Assembly (NCBI RefSeq): GCF_039555335.1
Contig: NC_092640.1
Span: 40,654,295-40,718,294 of the forward strand
DNA length: 64,000 nucleotides
Direction of reading: 5' to 3'
DNA from: Amphiura filiformis
Taxonomy: Eukaryota > Echinodermata > Ophiuroidea > Amphilepidida > Amphiuridae
Program-made: the position numbers and the translations under genes
Notes under the pieces: model-generated
Database searches by the model: none
What the model was told of the DNA's origin: nothing
What the model saw: the letters and a program-made list of their open reading frames with translations, nothing else
Shown here: positions 1-64,000 of the stretch, piece after piece
How positions within the stretch are numbered: position 1 is the first letter of the stretch
Layout of the letters: the number at the start of each line of letters is the position of its first letter

Positions 1-1342
1 TACTTATCAATAAATCATAACAAAATTGAAGAATATCATACTTTGTCCACCTTGCGTTTAGATGATTGCAGAATGAAGATGATCAGAAGAACTATAATTT
101 AAAGATGATTTCTTGGAGATGATAAAGATGATTTCGTGGAGATGATTTTTTTCGCATCCGTCAACTTGGAGAATTCGATCAGCTGTGACAAAGAGGGACG
201 CTTGTTTATACCCGACGCCACTTGAAAACACTTGAAATATAGGTGTGGGCAAAACAAGAACCCAAAAAAACCCCATCGCCAAATGATATTGAAGATGCTG
301 CAATGTTACGTAACGGTTCAAGTTCATCGATTCGCTATCGATTCCCTATCAATTCGCTCAACTCTATATATGACTCATGATTAGTCATCTCCTAAATAGA
401 GGCTGATGGGAAGATATGTCAATTTAACATGCATGATGGGAAGTTTTGTCAATATAAACGGGTTTATTATTTGAAATGCTATAGGGCCTACACAAACGAA
501 GTAAAATTGCAAAACCTACTGCATGTTATTATATAATATTTATGTAAAGTAGAAGCGGTAAAGTTTAACCTTGACACACGCAAGTTCTCCTAAAAATGAA
601 TTTCTTTCGGTAAGAAAATAATTATCATAGACGGAATGACAATATCATAGACGGAATGAACAACATAGTCATAGGCGCAGTTCAACCACCGTGCTTGTTA
701 GTCAAATCCACATGGTGTGTAGTATACGCGAATAGTAACCTCGCTCATTGAATTTCACGTTAAATTATCGCACCCAATCATGCCGCACTCATGCACCAAC
801 GCTCAAAAGTAGGTGTATTTGGACAGGAAAATGCCAGATTTGGGCTAATTGTGCGCAATTGTGTGCAGTGCCGAATTTATTTTTTTTCGGCGTTTTTCTC
901 ATTAAATTAGGGTCCCGTTCCAAAAAAAAATCAAACTGGTGTCTAGATGTAAGATATTGATGCCTACATTAACAAAACTCTCGTGTAGAAACATTACCTA
1001 ATGAAGAAACAATCGAATGTGAAGGGCTACTAACAATTGAAGAATGTACAAAGGCAGTACAAACACTTAAACTTTGATTTATGCTAGATTAGATGATACA
1101 CTATGTTTTATAATTATTATATAGTTTGCAACTTTTCAAGTCATGTGTTGTAACCCTGCGGTCGGACCTGCATTTTACAAATTTTGTAGTACAAGTTCAC
1201 GCTCATAATTTCGACTTGGTAACCAATACAGACCAACATATGGATCAACTGCTTGGTCGCAGGTGCCAAGATTAGCAAGTTTGTTATGAAATAATAGTTT
1301 TAAAATGCCTGCGGATTAGGCATGATCATCACATATACATAC
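1..1342. other. Intron or flank below the SRCR exon
   Basis: No domain-coding exon was recognised on either strand. The stretch is AT-rich and has a short tandem repetition of a CATAGACGGAATGA unit near 625-665. If the SRCR donor at 1,342 is used, this is intron. Confidence 0.4.
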
Positions 1343-1655
1343 TTTTTTCGCTGGGCAAATAACCCCTGCATCTTCATAGTGGTCGAGTTGTGATTTCCCC
1401 ATCCATTGTGGCTGCATTCACCTAAGCTGCTTTCTGACCCTGAACAGCTAACATCATCCAGCCATATTTCTCCAATTCCCTCTCCAAACTGAGCATTGCC
1501 AACAGCTTGTGCATCACCAGATGGAAATCCAAGTTGACGACAAACTACCATTGCATCATCACTATCCCATAAGTCATCACACACTGTTCCCCAAGCACCA
1601 TTGTAAAATACCTCCACTCTGCCTTCATTTGAATTGCTGCCACCAACAAGACGGA
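1343..1655 (-). CDS. SRCR domain exon (one-base frame shift)
   Basis: Scavenger-receptor cysteine-rich domain: [17 protein letters not shown], then [50 protein letters not shown] and HNGWGNHN. The consensus finish (C-D/G-H-x-EDAGVIC) appears only after a frame shift. AACTCGACC lacks one G near 1,382, after which [14 protein letters not shown] reads in the next frame to a GTATGT donor. Acceptor TTTCAG is clear, phase 1 in and phase 0 out once the missing base is counted. SRCR usually sits immediately before trypsin in matriptase- and corin-like proteins, so the next exon beyond the window edge could be a protease domain. Confidence 0.82.
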
Positions 1656-1859
1656 CTGAAAGAGTATCAATAGTGAGACATGCAAGGAACATTTATCATA
1701 ACGGTGGCTGAATGTGGCTTTGCATAATATAGTCAGATTGGTTAAATTGCTTTGGGGTAAAAGTGGGCAACCCCTCTCCCTCACAGGTCCAAAATAAGAC
1801 ATTTAACAGGAAAAGGATTGTTTTGTCAAAATAGTTTTAGAACAGACAATAACCTGGAT

Positions 1860-2185
1860 TGTTTAAAACCTATTTTAAATATATCTGTCATCATAATGTT
1901 TCCATAACAGGACAGAGCTTTTCATATTCTAGTGAGTGTCATCATCAGATCAATTGAATAAACAAGATGTTGGATCTTGTAAACAATAGGAGAGCTGGAA
2001 TGTCAATTTATTTATTTTTTTTAAATAAATTTTTTTAAATAAATTTTTTAATATATTTGTCATCATGTTTCCATAACAGGACTGGGCTTTCCATATTCTA
2101 GTAAGTGTCATCACCAGATCAATTGAATAAACAAGATGTTGGATCTTCTTAACAATAGGAGAGCTGGAATGTCAAATTTATTAAG
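1860..2185. repeat. Tandem duplication of an intronic unit
   Basis: Two diverged ~130-bp copies (about 1,870-2,010 and 2,045-2,185) share CCATAACAGGAC, AACAAGATGTTGGATCTT and AGAGCTGGAATGTCAA. A third related copy occurs at about 5,340-5,425. They lie in introns of the minus-strand gene and no coding potential was seen. Confidence 0.7.
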
Positions 2186-2730
2186 TCCCTATTAGTTAAT
2201 GATTTTGTCAATGTATTTTATATTGCTTTAAATAAAAGGTTCTTTTCTGTAAATTAAAGGTTATCATGATAAATGCATTTCATTTCCTTTTTTTAAAATG
2301 GCACGTAAAAAGATTGGCATGACGTGTCAATAACACATGCACCCAAAGACCCTGTATACCAAAGGACCTCCAACGAGGAGGTATCTATTCTATTCCTTGT
2401 GATACTTTTGAATTGGTCACCTGTCCATATTTTGCTATTTTGCCAATCATTGCTAAAATGTCCGGCACAACTAACATGGCATTGGCTCACTTGGCTGAGA
2501 CAGTAGGACATGAACAACAAGTGGCATTGCAAGGAGCTTCTCAAAAACTTTATATATCAAATCTGTTTCAAACATGCAACATTAATTGAGACAAGGGAAT
2601 GAATATTACTCCTATATGGAATATATTCAAACTGACCTCAGACCTGAGATATACCAACTTGATGTGGGGAAACACTTAAAAGGTAATATACTTTTATTTC
2701 AAATGACTTGACACAGTGTTCAAAGAATAC

Positions 2731-2772
2731 CTGTTTCGGATGTTGTAGGTTCCTCAGTAGTTGAATATTGTC
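2731..2772 (-). CDS. Thr/Glu-rich linker exon, second copy
   Basis: This 14-codon, phase 1-1 micro-exon encodes QYSTTEEPTTSETG, bounded by TTTCAG and GTATTCTTTG. It is a duplicate of 25,819-25,860 and lies C-terminal to the LDLa exon at 5.0 kb, the same relative arrangement as the copy at 25.8 kb after the LDLa exon at 27.9 kb. Confidence 0.65.
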
Positions 2773-2929
2773 CTGAAATTAAAACAAAAATATAGCAAGT
2801 GTTAAATGGACACTTAAAAGAGCATTTTTTATTATGATATTAAAGATGAAATGTTCCGGGATTAAGCTTAGAATTGCTATTGACTTTGCCGTAATGAATG
2901 GAGCATTCTACCTTTCATAAACATTCATT

Positions 2930-4075
2930 ACTTTAATAAAAGATACTATAAGTGATATCAGTGAAAAAGTAAAAAAAAAAATTGTAGGAATAGTTTTAAA
3001 GAGAAGAATAAGTCAATAATAAAAAAACAGACAGATTGCTCCAATATTTACTAAAATTTGACATTATGCCCTAATAAGGTCGTTTCCATCCTTGTCACTT
3101 ATAAGGTATGTACACATGAATGTATACAATGAAAACCTATTATAAATATTTAATTTACTAAGTTAAACAAGGCTGTATAAACCTAATCCCAGAATTTCCC
3201 CATTTTTTCTAAATTTTATTAAAATGAAAGACCACTCAAATGGTAGACCTTATTCTTCCCGTTCATTTGATACATTTGTGATTGCTGTGCTTAGATTTGC
3301 CTTGTCATATGCAAACGCGAGTTCTCGAAAAATATACATTTTATAAACATGGAATTACCCATATTTGACGTCTTTGTCAAATCGACTAAATCTGCAAGCT
3401 TTTGCACACATGTAGTCTTAGCTTACTGATGGTATAAAAAGGATTTTGTTTTTGAGTAACTTTATGATTTTGTCAACACATTTTAGGGGCTAGGTTTTTT
3501 TTTAGGGAGCCAAAAAATAGGGGGGAGACATAAGACATGAACATCATGTGGTTCTAGAAAGCTTGACATATTAAATCTTTGTTAAACATTAATATGCAAC
3601 ATCAATTGAGACAAGGGAATGAATATTCCTCCTAAATTCCGGAATATATTCAAACTGACCTCAGACCTACTGAGATATACCAACTTGATGTGGGGAAACA
3701 CATAAAAGGTAAATATTTTCACACTTTTGAACACTCATTAAAAAAAGAAAAGCATTCCAGATTCGTTTTTGAAACTGCCAAGGGCTTTGAGACATAGCAT
3801 TATTTTGTTAGCCTTTTAGGATGTAATTTTTGATTTTGTCGAGTTGAAATTGGTAGAGAAGGAAGCATCACCATTTTGCAACAGGGGTCCAATTTCTTAG
3901 GTTTCGGGTTCAGTTCTTGTGTACGTACGTATATGAAGTTGTATTGCATCTCTCTATTGAGGTGAGGGAGGGAACAAAACTGATTTGAAGTTGACAAACA
4001 TGATTGAGATTTGTATGTTATATTTAGAATGCCAAATTCATCCTGCATCAAAAAAGCATAAGAGAAACACAAAAA
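2930..4075. repeat. ~1.2-kb intronic repeat unit (copy 1 of at least 4)
   Basis: A unit beginning near AGATACTATAAGTGATATC and ending near GTTATATTTAGAATGCC recurs at 23.38-24.91, 26.42-27.60 and, partly, 30.80-31.70 and 28.16-28.51 kb. It contains the constant string GAAAGACCACTCAAATGG. It accompanies the linker and LDLa exons, so it was amplified with them. No ORF of known type was seen. Confidence 0.75.
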
Positions 4076-4348
4076 TTATATTGCACATAATTATGAAAGC
4101 AAACCCCTTAACTAATCTTATCTCCACACTTACCCACACAAACACACACCCCCACTCACTCTTGAGCCCACCTCTTACATGTACTTCCAAACACAGTCAC
4201 CCTAAATAATATGCATACACACCAAGTCACTCAATACACTCATATTCACTGTCATATCCATACCATAAAAATTGTTACATCAAAATAATTAAATTAAATT
4301 GCATCAAATTGTTAAACTGCATCATTGGGTGAAACAAAACATCAATTT

Positions 4349-4855
4349 TTAAGCATTAAGTAAGTTGATGAAGTGTGGAATTGGACTCTTTCTGAACCGC
4401 TCAGTTCTACAAGGTAAACGAGTGATGGAATTTGAATTGCGCAATTCTTTGCCATGCATAGAACGCCTTGTAGGGGGAATGAGATTGCTCATACGATCAC
4501 ATTTTGGCAGAGACTGAGTAAATTTAACACTGTGATTTTTCCAACGGTCAGATAGAGTCTGAATTCCACATTCTTCAATTGCATCAGTATATGAGTTGTA
4601 TTTCTTGCCAAGTATTATTTTGCAAGCCCTTTTTCAAGAGAATTAACCTGTTCACATGTCAAAGACGAATCCCATACAACATCACCATATTCTAACAATG
4701 GCCGTACATAGCCTTTGTAAATAACTGCAAGTTCATCAGATGTAAAACCAAATTTTTTAAGAGTACAGAGCATATACATGCGGCTATTGTTTTTATAGCA
4801 TTTCATTAATTTGTTTGTCCCACTTCAACTCATCCTGTATCCAAATGCCAAGAAT
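4349..4855 (-). mobile_element. CR1-like non-LTR retrotransposon, 3' end of ORF2
   Basis: The minus-strand translation shows the post-RT region of a CR1/L2-type element: WIQDELKWDKQI, then LKKFGFTSDELAVIYKGYVRPLLEYGDVVWDSSLT in pieces, ACKIILGKKYNSYTDAIEE, and CRTERFRKSPIPHFINLLNA ending in TAA at 4,349. At least two frame shifts, near 4,625 and 4,800, break it. It inserted between the repeat unit and the LDLa exon at 5.0 kb. The paralogous stretch at 27.60-27.72 kb lacks it. Confidence 0.8.
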
Positions 4856-4970
4856 GCCAGATTTCTAAACCCCCAAATTTATTTTTTTCATGGATGTTAT
4901 TTCGCTTTTGCATTTGTGTTTACAACTGAATCCTCATCTGTTATCTACATTATTTTGTTATTTTATTTAC

Positions 4971-5072
4971 CTTCACAGCCCGCTTCATCTGTTCCATCAG
5001 CACAATCATCTATATCGTCAGCATATCCAGGAACTTGAATGGAAGTAGTCCCGTCATCACATATGAAAACTT
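4971..5072 (-). CDS. LDLa exon with compensated frameshifts and a lost cysteine
   Basis: This 34-codon, phase 1-1 exon is homologous to 27,846-27,947 with the same splice sites. The start VFICDDGTTSI and end DDCADGTDEAGC match, but the middle reads QVPGYAD where the sister has PSSWICD. A one-base deletion (CCAAG to CAAG) is followed about 16 bases later by a one-base insertion (TGCGAC to TGCTGAC), so frame is restored. The result loses the central Trp-Ile-Cys and therefore one disulfide. The length is unchanged at 102 bp. Confidence 0.72.
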
Positions 5073-5828
5073 CTACATATTGACAGGGAAGAATTATTTA
5101 TAAAATTAGATTGAGCACTTACAATTTATACATGCACAATCCCCCCATTCTACACTCCTATGCCCAGCACGCACACCCCCACACAAACCCACCCACCCCA
5201 CATGCACTGGACTTTATAGACTCTCACTTCCATATATGCTTTAAGAAATAAGGGAAAGTACTCCCTTTCTTGACACTCTTATAATAAGAAAACATGATGG
5301 TTTGGTCACACCCATATCAGTAGACTGAGTTTTCGCTGCTCGAGAGAGTGTCATCATCAGATCAATTAAATGAACAAGATGTTGGATCTTGTACAACAAA
5401 AGTAGAGCTAGAATGTCAAATTTAGTAAGTCCTATTTGTGCGGGTGGAGGACAAGCAATCCAGTTTCATATCGTCGATGTGTTGAGATGTCACCAGAAAG
5501 GTAGGCACGCACTTTACTTTTGAACAGTGAAACTTTCAGGATATGTAATATGTGTGCAAATGATGACATCTATTGAATTTGAATCATGAGTAGTGATGTA
5601 GAAAAAGGGAAATTAATGAAAAACCAAAACACCAAAAGTGCAGCCAATGCCCGTGAACTTTGACAGTCACCCAATATTGCAAATAAGATTTAGCATTAGC
5701 AACTCGATCTTTATTCCATCCGATCCTACAGAAATTGGGTTACCTTAGCTGGTAACGCTTCAGCAACACCATCCATAACGCCTACCGCTTTATTTTCTAT
5801 CTGTCCACCCTAAGAAGCATTACCGCAT

Positions 5829-6360
5829 GCCGATTTTCGTAAAGCGTTTGACACGGTTTGAGGGAGGGTTTGCTTTTGGCAGCTTTGCAATTCAGGGTTG
5901 AGAGGGCGTATGTGGAGATTGGTCGATGCTCTTTATGATAATGTTCAGGCTCAGGTGAAATTTGGGAGTATCGAAACTGATTTCTTTGAAGTACTAATAT
6001 CTGAAGGAGTAAAGCAAGGTTGTGTCATCACCTGTATTATTCTGTATTTTCATTCATGAATTCACTAAATTGCTTAAAAAAACACAATGTTGGTGTGAGG
6101 ATTCATAACGTATGTGTTGGTAGCCTTTTTTGGGCAGATGATGTTGTCTTACTTGCAAACGATGAAAACGAAACAGAATGTTAAACATAGCAGCAGAATT
6201 TGCTAATGACTGGAAACTAAGCATTCATCACGATAAATCTAATATCTTAATTGCAGGTCAGCATATCGATAATAGTAAGTTATGGAAGTTAGGCTATAAA
6301 TGTGTATCAGATGTTGATTCATATAAGTATACTTATGGAGTAGAGGCTGTGCTGAAAGTG
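5829..6360 (+). mobile_element. Decayed non-LTR reverse transcriptase fragment
   Basis: RT motifs appear in order across several frames: DFRKAFDTV, LRGRMWRLVDALYDNVQAQV, GVKQGC, then WADDVVLLAND, the catalytic [FY]-A-D-D box with Trp in place of Tyr or Phe, and FANDWKLSIHHDKSNIL. Several stops and frame shifts show it is dead. The family differs from the CR1-like piece at 4.3-4.9 kb. About 360 bases after the RT end, AAATAAATAAATAAAT near 6,740 may be the element's tail. Confidence 0.75.
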
Positions 6361-6919
6361 GCTTTGTCATGATTCTGACACCACAGACTGTATATACATG
6401 TATATGCCTTTCTGTTAAGTTGAAACCATGACAAATTATCCGTCTGATATCGGTATACCCAATGATGGTAAGTGAGGGTATGCTGTGAAACTAGTAGTAA
6501 CGGTTGCCTTTTCCAGAGGTCTATACCTTGAATTTGTTTTATGTTATCGTATATAATATGTTAAACCCACTTCTAGTCAAATTGGGTTGAGGCAGTTGTG
6601 TGTTTTCATTATGTATTTCTTTTTGCTGTACATAGTACAAGTTTTACTTTTGTGCAATTTGCTTTATTTCCATTTAATATCATTTTTATGAACGCACCGC
6701 CGGATTGGCGTGTGCCACTGTTACAAAAGTGTATGTTCTAAATAAATAAATAAATAAATTATAGACATATGATAACAAAAGAACTCATTAGAGTGCTATT
6801 TAAGTGGTAATATCTATTGTGTAATTTTTCAGCGATAATCTGCAGCTTCAGTGTAATTTTCAGTCTCAATATGTCTGAAGCTATCCATCAAGTCCGTCAA
6901 AATTATACATGTATGTACG

Positions 6920-7180
6920 TCATCCACCAGTGGAGCTCCTGCGCCCCTCCGCAGAACTTCCGGTAGTTGATGTTCTGCGCCCGGTCGCAGCAATGATCCG
7001 CCGTTACATATAAGGGACTGCGCCCGGGCGCATCAACTCCGATAGTGGATGATCTGCGCCGGAGCGCAGAAATGAACCACCGTTATTATCATAAGAAAAT
7101 CAATTATTTTGCTTCCGATCGCAGCAACTCCGACAGTGGATGTTCTGCGCCCCCGAGTGCAGAACATCCAGGAGCTTATA
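6920..7180. repeat. GC-rich hairpin repeat cluster
   Basis: An island of GC-rich DNA in AT-rich surroundings holds about five short inverted repeats built on TCTGCGCC...CGCAGAA (for example CTGCGCCCGGGCGCA), separated by 'AACTCCG(A/T)CAGTGGATG'-like spacers. Each can form a stem of 6-8 GC-rich pairs. It abuts the truncated EGF exon. Its function is unknown. Confidence 0.65.
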
Positions 7181-7231
7181 TACTGCTTTGTTCAAGAGTT
7201 ACTACCTGTTTTATGGATTATAGTGCAGATT

Positions 7232-7292
7232 TTAGAGCAAGCTGCATTTTTATCACAATTATTATCAGCAGGCAGAGTACATTCGTAGTCAT
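7232..7292 (-). pseudogene. Truncated EGF exon
   Basis: The acceptor TATACAG and first half of a cbEGF (DYECTLPADNNCDKNAAC) are present. After the third cysteine, homology ends and the sequence runs into the GC-rich hairpin repeat region at 6.9-7.2 kb. The C-terminal half and usual donor are missing. Confidence 0.72.
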
Positions 7293-7596
7293 CTGTATAA
7301 AAAAGTTTTGAATACAAAATGAAACTTTAAAAAAAAAATTTCTATAAAAATTCAGAATTCGGACCAGTTGTAGGCATATTTTGCATAGTAAAATCTGAAT
7401 ATTATGATGAGAGGGGCGCTTAACCACTTCAAAAACCGGTGTCATGTGGCATATATGATCACTGTTAGTCATGTTTTTGGCCAAGTTTGAAGTTGGTCAA
7501 GGTATGTGAGTGCTACAGTAAATAATGCATGGGTTGACAAACGGAAGAAGAACCTGTAAGAAAAAAGACACAACCGGTGGTATAAAATAGACCTAC

Positions 7597-7722
7597 CTGT
7601 GCATGTTAATCCATCACCACTGTAACCAGCATTACATGCACATGTGTAGGAACCAGCGGTATTGGTGCAAGCAGCATTTATATCACAATTATTATCAGCA
7701 GGCAAAGTACATTCATCGTCAT
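7597..7722 (-). CDS. Calcium-binding EGF domain exon (intact)
   Basis: This 42-codon, phase 1-1 exon has acceptor TATACAG and donor GTAGGTCTA. It encodes a cb[32 protein letters not shown] and GYSGDGLTC. Six cysteines and the beta-hydroxylation pattern are intact. It is one of two undamaged members of a six-copy EGF exon array between 7.2 and 12.2 kb whose introns are also duplicated. Confidence 0.87.
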
Positions 7723-7879
7723 CTGTATAAAAATGTTTAGAATAAAATGTTTTTCAAAATGGACGACTAGAAATATTTTTTGAAGAATTAAAAATTCGGA
7801 CCGTGTAGGCCTATCTTGCCTAGTAAAATCTGAATAGTATGATGAGGCGATTGAGCTAGAGGGGCACTTAACCACTTCA

Positions 7880-8230
7880 AAAAAGCTGTTAATACTTGGA
7901 ATGAAATTGCACCTCAAATCCGCAAAGAATTAAATAATATGTCTTTGTATCAATTTAAAGCGCGAACAAATACTTCTGCTAAATAATTTGGGATTTCTAT
8001 TCCCTTATAAATTGTACTTTTTATAAGGACATTTTAGCTTCAGCTTGTATTTTGTATAATCTTTGCCATATGAGTTCAATACTATTTATTATGTTATTGA
8101 TTTACCATGTGTAAGATGTAAATTTACTATGTATCAATATGTATGACAGTATTTTATAATTGTATGAGGGCCTGCTTGGAAAGCAGTGCTTGACACTGAA
8201 GTGGAATTACCCTCAATAAAGAAATATTAT
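7880..8230 (+). mobile_element. CR1-like retrotransposon 3' end (5'-truncated)
   Basis: It begins in the EGF intron, where sister introns read straight on, and encodes the terminal RT-ORF residues KAVNTWNEIAPQIRKELN and SLYQFKART, ending in TAA. A 3' UTR follows with GGCCTGCTTGGAAAGCAGTG and CAATAAAG. The UTR resembles that of the insertion at 24.2 kb, so both are from related lineages. Confidence 0.75.
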
Positions 8231-8306
8231 TACCGTACTGACGCGAGTATAGTCCCACCCCGTTTTTGGGTGAACATTTTTCAAAATTGGGGGTGGGACT
8301 ATACTC

Positions 8307-8347
<41 letters not shown>

Positions 8348-8806
8348 TAATTTTATTTTTTTGGTTTGAGTGTCCCTGGACCTAGACCTAAATGCTAGGA
8401 TCATTCATGGTTGACCTAAAAAAAAAAAAAAAAAAAATTTCAAGATGTTTTTTATTTTAATATGAAAATTGATAATTTGTATTCATGTCATACTCTATTA
8501 ATGATTTCAAAATGCATTGAATTTGAATGCATTTTGAAATCATTAATAGAGTATGACATGAATACAAATTATCAATTTTCATATTAAAAATAACAAAACA
8601 TCTTGAATTTTTTTTAATTTTTTTTTAGGTCAACCATGAATGATCCTAGCATTTAGGTCTAGGTCCTGGGACACTCCAAAGCCGAAAAATAAATAACTTA
8701 AAAAAAAAAAAAAATTTTTTTTTTTTTTTTTAAATTTCTGAAATTTTCCGAAAGTTTGGGGTGGGACTTTACTCAAGGTGGGACTATACTCGGCGTCAGT
8801 ACGGTA
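8231..8806. mobile_element. 576-bp foldback palindrome
   Basis: Near-perfect inverted repeat with ends TACCGTACTGACGC and GCGTCAGTACGGTA. The arms are about 285 bp around a loop of about 7 nt near 8,520. The subterminal motif GAGTATAGTCCCACC repeats in both arms, followed by poly(A)/poly(T) runs of uneven length. It sits directly after the CR1-like tail. It is a MITE-like or foldback element with no ORF of its own. Confidence 0.85.
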
Positions 8807-9116
8807 TTATAAAACCATATTATAATTTGTTTTATTCAACCTTTATGGACAGATTTGAGTATGATTTTGTCACTATGTGCCACCTGACCCTACGAGTGTC
8901 ATTTCTTCTACGCATTTTGTCATCAAAAGCCTGTTCAGCAACTGGATGAGATAACGTCATATGGCATATATGGTCATTGTCACTGATGCTTGTGGTTAAG
9001 TTGAGTCAAAATTAGTCAAAGTATGTGTGCGTGCTATAGTAAATAATGCATGTGTTCACTGAACATAGAAGAACCTGTAAAAAAAAGACACATCAGATGG
9101 TGCAAAATAGACTTAC

Positions 9117-9240
9117 CTGTACATGTTACTCCATCTCCGCTGTAACCGGCATAACATGCACATGTGTAGGAACCAGCGGTATTGGTGCAAGCAGCATTTG
9201 TATCACAAATATCAACAGACAAAGCACATTAAATCGTCAT
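9117..9240 (-). pseudogene. EGF exon copy with a one-base insertion
   Basis: EGF exon with intact splice sites (TATACAG and GTAAGTCT) and core [19 protein letters not shown]. In the first codons GATGAATGT reads GATTTAATGT, adding a base. The exon is therefore 124 bp and the entry frame runs into stops. Entry in the other frame would be needed for the EGF to be made. Confidence 0.75.
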
Positions 9241-9259
9241 CTGTATAAAATAATATAAT

Positions 9260-9425
9260 ATATTTTTCTAAAAGACTACCAAAATTTTTTCCAAGAATTA
9301 GTATTTTTTTTTTCTTATAATAATGTATTAGCTGATATAGCAGAAATGATAAGGATAGTGATAAGGTTTTGGAATTATACATTGTCAATGATGTAAACGC
9401 TTACATTATAAGGTTTAAGTAATCA
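9260..9425. repeat. Duplicated intron segment of the EGF array
   Basis: The sequence resembles 12,230-12,420 (shared TGATAAGGATAGTGATAAGG-like and 'ATAAGGTT...TTAA.TAATCAGG' stretches). The EGF exons were therefore amplified with flanking intron. Nothing coding was seen. Confidence 0.5.
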
Positions 9426-9529
9426 GGAAGCCTATAAACAAACTATATAAACTTTTCTCTTGATTTAATTTCTTGCTCAAGATAGCCTCATAATTCAAAT
9501 ATGACGAACATATGTAAAGAAAACAAAAA

Positions 9530-10190
9530 CAAAACTAGAATTTTGCGGTTCTCGACCAGCGCGGTTCTCGACGCAAAGTGTCGGCCACAATGCCTCCACC
9601 TTGACGCCCATCATTTTAACTGGTGCAATTTCACTTGACCCCAAAATAACCTTCACATTATTTGCCTCACTAATAAGGTGGCCGTTCCCATCAAATTTCA
9701 TGAACCTGCGACAATCTATGGCGATTTGACCTCTGATGACCTTGGATGACCCCAAAATGACCGTGACATTTTTCCCTACAGTAGTCGTTCCCACCAAATT
9801 TCATGAACCTGCAACAATATATGGCGATTTGACCCCGGATGACCTCGCAATGATCTTGCGATTACGCAAATTTTGCGCTGAAAAGCAAATCAGGTCAAGA
9901 ACCTCAGGCTGTGCTACTCTCCACCAAGTTTCATCACTGTAACTCGTACAGATCTCCAGATAATCTGTGCACAAGGTTATTTTGCTTGATATGCATAAAT
10001 TATGCAAATTATACTTAATTACCATATTTTCCGACGAAAAACAGCTCAAATTTGTAGACTACCAAATGCCACCCCTCCAACAAATTGCATCACTATACGC
10101 CTTACCAGTTCCGAGAAATTGCACTCGCAAGCTCGGACGGATAGACGGACAAGGAAACATACCTCCCGTGGAGGCATAAAAAAACCAAGC
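9530..10190 (-). mobile_element. Non-coding interspersed repeat, Helitron-like terminus
   Basis: The block is rich in TGACC/GGTCA motifs such as GGATGACCTCGCAATG and two near-identical 'CCACCAAATTTCATGAACCTGC' stretches. At its left edge (about 9,533-9,536) the minus strand ends AAAATTCTAG followed by T, as in Helitron 3' ends. The other side has GACGGATAGACGGACAAGG and CTCCCGTGGAGGCATAA. No transposase was seen, and the assignment is tentative. Confidence 0.45.
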
Positions 10191-10695
10191 TGAACAAGCT
10201 GAGAGCACCCAGTAAGAGACAGGAAGATTAGAAAGAAAAGAAACAGAGGAGACAGAGGGGAGAAGGAGCAGAGAGACTCACACGGTGCTTTGCAAGTCTG
10301 AAGTCTTATTTTAAGCGTCGAATTGATATGGATTAGTGAAACATCAAATTTGTATTCGGACTAGTTGTAGCCTTTCCTGCCTAGTCAAATCTAATTACTA
10401 TGACGAGGAACGGAGGAGCTAGAGGGGCGGTTGACCACTTCAAACGCCAGAGTTCCATATTATAACTTGTTTTGTCCAGCCTTTATTGACAGATTTGAGT
10501 ATGATTTTGACACTGTGACATTTGACCCTACAAGTGTCATGTGGCATATGGTCACTGTCAGTGATGCTTATGACCAAGATAAGTCAAAATTTGTCAAAGT
10601 ATGCGAGTGCTGGAGTAAATAATACAAATGTTGACAGTTAGAAGAAAGAAGAAAGTGTAAGAAAAAAGACAGACTGAGCCAATGGTACAACTTAC

Positions 10696-10818
10696 CTATG
10701 CATGTTACTCCATCTCCACTGTAACCGGCATTACACGCACATGTGTAGGAACCAGCGGTATTGGTGCAAGCTGCATTTGTACCACAATTATCAGCAGACA
10801 AAGCACATTCGTCGTCAT
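10696..10818 (-). CDS. Calcium-binding EGF domain exon (intact)
   Basis: This 41-codon, phase 1-1 exon has acceptor TATACAG and donor GTAAGTTG. It encodes a complete cb[32 protein letters not shown] and GYSGDGVTC, with six cysteines. The D-x-E-C start and the C-T-N-x4-Y-x-C-x-C string match the calcium-binding and Asn beta-hydroxylation consensus. Such tandem EGFs make rigid extracellular spacers. Confidence 0.87.
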
Positions 10819-11187
10819 CTGTATATAAATGTTTTGAATGAATGTTGTTCAAAATGGAAATAGTTTTTTTGAAGAATTAAGAATTAATTTGGACCAATTG
10901 TAGGCCTATTGAAGAGGGATTTGGGCTAGAAGGGCACTTGACCACTTCAAAAACCAGGTTTGCATATTATAATTTGTTTTATTCAACCTTTATGGACACA
11001 TTTGAGTATGATTTTGACACTGTGTGACATCTGACCCTACGAGTGTTATGTGGCATATATGGTCATTGTCAGTAATGTTTGTGAAAAAGTTAAGTCGAAA
11101 GTACATGTATGTGAGTTCTACTATAAATAATGTATGAGCTGACAGCAGTTAGCGCCTGTAAGATTCAGCCTATAAAATAACATTACA

Positions 11188-11286
11188 TATGCATGTTACT
11201 CCATCTCCACTGTAACCGGCATTGCATGCACATCTGAAGGAACCAGCAGTATTGGCGCAAGCAGCATTTGTATCACAATTATTATC
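11188..11286 (-). pseudogene. EGF exon copy lacking acceptor and N-terminal part
   Basis: The EGF core [20 protein letters not shown] is open, but the acceptor and the DDEC calcium-binding start have been deleted. The donor position has changed from AGGTAAGT to ATGTAATG. It is probably not spliced. Confidence 0.7.
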
Positions 11287-11570
11287 AAAAAATGTTTTGA
11301 ACATGTTTATCAAAATGGACGAATACAAATATTTTTGGGAAAAATTCAGAATTCGGGCAAGTTGTAGGTCTATCTTGCCGAGTAAAATCTGAATATTGTG
11401 ACGAGGGATTTGAGCTAGAGGGCATTTAACCACTTCCATCACCAGTGTTCCATATAAATATTATAACTAGTTTTATCCAGCTTTTATTGTAGATTTGAGT
11501 CATTGTGTAACATCTGGCCCTACAAGTGTCATGTACGTGGCATGTACCGTCATTGTCAGTGATGTTAGTT

Positions 11571-11930
11571 TAAACTGACTTTCAGCATAAAAGTTCAACT
11601 AACCTTGATTTTTCGATGTGTGACATACATCCTCATCAAAACTGAGACGAATATACATAGGTATATTCGTCTCAGATCAAAAGAAGTCCTAAGATGTTGT
11701 GATGGACTTGCCCTTTTGTTGACCATTGGTGACTTTTGGTCGAATGAGGGCATTGTATAAGGTTACCAATTCCAGTCCTTGATCTGGATGGCCTCCCACA
11801 CTAAAGTCGCCAATGGTCAACAAAACGGCAAGTCCATCACAACAGGACTTAGGACTTCTTCTGATAAGGATGTGTGTCACAGATCGAAAATTCAAGGTTA
11901 GTTGAATTTTAGTCCTGAAGGTCAGTTTAA
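11571..11930. mobile_element. Foldback MITE with ~160-bp arms
   Basis: The ends TAAACTGACTTTCAGC and TGAAGGTCAGTTTA are inverted repeats. The arms continue through AGTTCAACTAACCTTGA and AGTCCTAAG to GACTTGCC(C/G)TTTTGTTGACC. A solo arm fragment of the same family is at about 40,293-40,395. The left arm carries a further 34-nt palindrome insertion. Confidence 0.8.
11642..11675. mobile_element. 34-nt palindrome inserted with 7-bp duplication
   Basis: Perfect 15-bp arms (CTGAGACGAATATAC and its complement) around a 4-nt loop ATAG, flanked on both sides by ATCAAAA. The opposite arm of the host MITE reads straight through at the same point without it, giving the empty site. Confidence 0.8.
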
Positions 11931-12078
11931 AGTCTAGAAACTGTTAATCACGTATGAACTAACATTAAAAAAACAGACTATGGTACAAAATAGATTTACC
12001 GAAAATAATGCAAATGTTGACAGATAGAAAGAAGAAAGTGTAAGAAAAAAGACAGACCGAGCCAATGGTACAACTTAC

Positions 12079-12203
12079 CTATGCATGTTACTCCGTCTCC
12101 ACTGTAACCGCATTACATGCACATGTGAAGGAACCAGCGGTATTGGTGCAAGCTGCATTTGTATCACAATTATTATCATCAGGCAAAGCACATTCGTCGT
12201 CAT
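12079..12203 (-). pseudogene. EGF exon copy with a one-base deletion
   Basis: Calcium-binding EGF exon with good acceptor ATACAG and donor GTAAGTTG. It starts [18 protein letters not shown] and reads on to CACNA, where GCCGGT has become GCGGT and the frame is lost. It is 125 bp instead of 126. The module otherwise matches the intact exons at 10.7 and 7.6 kb. Confidence 0.75.
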
Positions 12204-12488
12204 CTGTATAAAAATGTTTTTTCAATAGAGTCAACCAAATTTTTATCCAAGATTATTAGTATATTTTGGTGTATAAAATGCATGCATTAGCCAGTATAGA
12301 ACAATAACAATAGAACGATAACGATAGTAATCAGGTTTTGAAAACATTGTAAATAATGCATGTTTAAATTAACGTTTTTATTATTATAAGGTTATGTGCG
12401 TTAAATTAATCAGGTTAGCCTACAAAGTCACTGTCACGACATGTATACCCTCATCATTTATTCAGTATCAACTTCTAAGTTTATTTAC

Positions 12489-12540
12489 CTTCACAGTCGG
12501 TTTCATCTGTGCCATTAACACAATCAATTATATTGTTAAG
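12489..12540 (-). pseudogene. 3' half of an LDLa exon
   Basis: Only the end of the LDLa exon is present: NIIDCVNGTDETDCE followed by donor GTAAATAAAC. Upstream, homology is replaced by unrelated sequence, so there is no acceptor. It is a truncated cassette copy between the EGF array and the duplicated LDLa segment. Confidence 0.65.
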
Positions 12541-12660
12541 ATTGTGGGTTGACAAGTTAAGAATCACTCTAGAGACATGTTTTGTTCATTATATAGATAT
12601 GTACTATCAGAATTATCCTCCAAACAAGAACTATGATCACAAACTGCTTTAACTCTTACT

Positions 12661-13222
12661 TAGAGGTTAATAACTGCAAGCATCGGTTATTTGGAGGGCA
12701 TTGTGAAAAATCTAAACATTTTGCCTTTGGAACCGAGGAATATCCCGAGGGCGAGCCCGAGGATATTCCGAGGTCCAAAGCAAATGTTTAGATTTTTCAC
12801 AATGCCCTACATATAACTGATGCAAAGTTATTAACCTCATTCATAACCGTCACTTTAATCTCTTCACCTTACAAAATAACACAAAGTTTGCTCAAAAGTT
12901 TATAAAAATAGATGATTTTACATCTTCCCTTGCCAAAAATCGATCAGGCTAAAACAGAACGACCAATAACAAAAAAGTGCGTATCACAATCTGTGCAAAT
13001 ATGGTAGCGCACAATCCAAATACGCAGCCAGCGCTGCCACAAGCCAGTTTGTTAGACGCACAATACCAGCGCACGCAGAAGTCAATTGTGTGCGACATTG
13101 GAACAATTACGCATTTTGCGGTCAATTGTGAGATATTAATGACCTCGATTTGCGTTCGCGTTTCGCAAATAATAAAATATGATTGGATCGCACGCATCGC
13201 GTTTATTAATGAGGTTATGAAT
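12661..13222. mobile_element. 562-bp insertion absent from the paralogous segment
   Basis: The paralogue at 28.72 kb reads ACTCTTACTCTGCACTATC without interruption, whereas here 562 bp separate ACTCTTACT from CTGCACTATC. The first 180 bp form a tight foldback centred on CCCGAGGGCGAGCCCGAGG, with arms matching 'GGGCATTGTGAAAAATCTAAA'. The remainder is relatively GC-rich with GCGC/GCGT strings. No transposase or target duplication was recognised. Confidence 0.65.
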
Positions 13223-13304
13223 CTGCACTATCTACTCATAACTAGCCACTCAGCCTGATTGGCTGCCCTTATATAGAACTAGCAAGGTCGGGGTGTCTGG
13301 AGAT

Positions 13305-13612
13305 CAAGTGTGAGGGATGGAGGAACCTTGACAGAGGGCTTCTGGGGAGCTAATTAGGTTAGAGGGATGATCATGGCAGAGGGGAATAACAGAGGGGCCT
13401 TGGAGGGGTATTAGAGGGATAATTGGTTGGTGAGGGATTGGGATTAGAGTGATGACCACGGTAGAGGGAAATAATGAAGGGACCACGGTAGAGGGAAATA
13501 ATGAAGGGACCCAGGAGAGATGTTAGAGGGATGATTGATCTGCTGCGAGATGAGATTAGAGGAATGGCCATGGTGGAGGGAAATAATGGAGGGATGATTG
13601 GTCACGTTAGGG
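13305..13612. repeat. GA-rich minisatellite
   Basis: Imperfect repeats of about 27-50 bp built on GAGGGAAATAATG(A/G)AGGGA and ACCACGGTAGAGG. The paralogous block at 28,810-29,085 has one fewer ACCACGGTAGAGGGAAATAAT unit, a copy-number difference within one window. Non-coding. Confidence 0.75.
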
Positions 13613-13671
13613 TTATATGAAATACACAACATGTTCATAATAGATCATATTAATATGCCATTATCTCGGAT

Positions 13672-13736
13672 CTCAACAATATTGTCGCATATCCAGAAAC
13701 TTGGAATTGAAGTCCCGTCATATATGAAATCTACAT
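13672..13736 (-). pseudogene. Degenerate LDLa exon fragment
   Basis: Same broken LDLa fragment as at 29.15 kb: DGTSIPSFWICDNI-like sequence with a lost cysteine (TAT), no donor and a replaced 3' half. It is part of the 13.2-14.7 kb duplicated segment. Confidence 0.65.
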
Positions 13737-14255
13737 GACACGGAATTATTTATAAAACTAGAGTGAATACTTACAACTTATACATGCACAAACTCCCCTA
13801 CATTCTACACTCCCATGCTTGATCCTCAACCCCCCCCCCCACACACACACACCCCCACACACACACCCCACCCCCACACACACACCCCGGTGTAATGTTT
13901 AAAGCCATGTCATATTGCAATTCACTGTTTCCCAGGAAAAAGCTCAGACAGTAACATGAGGTGTAAATTTCACCTTTGCACACATAGATAGTAGTCTTAC
14001 AATTAGGGTCTGATTTTCCCTAGGTCACCCAATTACACCCTACATTAGTAGGACTTCAACTGGTCACTTAGAATCTCACTTCCACATCCGTTTTTTGAAG
14101 TGAACGATTTAAGAATATAAGAAGGGAAAATATACCCTTTCTTGACACTCTTATAATAAGGAAACGTCATGGTTCGGTCAGACCCAAAAGGAAATAGCAA
14201 TTTTTGTCAAAATTATCCTCATCAGTTATCTAATATCATCTTCTAAGTTATTTAC

Positions 14256-14344
14256 CTCCACAGCTGGCTTCATCTGTGCCATTAACACAATCAATTATAT
14301 TGTCGCATATCCAGGAACTTGGAATTGAAGTCCCGTCATCACAT
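14256..14344 (-). pseudogene. LDLa exon copy lacking its splice acceptor
   Basis: The coding part (ICDDGTSIPSSWICD to NGTDEASC) and donor GTAAATAAC match the exon at 29,711-29,809. A deletion of roughly 17 bases removed the branch-side tract, the GTGTAG acceptor and the first codons, leaving CCCTGTCATATGTG. It probably cannot be recognised as an internal exon. It lies next to the BEL/Pao insertion. Confidence 0.72.
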
Positions 14345-14692
14345 ATGACAGGGAAGAATTATTTATAAAACTAGAGTGAATACTTACAATTTATACATAC
14401 ACACACTCCTCTACATTCTGTCCGACCCCCCCACACACACACACACAACCTGGTGTATTGTTCAAAGCCACATTACATTGCAATTCACTGTTTCCCAGGA
14501 AAAAGCTCAGACAGTAACATGAGGTGTAAATTTCACCTTTGCACACATAGATAGTAGTCTTACAATTAGGGTCTGATTTTCCCTAGGTCACCCAATACAC
14601 CCTACATTAGTAGAACTTCCAAATGGTCACTTAGACTCTCACTTCCACATCCATTTTGTTTTTCAAGTGAACTCTTCAAGGGGTGGGGTATG

Positions 14693-15080
14693 TGTTGGTG
14701 CCAATTTAGGCTTTTAAGCATTTATGTGAGGTGCGCCCTTAATTCAGTAAGCGATCTAAATTTAGCTCATCTCTGGACTTGCGCAGAAGTCGTGTAAACA
14801 ATCAGACAGACAAAATGGCGGATATTAACCCGTGGTAATTACAATTTGTTCTACCACTGAATACACAAAATCACTAAAATCAGACTAAATAGATATCGTA
14901 CAGTATTGTGAATTATCAACGAGTATTAAAGAGATATTAAAGAATTGGTTTGTAAGTGAAAACTGTGTTTGGTGCGTAGGTTCAACGAATCCCAGGGTAC
15001 ATTCTGCAAAGTAGGGATCGATCTGTCTCAAATAGGCCAAGAGTTAGTTCGTCAGGGCGAAGTTTTGGTAAAACCCCACA
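14693..15080 (+). repeat. 5' LTR of the BEL/Pao element
   Basis: 388-bp direct repeat of 22,365-22,753 with TGT...ACA ends. It contains CAAAATGGCGG, a YY1-like site near the middle. One base is missing in the terminal CCCC(T)ACA compared with the 3' copy. No convincing tRNA primer-binding site follows. Confidence 0.92.
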
Positions 15081-15785
15081 TTAAGTAGAACAAATCATAA
15101 GTGTTCTAAAGTTGAACAAAGGTTTATGACATGCTATAAGGTTTATAAGTTGAACCATTGTCATAAAATAGAACAGGTATTGCCGTAGAGTCGCAAATTG
15201 GCGAGATTTATGGCAAATAAACAAGGTTCTATTTATAGAGCAGTGCAGTGTCGAGTGACAACACACAGTGCAGCACGCCTGTGTGTGTATACTGTATTGC
15301 AAGCTTTTCTGTGATATCAATCAGGGCTGTACAGCAATCGGTACATGTACATGTGTATAGCAAATAAGCTTATAGAAATACAGTACGTCTGTAAACAAGC
15401 TAAAAGTTATTTCTGGGCTATTCACATGACAGTGCATGTACGTTATGTACATCAGTATAGCATACACGCTAAAATAAATAAATCAGGGCTAAAACAGTCA
15501 TGTGACCGTGTTTCTCATGTCTGTTCGGCAAGCATATTTAAATGAAAATCAAAGCTCTACAGTGCATCTTGTGTCTGTTCAGCAAGCATATTGAGGCTCT
15601 ACAGTGTTTTGTGTGCGTAAACTCTGTATAGCAAATAATTTATTTGAGCAAGCTTATTTAAGCAAAAATTAAGATTCTGCATATGCATAGCACGCCGCAA
15701 ATTTGCGCGTAACAACGCATACATACTTGCAGACATACTCCTATTGATTTTAGGGTTTTAAGGCAAATATACACGCACAACAGAC

Positions 15786-16310
15786 GCTTTCTTGATTTCG
15801 AGCATAAATCAAGGCTTTTCGAATAAAAATATTTGCGTGCTTTGGCGAAAATATAGGCCTACATCGGTAGGATTCGGTACAAACTGTGTACAATAAATCG
15901 CAATCGCGTAAGAATCGTGTGTAAATAAATGCCGCATTATAAGCCACACCCATAGCATCTGTCAAAGCTACAATCGAGGAGCTTATTTAAGCAAAATTAA
16001 GTTTTTGGTGCTTTTCGCATATTATATTGCATCAGCATAGCACGCCGCAAATTTGCGCGTAACAATAAGACGCGTCCCTTTCTTGATTTTAGGCGTAACG
16101 AATCAAGGCATACATACACGCATACAAAATATATACTTGATTTTAGGGTGCATGCAATAGTTTACCCCTTTCTTGATTTAAGGGTGATATTCGAATCAAG
16201 GCATACTTACATGCAATACTTACCCCTTTCTTGATTTAAGGGCGAACTCGAATCAAGGTCAATATACATGCATGACATACTCTTTCTTGATTTCAGAATA
16301 AATCAAGGCT
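15786..16310 (+). repeat. Leader hairpin array of the retrotransposon
   Basis: Five small inverted repeats with stem CTTGATT/AATCAAG occur at about 15,791, 16,082, 16,171, 16,230 and 16,285. They have loops of 8-17 nt and are often preceded by CCCCTTT. They lie in the long untranslated leader between the 5' LTR and gag. The spacing suggests RNA structure, but its role is unknown. Confidence 0.7.
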
Positions 16311-16489
16311 TTTTGGCAAAAATACTAGCGTGCTTTAGCGAAAATAAATTCGTGTTAAAATTGTGTGTAAACAAACATTGCATAATAAGCCAAGCGTATC
16401 GCAAGTGTCTAAAAGCTACGACTGAGGGCTCCCTTCATCCAACAAATAGATTGTGAAATAAAGTTGAAACACAAAGGAGAGTAATAAAA

Positions 16490-18370
16490 ATGAGTAACAA
16501 AAGTACAAGCTCTGCTCCCAGGAGTAAAAGGTCATCCAAAACTTCTCTATCGAAAAGCACAGAGTACGCCCTCCTTGAGGCAGCCACCAGAAAAGCTGAG
16601 CTGCAATGCCGCGCCGAGGCACTCAAATTAAAACAGTCTCTGGAAAAAGAAGAGTTTGAGTTGCAGGCTAAAGCAAGATACCTAAAGCAAGCTCTGGAAA
16701 AAGAAGAGTTTGAGTTACAGACTAGAGCAAAAGATTTGCAACAAAAGAGGGAGCTGCTAGCCATGGAGACAGAAATAAATGTCGAGGAAGCAAAAATAGC
16801 TACATTAGAGAAATACGATGACGAATCAAAGAGCAGAAGTAGCAGGACATTATCGGAAGATATTCCACCAATTCTAATTAGTGACAAAATTTCAGTGAGT
16901 CGTTGGTTAGAAGATACCAAAGAAATTCAAGGCGCTACAGGCCCAAATCCATGGGAAAGTCCCAGTGACAATACAACAAAGTTGGATATTGCAAAAGAGC
17001 AAGTCAACATGATCTCTGAGGTGCACTGTGATGTACAGCAACCAAAGAAACAGTTGTCTACTAGTAGTCAAGTACAAACCAACATCACACCACAAAATGA
17101 TGCCAGTGAAATGCCGTCATCAGCAGCGCCGGTGAATGTGGGAAAGTTGTCAATTAGTAGTCCATTGCTAATCAGTATACCACCACAATATGACACAGGT
17201 CTATTGTCAGCCATAGCAGCACCAGTGAATACAGACAGAGATCAGTCAAAAGAGATTAAAACTCCAGCCAGACAATTCAGTCCGGACAATGACATGAAAC
17301 AACAGCCTACAAATCCATCCGTATTCATGAATTCGAGCATGGGTCAAGCTCAACCTACATGTACGAGTATGACAGTGCCTACCATGGCAACACAGATGCA
17401 AAACATAGAGAGTTTGCAACAAAAGGAACCAGCTGGCAGTGACCTCAGCAGGTTAACACAACTGCTCATCACACAACAAGTTAGAGCACAACTGCCAGCG
17501 CAGAAGATCCAAGTATTTAGCGGTGATCCATTAAAGTTTACCACATTCATGAAGGCCTTTGAATACGGAGTAGAAGACAAAATTTTAGATAGTAGAGACA
17601 GAATTAATTACTTATGGCAATACACCTCAGGTGAACCCAAGAGCTTAGTGAACAGCTGCTTGTATTACACAGACGCCAATGAAGGATATATCAAGGCGAA
17701 GCAGCTACTTACCAAACGGTTTGGAGACAGTCACAAGATTGCACAAGCTGTTTTGAAGAAAGCGAAAGAATGGCCAGATGTCAAGGAACAGGCTAGTTGC
17801 CTGAATGAATTTTCATTATTCCTGCTAGAATGCCACAATATGATGCAAGCTAATAGCCCCTTGAAAGAACTGGACAACACAAGTAGTCTGCAACTGTTGG
17901 TTGGTAAACTGCCATATAGGCTTAAGAACCTATGGAGAGCCAAGGTGTATGATATTCAGGAAGAAAAACTGAGAACCGAAGGCTTCAAAGACTTGGTTGA
18001 CTTTGTGAGTCGCCACGCGCAGATCGTCGCAAATCCAGCCTTTGGTACAATTAGCAGCGACACCAAGAGTAATAGCAGAAGTCAACAATATGACAACAAA
18101 CCAAAGCCAAGAACTTCAAGTTTCACACCGGTACCCAACATGAAGAGAAATCGCCTCAAAAACAGTGTCTTTACTGTGATACTTCAACACATACACTGGA
18201 AGTATGCAGGGTGGTCCAGAAGAAACCATACGATGAAAGGGTGGCTACTCTCGGAAACTGGGCGTGTGTTTTGGCTGTGTCAAGAAAGGATCTCACTTCG
18301 TCAGAGACTGTACAAAACGAGTCAAATGCATCACCTGCAAAGGCAGGCATCCAACCGCCTTGCACCGTGA
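16490..18370 (+). CDS. gag: Gag-like protein of the BEL/Pao element (frame broken near its end)
   Basis: The 626-residue ORF opens with a basic N-terminus and a long heptad-rich coiled coil (residues about 25-110) containing two near-repeats of LEKEEFELQ. A low-complexity Gln/Pro/Ser region (about 150-330) follows. Then comes a DUF1759-like capsid domain from IQVFSGDPLKFTTFM (about 345) to about 515. Zinc-knuckle cysteines follow (CLYCDTSTHTLEVC in one frame, FGCVKKGSHFVRDC and CITCKGRHPTALH in another). The knuckle region is spread over two frames, so frame shifts near 18,150 and 18,260 separate it from the capsid. Gag assembles the particle and binds element RNA. This copy probably makes a capsid without functional knuckles. 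Confidence 0.8.
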   Translation: MSNKSTSSAPRSKRSSKTSLSKSTEYALLEAATRKAELQCRAEALKLKQSLEKEEFELQAKARYLKQALEKEEFELQTRAKDLQQKRELLAMETEINVEEAKIATLEKYDDESKSRSSRTLSEDIPPILISDKISVSRWLEDTKEIQGATGPNPWESPSDNTTKLDIAKEQVNMISEVHCDVQQPKKQLSTSSQVQTNITPQNDASEMPSSAAPVNVGKLSISSPLLISIPPQYDTGLLSAIAAPVNTDRDQSKEIKTPARQFSPDNDMKQQPTNPSVFMNSSMGQAQPTCTSMTVPTMATQMQNIESLQQKEPAGSDLSRLTQLLITQQVRAQLPAQKIQVFSGDPLKFTTFMKAFEYGVEDKILDSRDRINYLWQYTSGEPKSLVNSCLYYTDANEGYIKAKQLLTKRFGDSHKIAQAVLKKAKEWPDVKEQASCLNEFSLFLLECHNMMQANSPLKELDNTSSLQLLVGKLPYRLKNLWRAKVYDIQEEKLRTEGFKDLVDFVSRHAQIVANPAFGTISSDTKSNSRSQQYDNKPKPRTSSFTPVPNMKRNRLKNSVFTVILQHIHWKYAGWSRRNHTMKGWLLSETGRVFWLCQERISLRQRLYKTSQMHHLQRQASNRLAP

Positions 18371-18499
18371 ACGAGGTGAAAGAGACCCCAGAAGTCAGAA
18401 GTAGAGGCATCAACCACGTGTGGTTTGACTGGGGCAGGATGCAAGGCATCGGTATTATCGGTGGTGCCCGTAACGCATTATCAAGAGACACAGGCAAAA

Positions 18500-19916
18500 A
18501 GTCAAGACATATGCTCTGCTGGACAGCAAGAGCACTTCTGTATTCTGCTCCAAGAATCTGAAGAGTAAATTGGCTATGAAAGGAACAAAGACTAGGATCA
18601 AGATCCAAACCATCAATGGAGACAAAGATGTCGACACATACAAGTTATCAGGTTTGGAGGTAACAGGTGCTGATGGTAAAATCAACATTGAATTACCTGT
18701 TGTTTATACCCAGGACTCTATACCAGTCAAGGTGGAAGATATGGTCTCCAAAGAAGATCTGACCCCATGGCCATATTTGCAAGATATAACAGTACCTGAG
18801 TTGCTGAAAGGGCAGAGAGTCGACCTGCTTATTGGGAATAATGTCCCAAGAGCATTGGAACCACTGGAAGTCATCCAGAGTCAACACAACGGTCCATACG
18901 CATGTAGATCAGCATTAGGCTGGGAGATACATGGGCTTACAAAGTCAAGGTCTACATCAACAACAACAAGTATGGCTTCTGTACATAGAATCTCTGTGGA
19001 GGACTTGCATAATGAGTTGGCCGACCCGTACAACCATGATATTAATGAGCAGACGATAGAAGACGGACCGCAAAATTCAATAGGTGACAACATGGTGGTA
19101 AAGTCAATTCATTTAAAGGACGGCGACTGTCAGATGAAGCTGCCACTTAGTAACCAGGAAGTTACATTCCCAAACAACAAGTCAGAAAGCAGGATCTCAC
19201 ACCTGAAGAGAAAATTCCAAAGAAAGCCACAGATCAGAGAAGAATACAACAGAGCCATGAGAGAAGGTTCTTCACCCTCACAATGGCAACATGTTGACAC
19301 GGCACGGAACCCGGCTGATGAATGCTCGCGGGCTCAAACAGTAAAAAATTGCCTCAGCAACAGTAGATGGCCTAGAGATCCAGAATTTCTTTGGAAGAAG
19401 AAGACCGAACAGCCAAGTCAACCATGTAACAGTGATGAGAACCAACTGGATAATGATCCAGAAGTTAAGGCATCCATTAACGCCATTCAAGTAGAGGAAC
19501 ACAAAGATCCTATTGTCAAAATACTGCGACATTATTCCAAGTGGAATTCCTTAAAGAGAGCGGTCGCATACCTGCTGAGACTGAGAAGAATGTTGCTGCA
19601 AAAGGCTAAAAAGAAAAACGATGCAGCTGCCAAATGTGACAAAAGAGAAACCCAATCTAGACAATCCTTAGAACCCACTCCAGAGTCCCACCTGTCAGCG
19701 GAGAATCTCCAGGAAGCAGAGGAAGCAATTGTTCGCTACATCCAGCAAGGAACATTTGCTAAGGAGATCAGCGCTCTGAAAGCTACACCAGATCAGAAGA
19801 TCATGTGTAAGAAGAGACAGAAAGTAGGTTCCTTAGACAACCTGGATCCTACTATACTTAATGGGATACTACGAGTTGCGGGAAGACTCTGCAACGCCCT
19901 ATGCCAGATCATGTGA
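18500..19916 (+). pseudogene. pol: Collapsed pol: protease plus RNase H tail plus integrase zinc-binding piece
   Basis: One open frame joins three non-adjacent parts of a BEL/Pao polyprotein. The first is a retropepsin/DUF1758-like region beginning TYALLDSKSTSVF, where the usual Asp-Ser-Gly is Asp-Ser-Lys, and running to LLIGNNVPRALEPLEV and RSALGWEIHG. Second, after SQWQHVDTARNPADECSR, comes the end of RNase H and the WPRDPEFLW segment. Third is the beginning of the integrase zinc-binding region (DPTILNGILRVAGRL). The YxDD reverse transcriptase and catalytic RNase H residues are absent, so the ORF cannot copy the element. It survives as an uninterrupted fusion of about 450 residues. Confidence 0.75.
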
Positions 19917-19924
19917 AGCATCCA

Positions 19925-20200
19925 ATGATTCAAACTGGAGCTGTCACACAGAGTCCCCAGGAGTGGATGTGTCCCCAAAGAAATTTACAACCAAGAGATG
20001 TGGTGTTAATAGTCGACGACCAGGCACCACACAAATCATGGACTCTAGGCTGCATTCAAGAAACATACCCAGACAAGTATGGACCTGTCCGCAGCGCCAA
20101 GATCAAGACACAAACCACAGAACTTGTGAGACCAGTCACAAAACTTTGTGTACTACTTGAGCAAGATAGCCCAGTGCAAGGGCCCAAGGACATGAACTAA
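19925..20200 (+). pseudogene. Integrase C-terminal (DUF5641-like) remnant
   Basis: In a different frame from the preceding ORF: WMCPQRNLQPRDVVLIVDD, then HKSWTLGCIQETYPDKYGPV and ELVRPVTKLCVLLE. This matches the DUF5641 domain that ends BEL/Pao integrases. The D-D-E catalytic core that should lie upstream is deleted, with the junction near 19,910. Confidence 0.75.
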
Positions 20201-22364
20201 AAAGACACGGCGAGCCCCCGGCGCCTAATCTGGGACACCAACTGGAAGTTTACTTTTAGTTGATGGGGGTACTGGAAACCCCAAGTCAGACGAAAAACAA
20301 CACTGACTTTAAGGGCCTTGAGCCCATCCAGCCATCCAGTCATCATTGTGATAAGACACCAGTGTGAAAGCATGCAGACACTACCTGTACCAGGAACCTA
20401 CCAGTGTGGGGTGAGTGTGAACCTACCAGTGTGGAGTGAGTGTGAACCTACCAGTGTGAACTACGAGAACCATGAAGGCGTGCAGATGTTGGAGCGGTGG
20501 AAGTTTCAACTGCTAATCAACATGGTGCAGGTTTGCAGACAGCAGTCTACCATGTTGACTGTTGTGACAAGCAAAGTGAACTTCAAACTTTATTTATATC
20601 CACTGAGGAAGTTTCCAGCACCGAGGATTTGCACTGTGAAAATGCTGACAAAGGTGGTAAAATGATAATTTGCCAGGTGAAGTGAAATCCTGATATGCAG
20701 CCGCCCTTGTTGGGTTTCCTCAGGATGTCAAAAGGGATTGTTTTGTTCTGAGTTAGGCCTTTTTTGTCATATTTCATTTGCCCATGGCACAGCATATCAT
20801 ATTTCATTTTACTTTGCAATAAATCATTTAAAATTTGAGATTGTGGGCAATTTCAGCAGCTTGGTGTGAACTACAGGTACATTCAGATAACATGTACATA
20901 GCCACTGATCAACTTGGACATTTGCTTGAATGGCAGGTTACAAACATTGGAAATGAGAGACAGTAAATGCATCATCTTAGAACCAGCATAGTTTTTGTGA
21001 AATTTGGTTTTATAGCTCATTGGATTGAGCCTGCTACTTGCAAAATTGCCACACATCACATGTCAGCACGCCGTAGTAAAATTCACACAGTGCTCCAGTC
21101 ACCAGATTGAACTGTTTACATGTATTGAACACTTGGATGGACATTAGAAATCTACAAATAAGTTGTATAAATGCAACTTTAAATTTCAGCCTACTGACAT
21201 TTATGATTGAGAAATTGGTTGAGTTTAAATTAGTCCAAATTTGGACAATTCTATCAGAGTTCAACTAAACTAAACCTTTTTGGTTTAAATTGAGCTTCAC
21301 AGTGTGATATAGTAAACATTTGGGTTTCATTTCTGGCAAAATTAATTGTCAAATCCTCTGTGCATTTTGCACTGTTTTTGTTTGTGAAATGTTTCATTCA
21401 TTTTCTGTGGAAAGTTTACTGAATCACACCATGGAGTATCTTCATCAGAGCAATCAATCAGGATTTTAGAAATCTAGCTTCATATTCTGGTTTACTCCGG
21501 TCTTTGAACTAGATCATTTTATTTATCATTTATAGGATCTGCATGATTATAATTAACAGATCATGTTGGTAATGCTTGTTATTGCCTCATTAGATTAGAA
21601 GTGCTTCTTTAGGTTTACAACATTTCCCATGTGCACTTGAGGCTTGAGTAAAGTTTTAAATTACATGCATATTTACATGTGGCTTCCCCATGTGACTTGG
21701 TCTGCTGGGCTCTTGTTTGCCCTGCCAATTGTTTCATTCCAATTGCTCAGTGCATTTGGCACTGTTCTTGTTTTGGTCATTGTTTTTGAGTATTTACCAG
21801 ATCACATGGTGAAGTGCTTTGTTTACGAATAAGTAAAGTCAATGATTTGCACAAAATATTGTGCTTTTGAGGTTTGGCTATAATTAGCCTAAGGTATTTT
21901 TCAATTGTTCAGTTTTAAATTTAAACCTGCTCAAAGGACCAAGTTATAGAGTTGGATGATTTTGATATCATCATCATATGAACTGTGAAAGGACACTATA
22001 TAGTATAACTGCTTACAATGCAGCTTTCAAAGTAGCAATGCTACTCAGTGGTCTTTAAAGAACCAGTACAGTCTATGAAAGAAGGACAACTTGACACATA
22101 GCAGAGTTAATCTTCATGAAAGGTTTCTTTATTGCGCATTCACCTGCATTCAGATGTTTGCTATTTACATGAAGTGTTGTCAAAATATGTTTGAGTTATA
22201 GTTAGCAATCCGCCAGATCGCATTTATAGTTTTGGTCACTTCGTTTCACATTGTTTGATATTTTGGAGTGAATTTACAAGGTGTCCGTTTCTAAATTGGG
22301 CACTCAATTGTTGTCAGTCAATTTAGGAGTAATTAAAAGCGCAGCGTTCAATTAGGGGCCGGAA
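20201..22364 (+). other. Long untranslated 3' region of the retrotransposon
   Basis: About 2.1 kb between the last pol remnant and the 3' LTR has no recognisable envelope or other gene. It includes a tandem CCTACCAGTGTGGAGTGAGT-type repeat at about 20,395-20,460. A purine-rich AGGGGCCGGAA immediately before the LTR is a plausible polypurine tract. Confidence 0.6.
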
Positions 22365-22753
22365 TGTTGGTGCCAATTTAGGCTTTTAAGCATTTATGTG
22401 AGGTGCGCCCTTAATTCAGTAAGCGATCTAAATTTAGCTCATCTCTGGACTTGCGCAGAAGTCGTGTAAACAATCAGACAGACAAAATGGCGGATATTAA
22501 CCCGTGGTAATTACAATTTGTTCTACCACTGAATACACAAAATCACTAAAATCAGACTAAATAGATATCGTACAGTATTGTGAATTATCAACGAGTATTA
22601 AAGAGATATTAAAGAATTGGTTTGTAAGTGAAAACTGTGTTTGGTGCGTATGTTCAACGAATCCCAGGTTACATTCTGCAAAGTAGGGATCGATCTGTCT
22701 CAAATAGGCCAAGAGTTCGTTCGTCAGGGCGAAGTTTTGGTAAAACCCCTACA
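22365..22753 (+). repeat. 3' LTR of the BEL/Pao element
   Basis: 389-bp copy of the 5' LTR with CCCCTACA end, followed by target duplication GTATG and the interrupted host sequence AACGTTTGGACAG. Confidence 0.92.
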
Positions 22754-22871
22754 GTATGAACGTTTGGACAGTATTTATTGTGGGACATTAGAGCACATCA
22801 GACATATCGAATTGCATTCTCAATACGAAGAATGTCCTCCTGATATCAAATAATTTTGATTTTTTTTAATT

Positions 22872-23271
22872 AGCAATGTAATACACATTTTATGGCAAAT
22901 CATTAAAATTGATATTTTTGATATTTAACAGTACTCAAGTAAACTTTATAAATCTGATGATTTATACTTGAAGTGCATGTAGGTGGGATGAAAAGCCGAC
23001 GATCAATTGAAAATTTTGACTTTTCAGTATTGAAAATATGGATTTTTTCCCAAAACACCAAAAAATTTGGTCTTTTGGGGAAAAAAATCCATATCTTCAA
23101 TATGAAAGGTCAAACTTTTCAATTGATCGTCGGCTTTTCCTCCCAGCTACATACACTTTAAGAATATATCATTAGATTCATAAAATATACTTCGAGGACT
23201 GTTATATAATCAAAAATGTGAAAAATATAAAATTAATTTTAATAATTTGTCATAAAATTTGTATTATATCG
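22872..23271. mobile_element. Foldback element, copy 1
   Basis: ~400-bp inverted repeat. Arms share AAAAGCCGACGATCAATTG and TTGGGGAAAAAAATCC/GGATTTTTTCCCAAAA around an ACCAAAAAATTTGGT centre near 23,065. Outer arms share AATACA(C/A)ATTTTATG. A second copy lies at 30,285-30,685 in the duplicated segment. Confidence 0.8.
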
Positions 23272-23381
23272 CTGGCCTATATATCACTTAGGGCGATTGC
23301 GTCATCACACCACGTGGGATGCATGCACGAACAGCGGATATATCAAGTAGTATTTTGTAGTATACAGGAGGGTTAGGGTTA
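23265..23381. mobile_element. Truncated end of a TTAGGGTTAA-terminated element
   Basis: The block CACTTAGGGCGATTGCGTCATC ... ATGCATGCACGAACAG ... GGGTTAGGGTTAA matches the right part of the elements at 36.3, 36.6 and 63.1 kb. A second truncated copy is at 30,690-30,800. The site GGTACTATAAG that follows occurs at 26,420 directly after a single TTAA, an apparent empty side. Confidence 0.6.
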
Positions 23382-23910
23382 AGGTACTATAAGTGATATC
23401 AGTGAAAAGGTATAAAAAAAAAAGAATTTGTAGGAATAGTTTTAAAGAGAAGGATAAGTCAATAATTAAAAAAAAAAGACCGCTCCAACATTGACTAAAA
23501 TGTGACATTTTGCCCTAATTAGATCGTTTTCGTTCTTATCACTTATAAGGTGTATATACACATGAATAAATAAAATGAAAACCTATTATAAATATTTAAT
23601 TTACTAAGTGAAACAAGGCTGTATAAAACCTAATTTTGTTTTGAAAGGTGAAAATCCCAGAATTTCCCCAAATTGTTTTTTTATCCTTATTATGTTATTA
23701 AAATGAAAGACCACTCAAATGGTAGACCTTATTCTTCCCGTTCATTTGATACATTTGTGATTGCTGTGCTTAGAATTGTCTTATCAGATGCAAAAGCGAG
23801 TTTTCGAAAAAATACATTTTAACATGGAATTACCCATATTTGACGTTTTTGTCAAACGACTAAATCTGCAAGAAAGCTTTTGCACACATGTAGTCTTAGC
23901 TTACTGTTTA

Positions 23911-24252
23911 ACAATAACTCTGGTAAGAGATTGTTTCAGGCGAGAGCAGCAAATCTGTGGAATAGTTCTGTTGATGTTGACACTCGCACTAATTATATTT
24001 CCTTGAGCCTAAGTGAATTTAAATCAAGAGCTCTCACAATCCACACTGTTCATTGATTTTCATATTTTCATGATTCTTGTAATTTCTTTATAATATGGTA
24101 TTGCATATTTTTCTTGTAATATTTGTGTAATAAATGTATTTAAGTGAATTACACCTGTACATGTATGTCACAGGGCCTCCAAGAATAGCAGTGCTTTTAC
24201 ACTGAAGGAGCTACCCTGTATAAAGAAAGTTGAAATAAATAAATAAATAAAT
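23911..24252 (+). mobile_element. 5'-truncated CR1-like insertion with target duplication
   Basis: The inserted block encodes FQARAANLWNSSVDVD and SLSEFKSRALTIH ending in TGA. A 3' UTR with a CCTCCAAGAATAGCAGTG hairpin region follows, then an (AAAT)n tail. It is bounded by TACTG on both sides. The paralogues at 3.43, 26.94 and 31.31 kb read TTACTGATGG without it. Confidence 0.85.
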
Positions 24253-25818
24253 ACTGATGGTATAAAAAGGTTGTTTTCTTGAATAACTTTATGATTTTGT
24301 CAACACATTTTAGGGGCTGTGCAATAATTGTGAGCCCTATAGTGGGAGGATGAATTGGAGAGGCAAGACATTTTTAGGGAGCCCAAAAAAGAGAGGGAGC
24401 TATAAGACATGAACATCATGTGGTATTACAAGGAGGTTCTAGAAAGCTTGACATATTAAATCTTTGTTAAACATTAATATACAACATTAATTGAGACAAG
24501 AGAATGAATATTCCTCCAAAATGGAATATATTCAAATGGTCCTCAGACCTACAGAGATATACCAAATTGATGTGGGGAAACACATAAAAGGTAATTACAC
24601 TCATTAAAAAAAGAAAAGCATTCCACATTCGTTTTTGAAACTGCCAAGGGCTTCGAGTCAGCATTATTTTGTTTAGCCTTTTAGGATGTATTTTTTGATT
24701 TTGTCGAGTTGAAATTGGTAGAGAAGGAAGCATCACCATTTTGCAACAGGGTCCAATTTCTTAGGTTTCGGGTTCAGTTTTGTTTTTGTTTATGTTCTTA
24801 TATGAAGTTGTATTGCATTTCTCTATTGAGATGAGGGAGGGAGCAAAACTTAATTTGAAGTTGACAAACATGATTGAGATTTGTATGTTATATTTAGAAT
24901 GCCAAATAATTATGTGAATCATGAACCATTTAACATGGCTGTGCACTCTAAGACAATATTTCTATTGAGGATTCAGCTTTTTTGATATCTATGTACTTCA
25001 TATATTTTTTATAAGTACATGTAATTTTAAACTTGTTTATTACGATGCGCCAATGGTTACCCAACCATTTTTTTTGTGTAATTGTAATGACACCCATAGA
25101 AGGATTCAAAAACTGTTTTCTATTTACTGGGCCAATGTTGGCGCACAATTTTATAGTCACTGCTAATTGATAAACCATTTAACGATGTTTTAGGGGCCAA
25201 AATTTCATTATTTTTTTACGGACAAACGAAATGAGCGAGGAAGCTAAAACTTTGGGATTGTTTTCTTGGACCAATGTTGCATCATCCCATTCTTTTAAAG
25301 AAAATTTGTGATGCACTTGAATCACAAGAGTCTGATCTTACAGACAGTGGCTCTTAAAAAGCACATTAAAAAGATTGACATAAAAGGTCAACAACATGTG
25401 CACCCAAAGACCCTGTATACCAAAGGACCTCCAACCAGGAGGTATCTATTCTATTCCTTGTGATACTTTTGAATTGGTCACCTGTCCATATTTTGAAGAG
25501 ATCTTGTGACCATTAAAGAAATACTGAGCTGCCAATCATTGCTAAACATGTCTGGCATATCTAACATGACATTGGTTGAGACAGTAGCACATGACCATCA
25601 AGTGACATTATAAGGAGCTTCTCAAAAACTTTACATATCAAATCTTTTTTAAACATGCTACATTAATTGAGACAAGGGAATGAATATTCCTCTTGAATTG
25701 AATATATTCAAACAAACCTCAGATCAACTGAGATATACCAACTTGGTGTGGAGAAACACTTAAAAGGCAATTACAATATTTTTATTTCAAATTACTTGAC
25801 ACAGTGTTCAAAGAATAC

Positions 25819-25860
25819 CTGTTACGGATGTTGTAGGTTCCTCAGTAGTTGAATATTGTC
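25819..25860 (-). CDS. Thr/Glu-rich linker exon
   Basis: This is a 14-codon, phase 1-1 micro-exon bounded by TTTCAG and GTATTCTTTG. It encodes QYSTTEEPTTSVTG, a Ser/Thr/Pro/Glu-rich spacer likely to be extended and O-glycosylated. A second copy at 2,731-2,772 differs by one residue. Conservation of both splice sites and frame in two diverged copies argues that it is real. Confidence 0.65.
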
Positions 25861-25959
25861 CTGAAATTAATACAAAATGTAGACTTAAAAGAGCATTTTT
25901 TATTATGAGATTAAAGATGAATTGTTCCAGGATTAAGCTTAGAATTGACATTGACGTAT

Positions 25960-26385
25960 TTAAGGTTGGTCTGAACCCTGGAATTATGGACACTTTCGGG
26001 CCTCATAAGTGCTAAATTGTTGGTCTAAAGTATATAAAGGTATACATATTTAGAATGGCAAAGACTTGATAAGTTTATCTGTGAGGTCACATTTGGGCCA
26101 AAAGGCTCATTTTTGGCCCAAAATCCCAAAAAACGTTTTTTTGGCCCACTTTTTTTTCCGTGTATAGAAACAGCTCCCGTCGGATTCGTGTATACAACAA
26201 TTTAGAAGTTATGAGGCCCAAAAGTTTCCATAATTCCAGGGTTCAGACCAACCTTAACAATAGGATGTCATAATTGCTTTAATTAAACATATTTCCCTGG
26301 AAGTGTTATGGCAAGAAGGAAGATGAACAATTTAGCAGTTGAGGCCCGAAAGTTTCCATAATTCCAGGGTTCAGACCAACCTTAA
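25960..26385. mobile_element. MITE with duplicated right terminus
   Basis: The left end TTAAGGTTGGTCTGAACCC is matched by inverted right ends at 26,240-26,258 and again at 26,365-26,385, all followed inward by TGGAATTATGG. The paralogous intron at 2.89 kb lacks the element. The extra terminus suggests a nested or partially duplicated insertion. Confidence 0.75.
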
Positions 26386-27845
26386 TGGAGCATTCTACAT
26401 TTCATAAACATTCATTACTTAAGGTACTATAAGTGATATCAGTGAAAAAGTAAAAAAAAAAAAAAGAATTTGTAGGAATAGTTTTAAAGAGAAGAATAAG
26501 TCAAAAATAAAAAAAGACAGACCGCTCCAACATTGACTAAAATGTGACATTTTGCCCTAATTAGATCGTTTTCGTTCTTATCACTTATAAGATGTATATA
26601 CACATGAATGAATAAAATGAAAACCTATTATAAATATTTAATTTACTAAGTGAAACAAGGCTGTATAAAACCTTATTTTGTTTTGAAAGGTGAAAATCCC
26701 AGAATTTCCCCAAATTGTTTTTTTTTTATCCTTATTATGTTATTAAAATGAAAGACCACTCAAATGGTAGACCTTATTCTTCCCGTTCATTTGATACATT
26801 TGTGATTGCTGTGTCTTATCAGATGCAAAAGCGAGTTTTCGAAAAAATACATTTTAACATGGAATTACCCATATTTGACGTTTTTGTCAAACGACTAAAT
26901 CTGCAAGAAAGCTTTTGCACACATGTAGTCTTAGCTTACTGATGGTATAAAAAGGGTTTTCTTGAGTAACTTTATGATTTTGTCAACACATTTTAGGGGC
27001 TGTGCAATAATTGTGAGCCCTATAGTGGGAGGATGAATTGGGGAGGCAAGACATTTTTAGGGAGCCCAAAAAAGAGAGGGAGATAGAAGACATGAACATC
27101 ATGTGGTATTACAAGGTTCTAGAAAGCTTGACATATTAAATCTTTGTTAAACATTAATATGCAACATTAATTGAGACAAGGGAACGAATATTCCTCCAAA
27201 ATGGAATATATTCAAATGGACCTCAGACCTACAGAGATATACCAACTTGATGTGGGGAAATACATAAAAGGTAAATATTTTCACTTTTGAACACTCATTA
27301 TAAAAAGAAAAGCATTCCACATTAGTTTTTTTAAACTGCCAAGGGCTTTGAGACATAGCATTATTTTGTTAGCCTTTTAGGATGTAATATTTGATTTTGT
27401 CGAGCTGAAATTGGTAGAGAAGGAAGCATCACCATTTTGCAACAGGGGTCCAATTTCTTAGGTTTCGGGTTCAGTTCTTGTTTTTGTGTACGTACGTATA
27501 TGAAGTTGTATTGCATTTTTCTATTGAGGTGAGGGAGGGAGCAAAACTTAATTTGAAGTTGACAAACATGATTGAGATTTGTATGTTATATTTAGAATGC
27601 CAAATAATGATGTGAATCATGAACCATTTAACATGGCTGTGCACTCTGGACAATATTTCTATTGAGGATTCAGCTTTTTTGATATCTATGTACTTCATAT
27701 ATTTTTATAAGTACATGTACAAGCAAAGAAAATCCAGATTTCTAAACCCCAAATTTATTTTTTCATGGATGTTATTTCACTATTGCATTTGTGTTTACAA
27801 CTGAATCCTCATCAGTTATCTACATTATTTTGTTTTTTTATTTAC

Positions 27846-27947
27846 CTTCACAGCCCGTTTCATCTGTTCCATCAACACAATCATCTATATTGTCGCATAT
27901 CCAGGAACTTGGAATGGAAGTAGTCCCGTCATCACATATGAAAACTT
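27846..27947 (-). CDS. LDLa-like domain exon of the duplicated cassette
   Basis: This 34-codon, phase 1-1 exon has acceptor TATGTAG and donor GTAAATAAA. It encodes VFICDDGTTSIPSSWICD then IDDCVDGTDETGC, a short four-cysteine LDLa with intact DGTDE. It is the well-preserved sister of the exon at 4,971-5,072 and shows the ancestral state for that altered copy. A CA-rich microsatellite lies on the N-terminal side in all cassette copies. Confidence 0.85.
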
Positions 27948-29149
27948 CTACATATTGACAGGGAAGAATAATTTATAAAAATTAGATTGAGCACTTACAA
28001 TTTATACATGCACACTCCCCCCATTCTACACTCCCATGCCCAACACGCACACACACTCCCCCACACCACACCCACCCACCCACCCCACATGCACTGGTGT
28101 AATGTTTAAAGCCACATCACACATTGCATTAACTGTTTTCCAAGATGAAAATCTGTTTCTCACATGAAAATCCCAGAATTTCCCCAAATTGTTTTTTTTC
28201 CTAATTATGTTATTAAAATGAAACACCACTCAAATGGTAGACCTTATTCTTCCCGTTCATTTGATACATTTGTGATTGCTGTGCTTAGAATTGTCTTGTC
28301 AGATGCAAAAGCGAGTTTTCGAAAAAATCGAAGGAAGCGTCACCATTTTGCAACAGGGGTCCAATTTCTTAGGTTTCGGGTTCAGTTCTTGTTTTTGTGT
28401 ACGTACGTATATGAAGTTGTATTGCATTTCTCTATTGAGATGAGGGAGGGAGCAAAACTTAATTTGAAGTTGACAAACATGATTGAGATTTGTATGTTAT
28501 ATTTAGAATGCCAAATAATGATGTGAATCACGAACCACTTAACATGGCTGTGCACTCTAAGATAATATTTCTATTGAGGATTCAGCTTTTTTGATATCTA
28601 TGTACTTCATATATTTTTTATAAGTACATGTACAAGCAAAGAAAATCCAGATTTCTAAACTATGTACTATCAGAATTATCCTCCAAACAAGAACTAGGAT
28701 CACAAACTGCTTTAACTCTTACTCTGCACTATCTACTCATAACTAGCCACTCAGCCTGATTGGCTGCCCTTATATAGAACTAGCAAGGTCGGGGTGTCTG
28801 GAGATCAAGTGTGAGGGATGGAGGAACCTTGACAGAGGGCTTCTGGGGAGCTAATTAGGTTAGAGGGATGATCATGGCAGAGGGGAATACCAGAGGGGCA
28901 CTGGAGGGGTATTAAAGGGATAATTGGTTGGTGAGGGATTGGGATTAGAGTGATGACCACGGTAGAGGGAAATAATGAAGGGACCCAGGAGAGATGTTAG
29001 AGGGATGATTGATCTGCTGCGAGATGAGATTAGAGGAATGGCCATGGTGGAGGGAAATAATGGAGGGATGATTGGTCACGTTAGGGTTATATGAAATACA
29101 CAACATGTTCATAATAGATCATATTAATATGCCATTATCTCGGATCTCA

Positions 29150-29215
29150 ACAATATTGTCACATATCCAGAAACTTGGAATTGAAGTCCCGTCATATATG
29201 AAATCTACATGACAC
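29150..29215 (-). pseudogene. Degenerate LDLa exon fragment
   Basis: Clear similarity to the cassette LDLa exon (DGTSIPSFWICDNI), but the first cysteine codon reads TAT, the 3' half including the DE motif is replaced by unrelated sequence, and no donor follows. The same broken form is present at 13.67-13.74 kb, so the damage predates the segmental duplication. Confidence 0.7.
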
Positions 29216-29710
29216 GGAATTATTTATAAAACTAGAGTGAATACTTACAACTTATACATACACAAACTCTCCTACATTCTACACTCCCATGCTTGATCCT
29301 CACCCCCCCCCCACACACACACCCCCACCCCACACACACACCCCGGTGTAATGTTTAAAGCCACGTCATATTGCAATTCACTGTTTCCCAGGAAAAAGCT
29401 CAGACAGTAACATGAGGTGTAAATTTCACCTTTGCACACATAGATAGTAGTCTTACAATTAGGGTCTAATTTTCCCTAGGTCACCCAATACACCCTACAT
29501 TAGTAGGACTTCAACTGGTCACTTAGACTCTCACTTCCACATCCATTTTTTGAAGTGAACGATTTAAGAATATAAGGAGGGAAAATATACCCTTTCTTGA
29601 CACTCTTATAATAAGGAAACGTCATGGTTCGGTCAGACCCAAAAGGAAATAGCAATTTTTGTCAAAATTATCCTCATCAGTTATCTAATATCATCTTCTA
29701 AGTTATTTAC

Positions 29711-29809
29711 CTCCACAGCTGGCTTCATCTGTGCCATTAACACAATCAATTATATTGTCGCATATCCAGGAACTTGGAATTGAAGTCCCGTCATTACATA
29801 TGAAATCTC
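29711..29809 (-). CDS. LDLa-like domain exon of the duplicated cassette
   Basis: This 33-codon, phase 1-1 exon has acceptor TGTGTAG and donor GTAAATAAC. The translation is DFICNDGTSIPSSWICD followed by IDCVNGTDEASC. Four cysteines and the NGTDE calcium motif give a short LDLa module. A near-identical copy at 14.3 kb has lost its acceptor. It lies inside the segmental duplication that also spans 12.6-14.7 kb. Confidence 0.83.
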
Positions 29810-31744
29810 CTACACAATGACAGGGAAGATTTATTTATAAAATTAGAGTGGATACTTACAATTTATACATACGCATACTCCTCTACATTCTACTCTCCCA
29901 TGACCGACCCCCCAAACATACACAACCCGGTGTCATTTTTAAGGCCACGTCATATTGCAATTCACTGTTTCCCAGGAAAAGGCCCAGACAGTAACATGAG
30001 GTGTAAATTTCACCTTTGCACACATAGATAGTAGTCTTACAATTAGGGTCTGATTTTCCCTACGTCACCCAATACACCCTACATTAACATATAACTTCCA
30101 AATGGTCACTTAGACTCTCACTTCCACATCCATTTTGTTTTTCAAGTGAACTCTTCAAGGGGTGGGGTATGAACGTTTGGACAGTATTTATTGTGGGACA
30201 TTAGAGCACATCAGACATATCGAATTGCATTCTCAATACGAAGAATGTCCTCCTGATATCAAATAATTTTGATTTTTTTAAATTCCCAATATAATACACA
30301 TTTTATGACAAATCATTAAAATTGATATTTTTGATATTTAACAGTACTCAAGTAAACTTTATAAATCTGATGATTTATACTTGAAGTGTATGTAGGTGGG
30401 ATGAAAAGCCGACGATCAATTGAAAATGTTGACCTTTCAGTTATTGAAAATATGGATTTTTTCCCAAAACACCAAAAAAATTTGGTCTTTTGGGGAAAAA
30501 ATCCATATCTTCAATATGAAAGGTCAAAATGTTCAATTGATCGTCGGCTTTTCCTCCCAGCTACATACACTTTAAGAATATATCATTAGATTCATAAAAT
30601 TTACTTCGAGGACTGTTATATAATCAAAAATGTGAAAAATATCAAATTAATTTTAATAATTTGTCATAAAATTTGTATTATATCTCTGGCCTATATATCA
30701 CTTAGGGCGATTGCGTCATCACACCATGTGGGATGCATGCACGAACAGCGCATACCGTATCAAGTAGTATTTTGTAGTATACAGGAGGGTTAGGGTTAAG
30801 GTACTATAAGTGATATCAGTGAAAAAGTAAAAAAATAGAATTTGTAGGAATAGTTTTAAAGAGAAGGATAAGTCAATAATAAAAAAAACCAGACTGCTCC
30901 AACATTGACTAAAATGTGACATTTTGCCCTAATAGATCGTTTTCGTTCTTATCACTTATAAGGTATATACACATGAATAAAATGAAAACCTATTATAAAT
31001 ATTTAATTTACTAAGTGAAACAAGGCTGTATAAAACCTAATTTTGTTTTGAAAAGTGAAAATCCCAGAATTTCCCCAAATTGGTTTTTTTTATCCTTATT
31101 ATGTTATTAAAATGAAAGACCACTCAAATGGTAGACCTTATTCTTCCCGTTCATTTGATACATTTGTGATTGCTGTGCTTAGAATTGTCTTATCAGATGC
31201 AAAAGCGAGTTTTCGAAAAAATACATTTTAACATGGAATTACCCACATTTGACGTTTTTGTCAAACGACTAAATCTGCAAGAAAGCTTTTGCACACATAG
31301 TCTTAGCTTACTGATGGTATAAAAAGGGTTGTTTTCTTGAGTAACGTTATGATTTTGTCAACACATTTTAGGGGCTGTGCAATAATTGTGAGCCCTATAG
31401 TGGGAGGTTGAATTGGAGAGGCAAGACATTTTTAGGGAGCAAAAAAAAGAGGGGGAGATATAAGACATGAACATCATGTGGTATTACAAGGTTCTAGAAA
31501 GCTTGACATATTAAATCTTTGTTAAACATTAATATGCAACATTAAATTTCCCCAAATTGTTTTTTTTTTATCCTTATTAAAATGAAAGACCACTCAAATG
31601 GTAGACCTTATTCTTCCTGTTCATTTGATACATTTGTGATTGCTGTGCTTAGAATTGTCTTGTCAGATGCAAAAGCGAGTTTTCGAAAAAATACATTTTA
31701 TCTGGAATAGTCCATTGTGGTGTTTTTACATGAGTATAACTTAC

Positions 31745-31855
31745 TGCAATTTGCAAGAAGGCTTTCATCACTTCTATCCTGACAGTCAATGTTGCCATCA
31801 CAAAACATTGACTCATCAATCACTTCAAGTTGATTTCCAGGACACACTACCAAGC
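31745..31855 (-). CDS. LDLa-like domain exon
   Basis: This 37-codon, phase 1-1 exon has acceptor CATTTTAG and donor GTAAGTTATAC. It contains VVCPGNQLEVIDESMFCDG and IDCQDRSDESLLANC. The acidic DRSDE motif and cysteine spacing support an LDLa-type module with four cysteines, close in style to the exon at 34.1 kb. The downstream intron begins immediately with repeat-family DNA shared with 23.7, 26.8, 28.3 and 31.2 kb. Confidence 0.83.
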
Positions 31856-32457
31856 CTAAAATGATGTAAAAGATGAAATGCAACACATTTAATAAGGAAT
31901 TTGTAAATCACTCATTGATGAAAAGCATTTTGATTGATTGTGGTTGAATAAATTCATCAGGATCGGTAGAGTAAACTCAGTAACCAAAGTTTTTGATGAG
32001 TTTCTAGAACTGGGTTCAAGAAAATCCCCAGATGGAAAATCAACTGGCAACACCAAGACCTACGCTGGAGATACATCTAGTGTCGGTTGCCAGTAGGAAT
32101 CACTCATCATCAAGTGTTGATAAAGGCAACAGTGTTGCTGAAACGTACACAAAGTAAGTGCAATTTCTGGATCAGATATCAAGAATTTGGTTACTGGATT
32201 TTGATTATTTTGTATCTGTTTGTCTGTGCACGTACCTACTTTCTTTTTCATCCATAGTATTATACTTGATGATATTGATAACAATGTTGATGACTTTTGC
32301 ATACATTTGATAAATTTGAATTATTAATTAACATAGCATTTACAGAAATATTAATACACAATATTACAAAATAAATGAAGACAAATTTGACCTAGCAAGC
32401 TAGCTAATTCTAAGCTAAGAACAATAACAACTACATCATCAATACCAACACCAAAAC

Positions 32458-32476
32458 CAAGAAGAAGAAGAAGAAG

Positions 32477-32544
<68 letters not shown>

Positions 32545-32545
32545 G
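32458..32545. repeat. GAA and CAA microsatellite
   Basis: (GAA)n followed by about 22 CAA/AAC triplets. Intronic and non-coding. Confidence 0.9.
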
Positions 32546-32582
32546 ACAATAATAATAAAAAGAACAACAATAACAATATCTA

Positions 32583-33292
32583 TCTATACTAATAAAATAA
32601 TAAGCGGTCTCTATCTGTCTATCTATCTGTCTGTCCGGCTATGCGTTTCGCCGCGCTTTGACGCGTCGCGCTGAAATTTCGGATATAGATAGGTATTGGA
32701 AAAAGCATGTTGGCCATGTGGTTTTGAAGGTCATCGGAGGTCAAGGTCAAAGGTCAAAATTTCAAACTTTGTCCGATCGGGCTCAAACTTGGTGGGTGGA
32801 ATCCATCATACGAGGGGAATGGAATATATGTTGGAAATAAAATCGAGGTCAACCGAGGTCAAAGGTCATTACGGAGGGGTCAAATTTCAAACTTTCTCCG
32901 ATCGGGTTCAAACTTGGTGGGTCGAAACCTTCGTATGAGGGGAGCATGAAAAACATTATATGGAGGTCATCCGAGGTCAAAGGTCAAAGGTCATGGATTT
33001 CAAACTTTGTCCTATCGGGTTCAAACTTGGTGGGTGCAATCCTTGATACGAGGGAATATATGCATAAAACAAAATTGAGGTCAACTGAGGTCAAAGGTCA
33101 TGCAGGAGCTAAATTTAAACTTTGCCCTACTGGGCTTAAACTTGATAGGTGGAATCCTTCAGATGACTGAGGGGAGCATGAAAAAATTGCACCAAGGTCA
33201 TCCAAGTTCAAAGGTCATCTGGGGTCAAACAGTGTCGCTATCATGCCAGTGCTCTCACAGCATCTGGGCTCTCATAGCCGCAGGTGCACTAG
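32583..33292 (+). mobile_element. Helitron-like non-autonomous element
   Basis: The 5' end is TCTATACTAATAAAATAAT and the 3' end is GCAGGTGCACTAG. The base before is A and the base after is T, the classical Helitron target. A small hairpin (GGCT-CTCAT-AGCC) lies nine bases before CTAG. The interior repeats GAGGTCAAAGGTCA-type strings and TTCAAACTT(G/T) blocks about every 110 bp. No Rep/helicase gene was seen. Confidence 0.7.
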
Positions 33293-33400
33293 TTAATAAT
33301 AAATAAGAAGAAGAAAAAGAAGAAGCATTGCTGTTTTGTACAAAATAATTCATGTTAGATTCAGCCTATTATTACATGTTATATTTTAACCAAGTATTAC

Positions 33401-33750
33401 CATCAGCATTTATATTTGTTAAACAAATATGAAAGCCAAGTTGCGTTACAACTTCATCTGTGTAGAATTCAAAATAGAGGGCACTTCCATCAACAGGTGA
33501 CAAAACATCCAAATTAGGCAGGGAGGTGCGGTGTATCCTAAAAGTCTTCCATTCTGTGCTGTTCCAATGTACAGGTAATCATATCCTCTTTCTATATAGA
33601 AGTCTATAAACTGCACCAGTATTCTGCCACCTTCCTGGCACTGTACAGTCCAGAAGCATCGCATGTTATTCATGTAATTATTAGGGTAGCCATAGGACAT
33701 CAAATCAAACTTGGCATCTATTGGTATGATGATTTCAGGCTCTGGACAAA
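33401..33750 (-). CDS. CUB domain exon 3 (one-base frame shift)
   Basis: This CUB domain begins CPEPEIIIPIDAKFDL, with SYGYPNNYMNNMRCFW, then FIDFYIERGYDYLYIG and, in the shifted frame, ALYFEFYTDEVVTQLGFHIC. Frame breaks at the C-rich stretch after GYTAP near 33,520, where one base is missing. The exon is 350 bp, and 351 would be in phase. Acceptor TGTAG and donor GTAATACT are present, with phase 1-1 when the missing base is allowed for. Either sequencing or real damage would explain it. Confidence 0.8.
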
Positions 33751-34074
33751 CTACATTAAAGACAATGAAAAATGTACAATAAATTTTATCAAATAATGTA
33801 AAACAGGAATGTAGGTGGATTTATTTTGGGGAGGTACTGTTTTAAGCGAAAGTGAATATTGTCAACCGATATCGAACATGGAATTATGCAGTGCTGTGAT
33901 TGGCTGCTAGCATACCATCTACCGATAGTCAGGAACAGTCAACAACAGTATTTTAATACTTTTAATATTTAATAACCCTACCCAGTTAGCAACTGTTGAT
34001 ATCAAGTGTGTACTTGGTGTGTAAAAGGATTTTTTTTTCTTGACACTTTAGGAGGCTTTTGCCTCTATACTTAC

Positions 34075-34179
34075 AACAATCCATTGGTTCATCACTCCTA
34101 TCACTACAATGAAATATGCCATCACATATCAAATCCTCACTACCCAAAATCTCCCATCCATTGTCACAGAATATATAAT
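34075..34179 (-). CDS. LDLa-like domain exon
   Basis: This 35-codon, phase 1-1 exon has acceptor CTCTTCAG and donor GTAAGTATAG. The translation FCDNGWEILGSEDLICDG then FHCSDRSDEPMDC has the LDLa spacing and the SDRSDE calcium motif, with four cysteines visible. It sits between the second and third CUB exons, and alternating LDLa and CUB modules are typical of the stems of secreted and membrane serine proteases. Confidence 0.83.
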
Positions 34180-34440
34180 CTGAAGAGGTTAAAAAGAACA
34201 GTTTTTATATTGCAACTTCACCAATTAACATTTCATTGATCACAGTAATATGTCATTCTCACCAGCCATTCACAGGATTCACACTGAAATTTACCTGTCA
34301 TTCACTAGTATCAAACTTAAGGAATACTTTCCAGTGCTATTTTTTTATTTTTTTATTATTCGTTTATTATTCAGGAAATTCCATCAATACAAATGTACTG
34401 GTCTCCCTGGAAGACCTGATTTTATATATAAATGTAAATA

Positions 34441-35326
34441 CACTCCTCAAAGGAATTAAAGGATCAGTTGAATATAATCAGCATTTTTGAAAACATTGGA
34501 TATGATAATATTATTGATAATTGTGCTTGATCTTTCATTAAATAACTTGTTCCCTAAGTTGTAAACAAAATTCACTCATTACAAATATCCGCTATTACCC
34601 ACATCTTGATGGGAGGGGGAAAATGGAGACTAAAATTTCGGTTTTGAAGCCATTTTTCAAACATCAAGTTCAAAGCACATATTGAGATGGGTTTGTGTAT
34701 GTGAAGTGTGTTTGGGTCCATACGTCACATTAGTGGGTATAAGATGCCCTCAATGTTTCCCCGGGGGTGGAGAAGTCATTAATGTAACCGCACAAAAGCT
34801 GATCTCCGCCCATCCTCACATATCTGAGAGTAGGGGTCATATTTGAGCTCCCTTAATACTGCAACATAATGCATGAATGAATACTCTATTATGTTTTGTC
34901 GTTCTGTGCCATTTAATGATCACGATTAAGACCCCTACCCTCAAAGAAACGAGGAAGGGGTTGGGTGGTCATCTTTTGTGCGGTTACATTAATGACTTTC
35001 CCCACCGCGGGGATATATTGGGGGCATCTTATACCCACTAATGTGACGTATAGACCCACACACATGTCACATACACCATCCCACCCCAATATGTGACTTG
35101 ACCTTGACTGTAATGACGTTTGAAAACTTCCTTCAAAATCAAAATTTTGGCCTCCATTTTCCTCCCTCCCCTCACGATGTGGTTGATGGCGGATATTTGT
35201 AATGAGTGAATTTTGTCTGCAGCTTAGGGAGCAAGTGATGTAATGAAAGATCAAGCACAATTATCAATAATATTATCATCATATCCAATGTTTTCAAAAT
35301 GCTGATTATAACTCCTTTGAGGAGTG
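34441..35326. mobile_element. 886-bp foldback element
   Basis: The ends CACTCCTCAAAGG and CCTTTGAGGAGTG are inverted. The arms of about 400 bp stay alignable through GCACAATTATCAATAATATT, ATGAGTGAATTTTG and TAATGTGACGTA. The centre is near 34,880 (ATTATGTTTTGTCG). No ORF of known type was seen. Confidence 0.8.
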
Positions 35327-36252
35327 TATATATACATGAACATGATAATAACAATAGAAGAAATACATATTGCACAAAACAAAAGAACCAAACATCACAC
35401 AAAACAAAATCCAATAATGTTTAGCTCTAATTATTATACAAAACTTACAGACCAATTGCACTTTAAAATTTATCCAAACTCATTTAATTAAAATTGATAC
35501 GAAGATTGGGAGGAAGCTTGTTCCAAGCAACTCAAGATCTGTAAACTTAAAGGAAAGTTTTCTTTCCAGAAGAGGTTTTCCATATTGGAACAACCAAACT
35601 GTCTTGAGATTGACCCCTTGAACATTTGGAATGTGTAGAATGAGTGAAAGTAAAATTTGAAGAAAGATACTCAGGAGCAATATGTGTGAGACATTTAAAA
35701 CTCCAGGCCTTTCATCATATAGTCTACTGAAATTCTGATATCTGCCCATTAAGTAAAATCTGGACACTATGTATGACAAAGCATTTGAAGTAGCAGGTGT
35801 CAAAGTGGAGTGATCTACCTGCGTAGTTTTGTTACCTACAATGTATTTTTGTTGTTAGCACGGTGATCTAAATAAAATAGTGCTTTATCAATTCTTGATG
35901 TTTTACAGGGCGAGTCAAAAAAAAGTGTAATAGAGCAAAGAATCGATATTTATGTAAGAACCAAGTTGAACTTTACCATTATTGAAAGTTTCTATAAATG
36001 CCGCACTCAATAGTCACCTTCTGGGTAAAAAAGTGAATCGCGACTACCGTTTAATTTTTATGAGTCCTTTTGCTGCGATACCCAATTTCATTGTCCATGA
36101 GGTACCATGTTTTTGAGTGAGTGCACACAATGCACAATAAAGGCACCAGCTCTGAAACTGACTTTAAATAAGGTTGATTTTCTGCATTATTTTAATTTCT
36201 TTTGAAAAGCCCGGCTACAAATTTGTATGTTTTTGATAGAGAATAAACATCT

Positions 36253-36525
36253 TTAACCCTAACACTGGACCCTGCTTTTTGGGATCGGAAGTCAAAGAAG
36301 ATCCGAAAAAGTCAAGGAGAAGAAGAATTTTTGACTTGGCACCCCCGGGATTCGAACCTTTGACCCCGCGCATGCCAACCACACGATCACGGACCGGTAG
36401 CTACACGGGTTATTGCTGCCCGGCCCGTGCGCATATAACACTTAGGGTGAGTGCGTCATCGCAGACCCTGGGATTCATGCATGCGCAGAATTTTTCATCG
36501 TAAGATTTTTGGGTGTTAGGGTTAA
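36253..36525. mobile_element. TTAA/telomere-like-ended element with tRNA-like B box, copy 1
   Basis: Bounded by TTAACCCTAACAC and GGTGTTAGGGTTAA (inverted). Read on the minus strand, the middle contains GGTTCGAATCCCGGGGGTGCC, a tRNA T-arm/B-box and acceptor-like stretch, preceded by GTAGCTACCGG. The right portion has GAGTGCGTCATC and ATTCATGCATGCGCAGA, shared by all family members. TTAA ends suit a piggyBac-type target, and the B box suggests a tRNA-derived core. Confidence 0.65.
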
Positions 36526-36557
36526 CATAGGCTCTAATCTGGAAAAATACATCTTAG

Positions 36558-36939
36558 TTAACCCTAACACTGGACCCTGCTTTTTGGGATCGGAAGTCAA
36601 AGAAGATCCGAAAAAGTCAAGGAGAAGAAGAATTTTTGACTTGGCACCCCTGGGATTCGAACCTTTGACCCCTCGCATGCCAACCACACGATCACGGACG
36701 GTAGCTACATCGGGTTATTGCTGCCCAGCCAGCAATTCCGTGCGCGATATAACACTTAGGCTGATTAAGCGCCATCGCAGACCCTGGGATTCATGCATGC
36801 GCAGAATTTTGCTGCCCGGCCAGCAATTCCGTGCGCATATAACACTTAGGCTGATTGCGTCATCGCAGACCCTGGGATTCATGCATGCGCAGAATTTTTC
36901 ATCGTAAGATTTTGTAAGATTTTTGGGTGTTAGGGTTAA
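36558..36939. mobile_element. TTAA/telomere-like-ended element, copy 2
   Basis: Same ends and tRNA-like B box as copy 1, only 32 bp away and in the same orientation. It has an internal tandem duplication of about 86 bp that repeats the GCCAGCAATTCCGTGCGC to CATGCGCAGAATTTT stretch. Confidence 0.65.
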
Positions 36940-37330
36940 TTAAAGTCAAGGTAAAATGAAAATAACAACAAATAATTGTTTCTTCTTCTCAAACAAGATC
37001 AAGGGCAATAACACTTTGGATGCTATATTTCATTTCAATGCCAATGAGAATAAGAAAATGTCAGTTGTTTCAAATATACCTTACACAGAGTGGGCTGATA
37101 TTCAAATTTTAGATGTCTCTTGGACAAACATGAAAATTGGGTATCACTATAAAATGTGCCATAAAAACAAAACAGCAACTGCTAATTTCTTGATTTTTTC
37201 ACAAAAGGACACTAATGGATATATCATTTATAATATGTTTTAAAAGCTAAAAGGTTGAACTCACCCTGTAGTATGCTAATGTTGCATACTTGTTTGACAA
37301 ATAAGAAGGATGTTGTACACTTCCACTCAC

Positions 37331-37745
37331 CTGTGTCATTAGTTAGTATATTCAGATAGCTGCATGTAAAATCCTCTCTGAGGATAAGCATAACTGCGAA
37401 CCTCAAAAGTGATGACTATCATATCAGTTCCATTAGGCGATATCATATCAAGTGGCAGACTACTTCCTGTTAGTGCCACTTCTCTCCAATTTGCTTCATC
37501 ACGTCCAAAATATAAGTAAGCACCATATGTATCTATGGAGAAATCCACAAAGTGGATGTAAATGCTGCTTCCAGTTACAACTTCAAACCCCTGAAATTCG
37601 CCGGGACCAGATGAGGTACTTACAAACCACTGGCAGATGAGGTCTCTCTCATAACTTGTGATGTAATTGGATGGGTAGTTTTTTGATGTTAGGTTGAATA
37701 CCATGCCATTATCAGGTAAAGTTATAATAGGCTCAATTCCACAAT
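37331..37745 (-). CDS. CUB domain exon 2 (stop or frame shift near its end)
   Basis: A full CUB domain: CGIEPIITLPDNG, SKNYPSNY, the IHFVDFSIDTYGAYLYFG acidic strand region and a terminal PQRGFYMQLSEYTN. In the domain frame a TAA follows EYTN. The exon then runs 14 more bases to a perfect donor (ACACAG|GTGAGT), which is in phase 1 only in another frame. The string ACTAACTAATG looks like a 4-bp tandem duplication. One CTAA fewer would join EYTND to the next exon in phase 1. Either this is a small insertion, or the protein genuinely stops here and the downstream exons belong to another gene. Confidence 0.8.
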
Positions 37746-37874
37746 CTGCAAAATGAAAATATTGCATGAAACGAAAATGAACAATGAACACTTTTAATTG
37801 TCATGTTTGAATTTTTTTTGCTCATGTTGAATCATTCATATCATGAAGTGGGAAGTTTATACTTTTTTATCTTA

Positions 37875-38822
37875 CTAGTGCACCTGCAGCTGTAATGGCC
37901 CTGTAGCTATTAGGGCACCAGGTGGATGATAGAGATACTGCTTGACCCCTGATGACCCTTTTGAGTTTATAACATGTGGGCCTGTAGCTGTAATGGCCCT
38001 TTAGCTATTATTGGGGTATGTGGGTGCTTATTGGGGTATGTGGGCGCTTATTGGGGTATGTGGGCGCTTATTGGGGTATGTGGGTGCTTTTTGGGGTATG
38101 TAGGCGCTTATTGGGTATGGGCGCTTATTGGGTATGGGCGCTTATTGGGTATGGGCGCTTATTGGGTATGGGCACTTATTGGGGTATGGGCGCTTATTGG
38201 GGTATGGGCGCTAATTGGGGTATGGGCGCTTATTGGGTATAGGCGCTTATTGGGGTATGGGCGCTTATTGGGTATGGGCACTTATTGGGGTATGGGCACT
38301 TATTGGGGTATGGGCGCTAATTGGGGTATGGGCGCTTATTGGGTATAGGCGCTTATTGGGGTATGGGCGCTTATGGGCGCTTATTGGGGTATGGGCGCTT
38401 ATTGGGGTATGGGCGCTTATTGGGGTATGGGCTTAAATCATTTTCAGCAAGTTTGGGTCCGATTGGACAACGTTTGAAATTTCAAAATCATTTGCAGCAA
38501 TGCATTCTGGGTAGACATTACAGTGCATTTCAAATTGGGCAAATAGCCAAAAGCTGGATGAAACATGTCCAGAGTTGCCCAGTACACATATTTGTATCCA
38601 CTTGCTGCTGCTTTTGCTATCCAGTTGGGGTGTTTTTTCCCCTTAGATGACCTTTGAGCTCGAGGGGGCCCTTCGAAAACCACCCGGTCAACATGCTTTT
38701 CCCGTTACCTATCCATATCCAAAATTTTGGCTCGATGCGTCAAAGCGCGGCGGAACACATAGCCGGACAGACAGACAGATAGATAGATAGACAGATAGAG
38801 ACCGCTTATTATTTTATTAGTA
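37875..38822 (-). mobile_element. Helitron-like element A (minus strand)
   Basis: 3' end GCAGGTGCACTAG|T on the minus strand at 37,875, and 5' TACTAATAAAATAATAAGCGG at about 38,820, joined directly to element B. It contains the G-rich minisatellite at 38.0-38.4 kb in place of part of its GGTCA-rich body. Confidence 0.65.
38018..38432. repeat. G-rich minisatellite
   Basis: About 23 copies of an 18-20 bp unit, TTATTGGGGTATGGGCGC with variants. Each unit has two or three G runs, so the plus strand could form quadruplexes. Long open frames across it are artefacts of the repeat. Confidence 0.9.
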
Positions 38823-39582
38823 CTAGTGCACCTGCAATGGCCATGTAGCTATTAGGGCACCAGCTGCATGATAGAGATACTGCTTGACCCCTGATAACCC
38901 TTTTTGACTTTATGACATGTTCCTGACATATCAATGATTCTTTTTACCATGTTCAAATGGGCATACTCTAACATTTGATCCCATATGACCTTTGACCTCG
39001 ATTTGATTTTGTTCATGCTCCCGTGATATAAAGAATACTTTTAGCCAGAATGGGCGAAGTTTGAAATATTGACCCTGGATGATCTTTGACCTTGGTTGCC
39101 CTCAATTGTATTTTGCGCATATATTTCCCTCATATCAAGGATTCCACCCACTAAGTTTGAGCCCGATAGGACAAAGTTTGAAATCCATGACCTTTGACCT
39201 TTAACCTCGGATGACCTCGATATAATGTTTTCATGCTCCCCTCATACGAAGGTTTCACCCACCAAGTTTGAGCCCGATTGGACAAAGTTTGAAATTTGAC
39301 CCCTCCGTAATGACCTTTGACCTCGATTTTATTTCGGGCATATATTCCCCTCGTATCAAGGATCCCAGCCACCAAGTTTGGGCCCGATCGGACAAAGTTT
39401 GTAATTTTGACCTTTGACCTTGACCTCCGATGACCTTCAACACTACCCAGTAAACAGCGCCCACCTGGTACCCATTATATGTCTGAAATATCGGAACCAT
39501 GCGTCGAAACGTGGCAAAACGCATAGCCGGACAGACAGACACACAGACACACACACATCTAACGGCTATTATTTTAGTAGTA
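38823..39582 (-). mobile_element. Helitron-like element B (minus strand)
   Basis: 3' GCAGGTGCACTAG|T at 38,823, then GGTCAAAGGTCA-rich body and a 5' end reading TACT(A/-)CTAAAATAATAG with GACAGACAGACACAC microsatellite. It is joined head-to-tail to A and C without host DNA between. Confidence 0.65.
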
Positions 39583-40240
39583 CTAGTGCACCTGCAGCTG
39601 TAATGGCCATGTAGCTATTAGGGCACCAGCTGCATGATAGAGATACTGCTTGACCCCTGATGACCCTTTTTGACTTTATGACATGTTCCTGACATATCAA
39701 TGATTCTTTTTACCATGTTCAAGCCCAAATGGGCATACTCTAACATTTGACCCCATATGACCTTTGACCTCGGTTTGATTTTGTTCATGCTCCCGTGATA
39801 TAAAGAATACTTTTAGCCAGAATGGGCAAAGTTTGAAATTTTGACCCTAGATGAACTTTGACCTTGGTTGACCTCAATTTTATTTTGCGCATATATTTCC
39901 CTCATATCAAGGATTCCACCCACCAAGTTTGAGCCCGATAGGACAAAGTTTGAAATTCATGACCTTTGACCTTTAACCTCGGATGACATCCATATGTTTT
40001 TCATGCTCCCCTCATACGAAGGTTTCTACCCACCAAGTTTGAGCCCGATTGGACAAAGTTTGAAATTTGACCCCTCCGTAATGACATTTGACCTCTGTTG
40101 ACCTCGATTTCATTTCGCGCATATATTTCCCTTGTATCAAGGATTCCACCCACCAAGTTTGAGCCCGATCGGACAAAGTTTGAAATTTTGACCTTTGACC
40201 TCTGATGACCTTTAAACCCACGCGGTTAACATGCTTTTCC
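39583..40240 (-). mobile_element. Helitron-like element C (5'-truncated)
   Basis: 3' CTAG at 39,583. The body is nearly identical to B (TTAGGGCACCAGCTGCATG, CCCCTCCGTAATGAC) but is cut off at CATGCTTTTCCCGG before the GGCGAAACG-type 5' region. Confidence 0.6.
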
Positions 40241-40539
40241 CGGTAAATGTAATGATGATAAGTATATAAACACATTTCTAAAATTTTAAACTGACTTTCA
40301 GCACAAAAATTCAACCTTGAATTTTCAATGCGTGACAAACTCATCTTCAACGGAAGAAGTCCTATGTTGTGATGGACTTGCCCTTTTGTTTAAACTTTTA
40401 GAAATTGTTTATCACCAGCACGTATGAACTTACATTCGAGTATATAAGTATATATTTTCAGAAAGGAAAATTAGCATTTTTTGAGAAAATCACAAAATTT
40501 GATTTAATCTTACTGCTTCAAGGAAGGCATGTATGGACT

Positions 40540-40775
40540 ATAGACCGTATCGAATAAACTCAAGCGGAACGGTATAACAATTGAAATGGCAGCCACGTTG
40601 GTTCTAAGTTTTAAGTGACAGAGGGACAGGTGTCTAGTTCGATTCCAAAACCATTCATACCTATCACATGTTTTATTGTATTAACGTGCGAATTGCCCTG
40701 TGGTACCTTATGGTGGACAGAATTGTATTTCAATGACGAGTGGCGTAGTATTCGATAGGGTCTATACTACCATTC
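40540..40775. mobile_element. Short MITE
   Basis: Inverted ends CTATAGACCGTATCGAATA (40,540) and TATTCGATAGGGTCTATAC (about 40,750-40,770). The interior has no ORF. Confidence 0.6.
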
Positions 40776-40842
40776 CACTTTAATGCATACTAGGGTCTAT
40801 AATTAAATAAACTTATAATACAAGCTCAAATAATAAACTTAC

Positions 40843-40962
40843 AGTCACAATCCAGTTCATCGCTACCATCTGCACACTGTGTTACAAAGTCACATTGATC
40901 CCAGCAACTTGGTGTGCATGTTCCATCTGCACATTGAAATTGATCCGGTCTACATAATCCAG
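40843..40962 (-). CDS. LDLa domain exon after the protease
   Basis: This 40-codon, phase 1-1 exon has an acceptor after a pyrimidine tract ending TTACAG and donor GTAAGTTT. It encodes an LDLa repeat: CRPDQFQCADGTCTPSC, then FVTQCADGSDELDC. The calcium-cage pattern D-G-S-D-E is intact. It carries seven cysteines plus one extra (SCWDQC) in the central loop, which is unusual and may add a disulfide. Confidence 0.87.
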
Positions 40963-41148
40963 CTGTAAAGAGGACATATAATAAATGCGTCATTAGGCAA
41001 AGAAAAGCAATATTTTGTCAAAACTTTTTTTTTTTTATTTTATTGTTTACAGAGCTGGCTATAAATGTACAAATGTACAAAACTATAGCTAGAATATTAT
41101 GAGGTAGATGACCATTTTAAAACAATACATTGCTCAGCATTAAAAGGG

Positions 41149-41411
41149 CAGGGCTGTCAACTCTCACGCATTGGCTGTGAGTCTCACGCATTGGGACACT
41201 TTCGCACGGTCTCACACCAAGGTAGTATAATCTCACGCCTAGGTAGTAAATATCACGCAAAAAGCTGGAAAATGAGTAAAATCTCACGCATAGTCATGAA
41301 TAATTTGTTGCCGTGGCTCAAATAATCATGGTACAAAATGAACATTGGAGTCGGTAAATTCCGGTACGCCTCTGTCTCACGCTAAGCAATTCCAAAAAGT
41401 TGACAGCCCTA
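41149..41411. mobile_element. hAT-like MITE
   Basis: Termini CAGGGCTGTCAACT and AGTTGACAGCCCT are inverted. The flanks TAAAAGGG and AAAAAGGC are a degenerate 8-bp match. The interior repeats TCTCACGC six or more times. Confidence 0.7.
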
Positions 41412-42060
41412 AAAAGGCTCTATCAATGATTTTCTAAATCAGAAAATAAACAAAATCATGTCTTTGGAATGGCAATGTGTGTTTAAGACCCAGTCCTCAC
41501 TAGCATTTTTTTGTCATTGTGTCATTATTTCCTGATTATGAAACAATTGTAATAAATGAGCGATGAGAGCGTTCACATGATCAGCACCTCTTTATTGTGT
41601 CATAATCACTTCTGGTTATACACAGTCACACGCCACAGCAATTACTAAGTCCATTTGAATACATGATTTCAAAACCCACCAAAGTCCATGGGAAGTGATT
41701 TTGAGAAAAAAACCTGTGTATCGTTTTAATTCCTTCAGTTAGATTTACCTGGTCAATATGGAAAATTTTACGTGCAAATGAGTGGGTTAAACTGTATTAG
41801 GTATGACGATTAGCATTTCAGGAACTTCGTGGGGTTCATTTTAAATGCTGGACTTGGGTGGTTTTTTAAATCATATACAAAGGCAACAATGTTGGAATGA
41901 GATTACCACTAGTAAGATAATACAAAATAAAGCACACATGTATGTATAATGTTGATAAGCATACTGCCATGTAATATAAACCACACACTTTCCTTGATTA
42001 AGCCCTTTTTTTTTCCAAAGTCACTCTCTAGCAATGAATGTGTTACAAGTGGACTACAAT

Positions 42061-42260
42061 AATGTACTGGATTTCAATCAATGTGTTTCAAGAATCAAAT
42101 CCTGGACTTGGGTGGTTCTTTCATATATGCTATTTTTCACATGCTCAATAGACACAGGATGAATTTGAGTTGTTCTTTCATATATATAACAGGCCTATGT
42201 ATAGCAACAATTTCCCATGCTTAACTCAATTTGGCCAAAGTATGGACTTGGGTGGGTTTT
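42061..42260. repeat. Dispersed GGACTTGGGTGG repeats in the post-trypsin intron
   Basis: GGACTTGGGTGG occurs at about 41,850, 42,100 and 42,245, each followed by T-rich and CATATAT sequence. Loose repetition, function unknown. Confidence 0.5.
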
Positions 42261-42627
42261 GTATTCATATATTCATTTATAAGTAAACATGATACAACAA
42301 CAAAGCTACTTTTCATCACCAATTACGACATGATTATGCTACGAACCGGCCAAATGATGAAAATTTTCATCATTCGATGTTGCAATTGAAGTTGACCCCC
42401 CCACACACACACAAAATACCACAAATTTTCACATTAAACAACACAATACAAACACTGGCACTACTAAAACAGCTAGGCAACTAGCATGGCAATGAATAAA
42501 ATGGTTAAATACATTGCATAGTTGAGGTATTTATCTGCAGATTTAGTAAAAATGATCACATTATTAGGATGCAATGGCACATATCACATTTTTCTTATAT
42601 TTGTGTTACAAATAATGAACTGCGCTA

Positions 42628-42906
<279 letters not shown>

Positions 42907-43048
42907 TTAAACCAAAGATACATCACAAACAGTGTTAGAGGAAACGGACCAAATAAATATAGGATAGGCTTAAAGGGTGTAAATATAGTTGAAATTAATT
43001 CACCACACTGAATAAAGACTGTAATCATGTACGTTCTGCTGACATTTG

Positions 43049-43355
43049 CAGACCTGCCAACCTACTGAAGTCAGAAAGAGGGACATTGAGGCCAAAACCT
43101 TGTACATGTACATGTACACAAACCAGGTACCAACAAATTCAAAGACTTGAGGTGTGCAATACTTTCAGAATTCAGGAAGGTTTTGCAAGTCTAAAATATT
43201 TTAAAGTTTAATTTGCATCATTTTCTGCTGTTCTTACAATTAAATTTGAAATCACTGAAATTTTCAGAAAGCGTAACTGCATGTCCCTCTTTTTTACTTT
43301 GGAAAACCCCAAATGAGGGACAATCCCTCAAAATGAGGGACAGTTGGTAGGTCTA
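43049..43355. mobile_element. MITE with CAGACCTGCCAAC ends
   Basis: Inverted ends CAGACCTGCCAAC and GTTGGTAGGTCTA with subterminal GAGGGACA repeats. hAT-like termini. It lies in the intron between trypsin exons 3 and 4. Confidence 0.7.
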
Positions 43356-44151
43356 CTTTTGATCATAGTCTGCTAATAATCTGACATCAGCTGAAAACAC
43401 TCCTACCTACAGATCTAGGAAACTGACATTATATTGGGATAAAAAAATGGGTGGCCTGAAAATCAAATGCAAAATGAGTTCTTCAAATTCTTATTTTTTG
43501 AGTTGGGATTTATGGCAACATTCTTCAATTCACAAATAAAATGTCAGATCAGTGCAGAGTATGTTAGATATTAAAAAAATTATGATTTTCGTAGGATTTA
43601 ATGATTTCATATTCCTTGTAAACAAAAATGTAGGAGAAAAATATATATGAAAATATATTTTTTTCTAGATTTCTCAAATAAATGTGGTCAACTTGCTACC
43701 AAACACAAAAAGTACACAGCCTACAGAAAACAAACAAGTTTTTTTTTTGTCTAAAAGCATTGCATACTAGATATACATTAACAGCCTAAGAAACCAAATC
43801 ATATTTTTCACCCCATGCAAAATTAAAGCAAGGTGTTCTAGTAATTTCAAATGAACAAAATATCAATGGACCACTCCTGGAAAAGAATAATTTACAATCA
43901 AAGTATTGACCTTGAGAATCCTATGTCGATAATTCACAGATAATTATATATATTTTTTATGGTACCTTTAAAGGTCCTTGACCCTATTGACCGCCTCATT
44001 CCCATTATTCCTCATCAATTTTAGTATCAGCTCATATTATTCTCATTACCCCAGTAAAAACTATTTAACACCCACGGTATGTTTCGATTAGACATGGTGT
44101 GAACAAAAATGTGGTGAACTGTACGTGGTAACCACACCAGAAGTGTATGTA

Positions 44152-45215
44152 CAGCATATCCCAAAAGTAACTTAAGATTGTGAATTGGACATATATCTCA
44201 AATATTTCCTACTTCATACCAAAATGGAGAACATATTCATCTAGATTGATCTTTTAGAATTATTCTGATACCAAAAACAGCATTATTGATGACCCTTTGA
44301 CCTTACTGTGCGACTGTACATATGTGTGTATCAAACCCACAAAAGCAAGCTCATGTGTTCTTTGTTCAAGAACATGAATGATGTGCTTCCCTGAACAATA
44401 GAGTTGGTTCACTCACTGCAAGCACGCTACATTTAGGTATGAACATTAATGGATTACATGGCTTAGCGTAAGCGTGACTGCTGTTTTAGATTATAATTAG
44501 GATATATTGACAATATTAAACTTTACTTTAAAACAGTTGATGTGAAGATGAATTTCCTATAGATCAACGGATTCAGGTCGTATGGTTCTTTGCCGAGACA
44601 AAGTCGGACAAACTCACTGAAGCAATATTTAGGGAACAGTTTAATGTAAATACAATCCAGCAACTAGTGCTGAAATTCCTATCAACTGGATCTGTTCATG
44701 ATCTACTTCGGGCAGGACGTGGAAGAACAGGAAGATAGGCTACAAACATTGATGTCATACGAAGAGCGGTGGCGAAAAGCCCAAGGTGATCAGTACGTCG
44801 ACTTTCAATGGAGAACAACGTACCGCGTACAACTGTTCATCGAATCCTCAGAAAAGATCTTAAGTAGTTTCCATATAAAACCCAGATATTACAGAAAATG
44901 AAGATTACGCATTGAAAACAAACAAACAAACAATCAAACAAACACAGCCAAATTAAACAAAACATATTTTAAAATGATAACACGTTATATTGTGATCACG
45001 TCTCAAATGACGAGACTTATTTTGCGTTTATAAAAGTGGGTTTTACGGTACGGTAGATATCCATTAATTTCATGCCAAAGGGTCATGACCACATAGAATC
45101 ATAACATTTCTAAAAGAATTATCTACATACTGTGCAATTTTTGTAACAACACTATTAACCCAACGCAAGTTATGGCAAATTCACAATGTTAGGGAACTTT
45201 TGGGACACCCGGTAC
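44152..45215 (+). mobile_element. Mariner-like transposon relic with DUF4817-type HTH
   Basis: Around 44,545-44,900 three frames give RIQVVWFFAETKSDKLTEAI, REQFNVNTIQQLVLKFLSTG, SVHDLLRAGRGRTG and VPRTTVHRILRKDL. This resembles the DNA-binding helix-turn-helix of DUF4817/Tc1-mariner transposases. The flanks ATATCCCAAAAGTAAC (44,156) and TTTTGGGACACCC (45,200) are plausible inverted ends. The catalytic domain is absent. Confidence 0.55.
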
Positions 45216-45470
45216 TATACCGGTACATTGGTATACATGTTTTTGCTTCTCATATCAAAACAGGGACAGTCTCAAAACCACTGGAGCAATATAATTCAAA
45301 ATTTGGAAACACATTTTCAGGTGTGCGTCCTTGTTTGCAGGTCTATATTCACACACACACAAAAAATAGAGTTGCATCATATAATTACTTAATGACATGG
45401 CAAATACACCAAGCTCACATCATCCTTTTCTCCAATCATGACAATTAAAATAGGGACGGCGGTACCAGAC

Positions 45471-45776
45471 AGGTCGTCCAAAGATAGATTTTTTTTTTCA
45501 TTTTCAGCCTATTTTACAAGTTGACCTCAAATGACCTCTGACCTCAGTGTGTGACCTTGGATATCACCTATACATAATAGTACCCATAATGCAGCTATGA
45601 ACCAAGTTTGATTGAAACAGGATTTTAACTGTTCATATGAGACCAAATTTTAACCAAAAGCCTGACACAATTGTTGACACACACACCCCCACACCCCGAC
45701 GGACACCCCGACCGAAGGACACACACCCCGACACACAACTTGTGATGCCATAAGGTCTTTTTCCTCTGGACGACCT
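45471..45776. mobile_element. MITE with AGGTCGTCCA ends
   Basis: Inverted ends AGGTCGTCCAAAG and CTCTGGACGACCT enclose a TGACCTC-rich body and a CACACACCCCGAC repeat. It lies immediately downstream of trypsin exon 3. Confidence 0.65.
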
Positions 45777-45807
45777 AAAATGACTGCAGCTAGAGACATA
45801 TACATAC

Positions 45808-45959
45808 CTGACATGTATCATTTCCTACAATGCCAGCACAGATCATTTCATCTGTAATTCTAGAACCATAATTGAAATCAGCGCTTCTGCAGTGTTCTGA
45901 TGATATCAGTGGTACACTCACTTGCTGGAGACCGTCTGGTCCATAATAATAATAATCAC
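45808..45959 (-). CDS. Trypsin domain exon 3 (substrate-pocket region)
   Basis: This exon encodes GPDGLQQVSVPLISSEHC, the RITDEMICAG segment and NDTCQ, which ends exactly before the active-site GDSGGP. Asp in NDTCQ aligns with residue 189 at the bottom of the S1 pocket, predicting cleavage after Lys or Arg. The N-terminal side has an unusual run of four tyrosines after an Asp in the autolysis-loop region. Phase 1 in, phase 0 out, donor GTATGTATA. Confidence 0.9.
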
Positions 45960-46208
45960 CTGTAAAGGTATTAATTCAAGTTAAAAATAGAAGTATGACT
46001 TCATTCATGTTATAAAACAGTTTATAAGTGAAGAAACTATTTAAATATTTATTCCGGATGGCAAAATTTGTGAAAGAAACAAATTCTCTTAATTTTCCAA
46101 AATTAGGTTCGGTATTCTTTTGTACAGTAAAAAACACCCACATTGTTCCTTCTCCTGAACCAGGAATATCTAGAACTCAAAAGACTCCACAATACAAACA
46201 CCAATTAC

Positions 46209-46480
46209 CTTCAAGCGTTCGTCCCCAACCAGCTGCCATGCAATTTGTATATGTAGAAAGTTCATTTAAATCAGTAGCCACACATGCTGGTCTAACATAG
46301 TCAGAGAATTCAACAGGACTTTCCAATTGCAAAAGTGCTATGTCATTTCGGTCATCAAAATAGGTATATGCGGGATGAATTATCACTCTAGTCACATTCC
46401 TTTCTTGCTCGTATGGAAGGTTTTCACTTTGCTTGAGAACACCAAACCTAGCCGTTAATCCAAATGTAGAACCACTTTCT
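46209..46480 (-). CDS. Trypsin domain exon 2 (catalytic Asp)
   Basis: This 90-codon exon enters in phase 2 and leaves in phase 1. It encodes the middle of the protease: GLTARFGVLKQ, then VIIHPAYTYFDDRNDIALLQL, where Asp of NDIALL is the charge-relay aspartate, and the conserved CMAAGWGRT. One N-linked site (NVT) precedes the IIHPAY strand. No frame damage was found. Acceptor CCTTCAG, donor GTAATTGG. Confidence 0.9.
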
Positions 46481-47329
46481 CTGAAGGTGAGAAAAATTTA
46501 TCAGTAGAAAAGATTATATATCATTTTTAAAGCCAAAAAAAAAAAAAAAACCAACAAAGCTAAAAATCCAAAAATCAATTTGCCCGAAAAACCCTCACTA
46601 CCAAAATCAAACTATCCAGTACTGCAGAGTGCATTAGGTATGCAGAAAAACAGGAGTGCATGTTTGTACTTCCCCTCAGATCATCCACGTTGTATTTTGT
46701 TAGGTATGATCATCAAATTTTCAAGTAGGATATTTCACATTGAAATTGTTTTGTTTAGAGAGTGATTATTAATTAACTTATAAAATGAGGGGTCAACCAT
46801 GTCTGTAGGAAAAAACAATTTTTCCAAATTCTGTGACCATCATTGACGGTACCTTAACGGTACAATAAATTACTGTACAAAAAAGCAAGTACATGCAACA
46901 TTTTTCAGCACAGCGATCCATTTTACAGAAGAGATTTTATTTGAAACAAGAAATGTCATTAAAAAGACAATGCCACGGCTGAAGATCAAGTTTCATAATT
47001 TAGTTTCATGATAAGTTTCATAACCGGATGGGACATATGGGTATTTATTGGTAAAGACCACCAAGGATATACTAAGAAATACAAATACAAATTTACTCTT
47101 AAAATGTGTGCTAAATTTATTTAAATCAGAATCTTACTATAAATAGGGAAATGTTGTATGTGACTATGTATGTGAGTTATTCAAAGGCTCTATCAGTTTC
47201 GATCCAAATGTCACCAAATTCATACGGGAGATTGAAGAATATACTGAGGCGGTAATGCGAAAATTTGGTTGAAAACGGTCATGAATTGGCCTCAAAATCA
47301 ATGAAAATGTAGTCGGTTGATACAACAAT

Positions 47330-47650
47330 CAATATTCAGTTGACCTCAGATAACCTTGGAAAATTTTCCCCGCTGAAAGATGATGACACCCACCAAATTT
47401 CATTACCGTCCAACAATCCAACAGCAGACCTCAGATGACCTTGACATGACCTTGAATATGTTTGGCGCCTAATTGTGATCACATCCACCACGTTTCATGG
47501 AAATGCTCAATTGACCACATTATGACCTTGATGTCTTTAAATTGTAGGCGCTTAATTGTGATCACATCAAGCAAAGTTTCAAGACAATCTATGACTTTTT
47601 TCGCGCTTACTTCTACCATGTTTCATGACAATCCAAAAGACCACCAATAA
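47330..47650. repeat. TGACCT-rich interspersed repeat
   Basis: Repeated GACCTCAGATGACCTTGA and 'CACCAAATTTCAT' strings, as in the repeats at 9.6-9.9 and 52.1-52.5 kb. No termini were identified. Confidence 0.5.
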
Positions 47651-48083
47651 TGGGAAATGCACCCTTAAACAACAAACCAAGCATTAACTCCTATCCTAAA
47701 ATTTTCTGTCAACTCTCTAATTTATAACTCCAAAATTTTCTGTCCTCATAAAATGGCTTGCATTAGATCAATTTAGGGTCTTTTAGAGCTGAAATTAAGG
47801 GTCTTTCAGTGCGCTGTTTTGGTCAAATTCAGGGGTCTGTGGGGTACTGCGCTGTCCTAAAGCTGGGGTCTCTACCCATATAACCATTGTGTCCTCCTTA
47901 GGCCATTCAACAAGCTTGTCAGATACATGCCTAGGCCTACATGTGATTAAGCTATATTATTTTATATACTATAAGTGTATGATAACTTCTGTATCAAGGT
48001 ATACCATTTGACACTTTCTGACTTTCAACCTGAAATTTCTGGTGACCAAATTTCAAATTTTGTATTTTCCTATGGGGATTACA

Positions 48084-48514
48084 CTAGAGTCCGAAGTTTA
48101 CCGTTTTCTAAAATCCATTTTCCGTGTTGTAATCCGTGTTGTAAATTTTGTAAATCCATGTCATGAATAAAGCTTAAAATGTATAAACAATGATATTAAT
48201 GTCACAATAAAGTGTTCAATATCGCGATCAACATGCTCGGATTGGAATATTCTTACGATAATAGGCCGACTATTACGATGTTTGTAGGGATATAGGGGGT
48301 TCATGCCTGGGTAATATACCTTGATTTTGGTATTATTAAACAGTATTTTTATCATAAAAATTGACATAAACAACTCATGATTGTTCTTAACATTTATTTC
48401 TCTTATCTTTTAACAATTTTTGTCACATCATACAAAAATGTCATTTTCCGTGTTGTACCTCCGATTCCGTGATTTTCTTCCATTTTCCGTAAAACGGAAA
48501 ACTTTTGACTCTAG
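48084..48514. mobile_element. MITE with CTAGAGTC ends
   Basis: Inverted ends CTAGAGTCCGAAGTTTACCG and its right counterpart TTTTGACTCTAG. Subterminal TTTTCCGTGTTGTA occurs several times. It is located just upstream (in transcription terms, downstream) of trypsin exon 1. Confidence 0.65.
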
Positions 48515-48607
48515 ATTACAGTCAAGCCATTTCTGTGGTCACAAGTTGGGAGTTGAAGGAGGCCTTCTATTATAAGCAATATAATGTGGCCATATTTGTA
48601 TACTTAC

Positions 48608-48791
48608 ACACAGTGGGCTGCAGTAACTGCCCATTCCTTGTTGAGCAATGTACATCCACAAAAATGGTCAGCAAATCTTTCCAATGAACCGATCCAGAGC
48701 CATGATCCAGGGGGCGCTTCTCCTCCTCCTACTATACGAATATGTGGATCGAATGCAGGACGGGTACCGCAGAAACCAGTTTCAAAGATAT
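48608..48791 (-). CDS. Trypsin domain exon 1 (activation site and catalytic His)
   Basis: This exon encodes a linker cysteine (GFCGTRP), the zymogen cleavage site HIR|IVGGGEA and the catalytic-His block WAVTAAHC. Cleavage after Arg would free Ile for the usual N-terminal insertion. The upstream cysteine could tether the stem to the protease by a disulfide, as in two-chain serine proteases. The exon starts in phase 1 from the Frizzled exon and ends in phase 2 right after the His codon block, a common intron position in this family. Acceptor GACAG, donor GTAAGTATAC. Confidence 0.9.
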
Positions 48792-49752
48792 CTGTCAAGG
48801 TATAAATAACATGCAAGGTTATTAAAATTTTACACCTACATTGAAAAAATTTTTAAAAATAACACAAGCAAACTATAAAAAATTTTAAATGCTAGAGAGA
48901 GACATTTTTTTGCTTAATTAATTTATGAATCTGTTTTTTAAAACAGATTCATCTTGCAAAATCTTGCAAACCCAGACCATAAAGTTTTGATATATGATCT
49001 CACAAACGTGTGGCCTGTGCAAAGGGCGGTGGTGATCATTTTTTCCAAGGGGGTTAAAGCAATAATGTGTGATTTGCATACTGAAAAATTGATTCCTATT
49101 TAAATGTTAGTTTTCACTGATAGCTACTGATCGCATTGTACCCTTTTAATTTCGAGCCAAACAAATGAGGTAAACCAAAGAAAATTGGTATTTCATTCCA
49201 GCGCCTACAATGCGTGTATTTAGCACACCGATTATTATTATCATGATTATCAGGAGCTTCACGCAGCTGATGGGATTCAAACAAGACGTATAAGACGAGT
49301 AGCGATATACAGTTTATGCGTCAAGTCGACGTACAGCGCCTACAATGCGTGTATAATCTGCCAATCGTATTATTTATCATGATTGGCGGAGGTACATGCA
49401 GCTGATGGGATGTACAAACAAGATGTACTATGAATAGTGATGTGCATACAGTTTATACGGTATGTCACTGATTCAAAGATTCAATATACACAAGCAGGCG
49501 ATGTATTTATTCGACACTCGATCGGTGAGCTCAGAATAAAACCTGGGATACCCAGTTTTATTATAAATGTTAAATTTGACTGTAATTAAAGCACTTCAGG
49601 CTTAGTCTCTCACAGGACATTTATATACACCAACGGCCATAACAATAGTGCAAAAAGTAGAAATTTGAGCAAATCACATGGCTTTAAGGACTTATGGAAC
49701 ACAAGGAGGCAAGCCATTTTTGGCATGCCATTTCAAAGGCAGATATTTATAC

Positions 49753-50079
49753 CTCCTTCCACAACTGCACAGAAATCGTCTTCACCAACAGGCAAATCTT
49801 CACAATCTATTAATTCAGATAGAGCTGGACAAGTATCAGTAGTTTCTAGACAGAAACTCTGACACATCCTCTCCCCATCAGCATCATGTGGACAAGGTGG
49901 AAACACAATTGCACACAGCATTTTGATGGCATCCTCAGAACAGCTTTCAATCTCTAGTTGATAGGATTCATAGAGCACGACAGCTTCTTCTAATGAGTTA
50001 GCCGGAGAATCAGGATAAAATGTCCGGTTATAGGGAAGAGAGTTAAGGCACTCCTCCACTGGAATTGTTTCACATGGTG
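49753..50079 (-). CDS. Frizzled cysteine-rich domain exon
   Basis: A single uninterrupted 109-codon exon carries ten cysteines in Frizzled-CRD spacing, from PCETIPVEEC through ESCSEDAIKMLCAIVFPPC and RMCQSFC to DDFCAVVE. Frizzled CRDs bind Wnts in receptors. In corin two of them sit in the stem of a transmembrane serine protease and help substrate recognition. The exon directly precedes the trypsin exons, as a Frizzled CRD does in protease stems, which is the best argument that this is a corin-like stem. Acceptor TTTTCAG, donor GTATAAATA, phase 1-1, no frame damage. Confidence 0.88.
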
Positions 50080-50931
50080 CTGAAAATATCAAATATGATT
50101 TGATGAATATAAAAGAAATCATGTACTTTCTTATACGATCATGATTTTTGGGTGCTTAAGATTATGATCTTGTTTAATAAATATATTATTGCAGCTACAT
50201 GTATGCACTTCGAACACCTTAATGTAATGTTAATACACCATCAAATACTTTTACTTCAATTGTTTTAACTATGATATGTTTTGTTTTTTATAGTATCCTT
50301 CTTTATTTTAAGTTTATCTTTAGTTGTAGTACCTTTTACTAATTTTTTAGTTTTATTATGCAATGCTTTTCACTTTTTGTTGTTGTTTTTTGTTTTGTAG
50401 TTTTATATTGACTACACCTGTTATGTACATTCCAAAAGAAATTATATACCAAGTTAATGTGAAATAAATAAACTATATTTTTTTTATTTATTTTGATATC
50501 ACATAGCGATATCATATTTTGCACCTGACCTCTTCATGTACAGCATATGTAACATACATATTTACATGCAAATTGTTGTGGGCAATTCTGTAATCTTGTT
50601 AATTTGTTAATATACTCTTGATCAAATAACCCCCGCCCTGCCTGAATGAGTAAAAAAAACGTAACTGTGGTTATCTTCAGTTTGCAATGACATATTTTTT
50701 TGCAACTTAAATCAAGGAAAGAGGACATTCTTAGCTTATATAAACACTACATTTCACGGACATGGTAGTCAACTTTTGAAGAAAACCTAAAATTACCACA
50801 TGCCCAATTTTTCATAAAAATGGAAATTACATGGTGTTATGTAATCCAGTTTACAAAATAGATTCATTAGGTTTGTTGATATACAGTAAAAGAATTCTTT
50901 TGAACAAATTAGAACTTTTCCTCACTTTTGA

Positions 50932-51307
50932 AGGTTTCACCTATCATGGTCGATAGGCATCATCACATCATCAGAATGATGATTGTTGATCGTTACTTCC
51001 GGTTGGACATATCCTGACTGTAGAGGGTGTTTTTTTTTAGTCAGGAAAGGATCATATATAGTTTTAAAACACATCAATGGATGAACAACTGTTTCATATA
51101 CTAAGGATTACTCTTGCATCTTTAATCTCAATACAATATAATATTCCTTCATGTAATACATTTATTTATGGAATCTATATCTCCTAATTAATAAAGTAGT
51201 ATCAGAAGATGAGGACCCAACGTCATGAACAGAGATGAGGGGCTCACTACCTATGTCGCATGTATGATCTCTCTTGACTGCCTATCGACCATGATTGGTG
51301 AAACCGT
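50932..51307. mobile_element. MITE with GGTTTCACC ends
   Basis: Inverted ends GGTTTCACCTATCATGGTCG and GACCATGATTGGTGAAACC, each followed inward by ATAGGCA. No ORF. Confidence 0.7.
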
Positions 51308-51644
51308 TAATATTGAGTAAGTTTTGGTGTTGTTCAACAGTTCAAAAGAAATTTCTCTTACTGTAATCCAGTTTATCTCCATATTGCACATCCAAATTGT
51401 GCTGCAGTTTGCACCAAAAAAAAGAAGCGTTCTTGGCTTACAACCACCTAATTTCATTGGCATCAGTCATCAACTTCTAGAGACTAATGTAAATGATCAC
51501 AAGCACATTTGTACTTGGATCACTATGCAGTGTGCAGGGGGTTACATAGCTGTATTTCCTCCCTCACAAAATCTGTGAAGATTGTTTTTAATGTTTTATT
51601 TTAATTCTTTTGCTTGCTTAGCATCAACAATTTAATAAACTTAC

Positions 51645-51743
51645 AACAATAAATTTCATCACTTAAGTCACTACATTCAACAGTTCCATTACAGGTTGCA
51701 CCAGCAGGGATAACCTCAATTCCATTAGCACAGGTATCAGTAT
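51645..51743 (-). CDS. LDLa domain exon (divergent)
   Basis: This 33-codon, phase 1-1 exon lies between the first CUB and the Frizzled exon. The translation contains TCANGIEVIPAGATCNG and ECSDLSDEIYC. It has the LDLa-like SDLSDE acidic end but only four cysteines, so at least one disulfide of the classical module is missing. Acceptor CTACAG and donor GTAAGTTT are clear. The joins on both sides restore sensible codons (CEVV-D-TDTC and IYC-S-PCET). Confidence 0.78.
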
Positions 51744-52114
51744 CTGTAGAAAATCAAACAAAAATATGGGACACAAAATAACCTGCACAATTGCATTATG
51801 GGTAAGGCTCACAGTGCCACAGCAAATATTTGTAAGCTGCATCTCTGATTCTGAGGTACAATATCTATCAACTAAAATGATTTTGCCATAATGCATTGTT
51901 GTGAAATTGCCGTCCTGAAATGTTTTTTTTAACATGCACATAAAATATTGTTATCAACCAAATTAGCAGATCAAGATGCTAAAATCTTTATAAGGAGGTG
52001 TTTATTATTTACTTTATGTGTTATGAAATTCACAGTGAACATTTTGCATTCAAAATAATACTGCAAATCAAGGAATAGAAAATAGGAATAAAATTGCAAA
52101 CAATTGGAGAATAA

Positions 52115-52560
52115 GTGACACATTTGTCGGTGACAATAAACTTGATAACCAGGGTAACATTTCGGAACATTTTGCTGGGGTCAGGTCAAAGGTCAGTTGG
52201 AGTCAAATCTTACAATTTCAATATCTGGACATCTGTAAGGGGTGACAACAAATCTCGTGACCAGGGGAATATGTTGCAACATTTTGCAGGGGACAGGTCA
52301 AAGGTCATCTGGGGTCAAATCTTAGAATTGCGTTATCTAGGGGTACGAGGCTCAAACTCGGTGACAACAAACCTTGTGACCAGGGGAACAATTTGAAACA
52401 TTCTGTAGGGTAAGGTCAAAGGTCATCTGGGGTCAAATCTTAGAATTGCATTTTCTGGGCATCTGTAAGGAGCAGGGGACTCAAACTTGGTGACAACATT
52501 TGCAGGGGTCAGATACCTCCACAACACCAACACACCCCAGCTAGGTTTGTGGTCTATGAC
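52115..52560. repeat. GGTCAAAGGTCA tandem block
   Basis: Four imperfect ~100-bp units each contain AGGTCAAAGGTCA(T/G)(C/T)TGG followed by GTCAAATCTTA and 'GGTGACAACAA..TTGTGACCAGGG'. The body resembles the Helitron-like elements, but the termini were not found. Confidence 0.6.
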
Positions 52561-52667
52561 CACCATTTGCCACTAGTTATAAATTTGATTGTAATTCACC
52601 AAGCAATTCAGCCATGTTGGCTGCTATTTGAGTGTTTGATAAATATACCTGAAATAATGAAATACCT

Positions 52668-55600
52668 GAAATACCATTCAATAATACAGTCAACCATCAT
52701 TCAGCAATACAATTAACCATTCAATAATACAATCAACCATCATTCAACAATACAATTAACCATTCTTCAATAAAACAATCAACCATCATTCAATAAAACA
52801 ATCAACCATCATTCAACAATACAATAAAGTATCATTCAACAATACAATCACCATCATTCAACAATACAATAAAGTATCATTCAACAATACAATAAACCAT
52901 CATTCAACAATACAATAAACCATCATTCAGCAATAAAATCAACCATCATTCAACAATACAATCAACCATCATTCAATAATACAATAAACCATTCAATAAT
53001 ACAATCAACCATCATTCAACAATACAATCAACCATCATTCAACAATACAATCAACCATCATTCAATAATACAATAAACCATCAATCAACCATCATTCAAC
53101 AATACAATCAACCATCATTCAACAATACAATCAACCATCATTCAACAATACAATCAACCATCATTCAATAATACAATAAACCATTCAACAATACAATCAA
53201 CCATCATTCAACATTACAATCAACCATCATTCAACAATACAATCAACCATCATTCAACAATACAATCAACCATCATTCAACAATACAATCAACCATCATT
53301 CAATAATACAATAAACCATTCAATAATACAATCAACCATCATTCAATACAATCAACCATCATTCAACATTACAATCAACCATCATTCAACAATACAATAA
53401 ACCATTCAATAATACAATAAAGTATCATTCAACAATAAAATAAACCATCATTCAACAATAAAATCAACCATCATTCAACAATAAAATCAACCATCATTCA
53501 ACAATACAATAAAGTATCATTCAACAATACAATCAACCATCATTCAACAATACAAACCATCATTCAACAATACAATCAACCATCATTCAACAATACAATA
53601 AACCATCATTCAACAATACAAACCATCATTCAACAATACAATAAACCATCATTCAACAATAAAATCAACCATCATTCAACAATACAATCAACTATCATTC
53701 AATTATACAATAAACCATTCAATAATACAATCAACCATCATTCAACAATACAATCAACCATCATTCAACGATGCAATAAACCATCATTCAACAATACAAT
53801 CAACCATCATTAAACAATATAATGCATCATTCAACAATACAATCAACCATCATTCAACGATGCAATAAACCATCATTCAACAATACAAACCATCATTCAA
53901 CGATGCAATAAACCATCATTCAACAATACAAACCATCATTCAACAATACAATCAACCATCATTCAACAGTACAATAAAGCATCATTCAACAATACAATCA
54001 ACCATCATTCAACGATGCAATAAACCATCATTCAACAATACAAACCATCATTCAACAATACAATCAACCATCATTCAACAATGCAATCAACCATCATTCA
54101 ACAATACAATCAATCATCATTCAACAATACAATCAACCATCATTCAACAATACAATCAACCATCATTCAACGATGCAATAAAACATCATTCAACAATACA
54201 AACCATCATTCAACAATACAATCAACCATCATTCAACGATGCAATAAACCATCATTCAACAATACAAACCATCATTCAACAATACAATAAACCATCATTC
54301 AACAATACAATCATCCATCATTCAACAATACAATCAACCATCATTCAACAATACAATCATCTTTCAACAATACAATAAACCACCATTCAACAATACAATC
54401 AACCATCATTCAACAATGCAATCAATCATCATTCAACAATACAATAAACCATCATTCAACAATACAATCATCCATCATTCAACAATATAATCAATCATCA
54501 TTCAACAATACAATCAACCATCATTAAACAATACAATAATGCATCATTCAACAATACAAACCATCATTCAACAATACAAACCATCATTAAACAATACAAT
54601 GCATCATTCAACAATACAAACCATCATTCATCATTCAACAATACAAACCATCATTCAACAATACAATAATGCATCATTCAACCATACAATCAACCATCAT
54701 TCAACAGTACAATAAAGCATCATTCAACAATACAATCAACCATCATTCAACGATGCAATAAACCATCATTCAACAATACAATCAATCATCATTCAACAAT
54801 GCAATCAACCATCATTCAACAATACAATCAACCATCATTCAACAATACAATCAACCATCATTCAACAATACAATCATCTTTCAACAATATAATACACCAT
54901 CATTCAACAATGCAATCAACCATCATTCAACAATACAATAAAGCATCATTCAACAATACAATAAACCATCATTCAACAATACAAACCATCATTCAACGAT
55001 ACAATAAACTATCATTCAACAAATAAAAACACCATCATTCAACAATAAAATCAACCATCATTCAATAATACAATAAACCATCATTCAATAATACAATAAA
55101 CCATTCAATAATACAATCAACCATCATTCAACAATACAATCAACCATCATTCAACAATACAATCAACCATCATTCAACAATACAGTCAACCATCATTCAA
55201 TAATACAATAAACCATTCAACAATACAATCAACCATCATTCAACATTACAATCAACCATCATTCAACAATACAATCAACCATCATTCAACAATACAATCA
55301 ACCATCATTCAACAATACAATCAACCATCATTCAATAATACAATAAACCATTCAATAATACAATCAACCATCATTCAACAATACAATAAACCATCATTCA
55401 ACATTACAATCAACCATCATTCAACAATTCAATCAACCATCATTCAATAATACAATAAACCATTCAATAATACAATAAAGTATCATTCAACAATAAAATA
55501 AACCATCATTCAACAATAAAATAAACCATCATTCAACAATACAATAACGTATCATTCAACAATACAATAAACCATCATTCAACAATACAAACCATCATTC

Positions 55601-57847
55601 AACAATACAATAAACCATCATTCATTCAACAATAAAATATCAACCATCATTCAACAATACAATCAACCATCATTCAATAATACAATAAACCATTCAATAA
55701 TACATCAACCATCATTCAACAATACAATCAACCATCATTCAACAATACAATCAACCATCATTCAACAATACAATCAACCATCATTCAACAATACAATCAA
55801 CCATAATTCAACGATGCAATAAACCATCATTCAATAATACAATCAACCATCATTAAACAATACAATGCATCATTCAACAATACAATCAACCATCATTCAA
55901 CGATGCAATAAACCATCATTCAACAATACAAACCATCATTCAACAATATAATCAACCATCATTCAACAGTACAATAAAGCATCATTCAACAATACAATCA
56001 ACCATCATTCAACGATGCAAAAAACCATTCAACAATACTAACCATCATTCAACAATACAATCAACCATCATTCAACAATGCAATCAACCATCATTCAACA
56101 ATACAATCAATCATCATTCAACAATACAATCAACCATCATTCAACAATACAATCAACCATCATTCAACGATGCAATAAACCATCATTCAACAATACAAAC
56201 CATCATTCAACAATACAATCAACCATCATTCAACGATGCAATAAACCATCATTCAACAATACAAACCATCATTCAACAATACAATAAACCATCATTCAAC
56301 AATACAATCATCCATCGTTCAACAATACAATCAACCATCATTCAACAATACAATCATCTTTCAACAATACAATAAACCATCATTCAACAATACAATCAAC
56401 CATCATTCAACAATGCAATCAATCATCATTCAACAATACAATAAACCATCATTCAACAATACAATCATCCATCATTCAACAATACAATCAATCATCATTC
56501 AACAATACAATCAACCATCATTAAACAATACAATAATGCATCATTCAACAATACAAACCATCATTCAACAATACAAACCATCATTCAACAATACAATAAT
56601 GCATCATTCAACCATACAATCAACCATCATTCAAAAGTACAATAAAGCATCATTCAACAATACAATCAACCATCATTCAACGATGCAATAAACCATCATT
56701 CAACAATACAATCAATCATCATTCAACAATGCAATCAACCATCATTCAACAATACAATCAACCATCATTCAACAATACAATCATCTTTCAACAATACAAT
56801 AAACCATCATTCAACAATGCAATCAACCATCATTCAACAATACAATAAAGCATCATTCAACAATACAATAAACCATCATTCAACAATACAATAAACCACC
56901 ATTCAACAATACAATCAACCATCATTCAACAATACAATAAAGCATCATTCAACAATACAATAAACTATCATTCAACAAATGAAGAGCTTTGTTGCAAAAC
57001 CCCTTACATCCACTTTTGACTTTTTGAGAAAAACAGCTTTTTTTAATTGTGCAAGTATTACTTGTTCGATTTGATTCAATTTGGGATTGGATAAAGTGTT
57101 GATGAATAGAAACTAAAAGAATAGGTTTGGGACAATTTTCAAGGCTTCCTATTTATTTTATTATTTATTTTATATCGCACCTTTTGTGGATGTAAGGGGT
57201 TTTGCAACAAAATAAATTTACCCTTTTCTAGAAACCACCTTTGCAATCAAATTTGAGCCCATTTGTTTGCACTACATTATGTAACTTGACTAATGCTTTG
57301 AAAATCAAAAGAAAAATTTAAATATCTCATTTACTTTTTTAATTATGAATTTTTAATTAAATTCGAAAATGGCATTTTTGGGTATTTCGAAGCTACACCT
57401 TTTGTTAATTAAAATGATTTTTTCAAACATAGTGACCCAAAACAGTTCCTTTTGGTTTTAATAGGTAAAGAACATTCCAGGCTACCATTATACATCAACA
57501 AATTTAAAACAAAACAATTCTATATTCATTTTAAGTTCAGATTTCGGAAATTCCTAAGATTTCCCAAACGGAAATATGCGATAACTCCGAAGGGAAGGTA
57601 GTATGAAGGTTTAACAACCACCAAAATGTGTATTTTACCCACACTATAATATTATGCCAATAACTCAATATGGCCAAAAGTGGATTTAAGGGGTTTTGAA
57701 ACGAAGCTCTTCATTAATAAAAACACCATCATTCAACAATAAAATAAACCATTCAACATTAAAACAAACCATCATTCAACAATACAATTAACCATCATTT
57801 AATAATAAAATAAACCATCATTCAATAATACAATAAACCATCATTCA
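52668..57847. repeat. 23-bp satellite array with higher-order structure
   Basis: Long array of AATCAACCATCATTCAACAAT-type units (about 23 bp with 15- and 19-bp variants) from 52.67 to 56.98 kb and again after the inserted MITE from 57.72 to 57.85 kb. Variant strings recur about 2.0 kb apart (for example 54,060-54,310 against 56,057-56,305, and 53,170 against 55,207). The array ends within six bases of the CUB splice donor at 57,853. Open frames in it are repeat artefacts. Confidence 0.92.
56980..57713. mobile_element. MITE inserted in the satellite
   Basis: Inverted ends TGAAGAGCTTTGTTGCAAAA and the right counterpart TTTTGAAACGAAGCTCTTCA, each followed inward by CCCCTTA(C/A)ATCCAC. A third copy of this end lies inside, at 57,184-57,212. 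The pre-insertion form is visible in the satellite at about 55,016. Confidence 0.8.
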
Positions 57848-57853
57848 ACTTAC

Positions 57854-58212
57854 CTACAACTTCACAAGTAGATGACAATCGAATATTGAAACCTACATCA
57901 CTTTGACTTTCATCACTGGTGAATCTAATATACAGAGCCAGGGAGGAAAGGATATCAGGTGGAATCCGATCTTTGGTATATCTCGAGCATTTTCAAATTC
58001 TATGCTGCCACTCACATATAGGTAGTCTTCTCTTGCTAAACGGAATTCCAGGAATTCTGCATACACATAGCACTCAGTCTCACGCGGGGCTGGGGCATAT
58101 ATGGCCCATTCACAGTATGCCGAATCAAAGTAATTGGCTGGGTAATTCTTTGAATTTAATAGATATTCCTGGTCTGGATCCAGAAGTATCTCTGGTTCAT
58201 GATCACCACAAC
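57854..58212 (-). CDS. CUB domain exon 1 (one-base frame shift)
   Basis: One exon encodes a whole CUB domain, starting CGDHEPEILL, with NSKNYPANY, the CEW segment, then EFLEFRLAREDYLYV (the usual acidic calcium-site region) and ending in NIRLSSTCEVV. CUB domains are beta-sandwich modules of extracellular proteases and complement-type proteins. Acceptor TCCAG and donor GTAAGT are good, and the flanks are phase 1-1. Reading frame breaks after ENARDIPK and resumes in the next frame at DRIPPDILSS, which is a one-base deletion in an A run near 57,973. The length of 359 bp confirms it, since 360 would keep the frame. Satellite DNA begins about six bases into the downstream intron. Confidence 0.8.
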
Positions 58213-58671
58213 CTGGATAAGTGAACATGGAAATATTAAGTGTATGTGAAAACATTTGTGTGAGAAGGTGCCTATGAGCATACTCAATGAATCTGCCTCA
58301 ACATTCATATCCTTTTTTCTATAAATGGTACCCTCTGATATTTGCCACAAAATCAACACTCAGTCAAGATCCTCAACTCCTCCCCCCCGAGTCCCCTGCC
58401 AAATGAACTTTCAGAAAGAAGCAGTATATACAGGGTCAATTGTGGTCCCACCTGACATAGGGTCCAATTTCTCGAAGCTTGGCTAGTGGTCAAGCTTCTT
58501 AAGCCAGTAGGCTAGCCCTACCAATGTGGATCCATTTTATTGATTTATCTTTCTAGGTGATGTATGATGTGAAATTGTAAGCACTGGTATATAGGACTAA
58601 TTGGACTTGAGCATGATGGCTTAGGAATATTAGAAGCCTGACCACCAGCCATGCTTGAGAAACCGCCCTAG

Positions 58672-59005
58672 GTGTGTTTAGACGGCAGCATACTTTTGAA
58701 AGTACTTACTTTCGATCCAGTAATTAAATTACCCTACTTGCAAGTGTGTCCACACGGGGCTTACTTGTCAAGCAAACTCAAACTCACAAGTAAGCGTGTG
58801 ACCTTCACTGGTAAATTATATTGGATCATCAGGAGGTCATGCTTACTTACAAGTTATTTGCAAGTCTTGTTCACACAGGCCTTACTTTCGAAAGTAGCTC
58901 GTAAGATATCTTACATGTAAATCGTTGAAAGTAACTTGCAAGTAGCTACTTGTAAGTGCGTTTACATTGGCACTACTGTTATACTTTTGAAAGTAGTTAC
59001 TTTTG
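58672..59005. repeat. Cluster of ACTTTCGAAAGT / ACTTGCAAGT palindromes
   Basis: About ten short palindromes (ACTTTTGAAAGTA, ACTTTCGAAAGTA, ACTTGCAAGTA, ACTTACAAGT) within 330 bp. The block starts and ends with related direct repeats (GTTTAGACGGCAGCATAC and GTTTACATTGGCACTACTG). Probably an element, but no inverted ends were found. Confidence 0.55.
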
Positions 59006-59275
59006 ACAGTAAGCTGACTTTACTTGCGACCTTCTGAACAAGCCTTAATATTTGGTAGAACTTGAAAACCATCAAAATGTAATATAAGAAGTCCAAGTTG
59101 AAACATTGAATATTTAAACAAATAAGAAAGTATGGATTTCAATGGCAATCACCTCAGTCATCACTTGAAAATTTGGTAACATTGTTATATTTAGAAACCA
59201 GAAAATAATATTGAAAATTGCAAACCCCAGAAAGGTAGTTCAGACAGATGCGCCGATGGGGTTCGTAGATATGCA

Positions 59276-59548
59276 TTAGGCCAAAAAAAAAAAAAAGTTT
59301 GTCTCAAAGCTCACAAGAAATTTAAAAACAAATGCGAAATGCAATTTTTTTTTTTTTTTTTTTTTTTTATTCCCGACTTTTTTTCATGGTATTTTGAGAA
59401 AAAAGTCTGATTTTCGCCGATTTTTTCTGGAAAAAACTATAAAAAAAATTTGAAAAAAAAAAAATGTCCGCATTTGTTTTTTGTCAAATCGTGGGATTTT
59501 ACAAACGCGCGCGCAAGCTTTGAGACGAACCTTTTTTTTTTGGCCTTA
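59276..59548. mobile_element. A-rich MITE
   Basis: Inverted ends TTAGGCCAAAAAAAA...GTTTGTCTCAAAGCT and CAAGCTTTGAGACGAACC...TTTTGGCCTTA, with A and T homopolymer runs inside. Confidence 0.7.
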
Positions 59549-59772
59549 TACATCAAACATCAACTAGCAACATTTATGTCAAAATTTCATCATAATCTGT
59601 TTGTGGATGTTCTATATTTTAATGAGATTTCAAGATAAATAATGAGTGTGCACGCACCATAGCACAATACCATATAGTATCCATTTTGTCGGCCATTTGA
59701 TAGATAGAGAAAATTATGCTAATTATGACAACTCCAAATATCAGAATAATAGTGTTAATCAATGTATTGCTG

Positions 59773-60017
59773 TATTCCGTTCACAAGGCTTAATGTAAGT
59801 CCAAATTAACCCTAACCCCAAGCAGTCGCTTTTAGGCCATCTTTGTCCGATGGTCATATAGTATTAAAGTGTCATAGGAAGTTTCATAGACAGCCACAAA
59901 AAGAAACTTGCTAAATGTATGACACTTTACTATTTGACCATCAGACAAAAATGCCTAAAAGCAACTGCTTGGGGTTAGGGTTAATTTGGGCTTACATTAA
60001 ACCTTGTGAACAGAATA
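59773..60017. mobile_element. Foldback element with internal TTAACCCTAACCCC
   Basis: Arms of about 115 bp: ATTCCGTTCACAAGGCTTAA, AAATTAACCCTAACCCCAAG and CAGTCGCTTTTAGGC, with inverted counterparts ending GTGAACAGAATA. It shares the telomere-like string with the 36-kb elements, but here the inverted repeat extends well outside it. Confidence 0.75.
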
Positions 60018-60150
60018 TATACATCAGGTATCAATATGAAGATTATATTACTAAGATAACCTACATTGTAGCTAGTAAGAAAACTTTTTTCTTGTTTTGG
60101 CAGCTCTACTTACAATATATGGGTGATTCCCAATCCATCAAACTTGGAAC

Positions 60151-60635
60151 CAGGGTTGTTGATTTTTGATTTAAATCGGATTTTTTTATTTAAATCGATT
60201 TTTTGATTTTTTAATTCCAAAAACTGCTATACCACATAATAAGTTCAAAAGAGATCAGTGGGATACTAGACATATGTACAATACTATCAGGTATTTACAA
60301 AAATTCAAAACGTGTTTTTACATGTGAAAATTTCAAAGAAAAAATTTGGCAAAAATCATGGGGGAAAACCTGTTGAATTTGGCACCTTGGAGATGAATTT
60401 TTAGCAAAAGATAAAGTGACATCATAAAGGTATTTTAATTGTATCCAAAGGTTAGAGAAACATCATGAATGATGTAAAACAGTCAAATTAAGAATGAAAT
60501 TAAGTTATATTTATCAAAACTGGTAAAAAATGAAAAAAGTTGATTTAAATCAGTGATTTTAAAAAAAATCAAGTGATTTAAATCACGATTTAAATCACTG
60601 ATTTAAATCAACACGATTTAAATCAAACAACCCTG
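60151..60635. mobile_element. hAT-type MITE with 8-bp target duplication
   Basis: 485-bp element with CAGGGTTGTTGATTT and AAATCAAACAACCCTG ends, flanked on both sides by CTTGGAAC. GATTTAAATC palindromes are repeated near both ends. The 8-bp duplication and CAGGG terminus are hAT hallmarks. Confidence 0.88.
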
Positions 60636-61100
60636 CTTGGAACTGCTCTCCAAATACAGCTATTTTTGGCTAAAAATATTATTATGGTCATTTTGTACCT
60701 CAAACCACAATATATGCCAACAATTTAAATCATGCTAAAAATTGTTTCTTATACTAATAATCAGTATTTTAAGGCATGTTAGTGACTTATTGGTGAATTT
60801 TGTTATTCTAGTGCATTTCAAAGGAAATAGTCTATTCTGGTGGCCATTTTGGATTAAGAAGATGCAAAAGAAACAAAATGTGCAAATATATATTTCTGTT
60901 CATTAGAAATAGTATTCATTCCATTGATATTTTGTATCATTAGGTAGCTATAATGTATATGGAAAACCCTTATTTGGTGGCCATTTTTGGATGCGATCTA
61001 GAAAATTTACTTGGTCTGAATTTCAACTTTTTTTAAGGTCTTGGCATTATATAACATGAAAATGCATAAGTCTTTGAAAGAGTCATGTACATTTCCATAT

Positions 61101-61171
61101 CTTTCTGGTATGCAGTTTCCATTGGGACAAAAGAAACCCATCGCATGGCACATCTGTTTGAGCAGTTGTAC
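61101..61171 (-). pseudogene. Half LDLa exon remnant
   Basis: This is the 5' half of the same LDLa exon, from the acceptor through the residues around CPNGNCIPE. Homology to the sister exons stops abruptly near 61,101 and there is no donor. One extra A in the run before the first CPNG codon also breaks frame. It is a truncated end unit of the tandem LDLa amplification and is unlikely to be spliced in. Confidence 0.75.
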
Positions 61172-61253
61172 CTGTAGTTAAAACCGGAAATGTATTAACT
61201 ACTACATGTTTCTGTTAAAAAATAATAACATTGAATTTCAATGTGTAGCTTAC

Positions 61254-61385
61254 CTGAAGGACAAGATTGCTCATCCCAGTAGTCACCACAATCATCGATC
61301 CCATCACATATAAATGTTTCTGGTATGCAGTAGCCATTGGGACAAAGAACCCCATCGCATGGCACATCTGTTTGAGCAGTTGTAC
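61254..61385 (-). CDS. LDLa domain exon (second intact copy)
   Basis: This 44-codon, phase 1-1 exon is a sister of 62,935-63,066. All six LDLa cysteines are present, and the calcium-binding segment reads [15 protein letters not shown] where the sister has DGDNDC. The acceptor CTACAG and donor GTAAGCTACAC are intact. The intron sequence shared with the other copies shows that the duplicated unit is about 215 bp and includes flanking intron. Confidence 0.88.
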
Positions 61386-61471
61386 CTGTAGTTAAAACCC
61401 GGAAATGTATTAACTACTACATGTTTCTGTTTAAAAATAATAATAACCTTGAATTTCAATGTGTAGCTTAC

Positions 61472-61604
61472 CTGAAGGACAAGATTGCTCATCCCAGTAG
61501 TCACCATTAATCATCGGTCCCATCACATATAAATGTTTCTGGTATGCAGTAGCCATTGGGACAAAGAAACCCATCACATGGCACATCTGTTTGAGCAGTT
61601 GTAC
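61472..61604 (-). pseudogene. LDLa exon copy with a frame-breaking insertion
   Basis: This is a third near-identical copy of the 44-codon LDLa exon with intact acceptor and donor, but it is 133 bp instead of 132. The codon for the fifth cysteine (TGT in the sisters) reads TAAT, which inserts one base and creates an immediate stop in frame. If spliced it would terminate the protein. Skipping it keeps frame because the exon is phase-symmetric. A base-calling error is the alternative explanation. Confidence 0.8.
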
Positions 61605-61639
61605 CTGTAGTTAAAACCGGAAATGTATTTAACTACAAC

Positions 61640-62880
61640 ATGTTTGAAAGAAAAAAAAGCAAGGTACACCAACTTGATGTGGGAGAACAAGTAAAATGCA
61701 GACTAGACAGTACGCAGGGGGACAAAACAGCAAATGTAGGCATAAGAAGTAGACAAAGTTCGATAGCCAAAAATTACCAGTTCCAAGACCCAGAGAAGTG
61801 CTGAACCTGCAAAAACAACAAGGATCAATGGTAATACAAAAGTGCACTAGAACGTGTTATGAAAATCACTGTGCATATAAACAGACACGCTAAACCAAAC
61901 ATACAGTGTAGGCACAAAACAGGCAAAGTTGGATGGCCAAAATTGCCAATTCCAAAGCCTACAAAAGTGTCAGGAAAACAGTACACTGGAAGTGATGAAA
62001 ATCACTGTACACATAGCAGTCAAGCAACATCAAACAGACAAAAAAAACCTGACGTTTCGAGCAGATAAAGCAAACAACAAGACTACATGCTGTAGTTTAA
62101 AAACAAATTGAAGTCAAAAATTGAAGGCAAGTTCAAATTGAACTAAGTAGCAAACAAGACAGCAAACTCAGAGCAAAATAAGCTGTGTCTTCACTCAGTG
62201 GGAGCGAGTTCACTACAAAGTGACAGTGTTGAGAGAAAAAGAAAATTCATGGTCCATGCGTGTTGCGTGATAAAGATAGTTCTCAGTGCATGTATATAGG
62301 CCTGTAGATGAAAGTAGCAAATAAAAAAAAAATTCACTAAAACCAAAGAACGGTGAAATACCAAGCAACAGATAGACATGAAATATGCCAAAATAGGTAG
62401 TGATAAAATGTCTATACAAGCAAGCAAGGAGGCCTACAATATATGGAAGCCACATGTGAGTTGACACATCAAACATGTAGGTCCAGTATTGCAAGTAAGG
62501 TCCATAGGCCTAACATAGATGCATGCACTGGCATGTTAATCTTTAACATTTAAGCCAAGTGGTTGGGTTGTCTGAAGTTATGAGATCCAGTCTTTCTCAA
62601 GTTTCTTTCGCATGAAAGTGTCAGTCTTTGGGGGTTTGTCAATACACATGACAATGTGATTAGCAGAATGTCATGGGAGGTTGAAATGTTTTGCTACTGG
62701 TGTATTTCTGATAAGACGAGCATCAGCACAATGCTCAGTCAGTCTGGTTTCCAGGTTACGACCAGTCTCTCCCACATATACTGCACTTGGCAATTAGCAC
62801 ATGTGATGAGGTAGATCACTCTCCCAACTGAGGTGTTTGTGGATGACATGACTTTCACATAAAATAAACACATCAAGGAT
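61640..62880 (-). mobile_element. Penelope-like retroelement fragment
   Basis: It interrupts the tandem LDLa unit (ACTAC(A/T)ACATGTTT on both sides). At 62,545-62,846, minus strand, it encodes a GIY-YIG-type endonuclease end: VIYLITCANCQVQY, YVGETGRNLETRLTEHCADA, NTPVAKHFNLP and FMRKKLEKDWIS. A TA insertion and a TGA break the frame. The left half has two copies of a ~130-bp block containing GATGGCCAAAATTGCCAATT-like and GAAAATCACTGT(A/G)CA strings. The reverse transcriptase part is absent. Confidence 0.72.
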
Positions 62881-62934
62881 TACATGTTTCTGTTTAAACA
62901 AAATAATAACCTTGAATTTCAATGTGTAGCTTAC

Positions 62935-63066
62935 CTGAAGGACAAGATTGCTCATCCCAGTAGTCACCACAATCATTGTCTCCATCACATATAAATGTTT
63001 CTGGTATGCAGTAGCCATTGGGACAAAGAAACCCATCGCATGGCACATCTGTTTGAGCAGTTGTAC
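62935..63066 (-). CDS. LDLa domain exon (first intact copy)
   Basis: This 44-codon exon is phase 1-1, with acceptor ...CTACAG and donor GTAAGCTAC. It encodes an LDL-receptor class A repeat with all six cysteines, including [15 protein letters not shown] followed by [12 protein letters not shown]. The acidic C-terminal cluster D-x-x-D-x-x-D-E is the calcium cage that folds LDLa modules and usually contributes to ligand or partner binding. It is almost identical to the exon at 61,254-61,385, including the flanking intron, so it is a recent tandem duplicate. A Penelope-like insertion now separates it from the copy at 61.5 kb. Confidence 0.88.
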
Positions 63067-63097
63067 CTGTAGTTAAAACCGGAAATATATGTATTTA

Positions 63098-63380
63098 TTA
63101 ACCCTAACCCTACCCGTGGTTTTTTGGTTATCGGAAGGAAAGAAGGAACGAAAAGGAGAGAAGATGAAGAAGAAAGTCACTTGGCACCCCGGGATTCAAC
63201 CTCGGACCCCTCGATGCCACGCAGAAGATCCCCAGCATGTAGCTACAGGTGACGTTGGCCCGCCAGCGATTCCCTGGGTATATGACTTGGTCTGATTGCA
63301 TCATCAAGTCCCGTGGAATGCATGCACGCAGAGTGGTTTTAATAGTGAGCTTTAGTGAGTCCTAGTTGGGTTAGGGTTAA
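63098..63380. mobile_element. TTAA/telomere-like-ended element, copy 3
   Basis: Ends TTAACCCTAACCCTA and GGGTTAGGGTTAA. It shares GGCACCCCGGGATTCAACCT (the B-box region, one base shorter), GATTGCATCATC and GGAATGCATGCACGCAGA with the 36-kb copies. The next element's RT begins directly after it. Confidence 0.62.
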
Positions 63381-63382
63381 TG

Positions 63383-64000
63383 TGTGTTTCTGTACCACTC
63401 TGCCCTGTCAGAATGGGAAACTCTCTCATGTGGTGTCCCACAGGGTACTAAGCTGGGCCCCATCACATTTCTTGGTGTGATCAACAATGCTTCTGAGGAG
63501 TCTCTGACTAAAAGCTTTAAGTATGTCGATGATCTCACCCTTGGAGAGGTTGGTCCTGCTAAACAAGTCAGCCAGATTGGACCCGATGTCCAGGACTTGG
63601 ATGCTTGGGCAAAAGACCATCATCTCAAGCTCAATCCGAGTAAGTGCAAGGTGATGCAGGTTTGTTTCATGAGGGAACCTCCTGTCCCTCCTAGTCTTCA
63701 CATTGCTGGGATTGAGCTTGAGGTGGTGTCTGAGACTAAGCTCCTGGGACTGACTGTCCAGTCCAATCTTGGCTGGCAGTCTCTGGTTAACAATATGGTA
63801 TCAAAAAGCAGTCGAAGGTTGTACATGCTCTCACGTCTCAAACGCTTTGGTGTTCCAACTGGTGACCTAGTCTCTGTTTATATTGGTTATGTTCGCCCAA
63901 CATGTGAATATGCAGCCCCTGTCTGGCATGGTAGTATTACCAACGACCAGGCACATCAATTAGAGCGCATCCAAAAGAGGGCTTGCCGCATTATCCTTGG
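63383..64000 (+). mobile_element. Non-LTR retrotransposon reverse transcriptase, runs off the window
   Basis: An open frame to the last base encodes the C-terminal half of an RT: ETLSCGVPQGTKLGPI, the catalytic KYVDDLTL, WAKDHHLKLNPSKCKVM, LLGLTVQSNLGWQSLV, then RRLYMLSRLKRFGV, YVRPTCEYAAPVWHG and QLERIQKRACRIILG. Order and spacing match CR1/Jockey-clade elements. The YxDD box and frame are intact, so this part could still be functional, but the element starts mid-domain, since the fingers region is absent. Confidence 0.85.

Follow-up and report, generated by a model that had tools for sequence, protein, structure and literature searches.

The window, a 64,000-nucleotide stretch of the genome of the brittle star Amphiura filiformis, carries 22 domain-encoding exons that we modelled on the minus strand between positions 63,066 and 1,343 (Table 1). 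The domain exons are real. The initial annotation had described at least 20 exons in compatible phase; their number was borne out, but the frame is kept in only 16 of the 22, being broken in LDLa2 (61,604), CUB1, CUB2, CUB3, the EGF exon at 12,203, and SRCR. All three CUB exons and the SRCR exon are thus among the frame-broken ones. Since exons of extracellular modules are mostly of phase 1-1, matching phase is weak evidence by itself. Pfam called the LDLa domain in LDLa1, LDLa3 and LDLa9, with LDLa5 just below the cut-off (E 9.1e-5; 23.0 bits vs 24.1), while LDLa6, 7, 8 and 10 were identified by motif, LDLa6 and 7 also by paralogues. One trypsin domain and one SRCR domain were found in the window, the latter far downstream of the former, and no N-terminal exon was found within it. 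Decayed extra copies of LDLa lie at ∼14.3 and ∼13.7 kb (the former with a Pfam E of 0.0023, under the cut-off), and decayed copies of EGF at ∼11.3 and ∼9.2 kb (3' part).

Table 1. Domain-encoding exons modelled in the window (window coordinates; Pfam values are E-values, percentages are identities to the proteins named)
Exon	Position	Strand	Phase or frame	Features and matches
LDLa1	62935..63066	-	phase 1-1	Pfam LDLa 2.9e-8; no paralogue match
LDLa2	61472..61604	-	frame broken	133 nt; tandem copy of LDLa1/3
LDLa3	61254..61385	-	phase 1-1	Pfam LDLa 1.4e-9 (best of three stretches)
CUB1	57854..58212	-	frame lost near 57,980	Pfam CUB 0.036, under cut-off; P0244 (tblastn) in two pieces, 65% and 68%
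LDLa4	51645..51743	-	phase 1-1	P0244 67%
Frizzled CRD	49753..50079	-	phase 1-1	Pfam Fz 4.2e-11 on own ORF; P0244 79%
Trypsin exon 1	48608..48791	-		activation site R/IVGG and catalytic His; identical to P0001
Trypsin exon 2	46209..46480	-		catalytic Asp and Cys122-like residue
Trypsin exon 3	45808..45959	-		Asp189-like specificity residue
Trypsin exon 4	42741..42903	-	phase 1 at end	GDSGGP; GTAAGT donor at end; P0001 splices onward
LDLa5	40843..40962	-		next after trypsin; P0001 residues 315-353
CUB2	37331..37745	-	in-frame TAA, 37,341-37,339	TAA 8 nt ahead of donor; P0001 ends here; Pfam CUB 0.023, under cut-off
LDLa6	34075..34179	-	phase 1-1	P0241 65%, P0240 54%
CUB3	33401..33750	-	frame lost near 33,525	Pfam CUB 1.7e-9; P0242 83%
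LDLa7	31745..31855	-	phase 1-1	P0242 89%
LDLa8	29711..29809	-	phase 1-1	
LDLa9	27846..27947	-	phase 1-1	Pfam LDLa 2.9e-5; P0242 50%
EGF	12079..12203	-	frame broken	
EGF	10696..10818	-	phase 1-1	EGF_CA 9.4e-12 in frame; P0150 78%
EGF	7597..7722	-	phase 1-1	EGF_3 6.5e-17 in frame; P0150 71-77%
LDLa10	4971..5072	-	in frame	LDLa cysteines lost
SRCR	1343..1655	-	frame lost near 1,385	Pfam SRCR 2.3e-28; P0240 tail 60%

The trypsin domain is complete within its four exons (Pfam trypsin, E 2.4e-45) and is preceded by a Frizzled CRD, as had been annotated. The Fz domain was missed by the Pfam scan of the whole frame and found when its own ORF was scanned; the exon also matches Frizzled-3 in PDB (E 5e-4). 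The catalytic domain belongs to the S1A family by its His-Asp-Ser triad, the IVGG activation site, and the residues that we take to be Asp189, Gly216 and Gly226, which would imply cleavage after Arg or Lys. Its core retains ten cysteines, presumably forming the five usual pairs, plus one extra, and both cysteines that usually join the activated domain to the propeptide (Cys1-Cys122) are present. Among solved S1 proteases, the best match of the predicted domain is enteropeptidase. When the trypsin exons are joined with the adjoining LDLa and Fz exons, the seven exons give a single open frame of 438 aa. This intact core, with its triad, activation site, S1 pocket and cysteines, argues against the view that the whole locus is a pseudogene in decay, copied from a protease-scaffold family active elsewhere. 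The six broken exons on both sides of the protease and the in-frame stop would fit such decay, yet the broken exons show, by eye, frame changes without scattered stops, and we regard this explanation as unlikely.

An NCBI protein of A. filiformis, P0001 (488 aa, 'chymotrypsinogen B-like', a predicted model), matches the Fz-trypsin-LDLa-CUB exons at 100% and has the layout Fz(part)-trypsin-LDLa-CUB. P0001 makes the splice 42,741/40,962, the junction that the initial annotation had singled out for checking, so that trypsin is internal in this model, in agreement with the position first proposed for it. The GTAAGT donor stands where the catalytic domain ends (the chance of a phase-1 GTRAGT within 40 nt is ∼0.007), and at the acceptor of LDLa5 the pyrimidine tract is good and the phase matches that of trypsin exon 4. 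Left unspliced, exon 4 continues in frame to a stop at 42,627-42,625. The 1.78-kb intron between trypsin exon 4 and LDLa5 yielded no first exon of signal-peptide type: none of the 14 candidates with an ATG, a hydrophobic stretch and a donor (minus strand, any phase) falls there in a scan uncalibrated on a known first exon. The trypsin-like protease thus probably lies in the middle of the protein and not at its end.

The paralogues of this gene in A. filiformis sit on other large contigs. Starting with CUB1, the upstream exons are colinear with residues 905-1215 of P0244 (78.6-Mb contig), which has CUB1-LDLa4-Fz-trypsin start in the same order at 65-79% identity; however, the P0244 model breaks off within the first trypsin exon and has N-terminal HYR, LDLa and CUB modules, none of which was seen in the window. 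The downstream exons are colinear with the tail of P0240 and P0241 (97.7-Mb contig), which share the order LDLa5-CUB2-LDLa6-CUB3-LDLa7 with SRCR later, and they are colinear with P0242 as well. Unlike the window, P0240 and P0241 are protease-free scaffolds with an N-terminal EGF/LDLa cluster, to which no match was found in the window upstream of LDLa5, and with SRCR at the C-terminus. Two further paralogues, P0143 and P0243 (102.7-Mb contig), combine CUB3- and LDLa7-type modules with Fz-trypsin in one chain, P0243 additionally sharing the CUB2 and LDLa6 types, but their trypsin domain is C-terminal, and P0243 has Asp where the catalytic Ser would be. A profile comparison of the CUB2 paralogue gave the CUB3 type as a match, with a probability of 97.8%. 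The family is spread over at least four large contigs (67.5, 78.6, 97.7 and 102.7 Mb) and includes protease, probably dead-protease and protease-free members.

Because the upstream half matches P0244 and the downstream half P0240/P0241, it appears that a protease module has been joined to the tail of a scaffold at this locus. The explanation that we favor, and hold to be reasonably probable, is that it encodes a large extracellular trypsin-like zymogen in which the catalytic domain is followed by at least an LDLa and a CUB in the same transcript, a P0244-like protease half having been joined upstream of a P0240-like scaffold tail. Against it stand the C-terminal position of trypsin in P0143 and P0243, and the breaks of the frame, in the upstream CUB1 as well as in other exons, which prevent a long protein from being read without interruption. 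P0001 must also be incomplete, as its start lies at an internal Met of the Fz exon. LDLa1-3 have no match in any of 10 related proteins, making them putative members of the same gene, and the place of LDLa1 in it is suggested by splice signals alone. The different paralogues matched by the two halves could also point to two neighboring genes fused by the NCBI model, with the protease ending after trypsin, as P0143 and P0243 do, and a separate scaffold gene starting at LDLa5. Because the match of LDLa5 is to an internal module of the scaffold, such a gene would be missing its 5' part; with the strong in-phase donor after trypsin and no first-exon candidate in the intron, this arrangement seems quite improbable.

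How far the protein would continue past trypsin depends on the downstream exons. The initial annotation had placed LDLa, CUB, LDLa, CUB, LDLa, EGF and SRCR in phase after trypsin; the exons are there, but CUB2, CUB3, the EGF exon at 12,203 and SRCR are out of frame, and the TAA ends the reading within CUB2. A single long gene running through LDLa5-CUB2-LDLa6-CUB3-LDLa7-9-EGF-SRCR, its frame breaks being assembly errors or allele-specific, is a tentative possibility, and would be an extension of the favored explanation, compatible with it. Its module order fits the P0240/P0241 tails as far as the terminal SRCR. The genome assembly (R9.4.1 nanopore, flye) is described as having a QV of 31.6, or 0.00068 errors per base (PMC11310086), which gives 2.6 expected errors vs 5 breaks in 3,817 nt of the 20 exons tallied (P 0.12); since the QV covers errors of every kind, fewer than 2.6 frame-breaking errors should be expected. 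The frame loss in CUB1, CUB3 and SRCR adjoins a CG dinucleotide (3 of 5 breaks vs 8.5% of exon bases, adjacency judged by eye and the test picked after the sites had been seen), and methylation at sequence motifs is known to cause errors in nanopore consensus sequences, as described for Dcm in bacteria (PMC6591954). However, the CUB2 TAA, which sits at a short tandem repeat, and LDLa2, where one cysteine is changed besides the frame break, seem unlike base-calling errors. In favor of the long gene, the exon is more alike than both its flanks in 16 of 19 copy pairs. Against it, codon changes between exon copies give no sign of purifying selection (one silent to three replacing for LDLa1/3, zero to nine for LDLa9/10). 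The decayed LDLa and EGF copies in the same stretch also speak against the long gene, as does the search for A. filiformis proteins identical to the part after CUB2, with none among the 120 matches listed of 592 (lengths 342-1,088) or the 6 found at lengths 625-1,988.

The same decayed copies, the broken CUB3 and SRCR, and the codon comparisons would suit a protein that ends at the TAA in CUB2, as P0001 does, the exons from LDLa6 to SRCR being remnants of a scaffold gene tail. This ending is likewise possible, though far from established. The donor follows the TAA at the very place where the paralogues read through from CUB2 and splice to LDLa6, so the stop looks secondary, and LDLa6, 7, 8 and 9 are still intact. 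Possibly the gene is damaged, or wrongly assembled, over its last third, and both the start and the end of the protein may be given incorrectly in the present assembly and gene model.

With respect to the favored explanation, the zymogen would be activated by cleavage after Arg at R/IVGG. The enzyme would then remain linked to the Fz/LDLa/CUB side through the Cys1-Cys122 pair and, at its C-terminus, to LDLa-CUB, so that in its active form it would be tethered and act where the modules bind. Release of the protease, which had been suggested earlier, is unlikely by activation alone, because the domain is presumably held by this cysteine pair and continues into LDLa in P0001. We further suggest, with considerable doubt, that a single intact allele encodes a chain, probably of more than 1,000 residues, with the order CUB-LDLa-Fz-trypsin-LDLa-CUB-LDLa-CUB-LDLa-...-EGF-SRCR, an active protease amid a recognition scaffold, which would have arisen when a protease gene was joined to the tail of a scaffold family undergoing expansion. 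If so, the protease would be held from both sides, and the SRCR and CUB modules might direct it. Translation past trypsin would show how exon joining in a duplicating gene family furnishes extracellular proteases with C-terminal targeting modules. In A. filiformis, an animal studied for arm regeneration, this family is a good system to trace how a catalytic domain is gained, moved and lost.

By its general description, corin is anchored at its N-terminus as a type II transmembrane protein and has Fz and LDLa modules before a C-terminal trypsin, with SRCR just ahead of it. The locus shares the Frizzled and LDLa ahead of trypsin, but not the terminal trypsin with SRCR directly before it, as P0001 continues past the protease. 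The corin-like sea-urchin proteins P0017 and P0030 likewise have CUB, LDLa and Fz before trypsin, and differ by its C-terminal position. In Strongylocentrotus, P0021, P0031 and P0036 carry CUB after trypsin (one by Pfam in P0021, two in P0031 and P0036), followed by EGF in the last two, but have neither LDLa nor SRCR there; P0021 has a partial Fz before trypsin, under Pfam's cut-off, and P0031 and P0036 have none. Insect Nudel, with the published formula LDL(2)-SP-LDL(2)-SPH-LDL(3) (PMC11172050), resembles the window model in having an active protease and then LDL modules, and differs in its second protease-homologue domain and in a formula without Fz, CUB or SRCR. Ovochymase-2 is described with C-terminal CUBs (PMC10850435) and polyserase-1 with several protease domains, three in number, in one chain with an LDLa (PMC1435904), neither description mentioning Fz. 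Internal trypsins are therefore already known, and to call the architecture new was too strong: the arrangement is unusual, yet related ones occur in sea urchins, insects and vertebrates.

The coelacanth TMPRSS9 (P0012), with LDLa-trypsin-LDLa-trypsin, gives a precedent for the proposed multi-protease with a second trypsin domain after SRCR, below base 1. This is highly improbable, because P0240 and P0241, the closest of the scaffold paralogues, lack a protease and have SRCR as their last domain. Minus-strand frame scans, which can miss domains (Fz was missed once), revealed no second protease-like domain in the window. Finally, the trypsin domain of the window falls in a clade that consists mostly of echinoderm sequences and in which Fz-proteases are frequent, grouping with those of sea urchins and brittle stars in a 12-row clade (support 95/86, midpoint root). 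The clade includes P0018, P0021, P0031 and P0037, its rows P0031, P0039 and P0045 not being labelled Fz, and P0036 is absent from the tree. The 9 Fz rows do not form one clade (3 changes).

Translation of the minus strand, location of splice-bounded exons and subsequent Pfam scans yielded a model of 22 domain exons in the order LDLa1-3, CUB1, LDLa4, Frizzled (Fz), trypsin (four exons), LDLa5, CUB2, LDLa6, CUB3, LDLa7-9, three EGF exons, LDLa10 and SRCR. Trypsin, SRCR, EGF, CUB3, LDLa1, LDLa3 and LDLa9 scored above the Pfam cut-offs, as did Fz on its own ORF only; LDLa5, CUB1 and CUB2 scored below the cut-off, and LDLa6, 7, 8 and 10 were called by motif, LDLa6 and 7 being also backed by paralogues. 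A PDB search with the CUB2 profile gave a single chance match (E 1.5), so that the assignment of this exon as a CUB depends on how its profile compares with those of related CUBs. Pfam frame scans of the minus strand (three frames each of 1-15,000, 15,001-24,000, 24,001-34,000, 34,001-49,000 and 49,001-63,999) found no match in 15,001-24,000, and LDLa1 with a weak CUB1 in the third frame of 49,001-63,999; since this third-frame scan missed the Fz domain found on its own ORF, such scans are not exhaustive. The Pfam scores, an NCBI protein with 100% identity and paralogues in colinear order exclude a chance assembly of motifs.

LDLa4, Fz, the four trypsin exons and LDLa5, seven exons in all, form a single open frame of 438 aa. 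The encoded protease carries an R|IVGG activation site, the His-Asp-Ser triad and, in the standard numbering and pairing, a pocket of the Asp189 type together with all ten cysteines needed for the five usual pairs. One extra cysteine lies two residues after C42, a site usually occupied by Gly in S1 proteases, and has no partner in the usual pairing scheme.

A protein search with this core retrieved P0001, the NCBI model 'chymotrypsinogen B-like [Amphiura filiformis]' (488 aa, 67.5-Mb contig), with 100% identity over the shared part. It starts at a Met within the Fz exon, joins trypsin to LDLa5 to CUB2 and stops at a TAA in CUB2; thus, the internal trypsin is already present in public annotation, as a short incomplete predicted model. 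Its AlphaFold model (mean pLDDT 60.4, below 50 at residues 314-488) is poor beyond trypsin and silent on the packing of LDLa5 and CUB2. A GTAAGT donor sits exactly where the catalytic domain ends, in the phase that LDLa5 requires (chance ∼0.007), and none of the 14 candidate first exons that a pattern scan (ATG, hydrophobic stretch, donor) picked on the minus strand falls within the following 1.78-kb intron. These three results support the initial annotation in placing further modules after trypsin in one chain; against it stand the stop that the frame reaches if trypsin exon 4 is left unspliced, and two related brittle-star proteases in which trypsin ends the chain. Neither an ATTAAA near the end of trypsin exon 4 (AATAAA/ATTAAA occur 110 times on the minus strand) nor phase compatibility was accepted as decisive, module exons being mostly of phase 1-1.

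In a midpoint-rooted tree of 32 hand-picked trypsin domains from 27 proteins, the window trypsin falls into a 12-row clade of mostly echinoderm proteases (support 95/86), which holds all nine rows labelled Fz and three others; the Fz rows are not a clade by themselves. Two sea-urchin members of this clade have modules after the protease: P0021 (partial Fz-trypsin-CUB, with a second CUB recognized by eye) and P0031 (trypsin-CUB-CUB-EGF-EGF). Sea-urchin P0036, from outside the tree sampling, reads trypsin-CUB-CUB-EGF. Published accounts describe an active protease followed by LDL modules in Nudel (PMC11172050), C-terminal CUBs in ovochymase-2 (PMC10850435) and several proteases strung in one chain in polyserase-1 (PMC1435904). 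Given these precedents, the internal position of trypsin is unusual, not new. What appears new in the proposed architecture is that an LDLa directly after Fz-trypsin is combined with a scaffold tail that, if translated, has SRCR as its last module; among open-licence papers, searched for at least five of six architecture terms, the same architecture was not found.

A family search aimed at CUB3-LDLa7-LDLa4-Fz (proteins of 625-1,988 aa, E <= 1e-4) returned six proteins, all from A. filiformis. P0240 and P0241 are EGF/LDLa/CUB scaffolds without a protease and with SRCR last, and P0242 is a scaffold cut short; P0243 and P0143 contain the same kinds of modules with Fz-trypsin last, and the truncated P0244 finishes with CUB-LDLa-Fz-trypsin. 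The P0243 protease is probably catalytically dead, because GDDGGP replaces GDSGGP (catalytic Ser to Asp at residue 1540). By tblastn of ten related proteins against the window, the upstream half, from CUB1 on, is colinear with P0244 905-1215 (65-79%), whereas the downstream exons are colinear with P0240-P0242 (CUB2 80%, CUB3 83%, LDLa7 89%, SRCR 60%); the EGF exons match the related protein P0150, and LDLa1-3, LDLa8 and LDLa10 match none of the ten. On this evidence, the locus resembles half of a protease gene placed ahead of a scaffold tail. Since tails of the P0240/P0241 type end at SRCR, the previously suggested second trypsin beyond it is not expected.

The product is most likely a secreted or surface zymogen. 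A cut after Arg would yield an active protease specific for Arg/Lys. A disulfide would keep this enzyme attached to its Fz/LDLa/CUB part, and the polypeptide chain itself would join it to LDLa-CUB; it would act on putative substrates at the binding sites of its own modules.

The exons had been described as being in compatible phase; the frame is kept in 16 of 22, with breaks in LDLa2, CUB1, CUB2, CUB3, one EGF exon and SRCR. Overall, the original observation is partly confirmed and its interpretation partly supported. The CUB2 stop is probably secondary, because paralogues read past its position into LDLa6. The breaks may be assembly errors: according to the genome report (PMC11310086), R9.4.1 nanopore data gave a flye assembly of QV 31.6. 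This value, which counts every kind of error, predicts 2.6 errors against five breaks in the 3,817 nt of 20 tallied exons (P 0.12). A CG adjoins the frame loss in three of these five (CUB1, CUB3, SRCR) versus 8.5% of exon bases, in a test chosen after the sites were seen, which hints at methylation-linked base-calling error. The breaks may also represent an allele or decay. Exon copies are more similar than both flanks in 16 of 19 pairs, yet their silent to replacing codon changes (1:3 and 0:9) show no purifying selection.

Decayed or cysteine-losing LDLa and EGF copies show that the 3' modules were locally duplicated again and again. Other elements are listed in the table; we take the two long plus-strand ORFs to be of BEL/Pao retrotransposon type, and the half-site in the ∼110-bp repeats is presumably that of a nuclear receptor.

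Positions of features in the window
Feature	Position	Strand	Remarks
Modelled exon span	63,066 to 1,343	minus	
Trypsin exons (with the extra cysteine)	42903-48791	minus	
ATTAAA	42,709	minus	
Stop of unspliced exon 4 frame	42,627-42,625	minus	
TAA in CUB2	37,341-37,339	minus	
EGF exon with frame break	12,203	minus	
Two long ORFs	16457-19916	plus	637 and 480 aa; DUF1759, weak aspartic-protease match; between LDLa9 and EGF exons
Reverse-transcriptase fragment	63381-63998	plus	RVT_1 (E 2.7e-11); close upstream of LDLa1 and still open at the window edge
23-bp satellite array	52675-56978		∼191 copies; CUB1-LDLa4 intron; very strong GC skew
AGGTCAAAGGTCA	32744-33217, 38648-40201, 45532-45544, 52183-52425		23 matches (<=1 mismatch) vs 0.16 expected; mostly in ∼110-bp tandem repeats with direct repeats of the half-site
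Decayed or cysteine-losing LDLa and EGF copies	4971-5072, ∼13.7 and ∼14.3 kb (LDLa); ∼9.2 and ∼11.3 kb (EGF)
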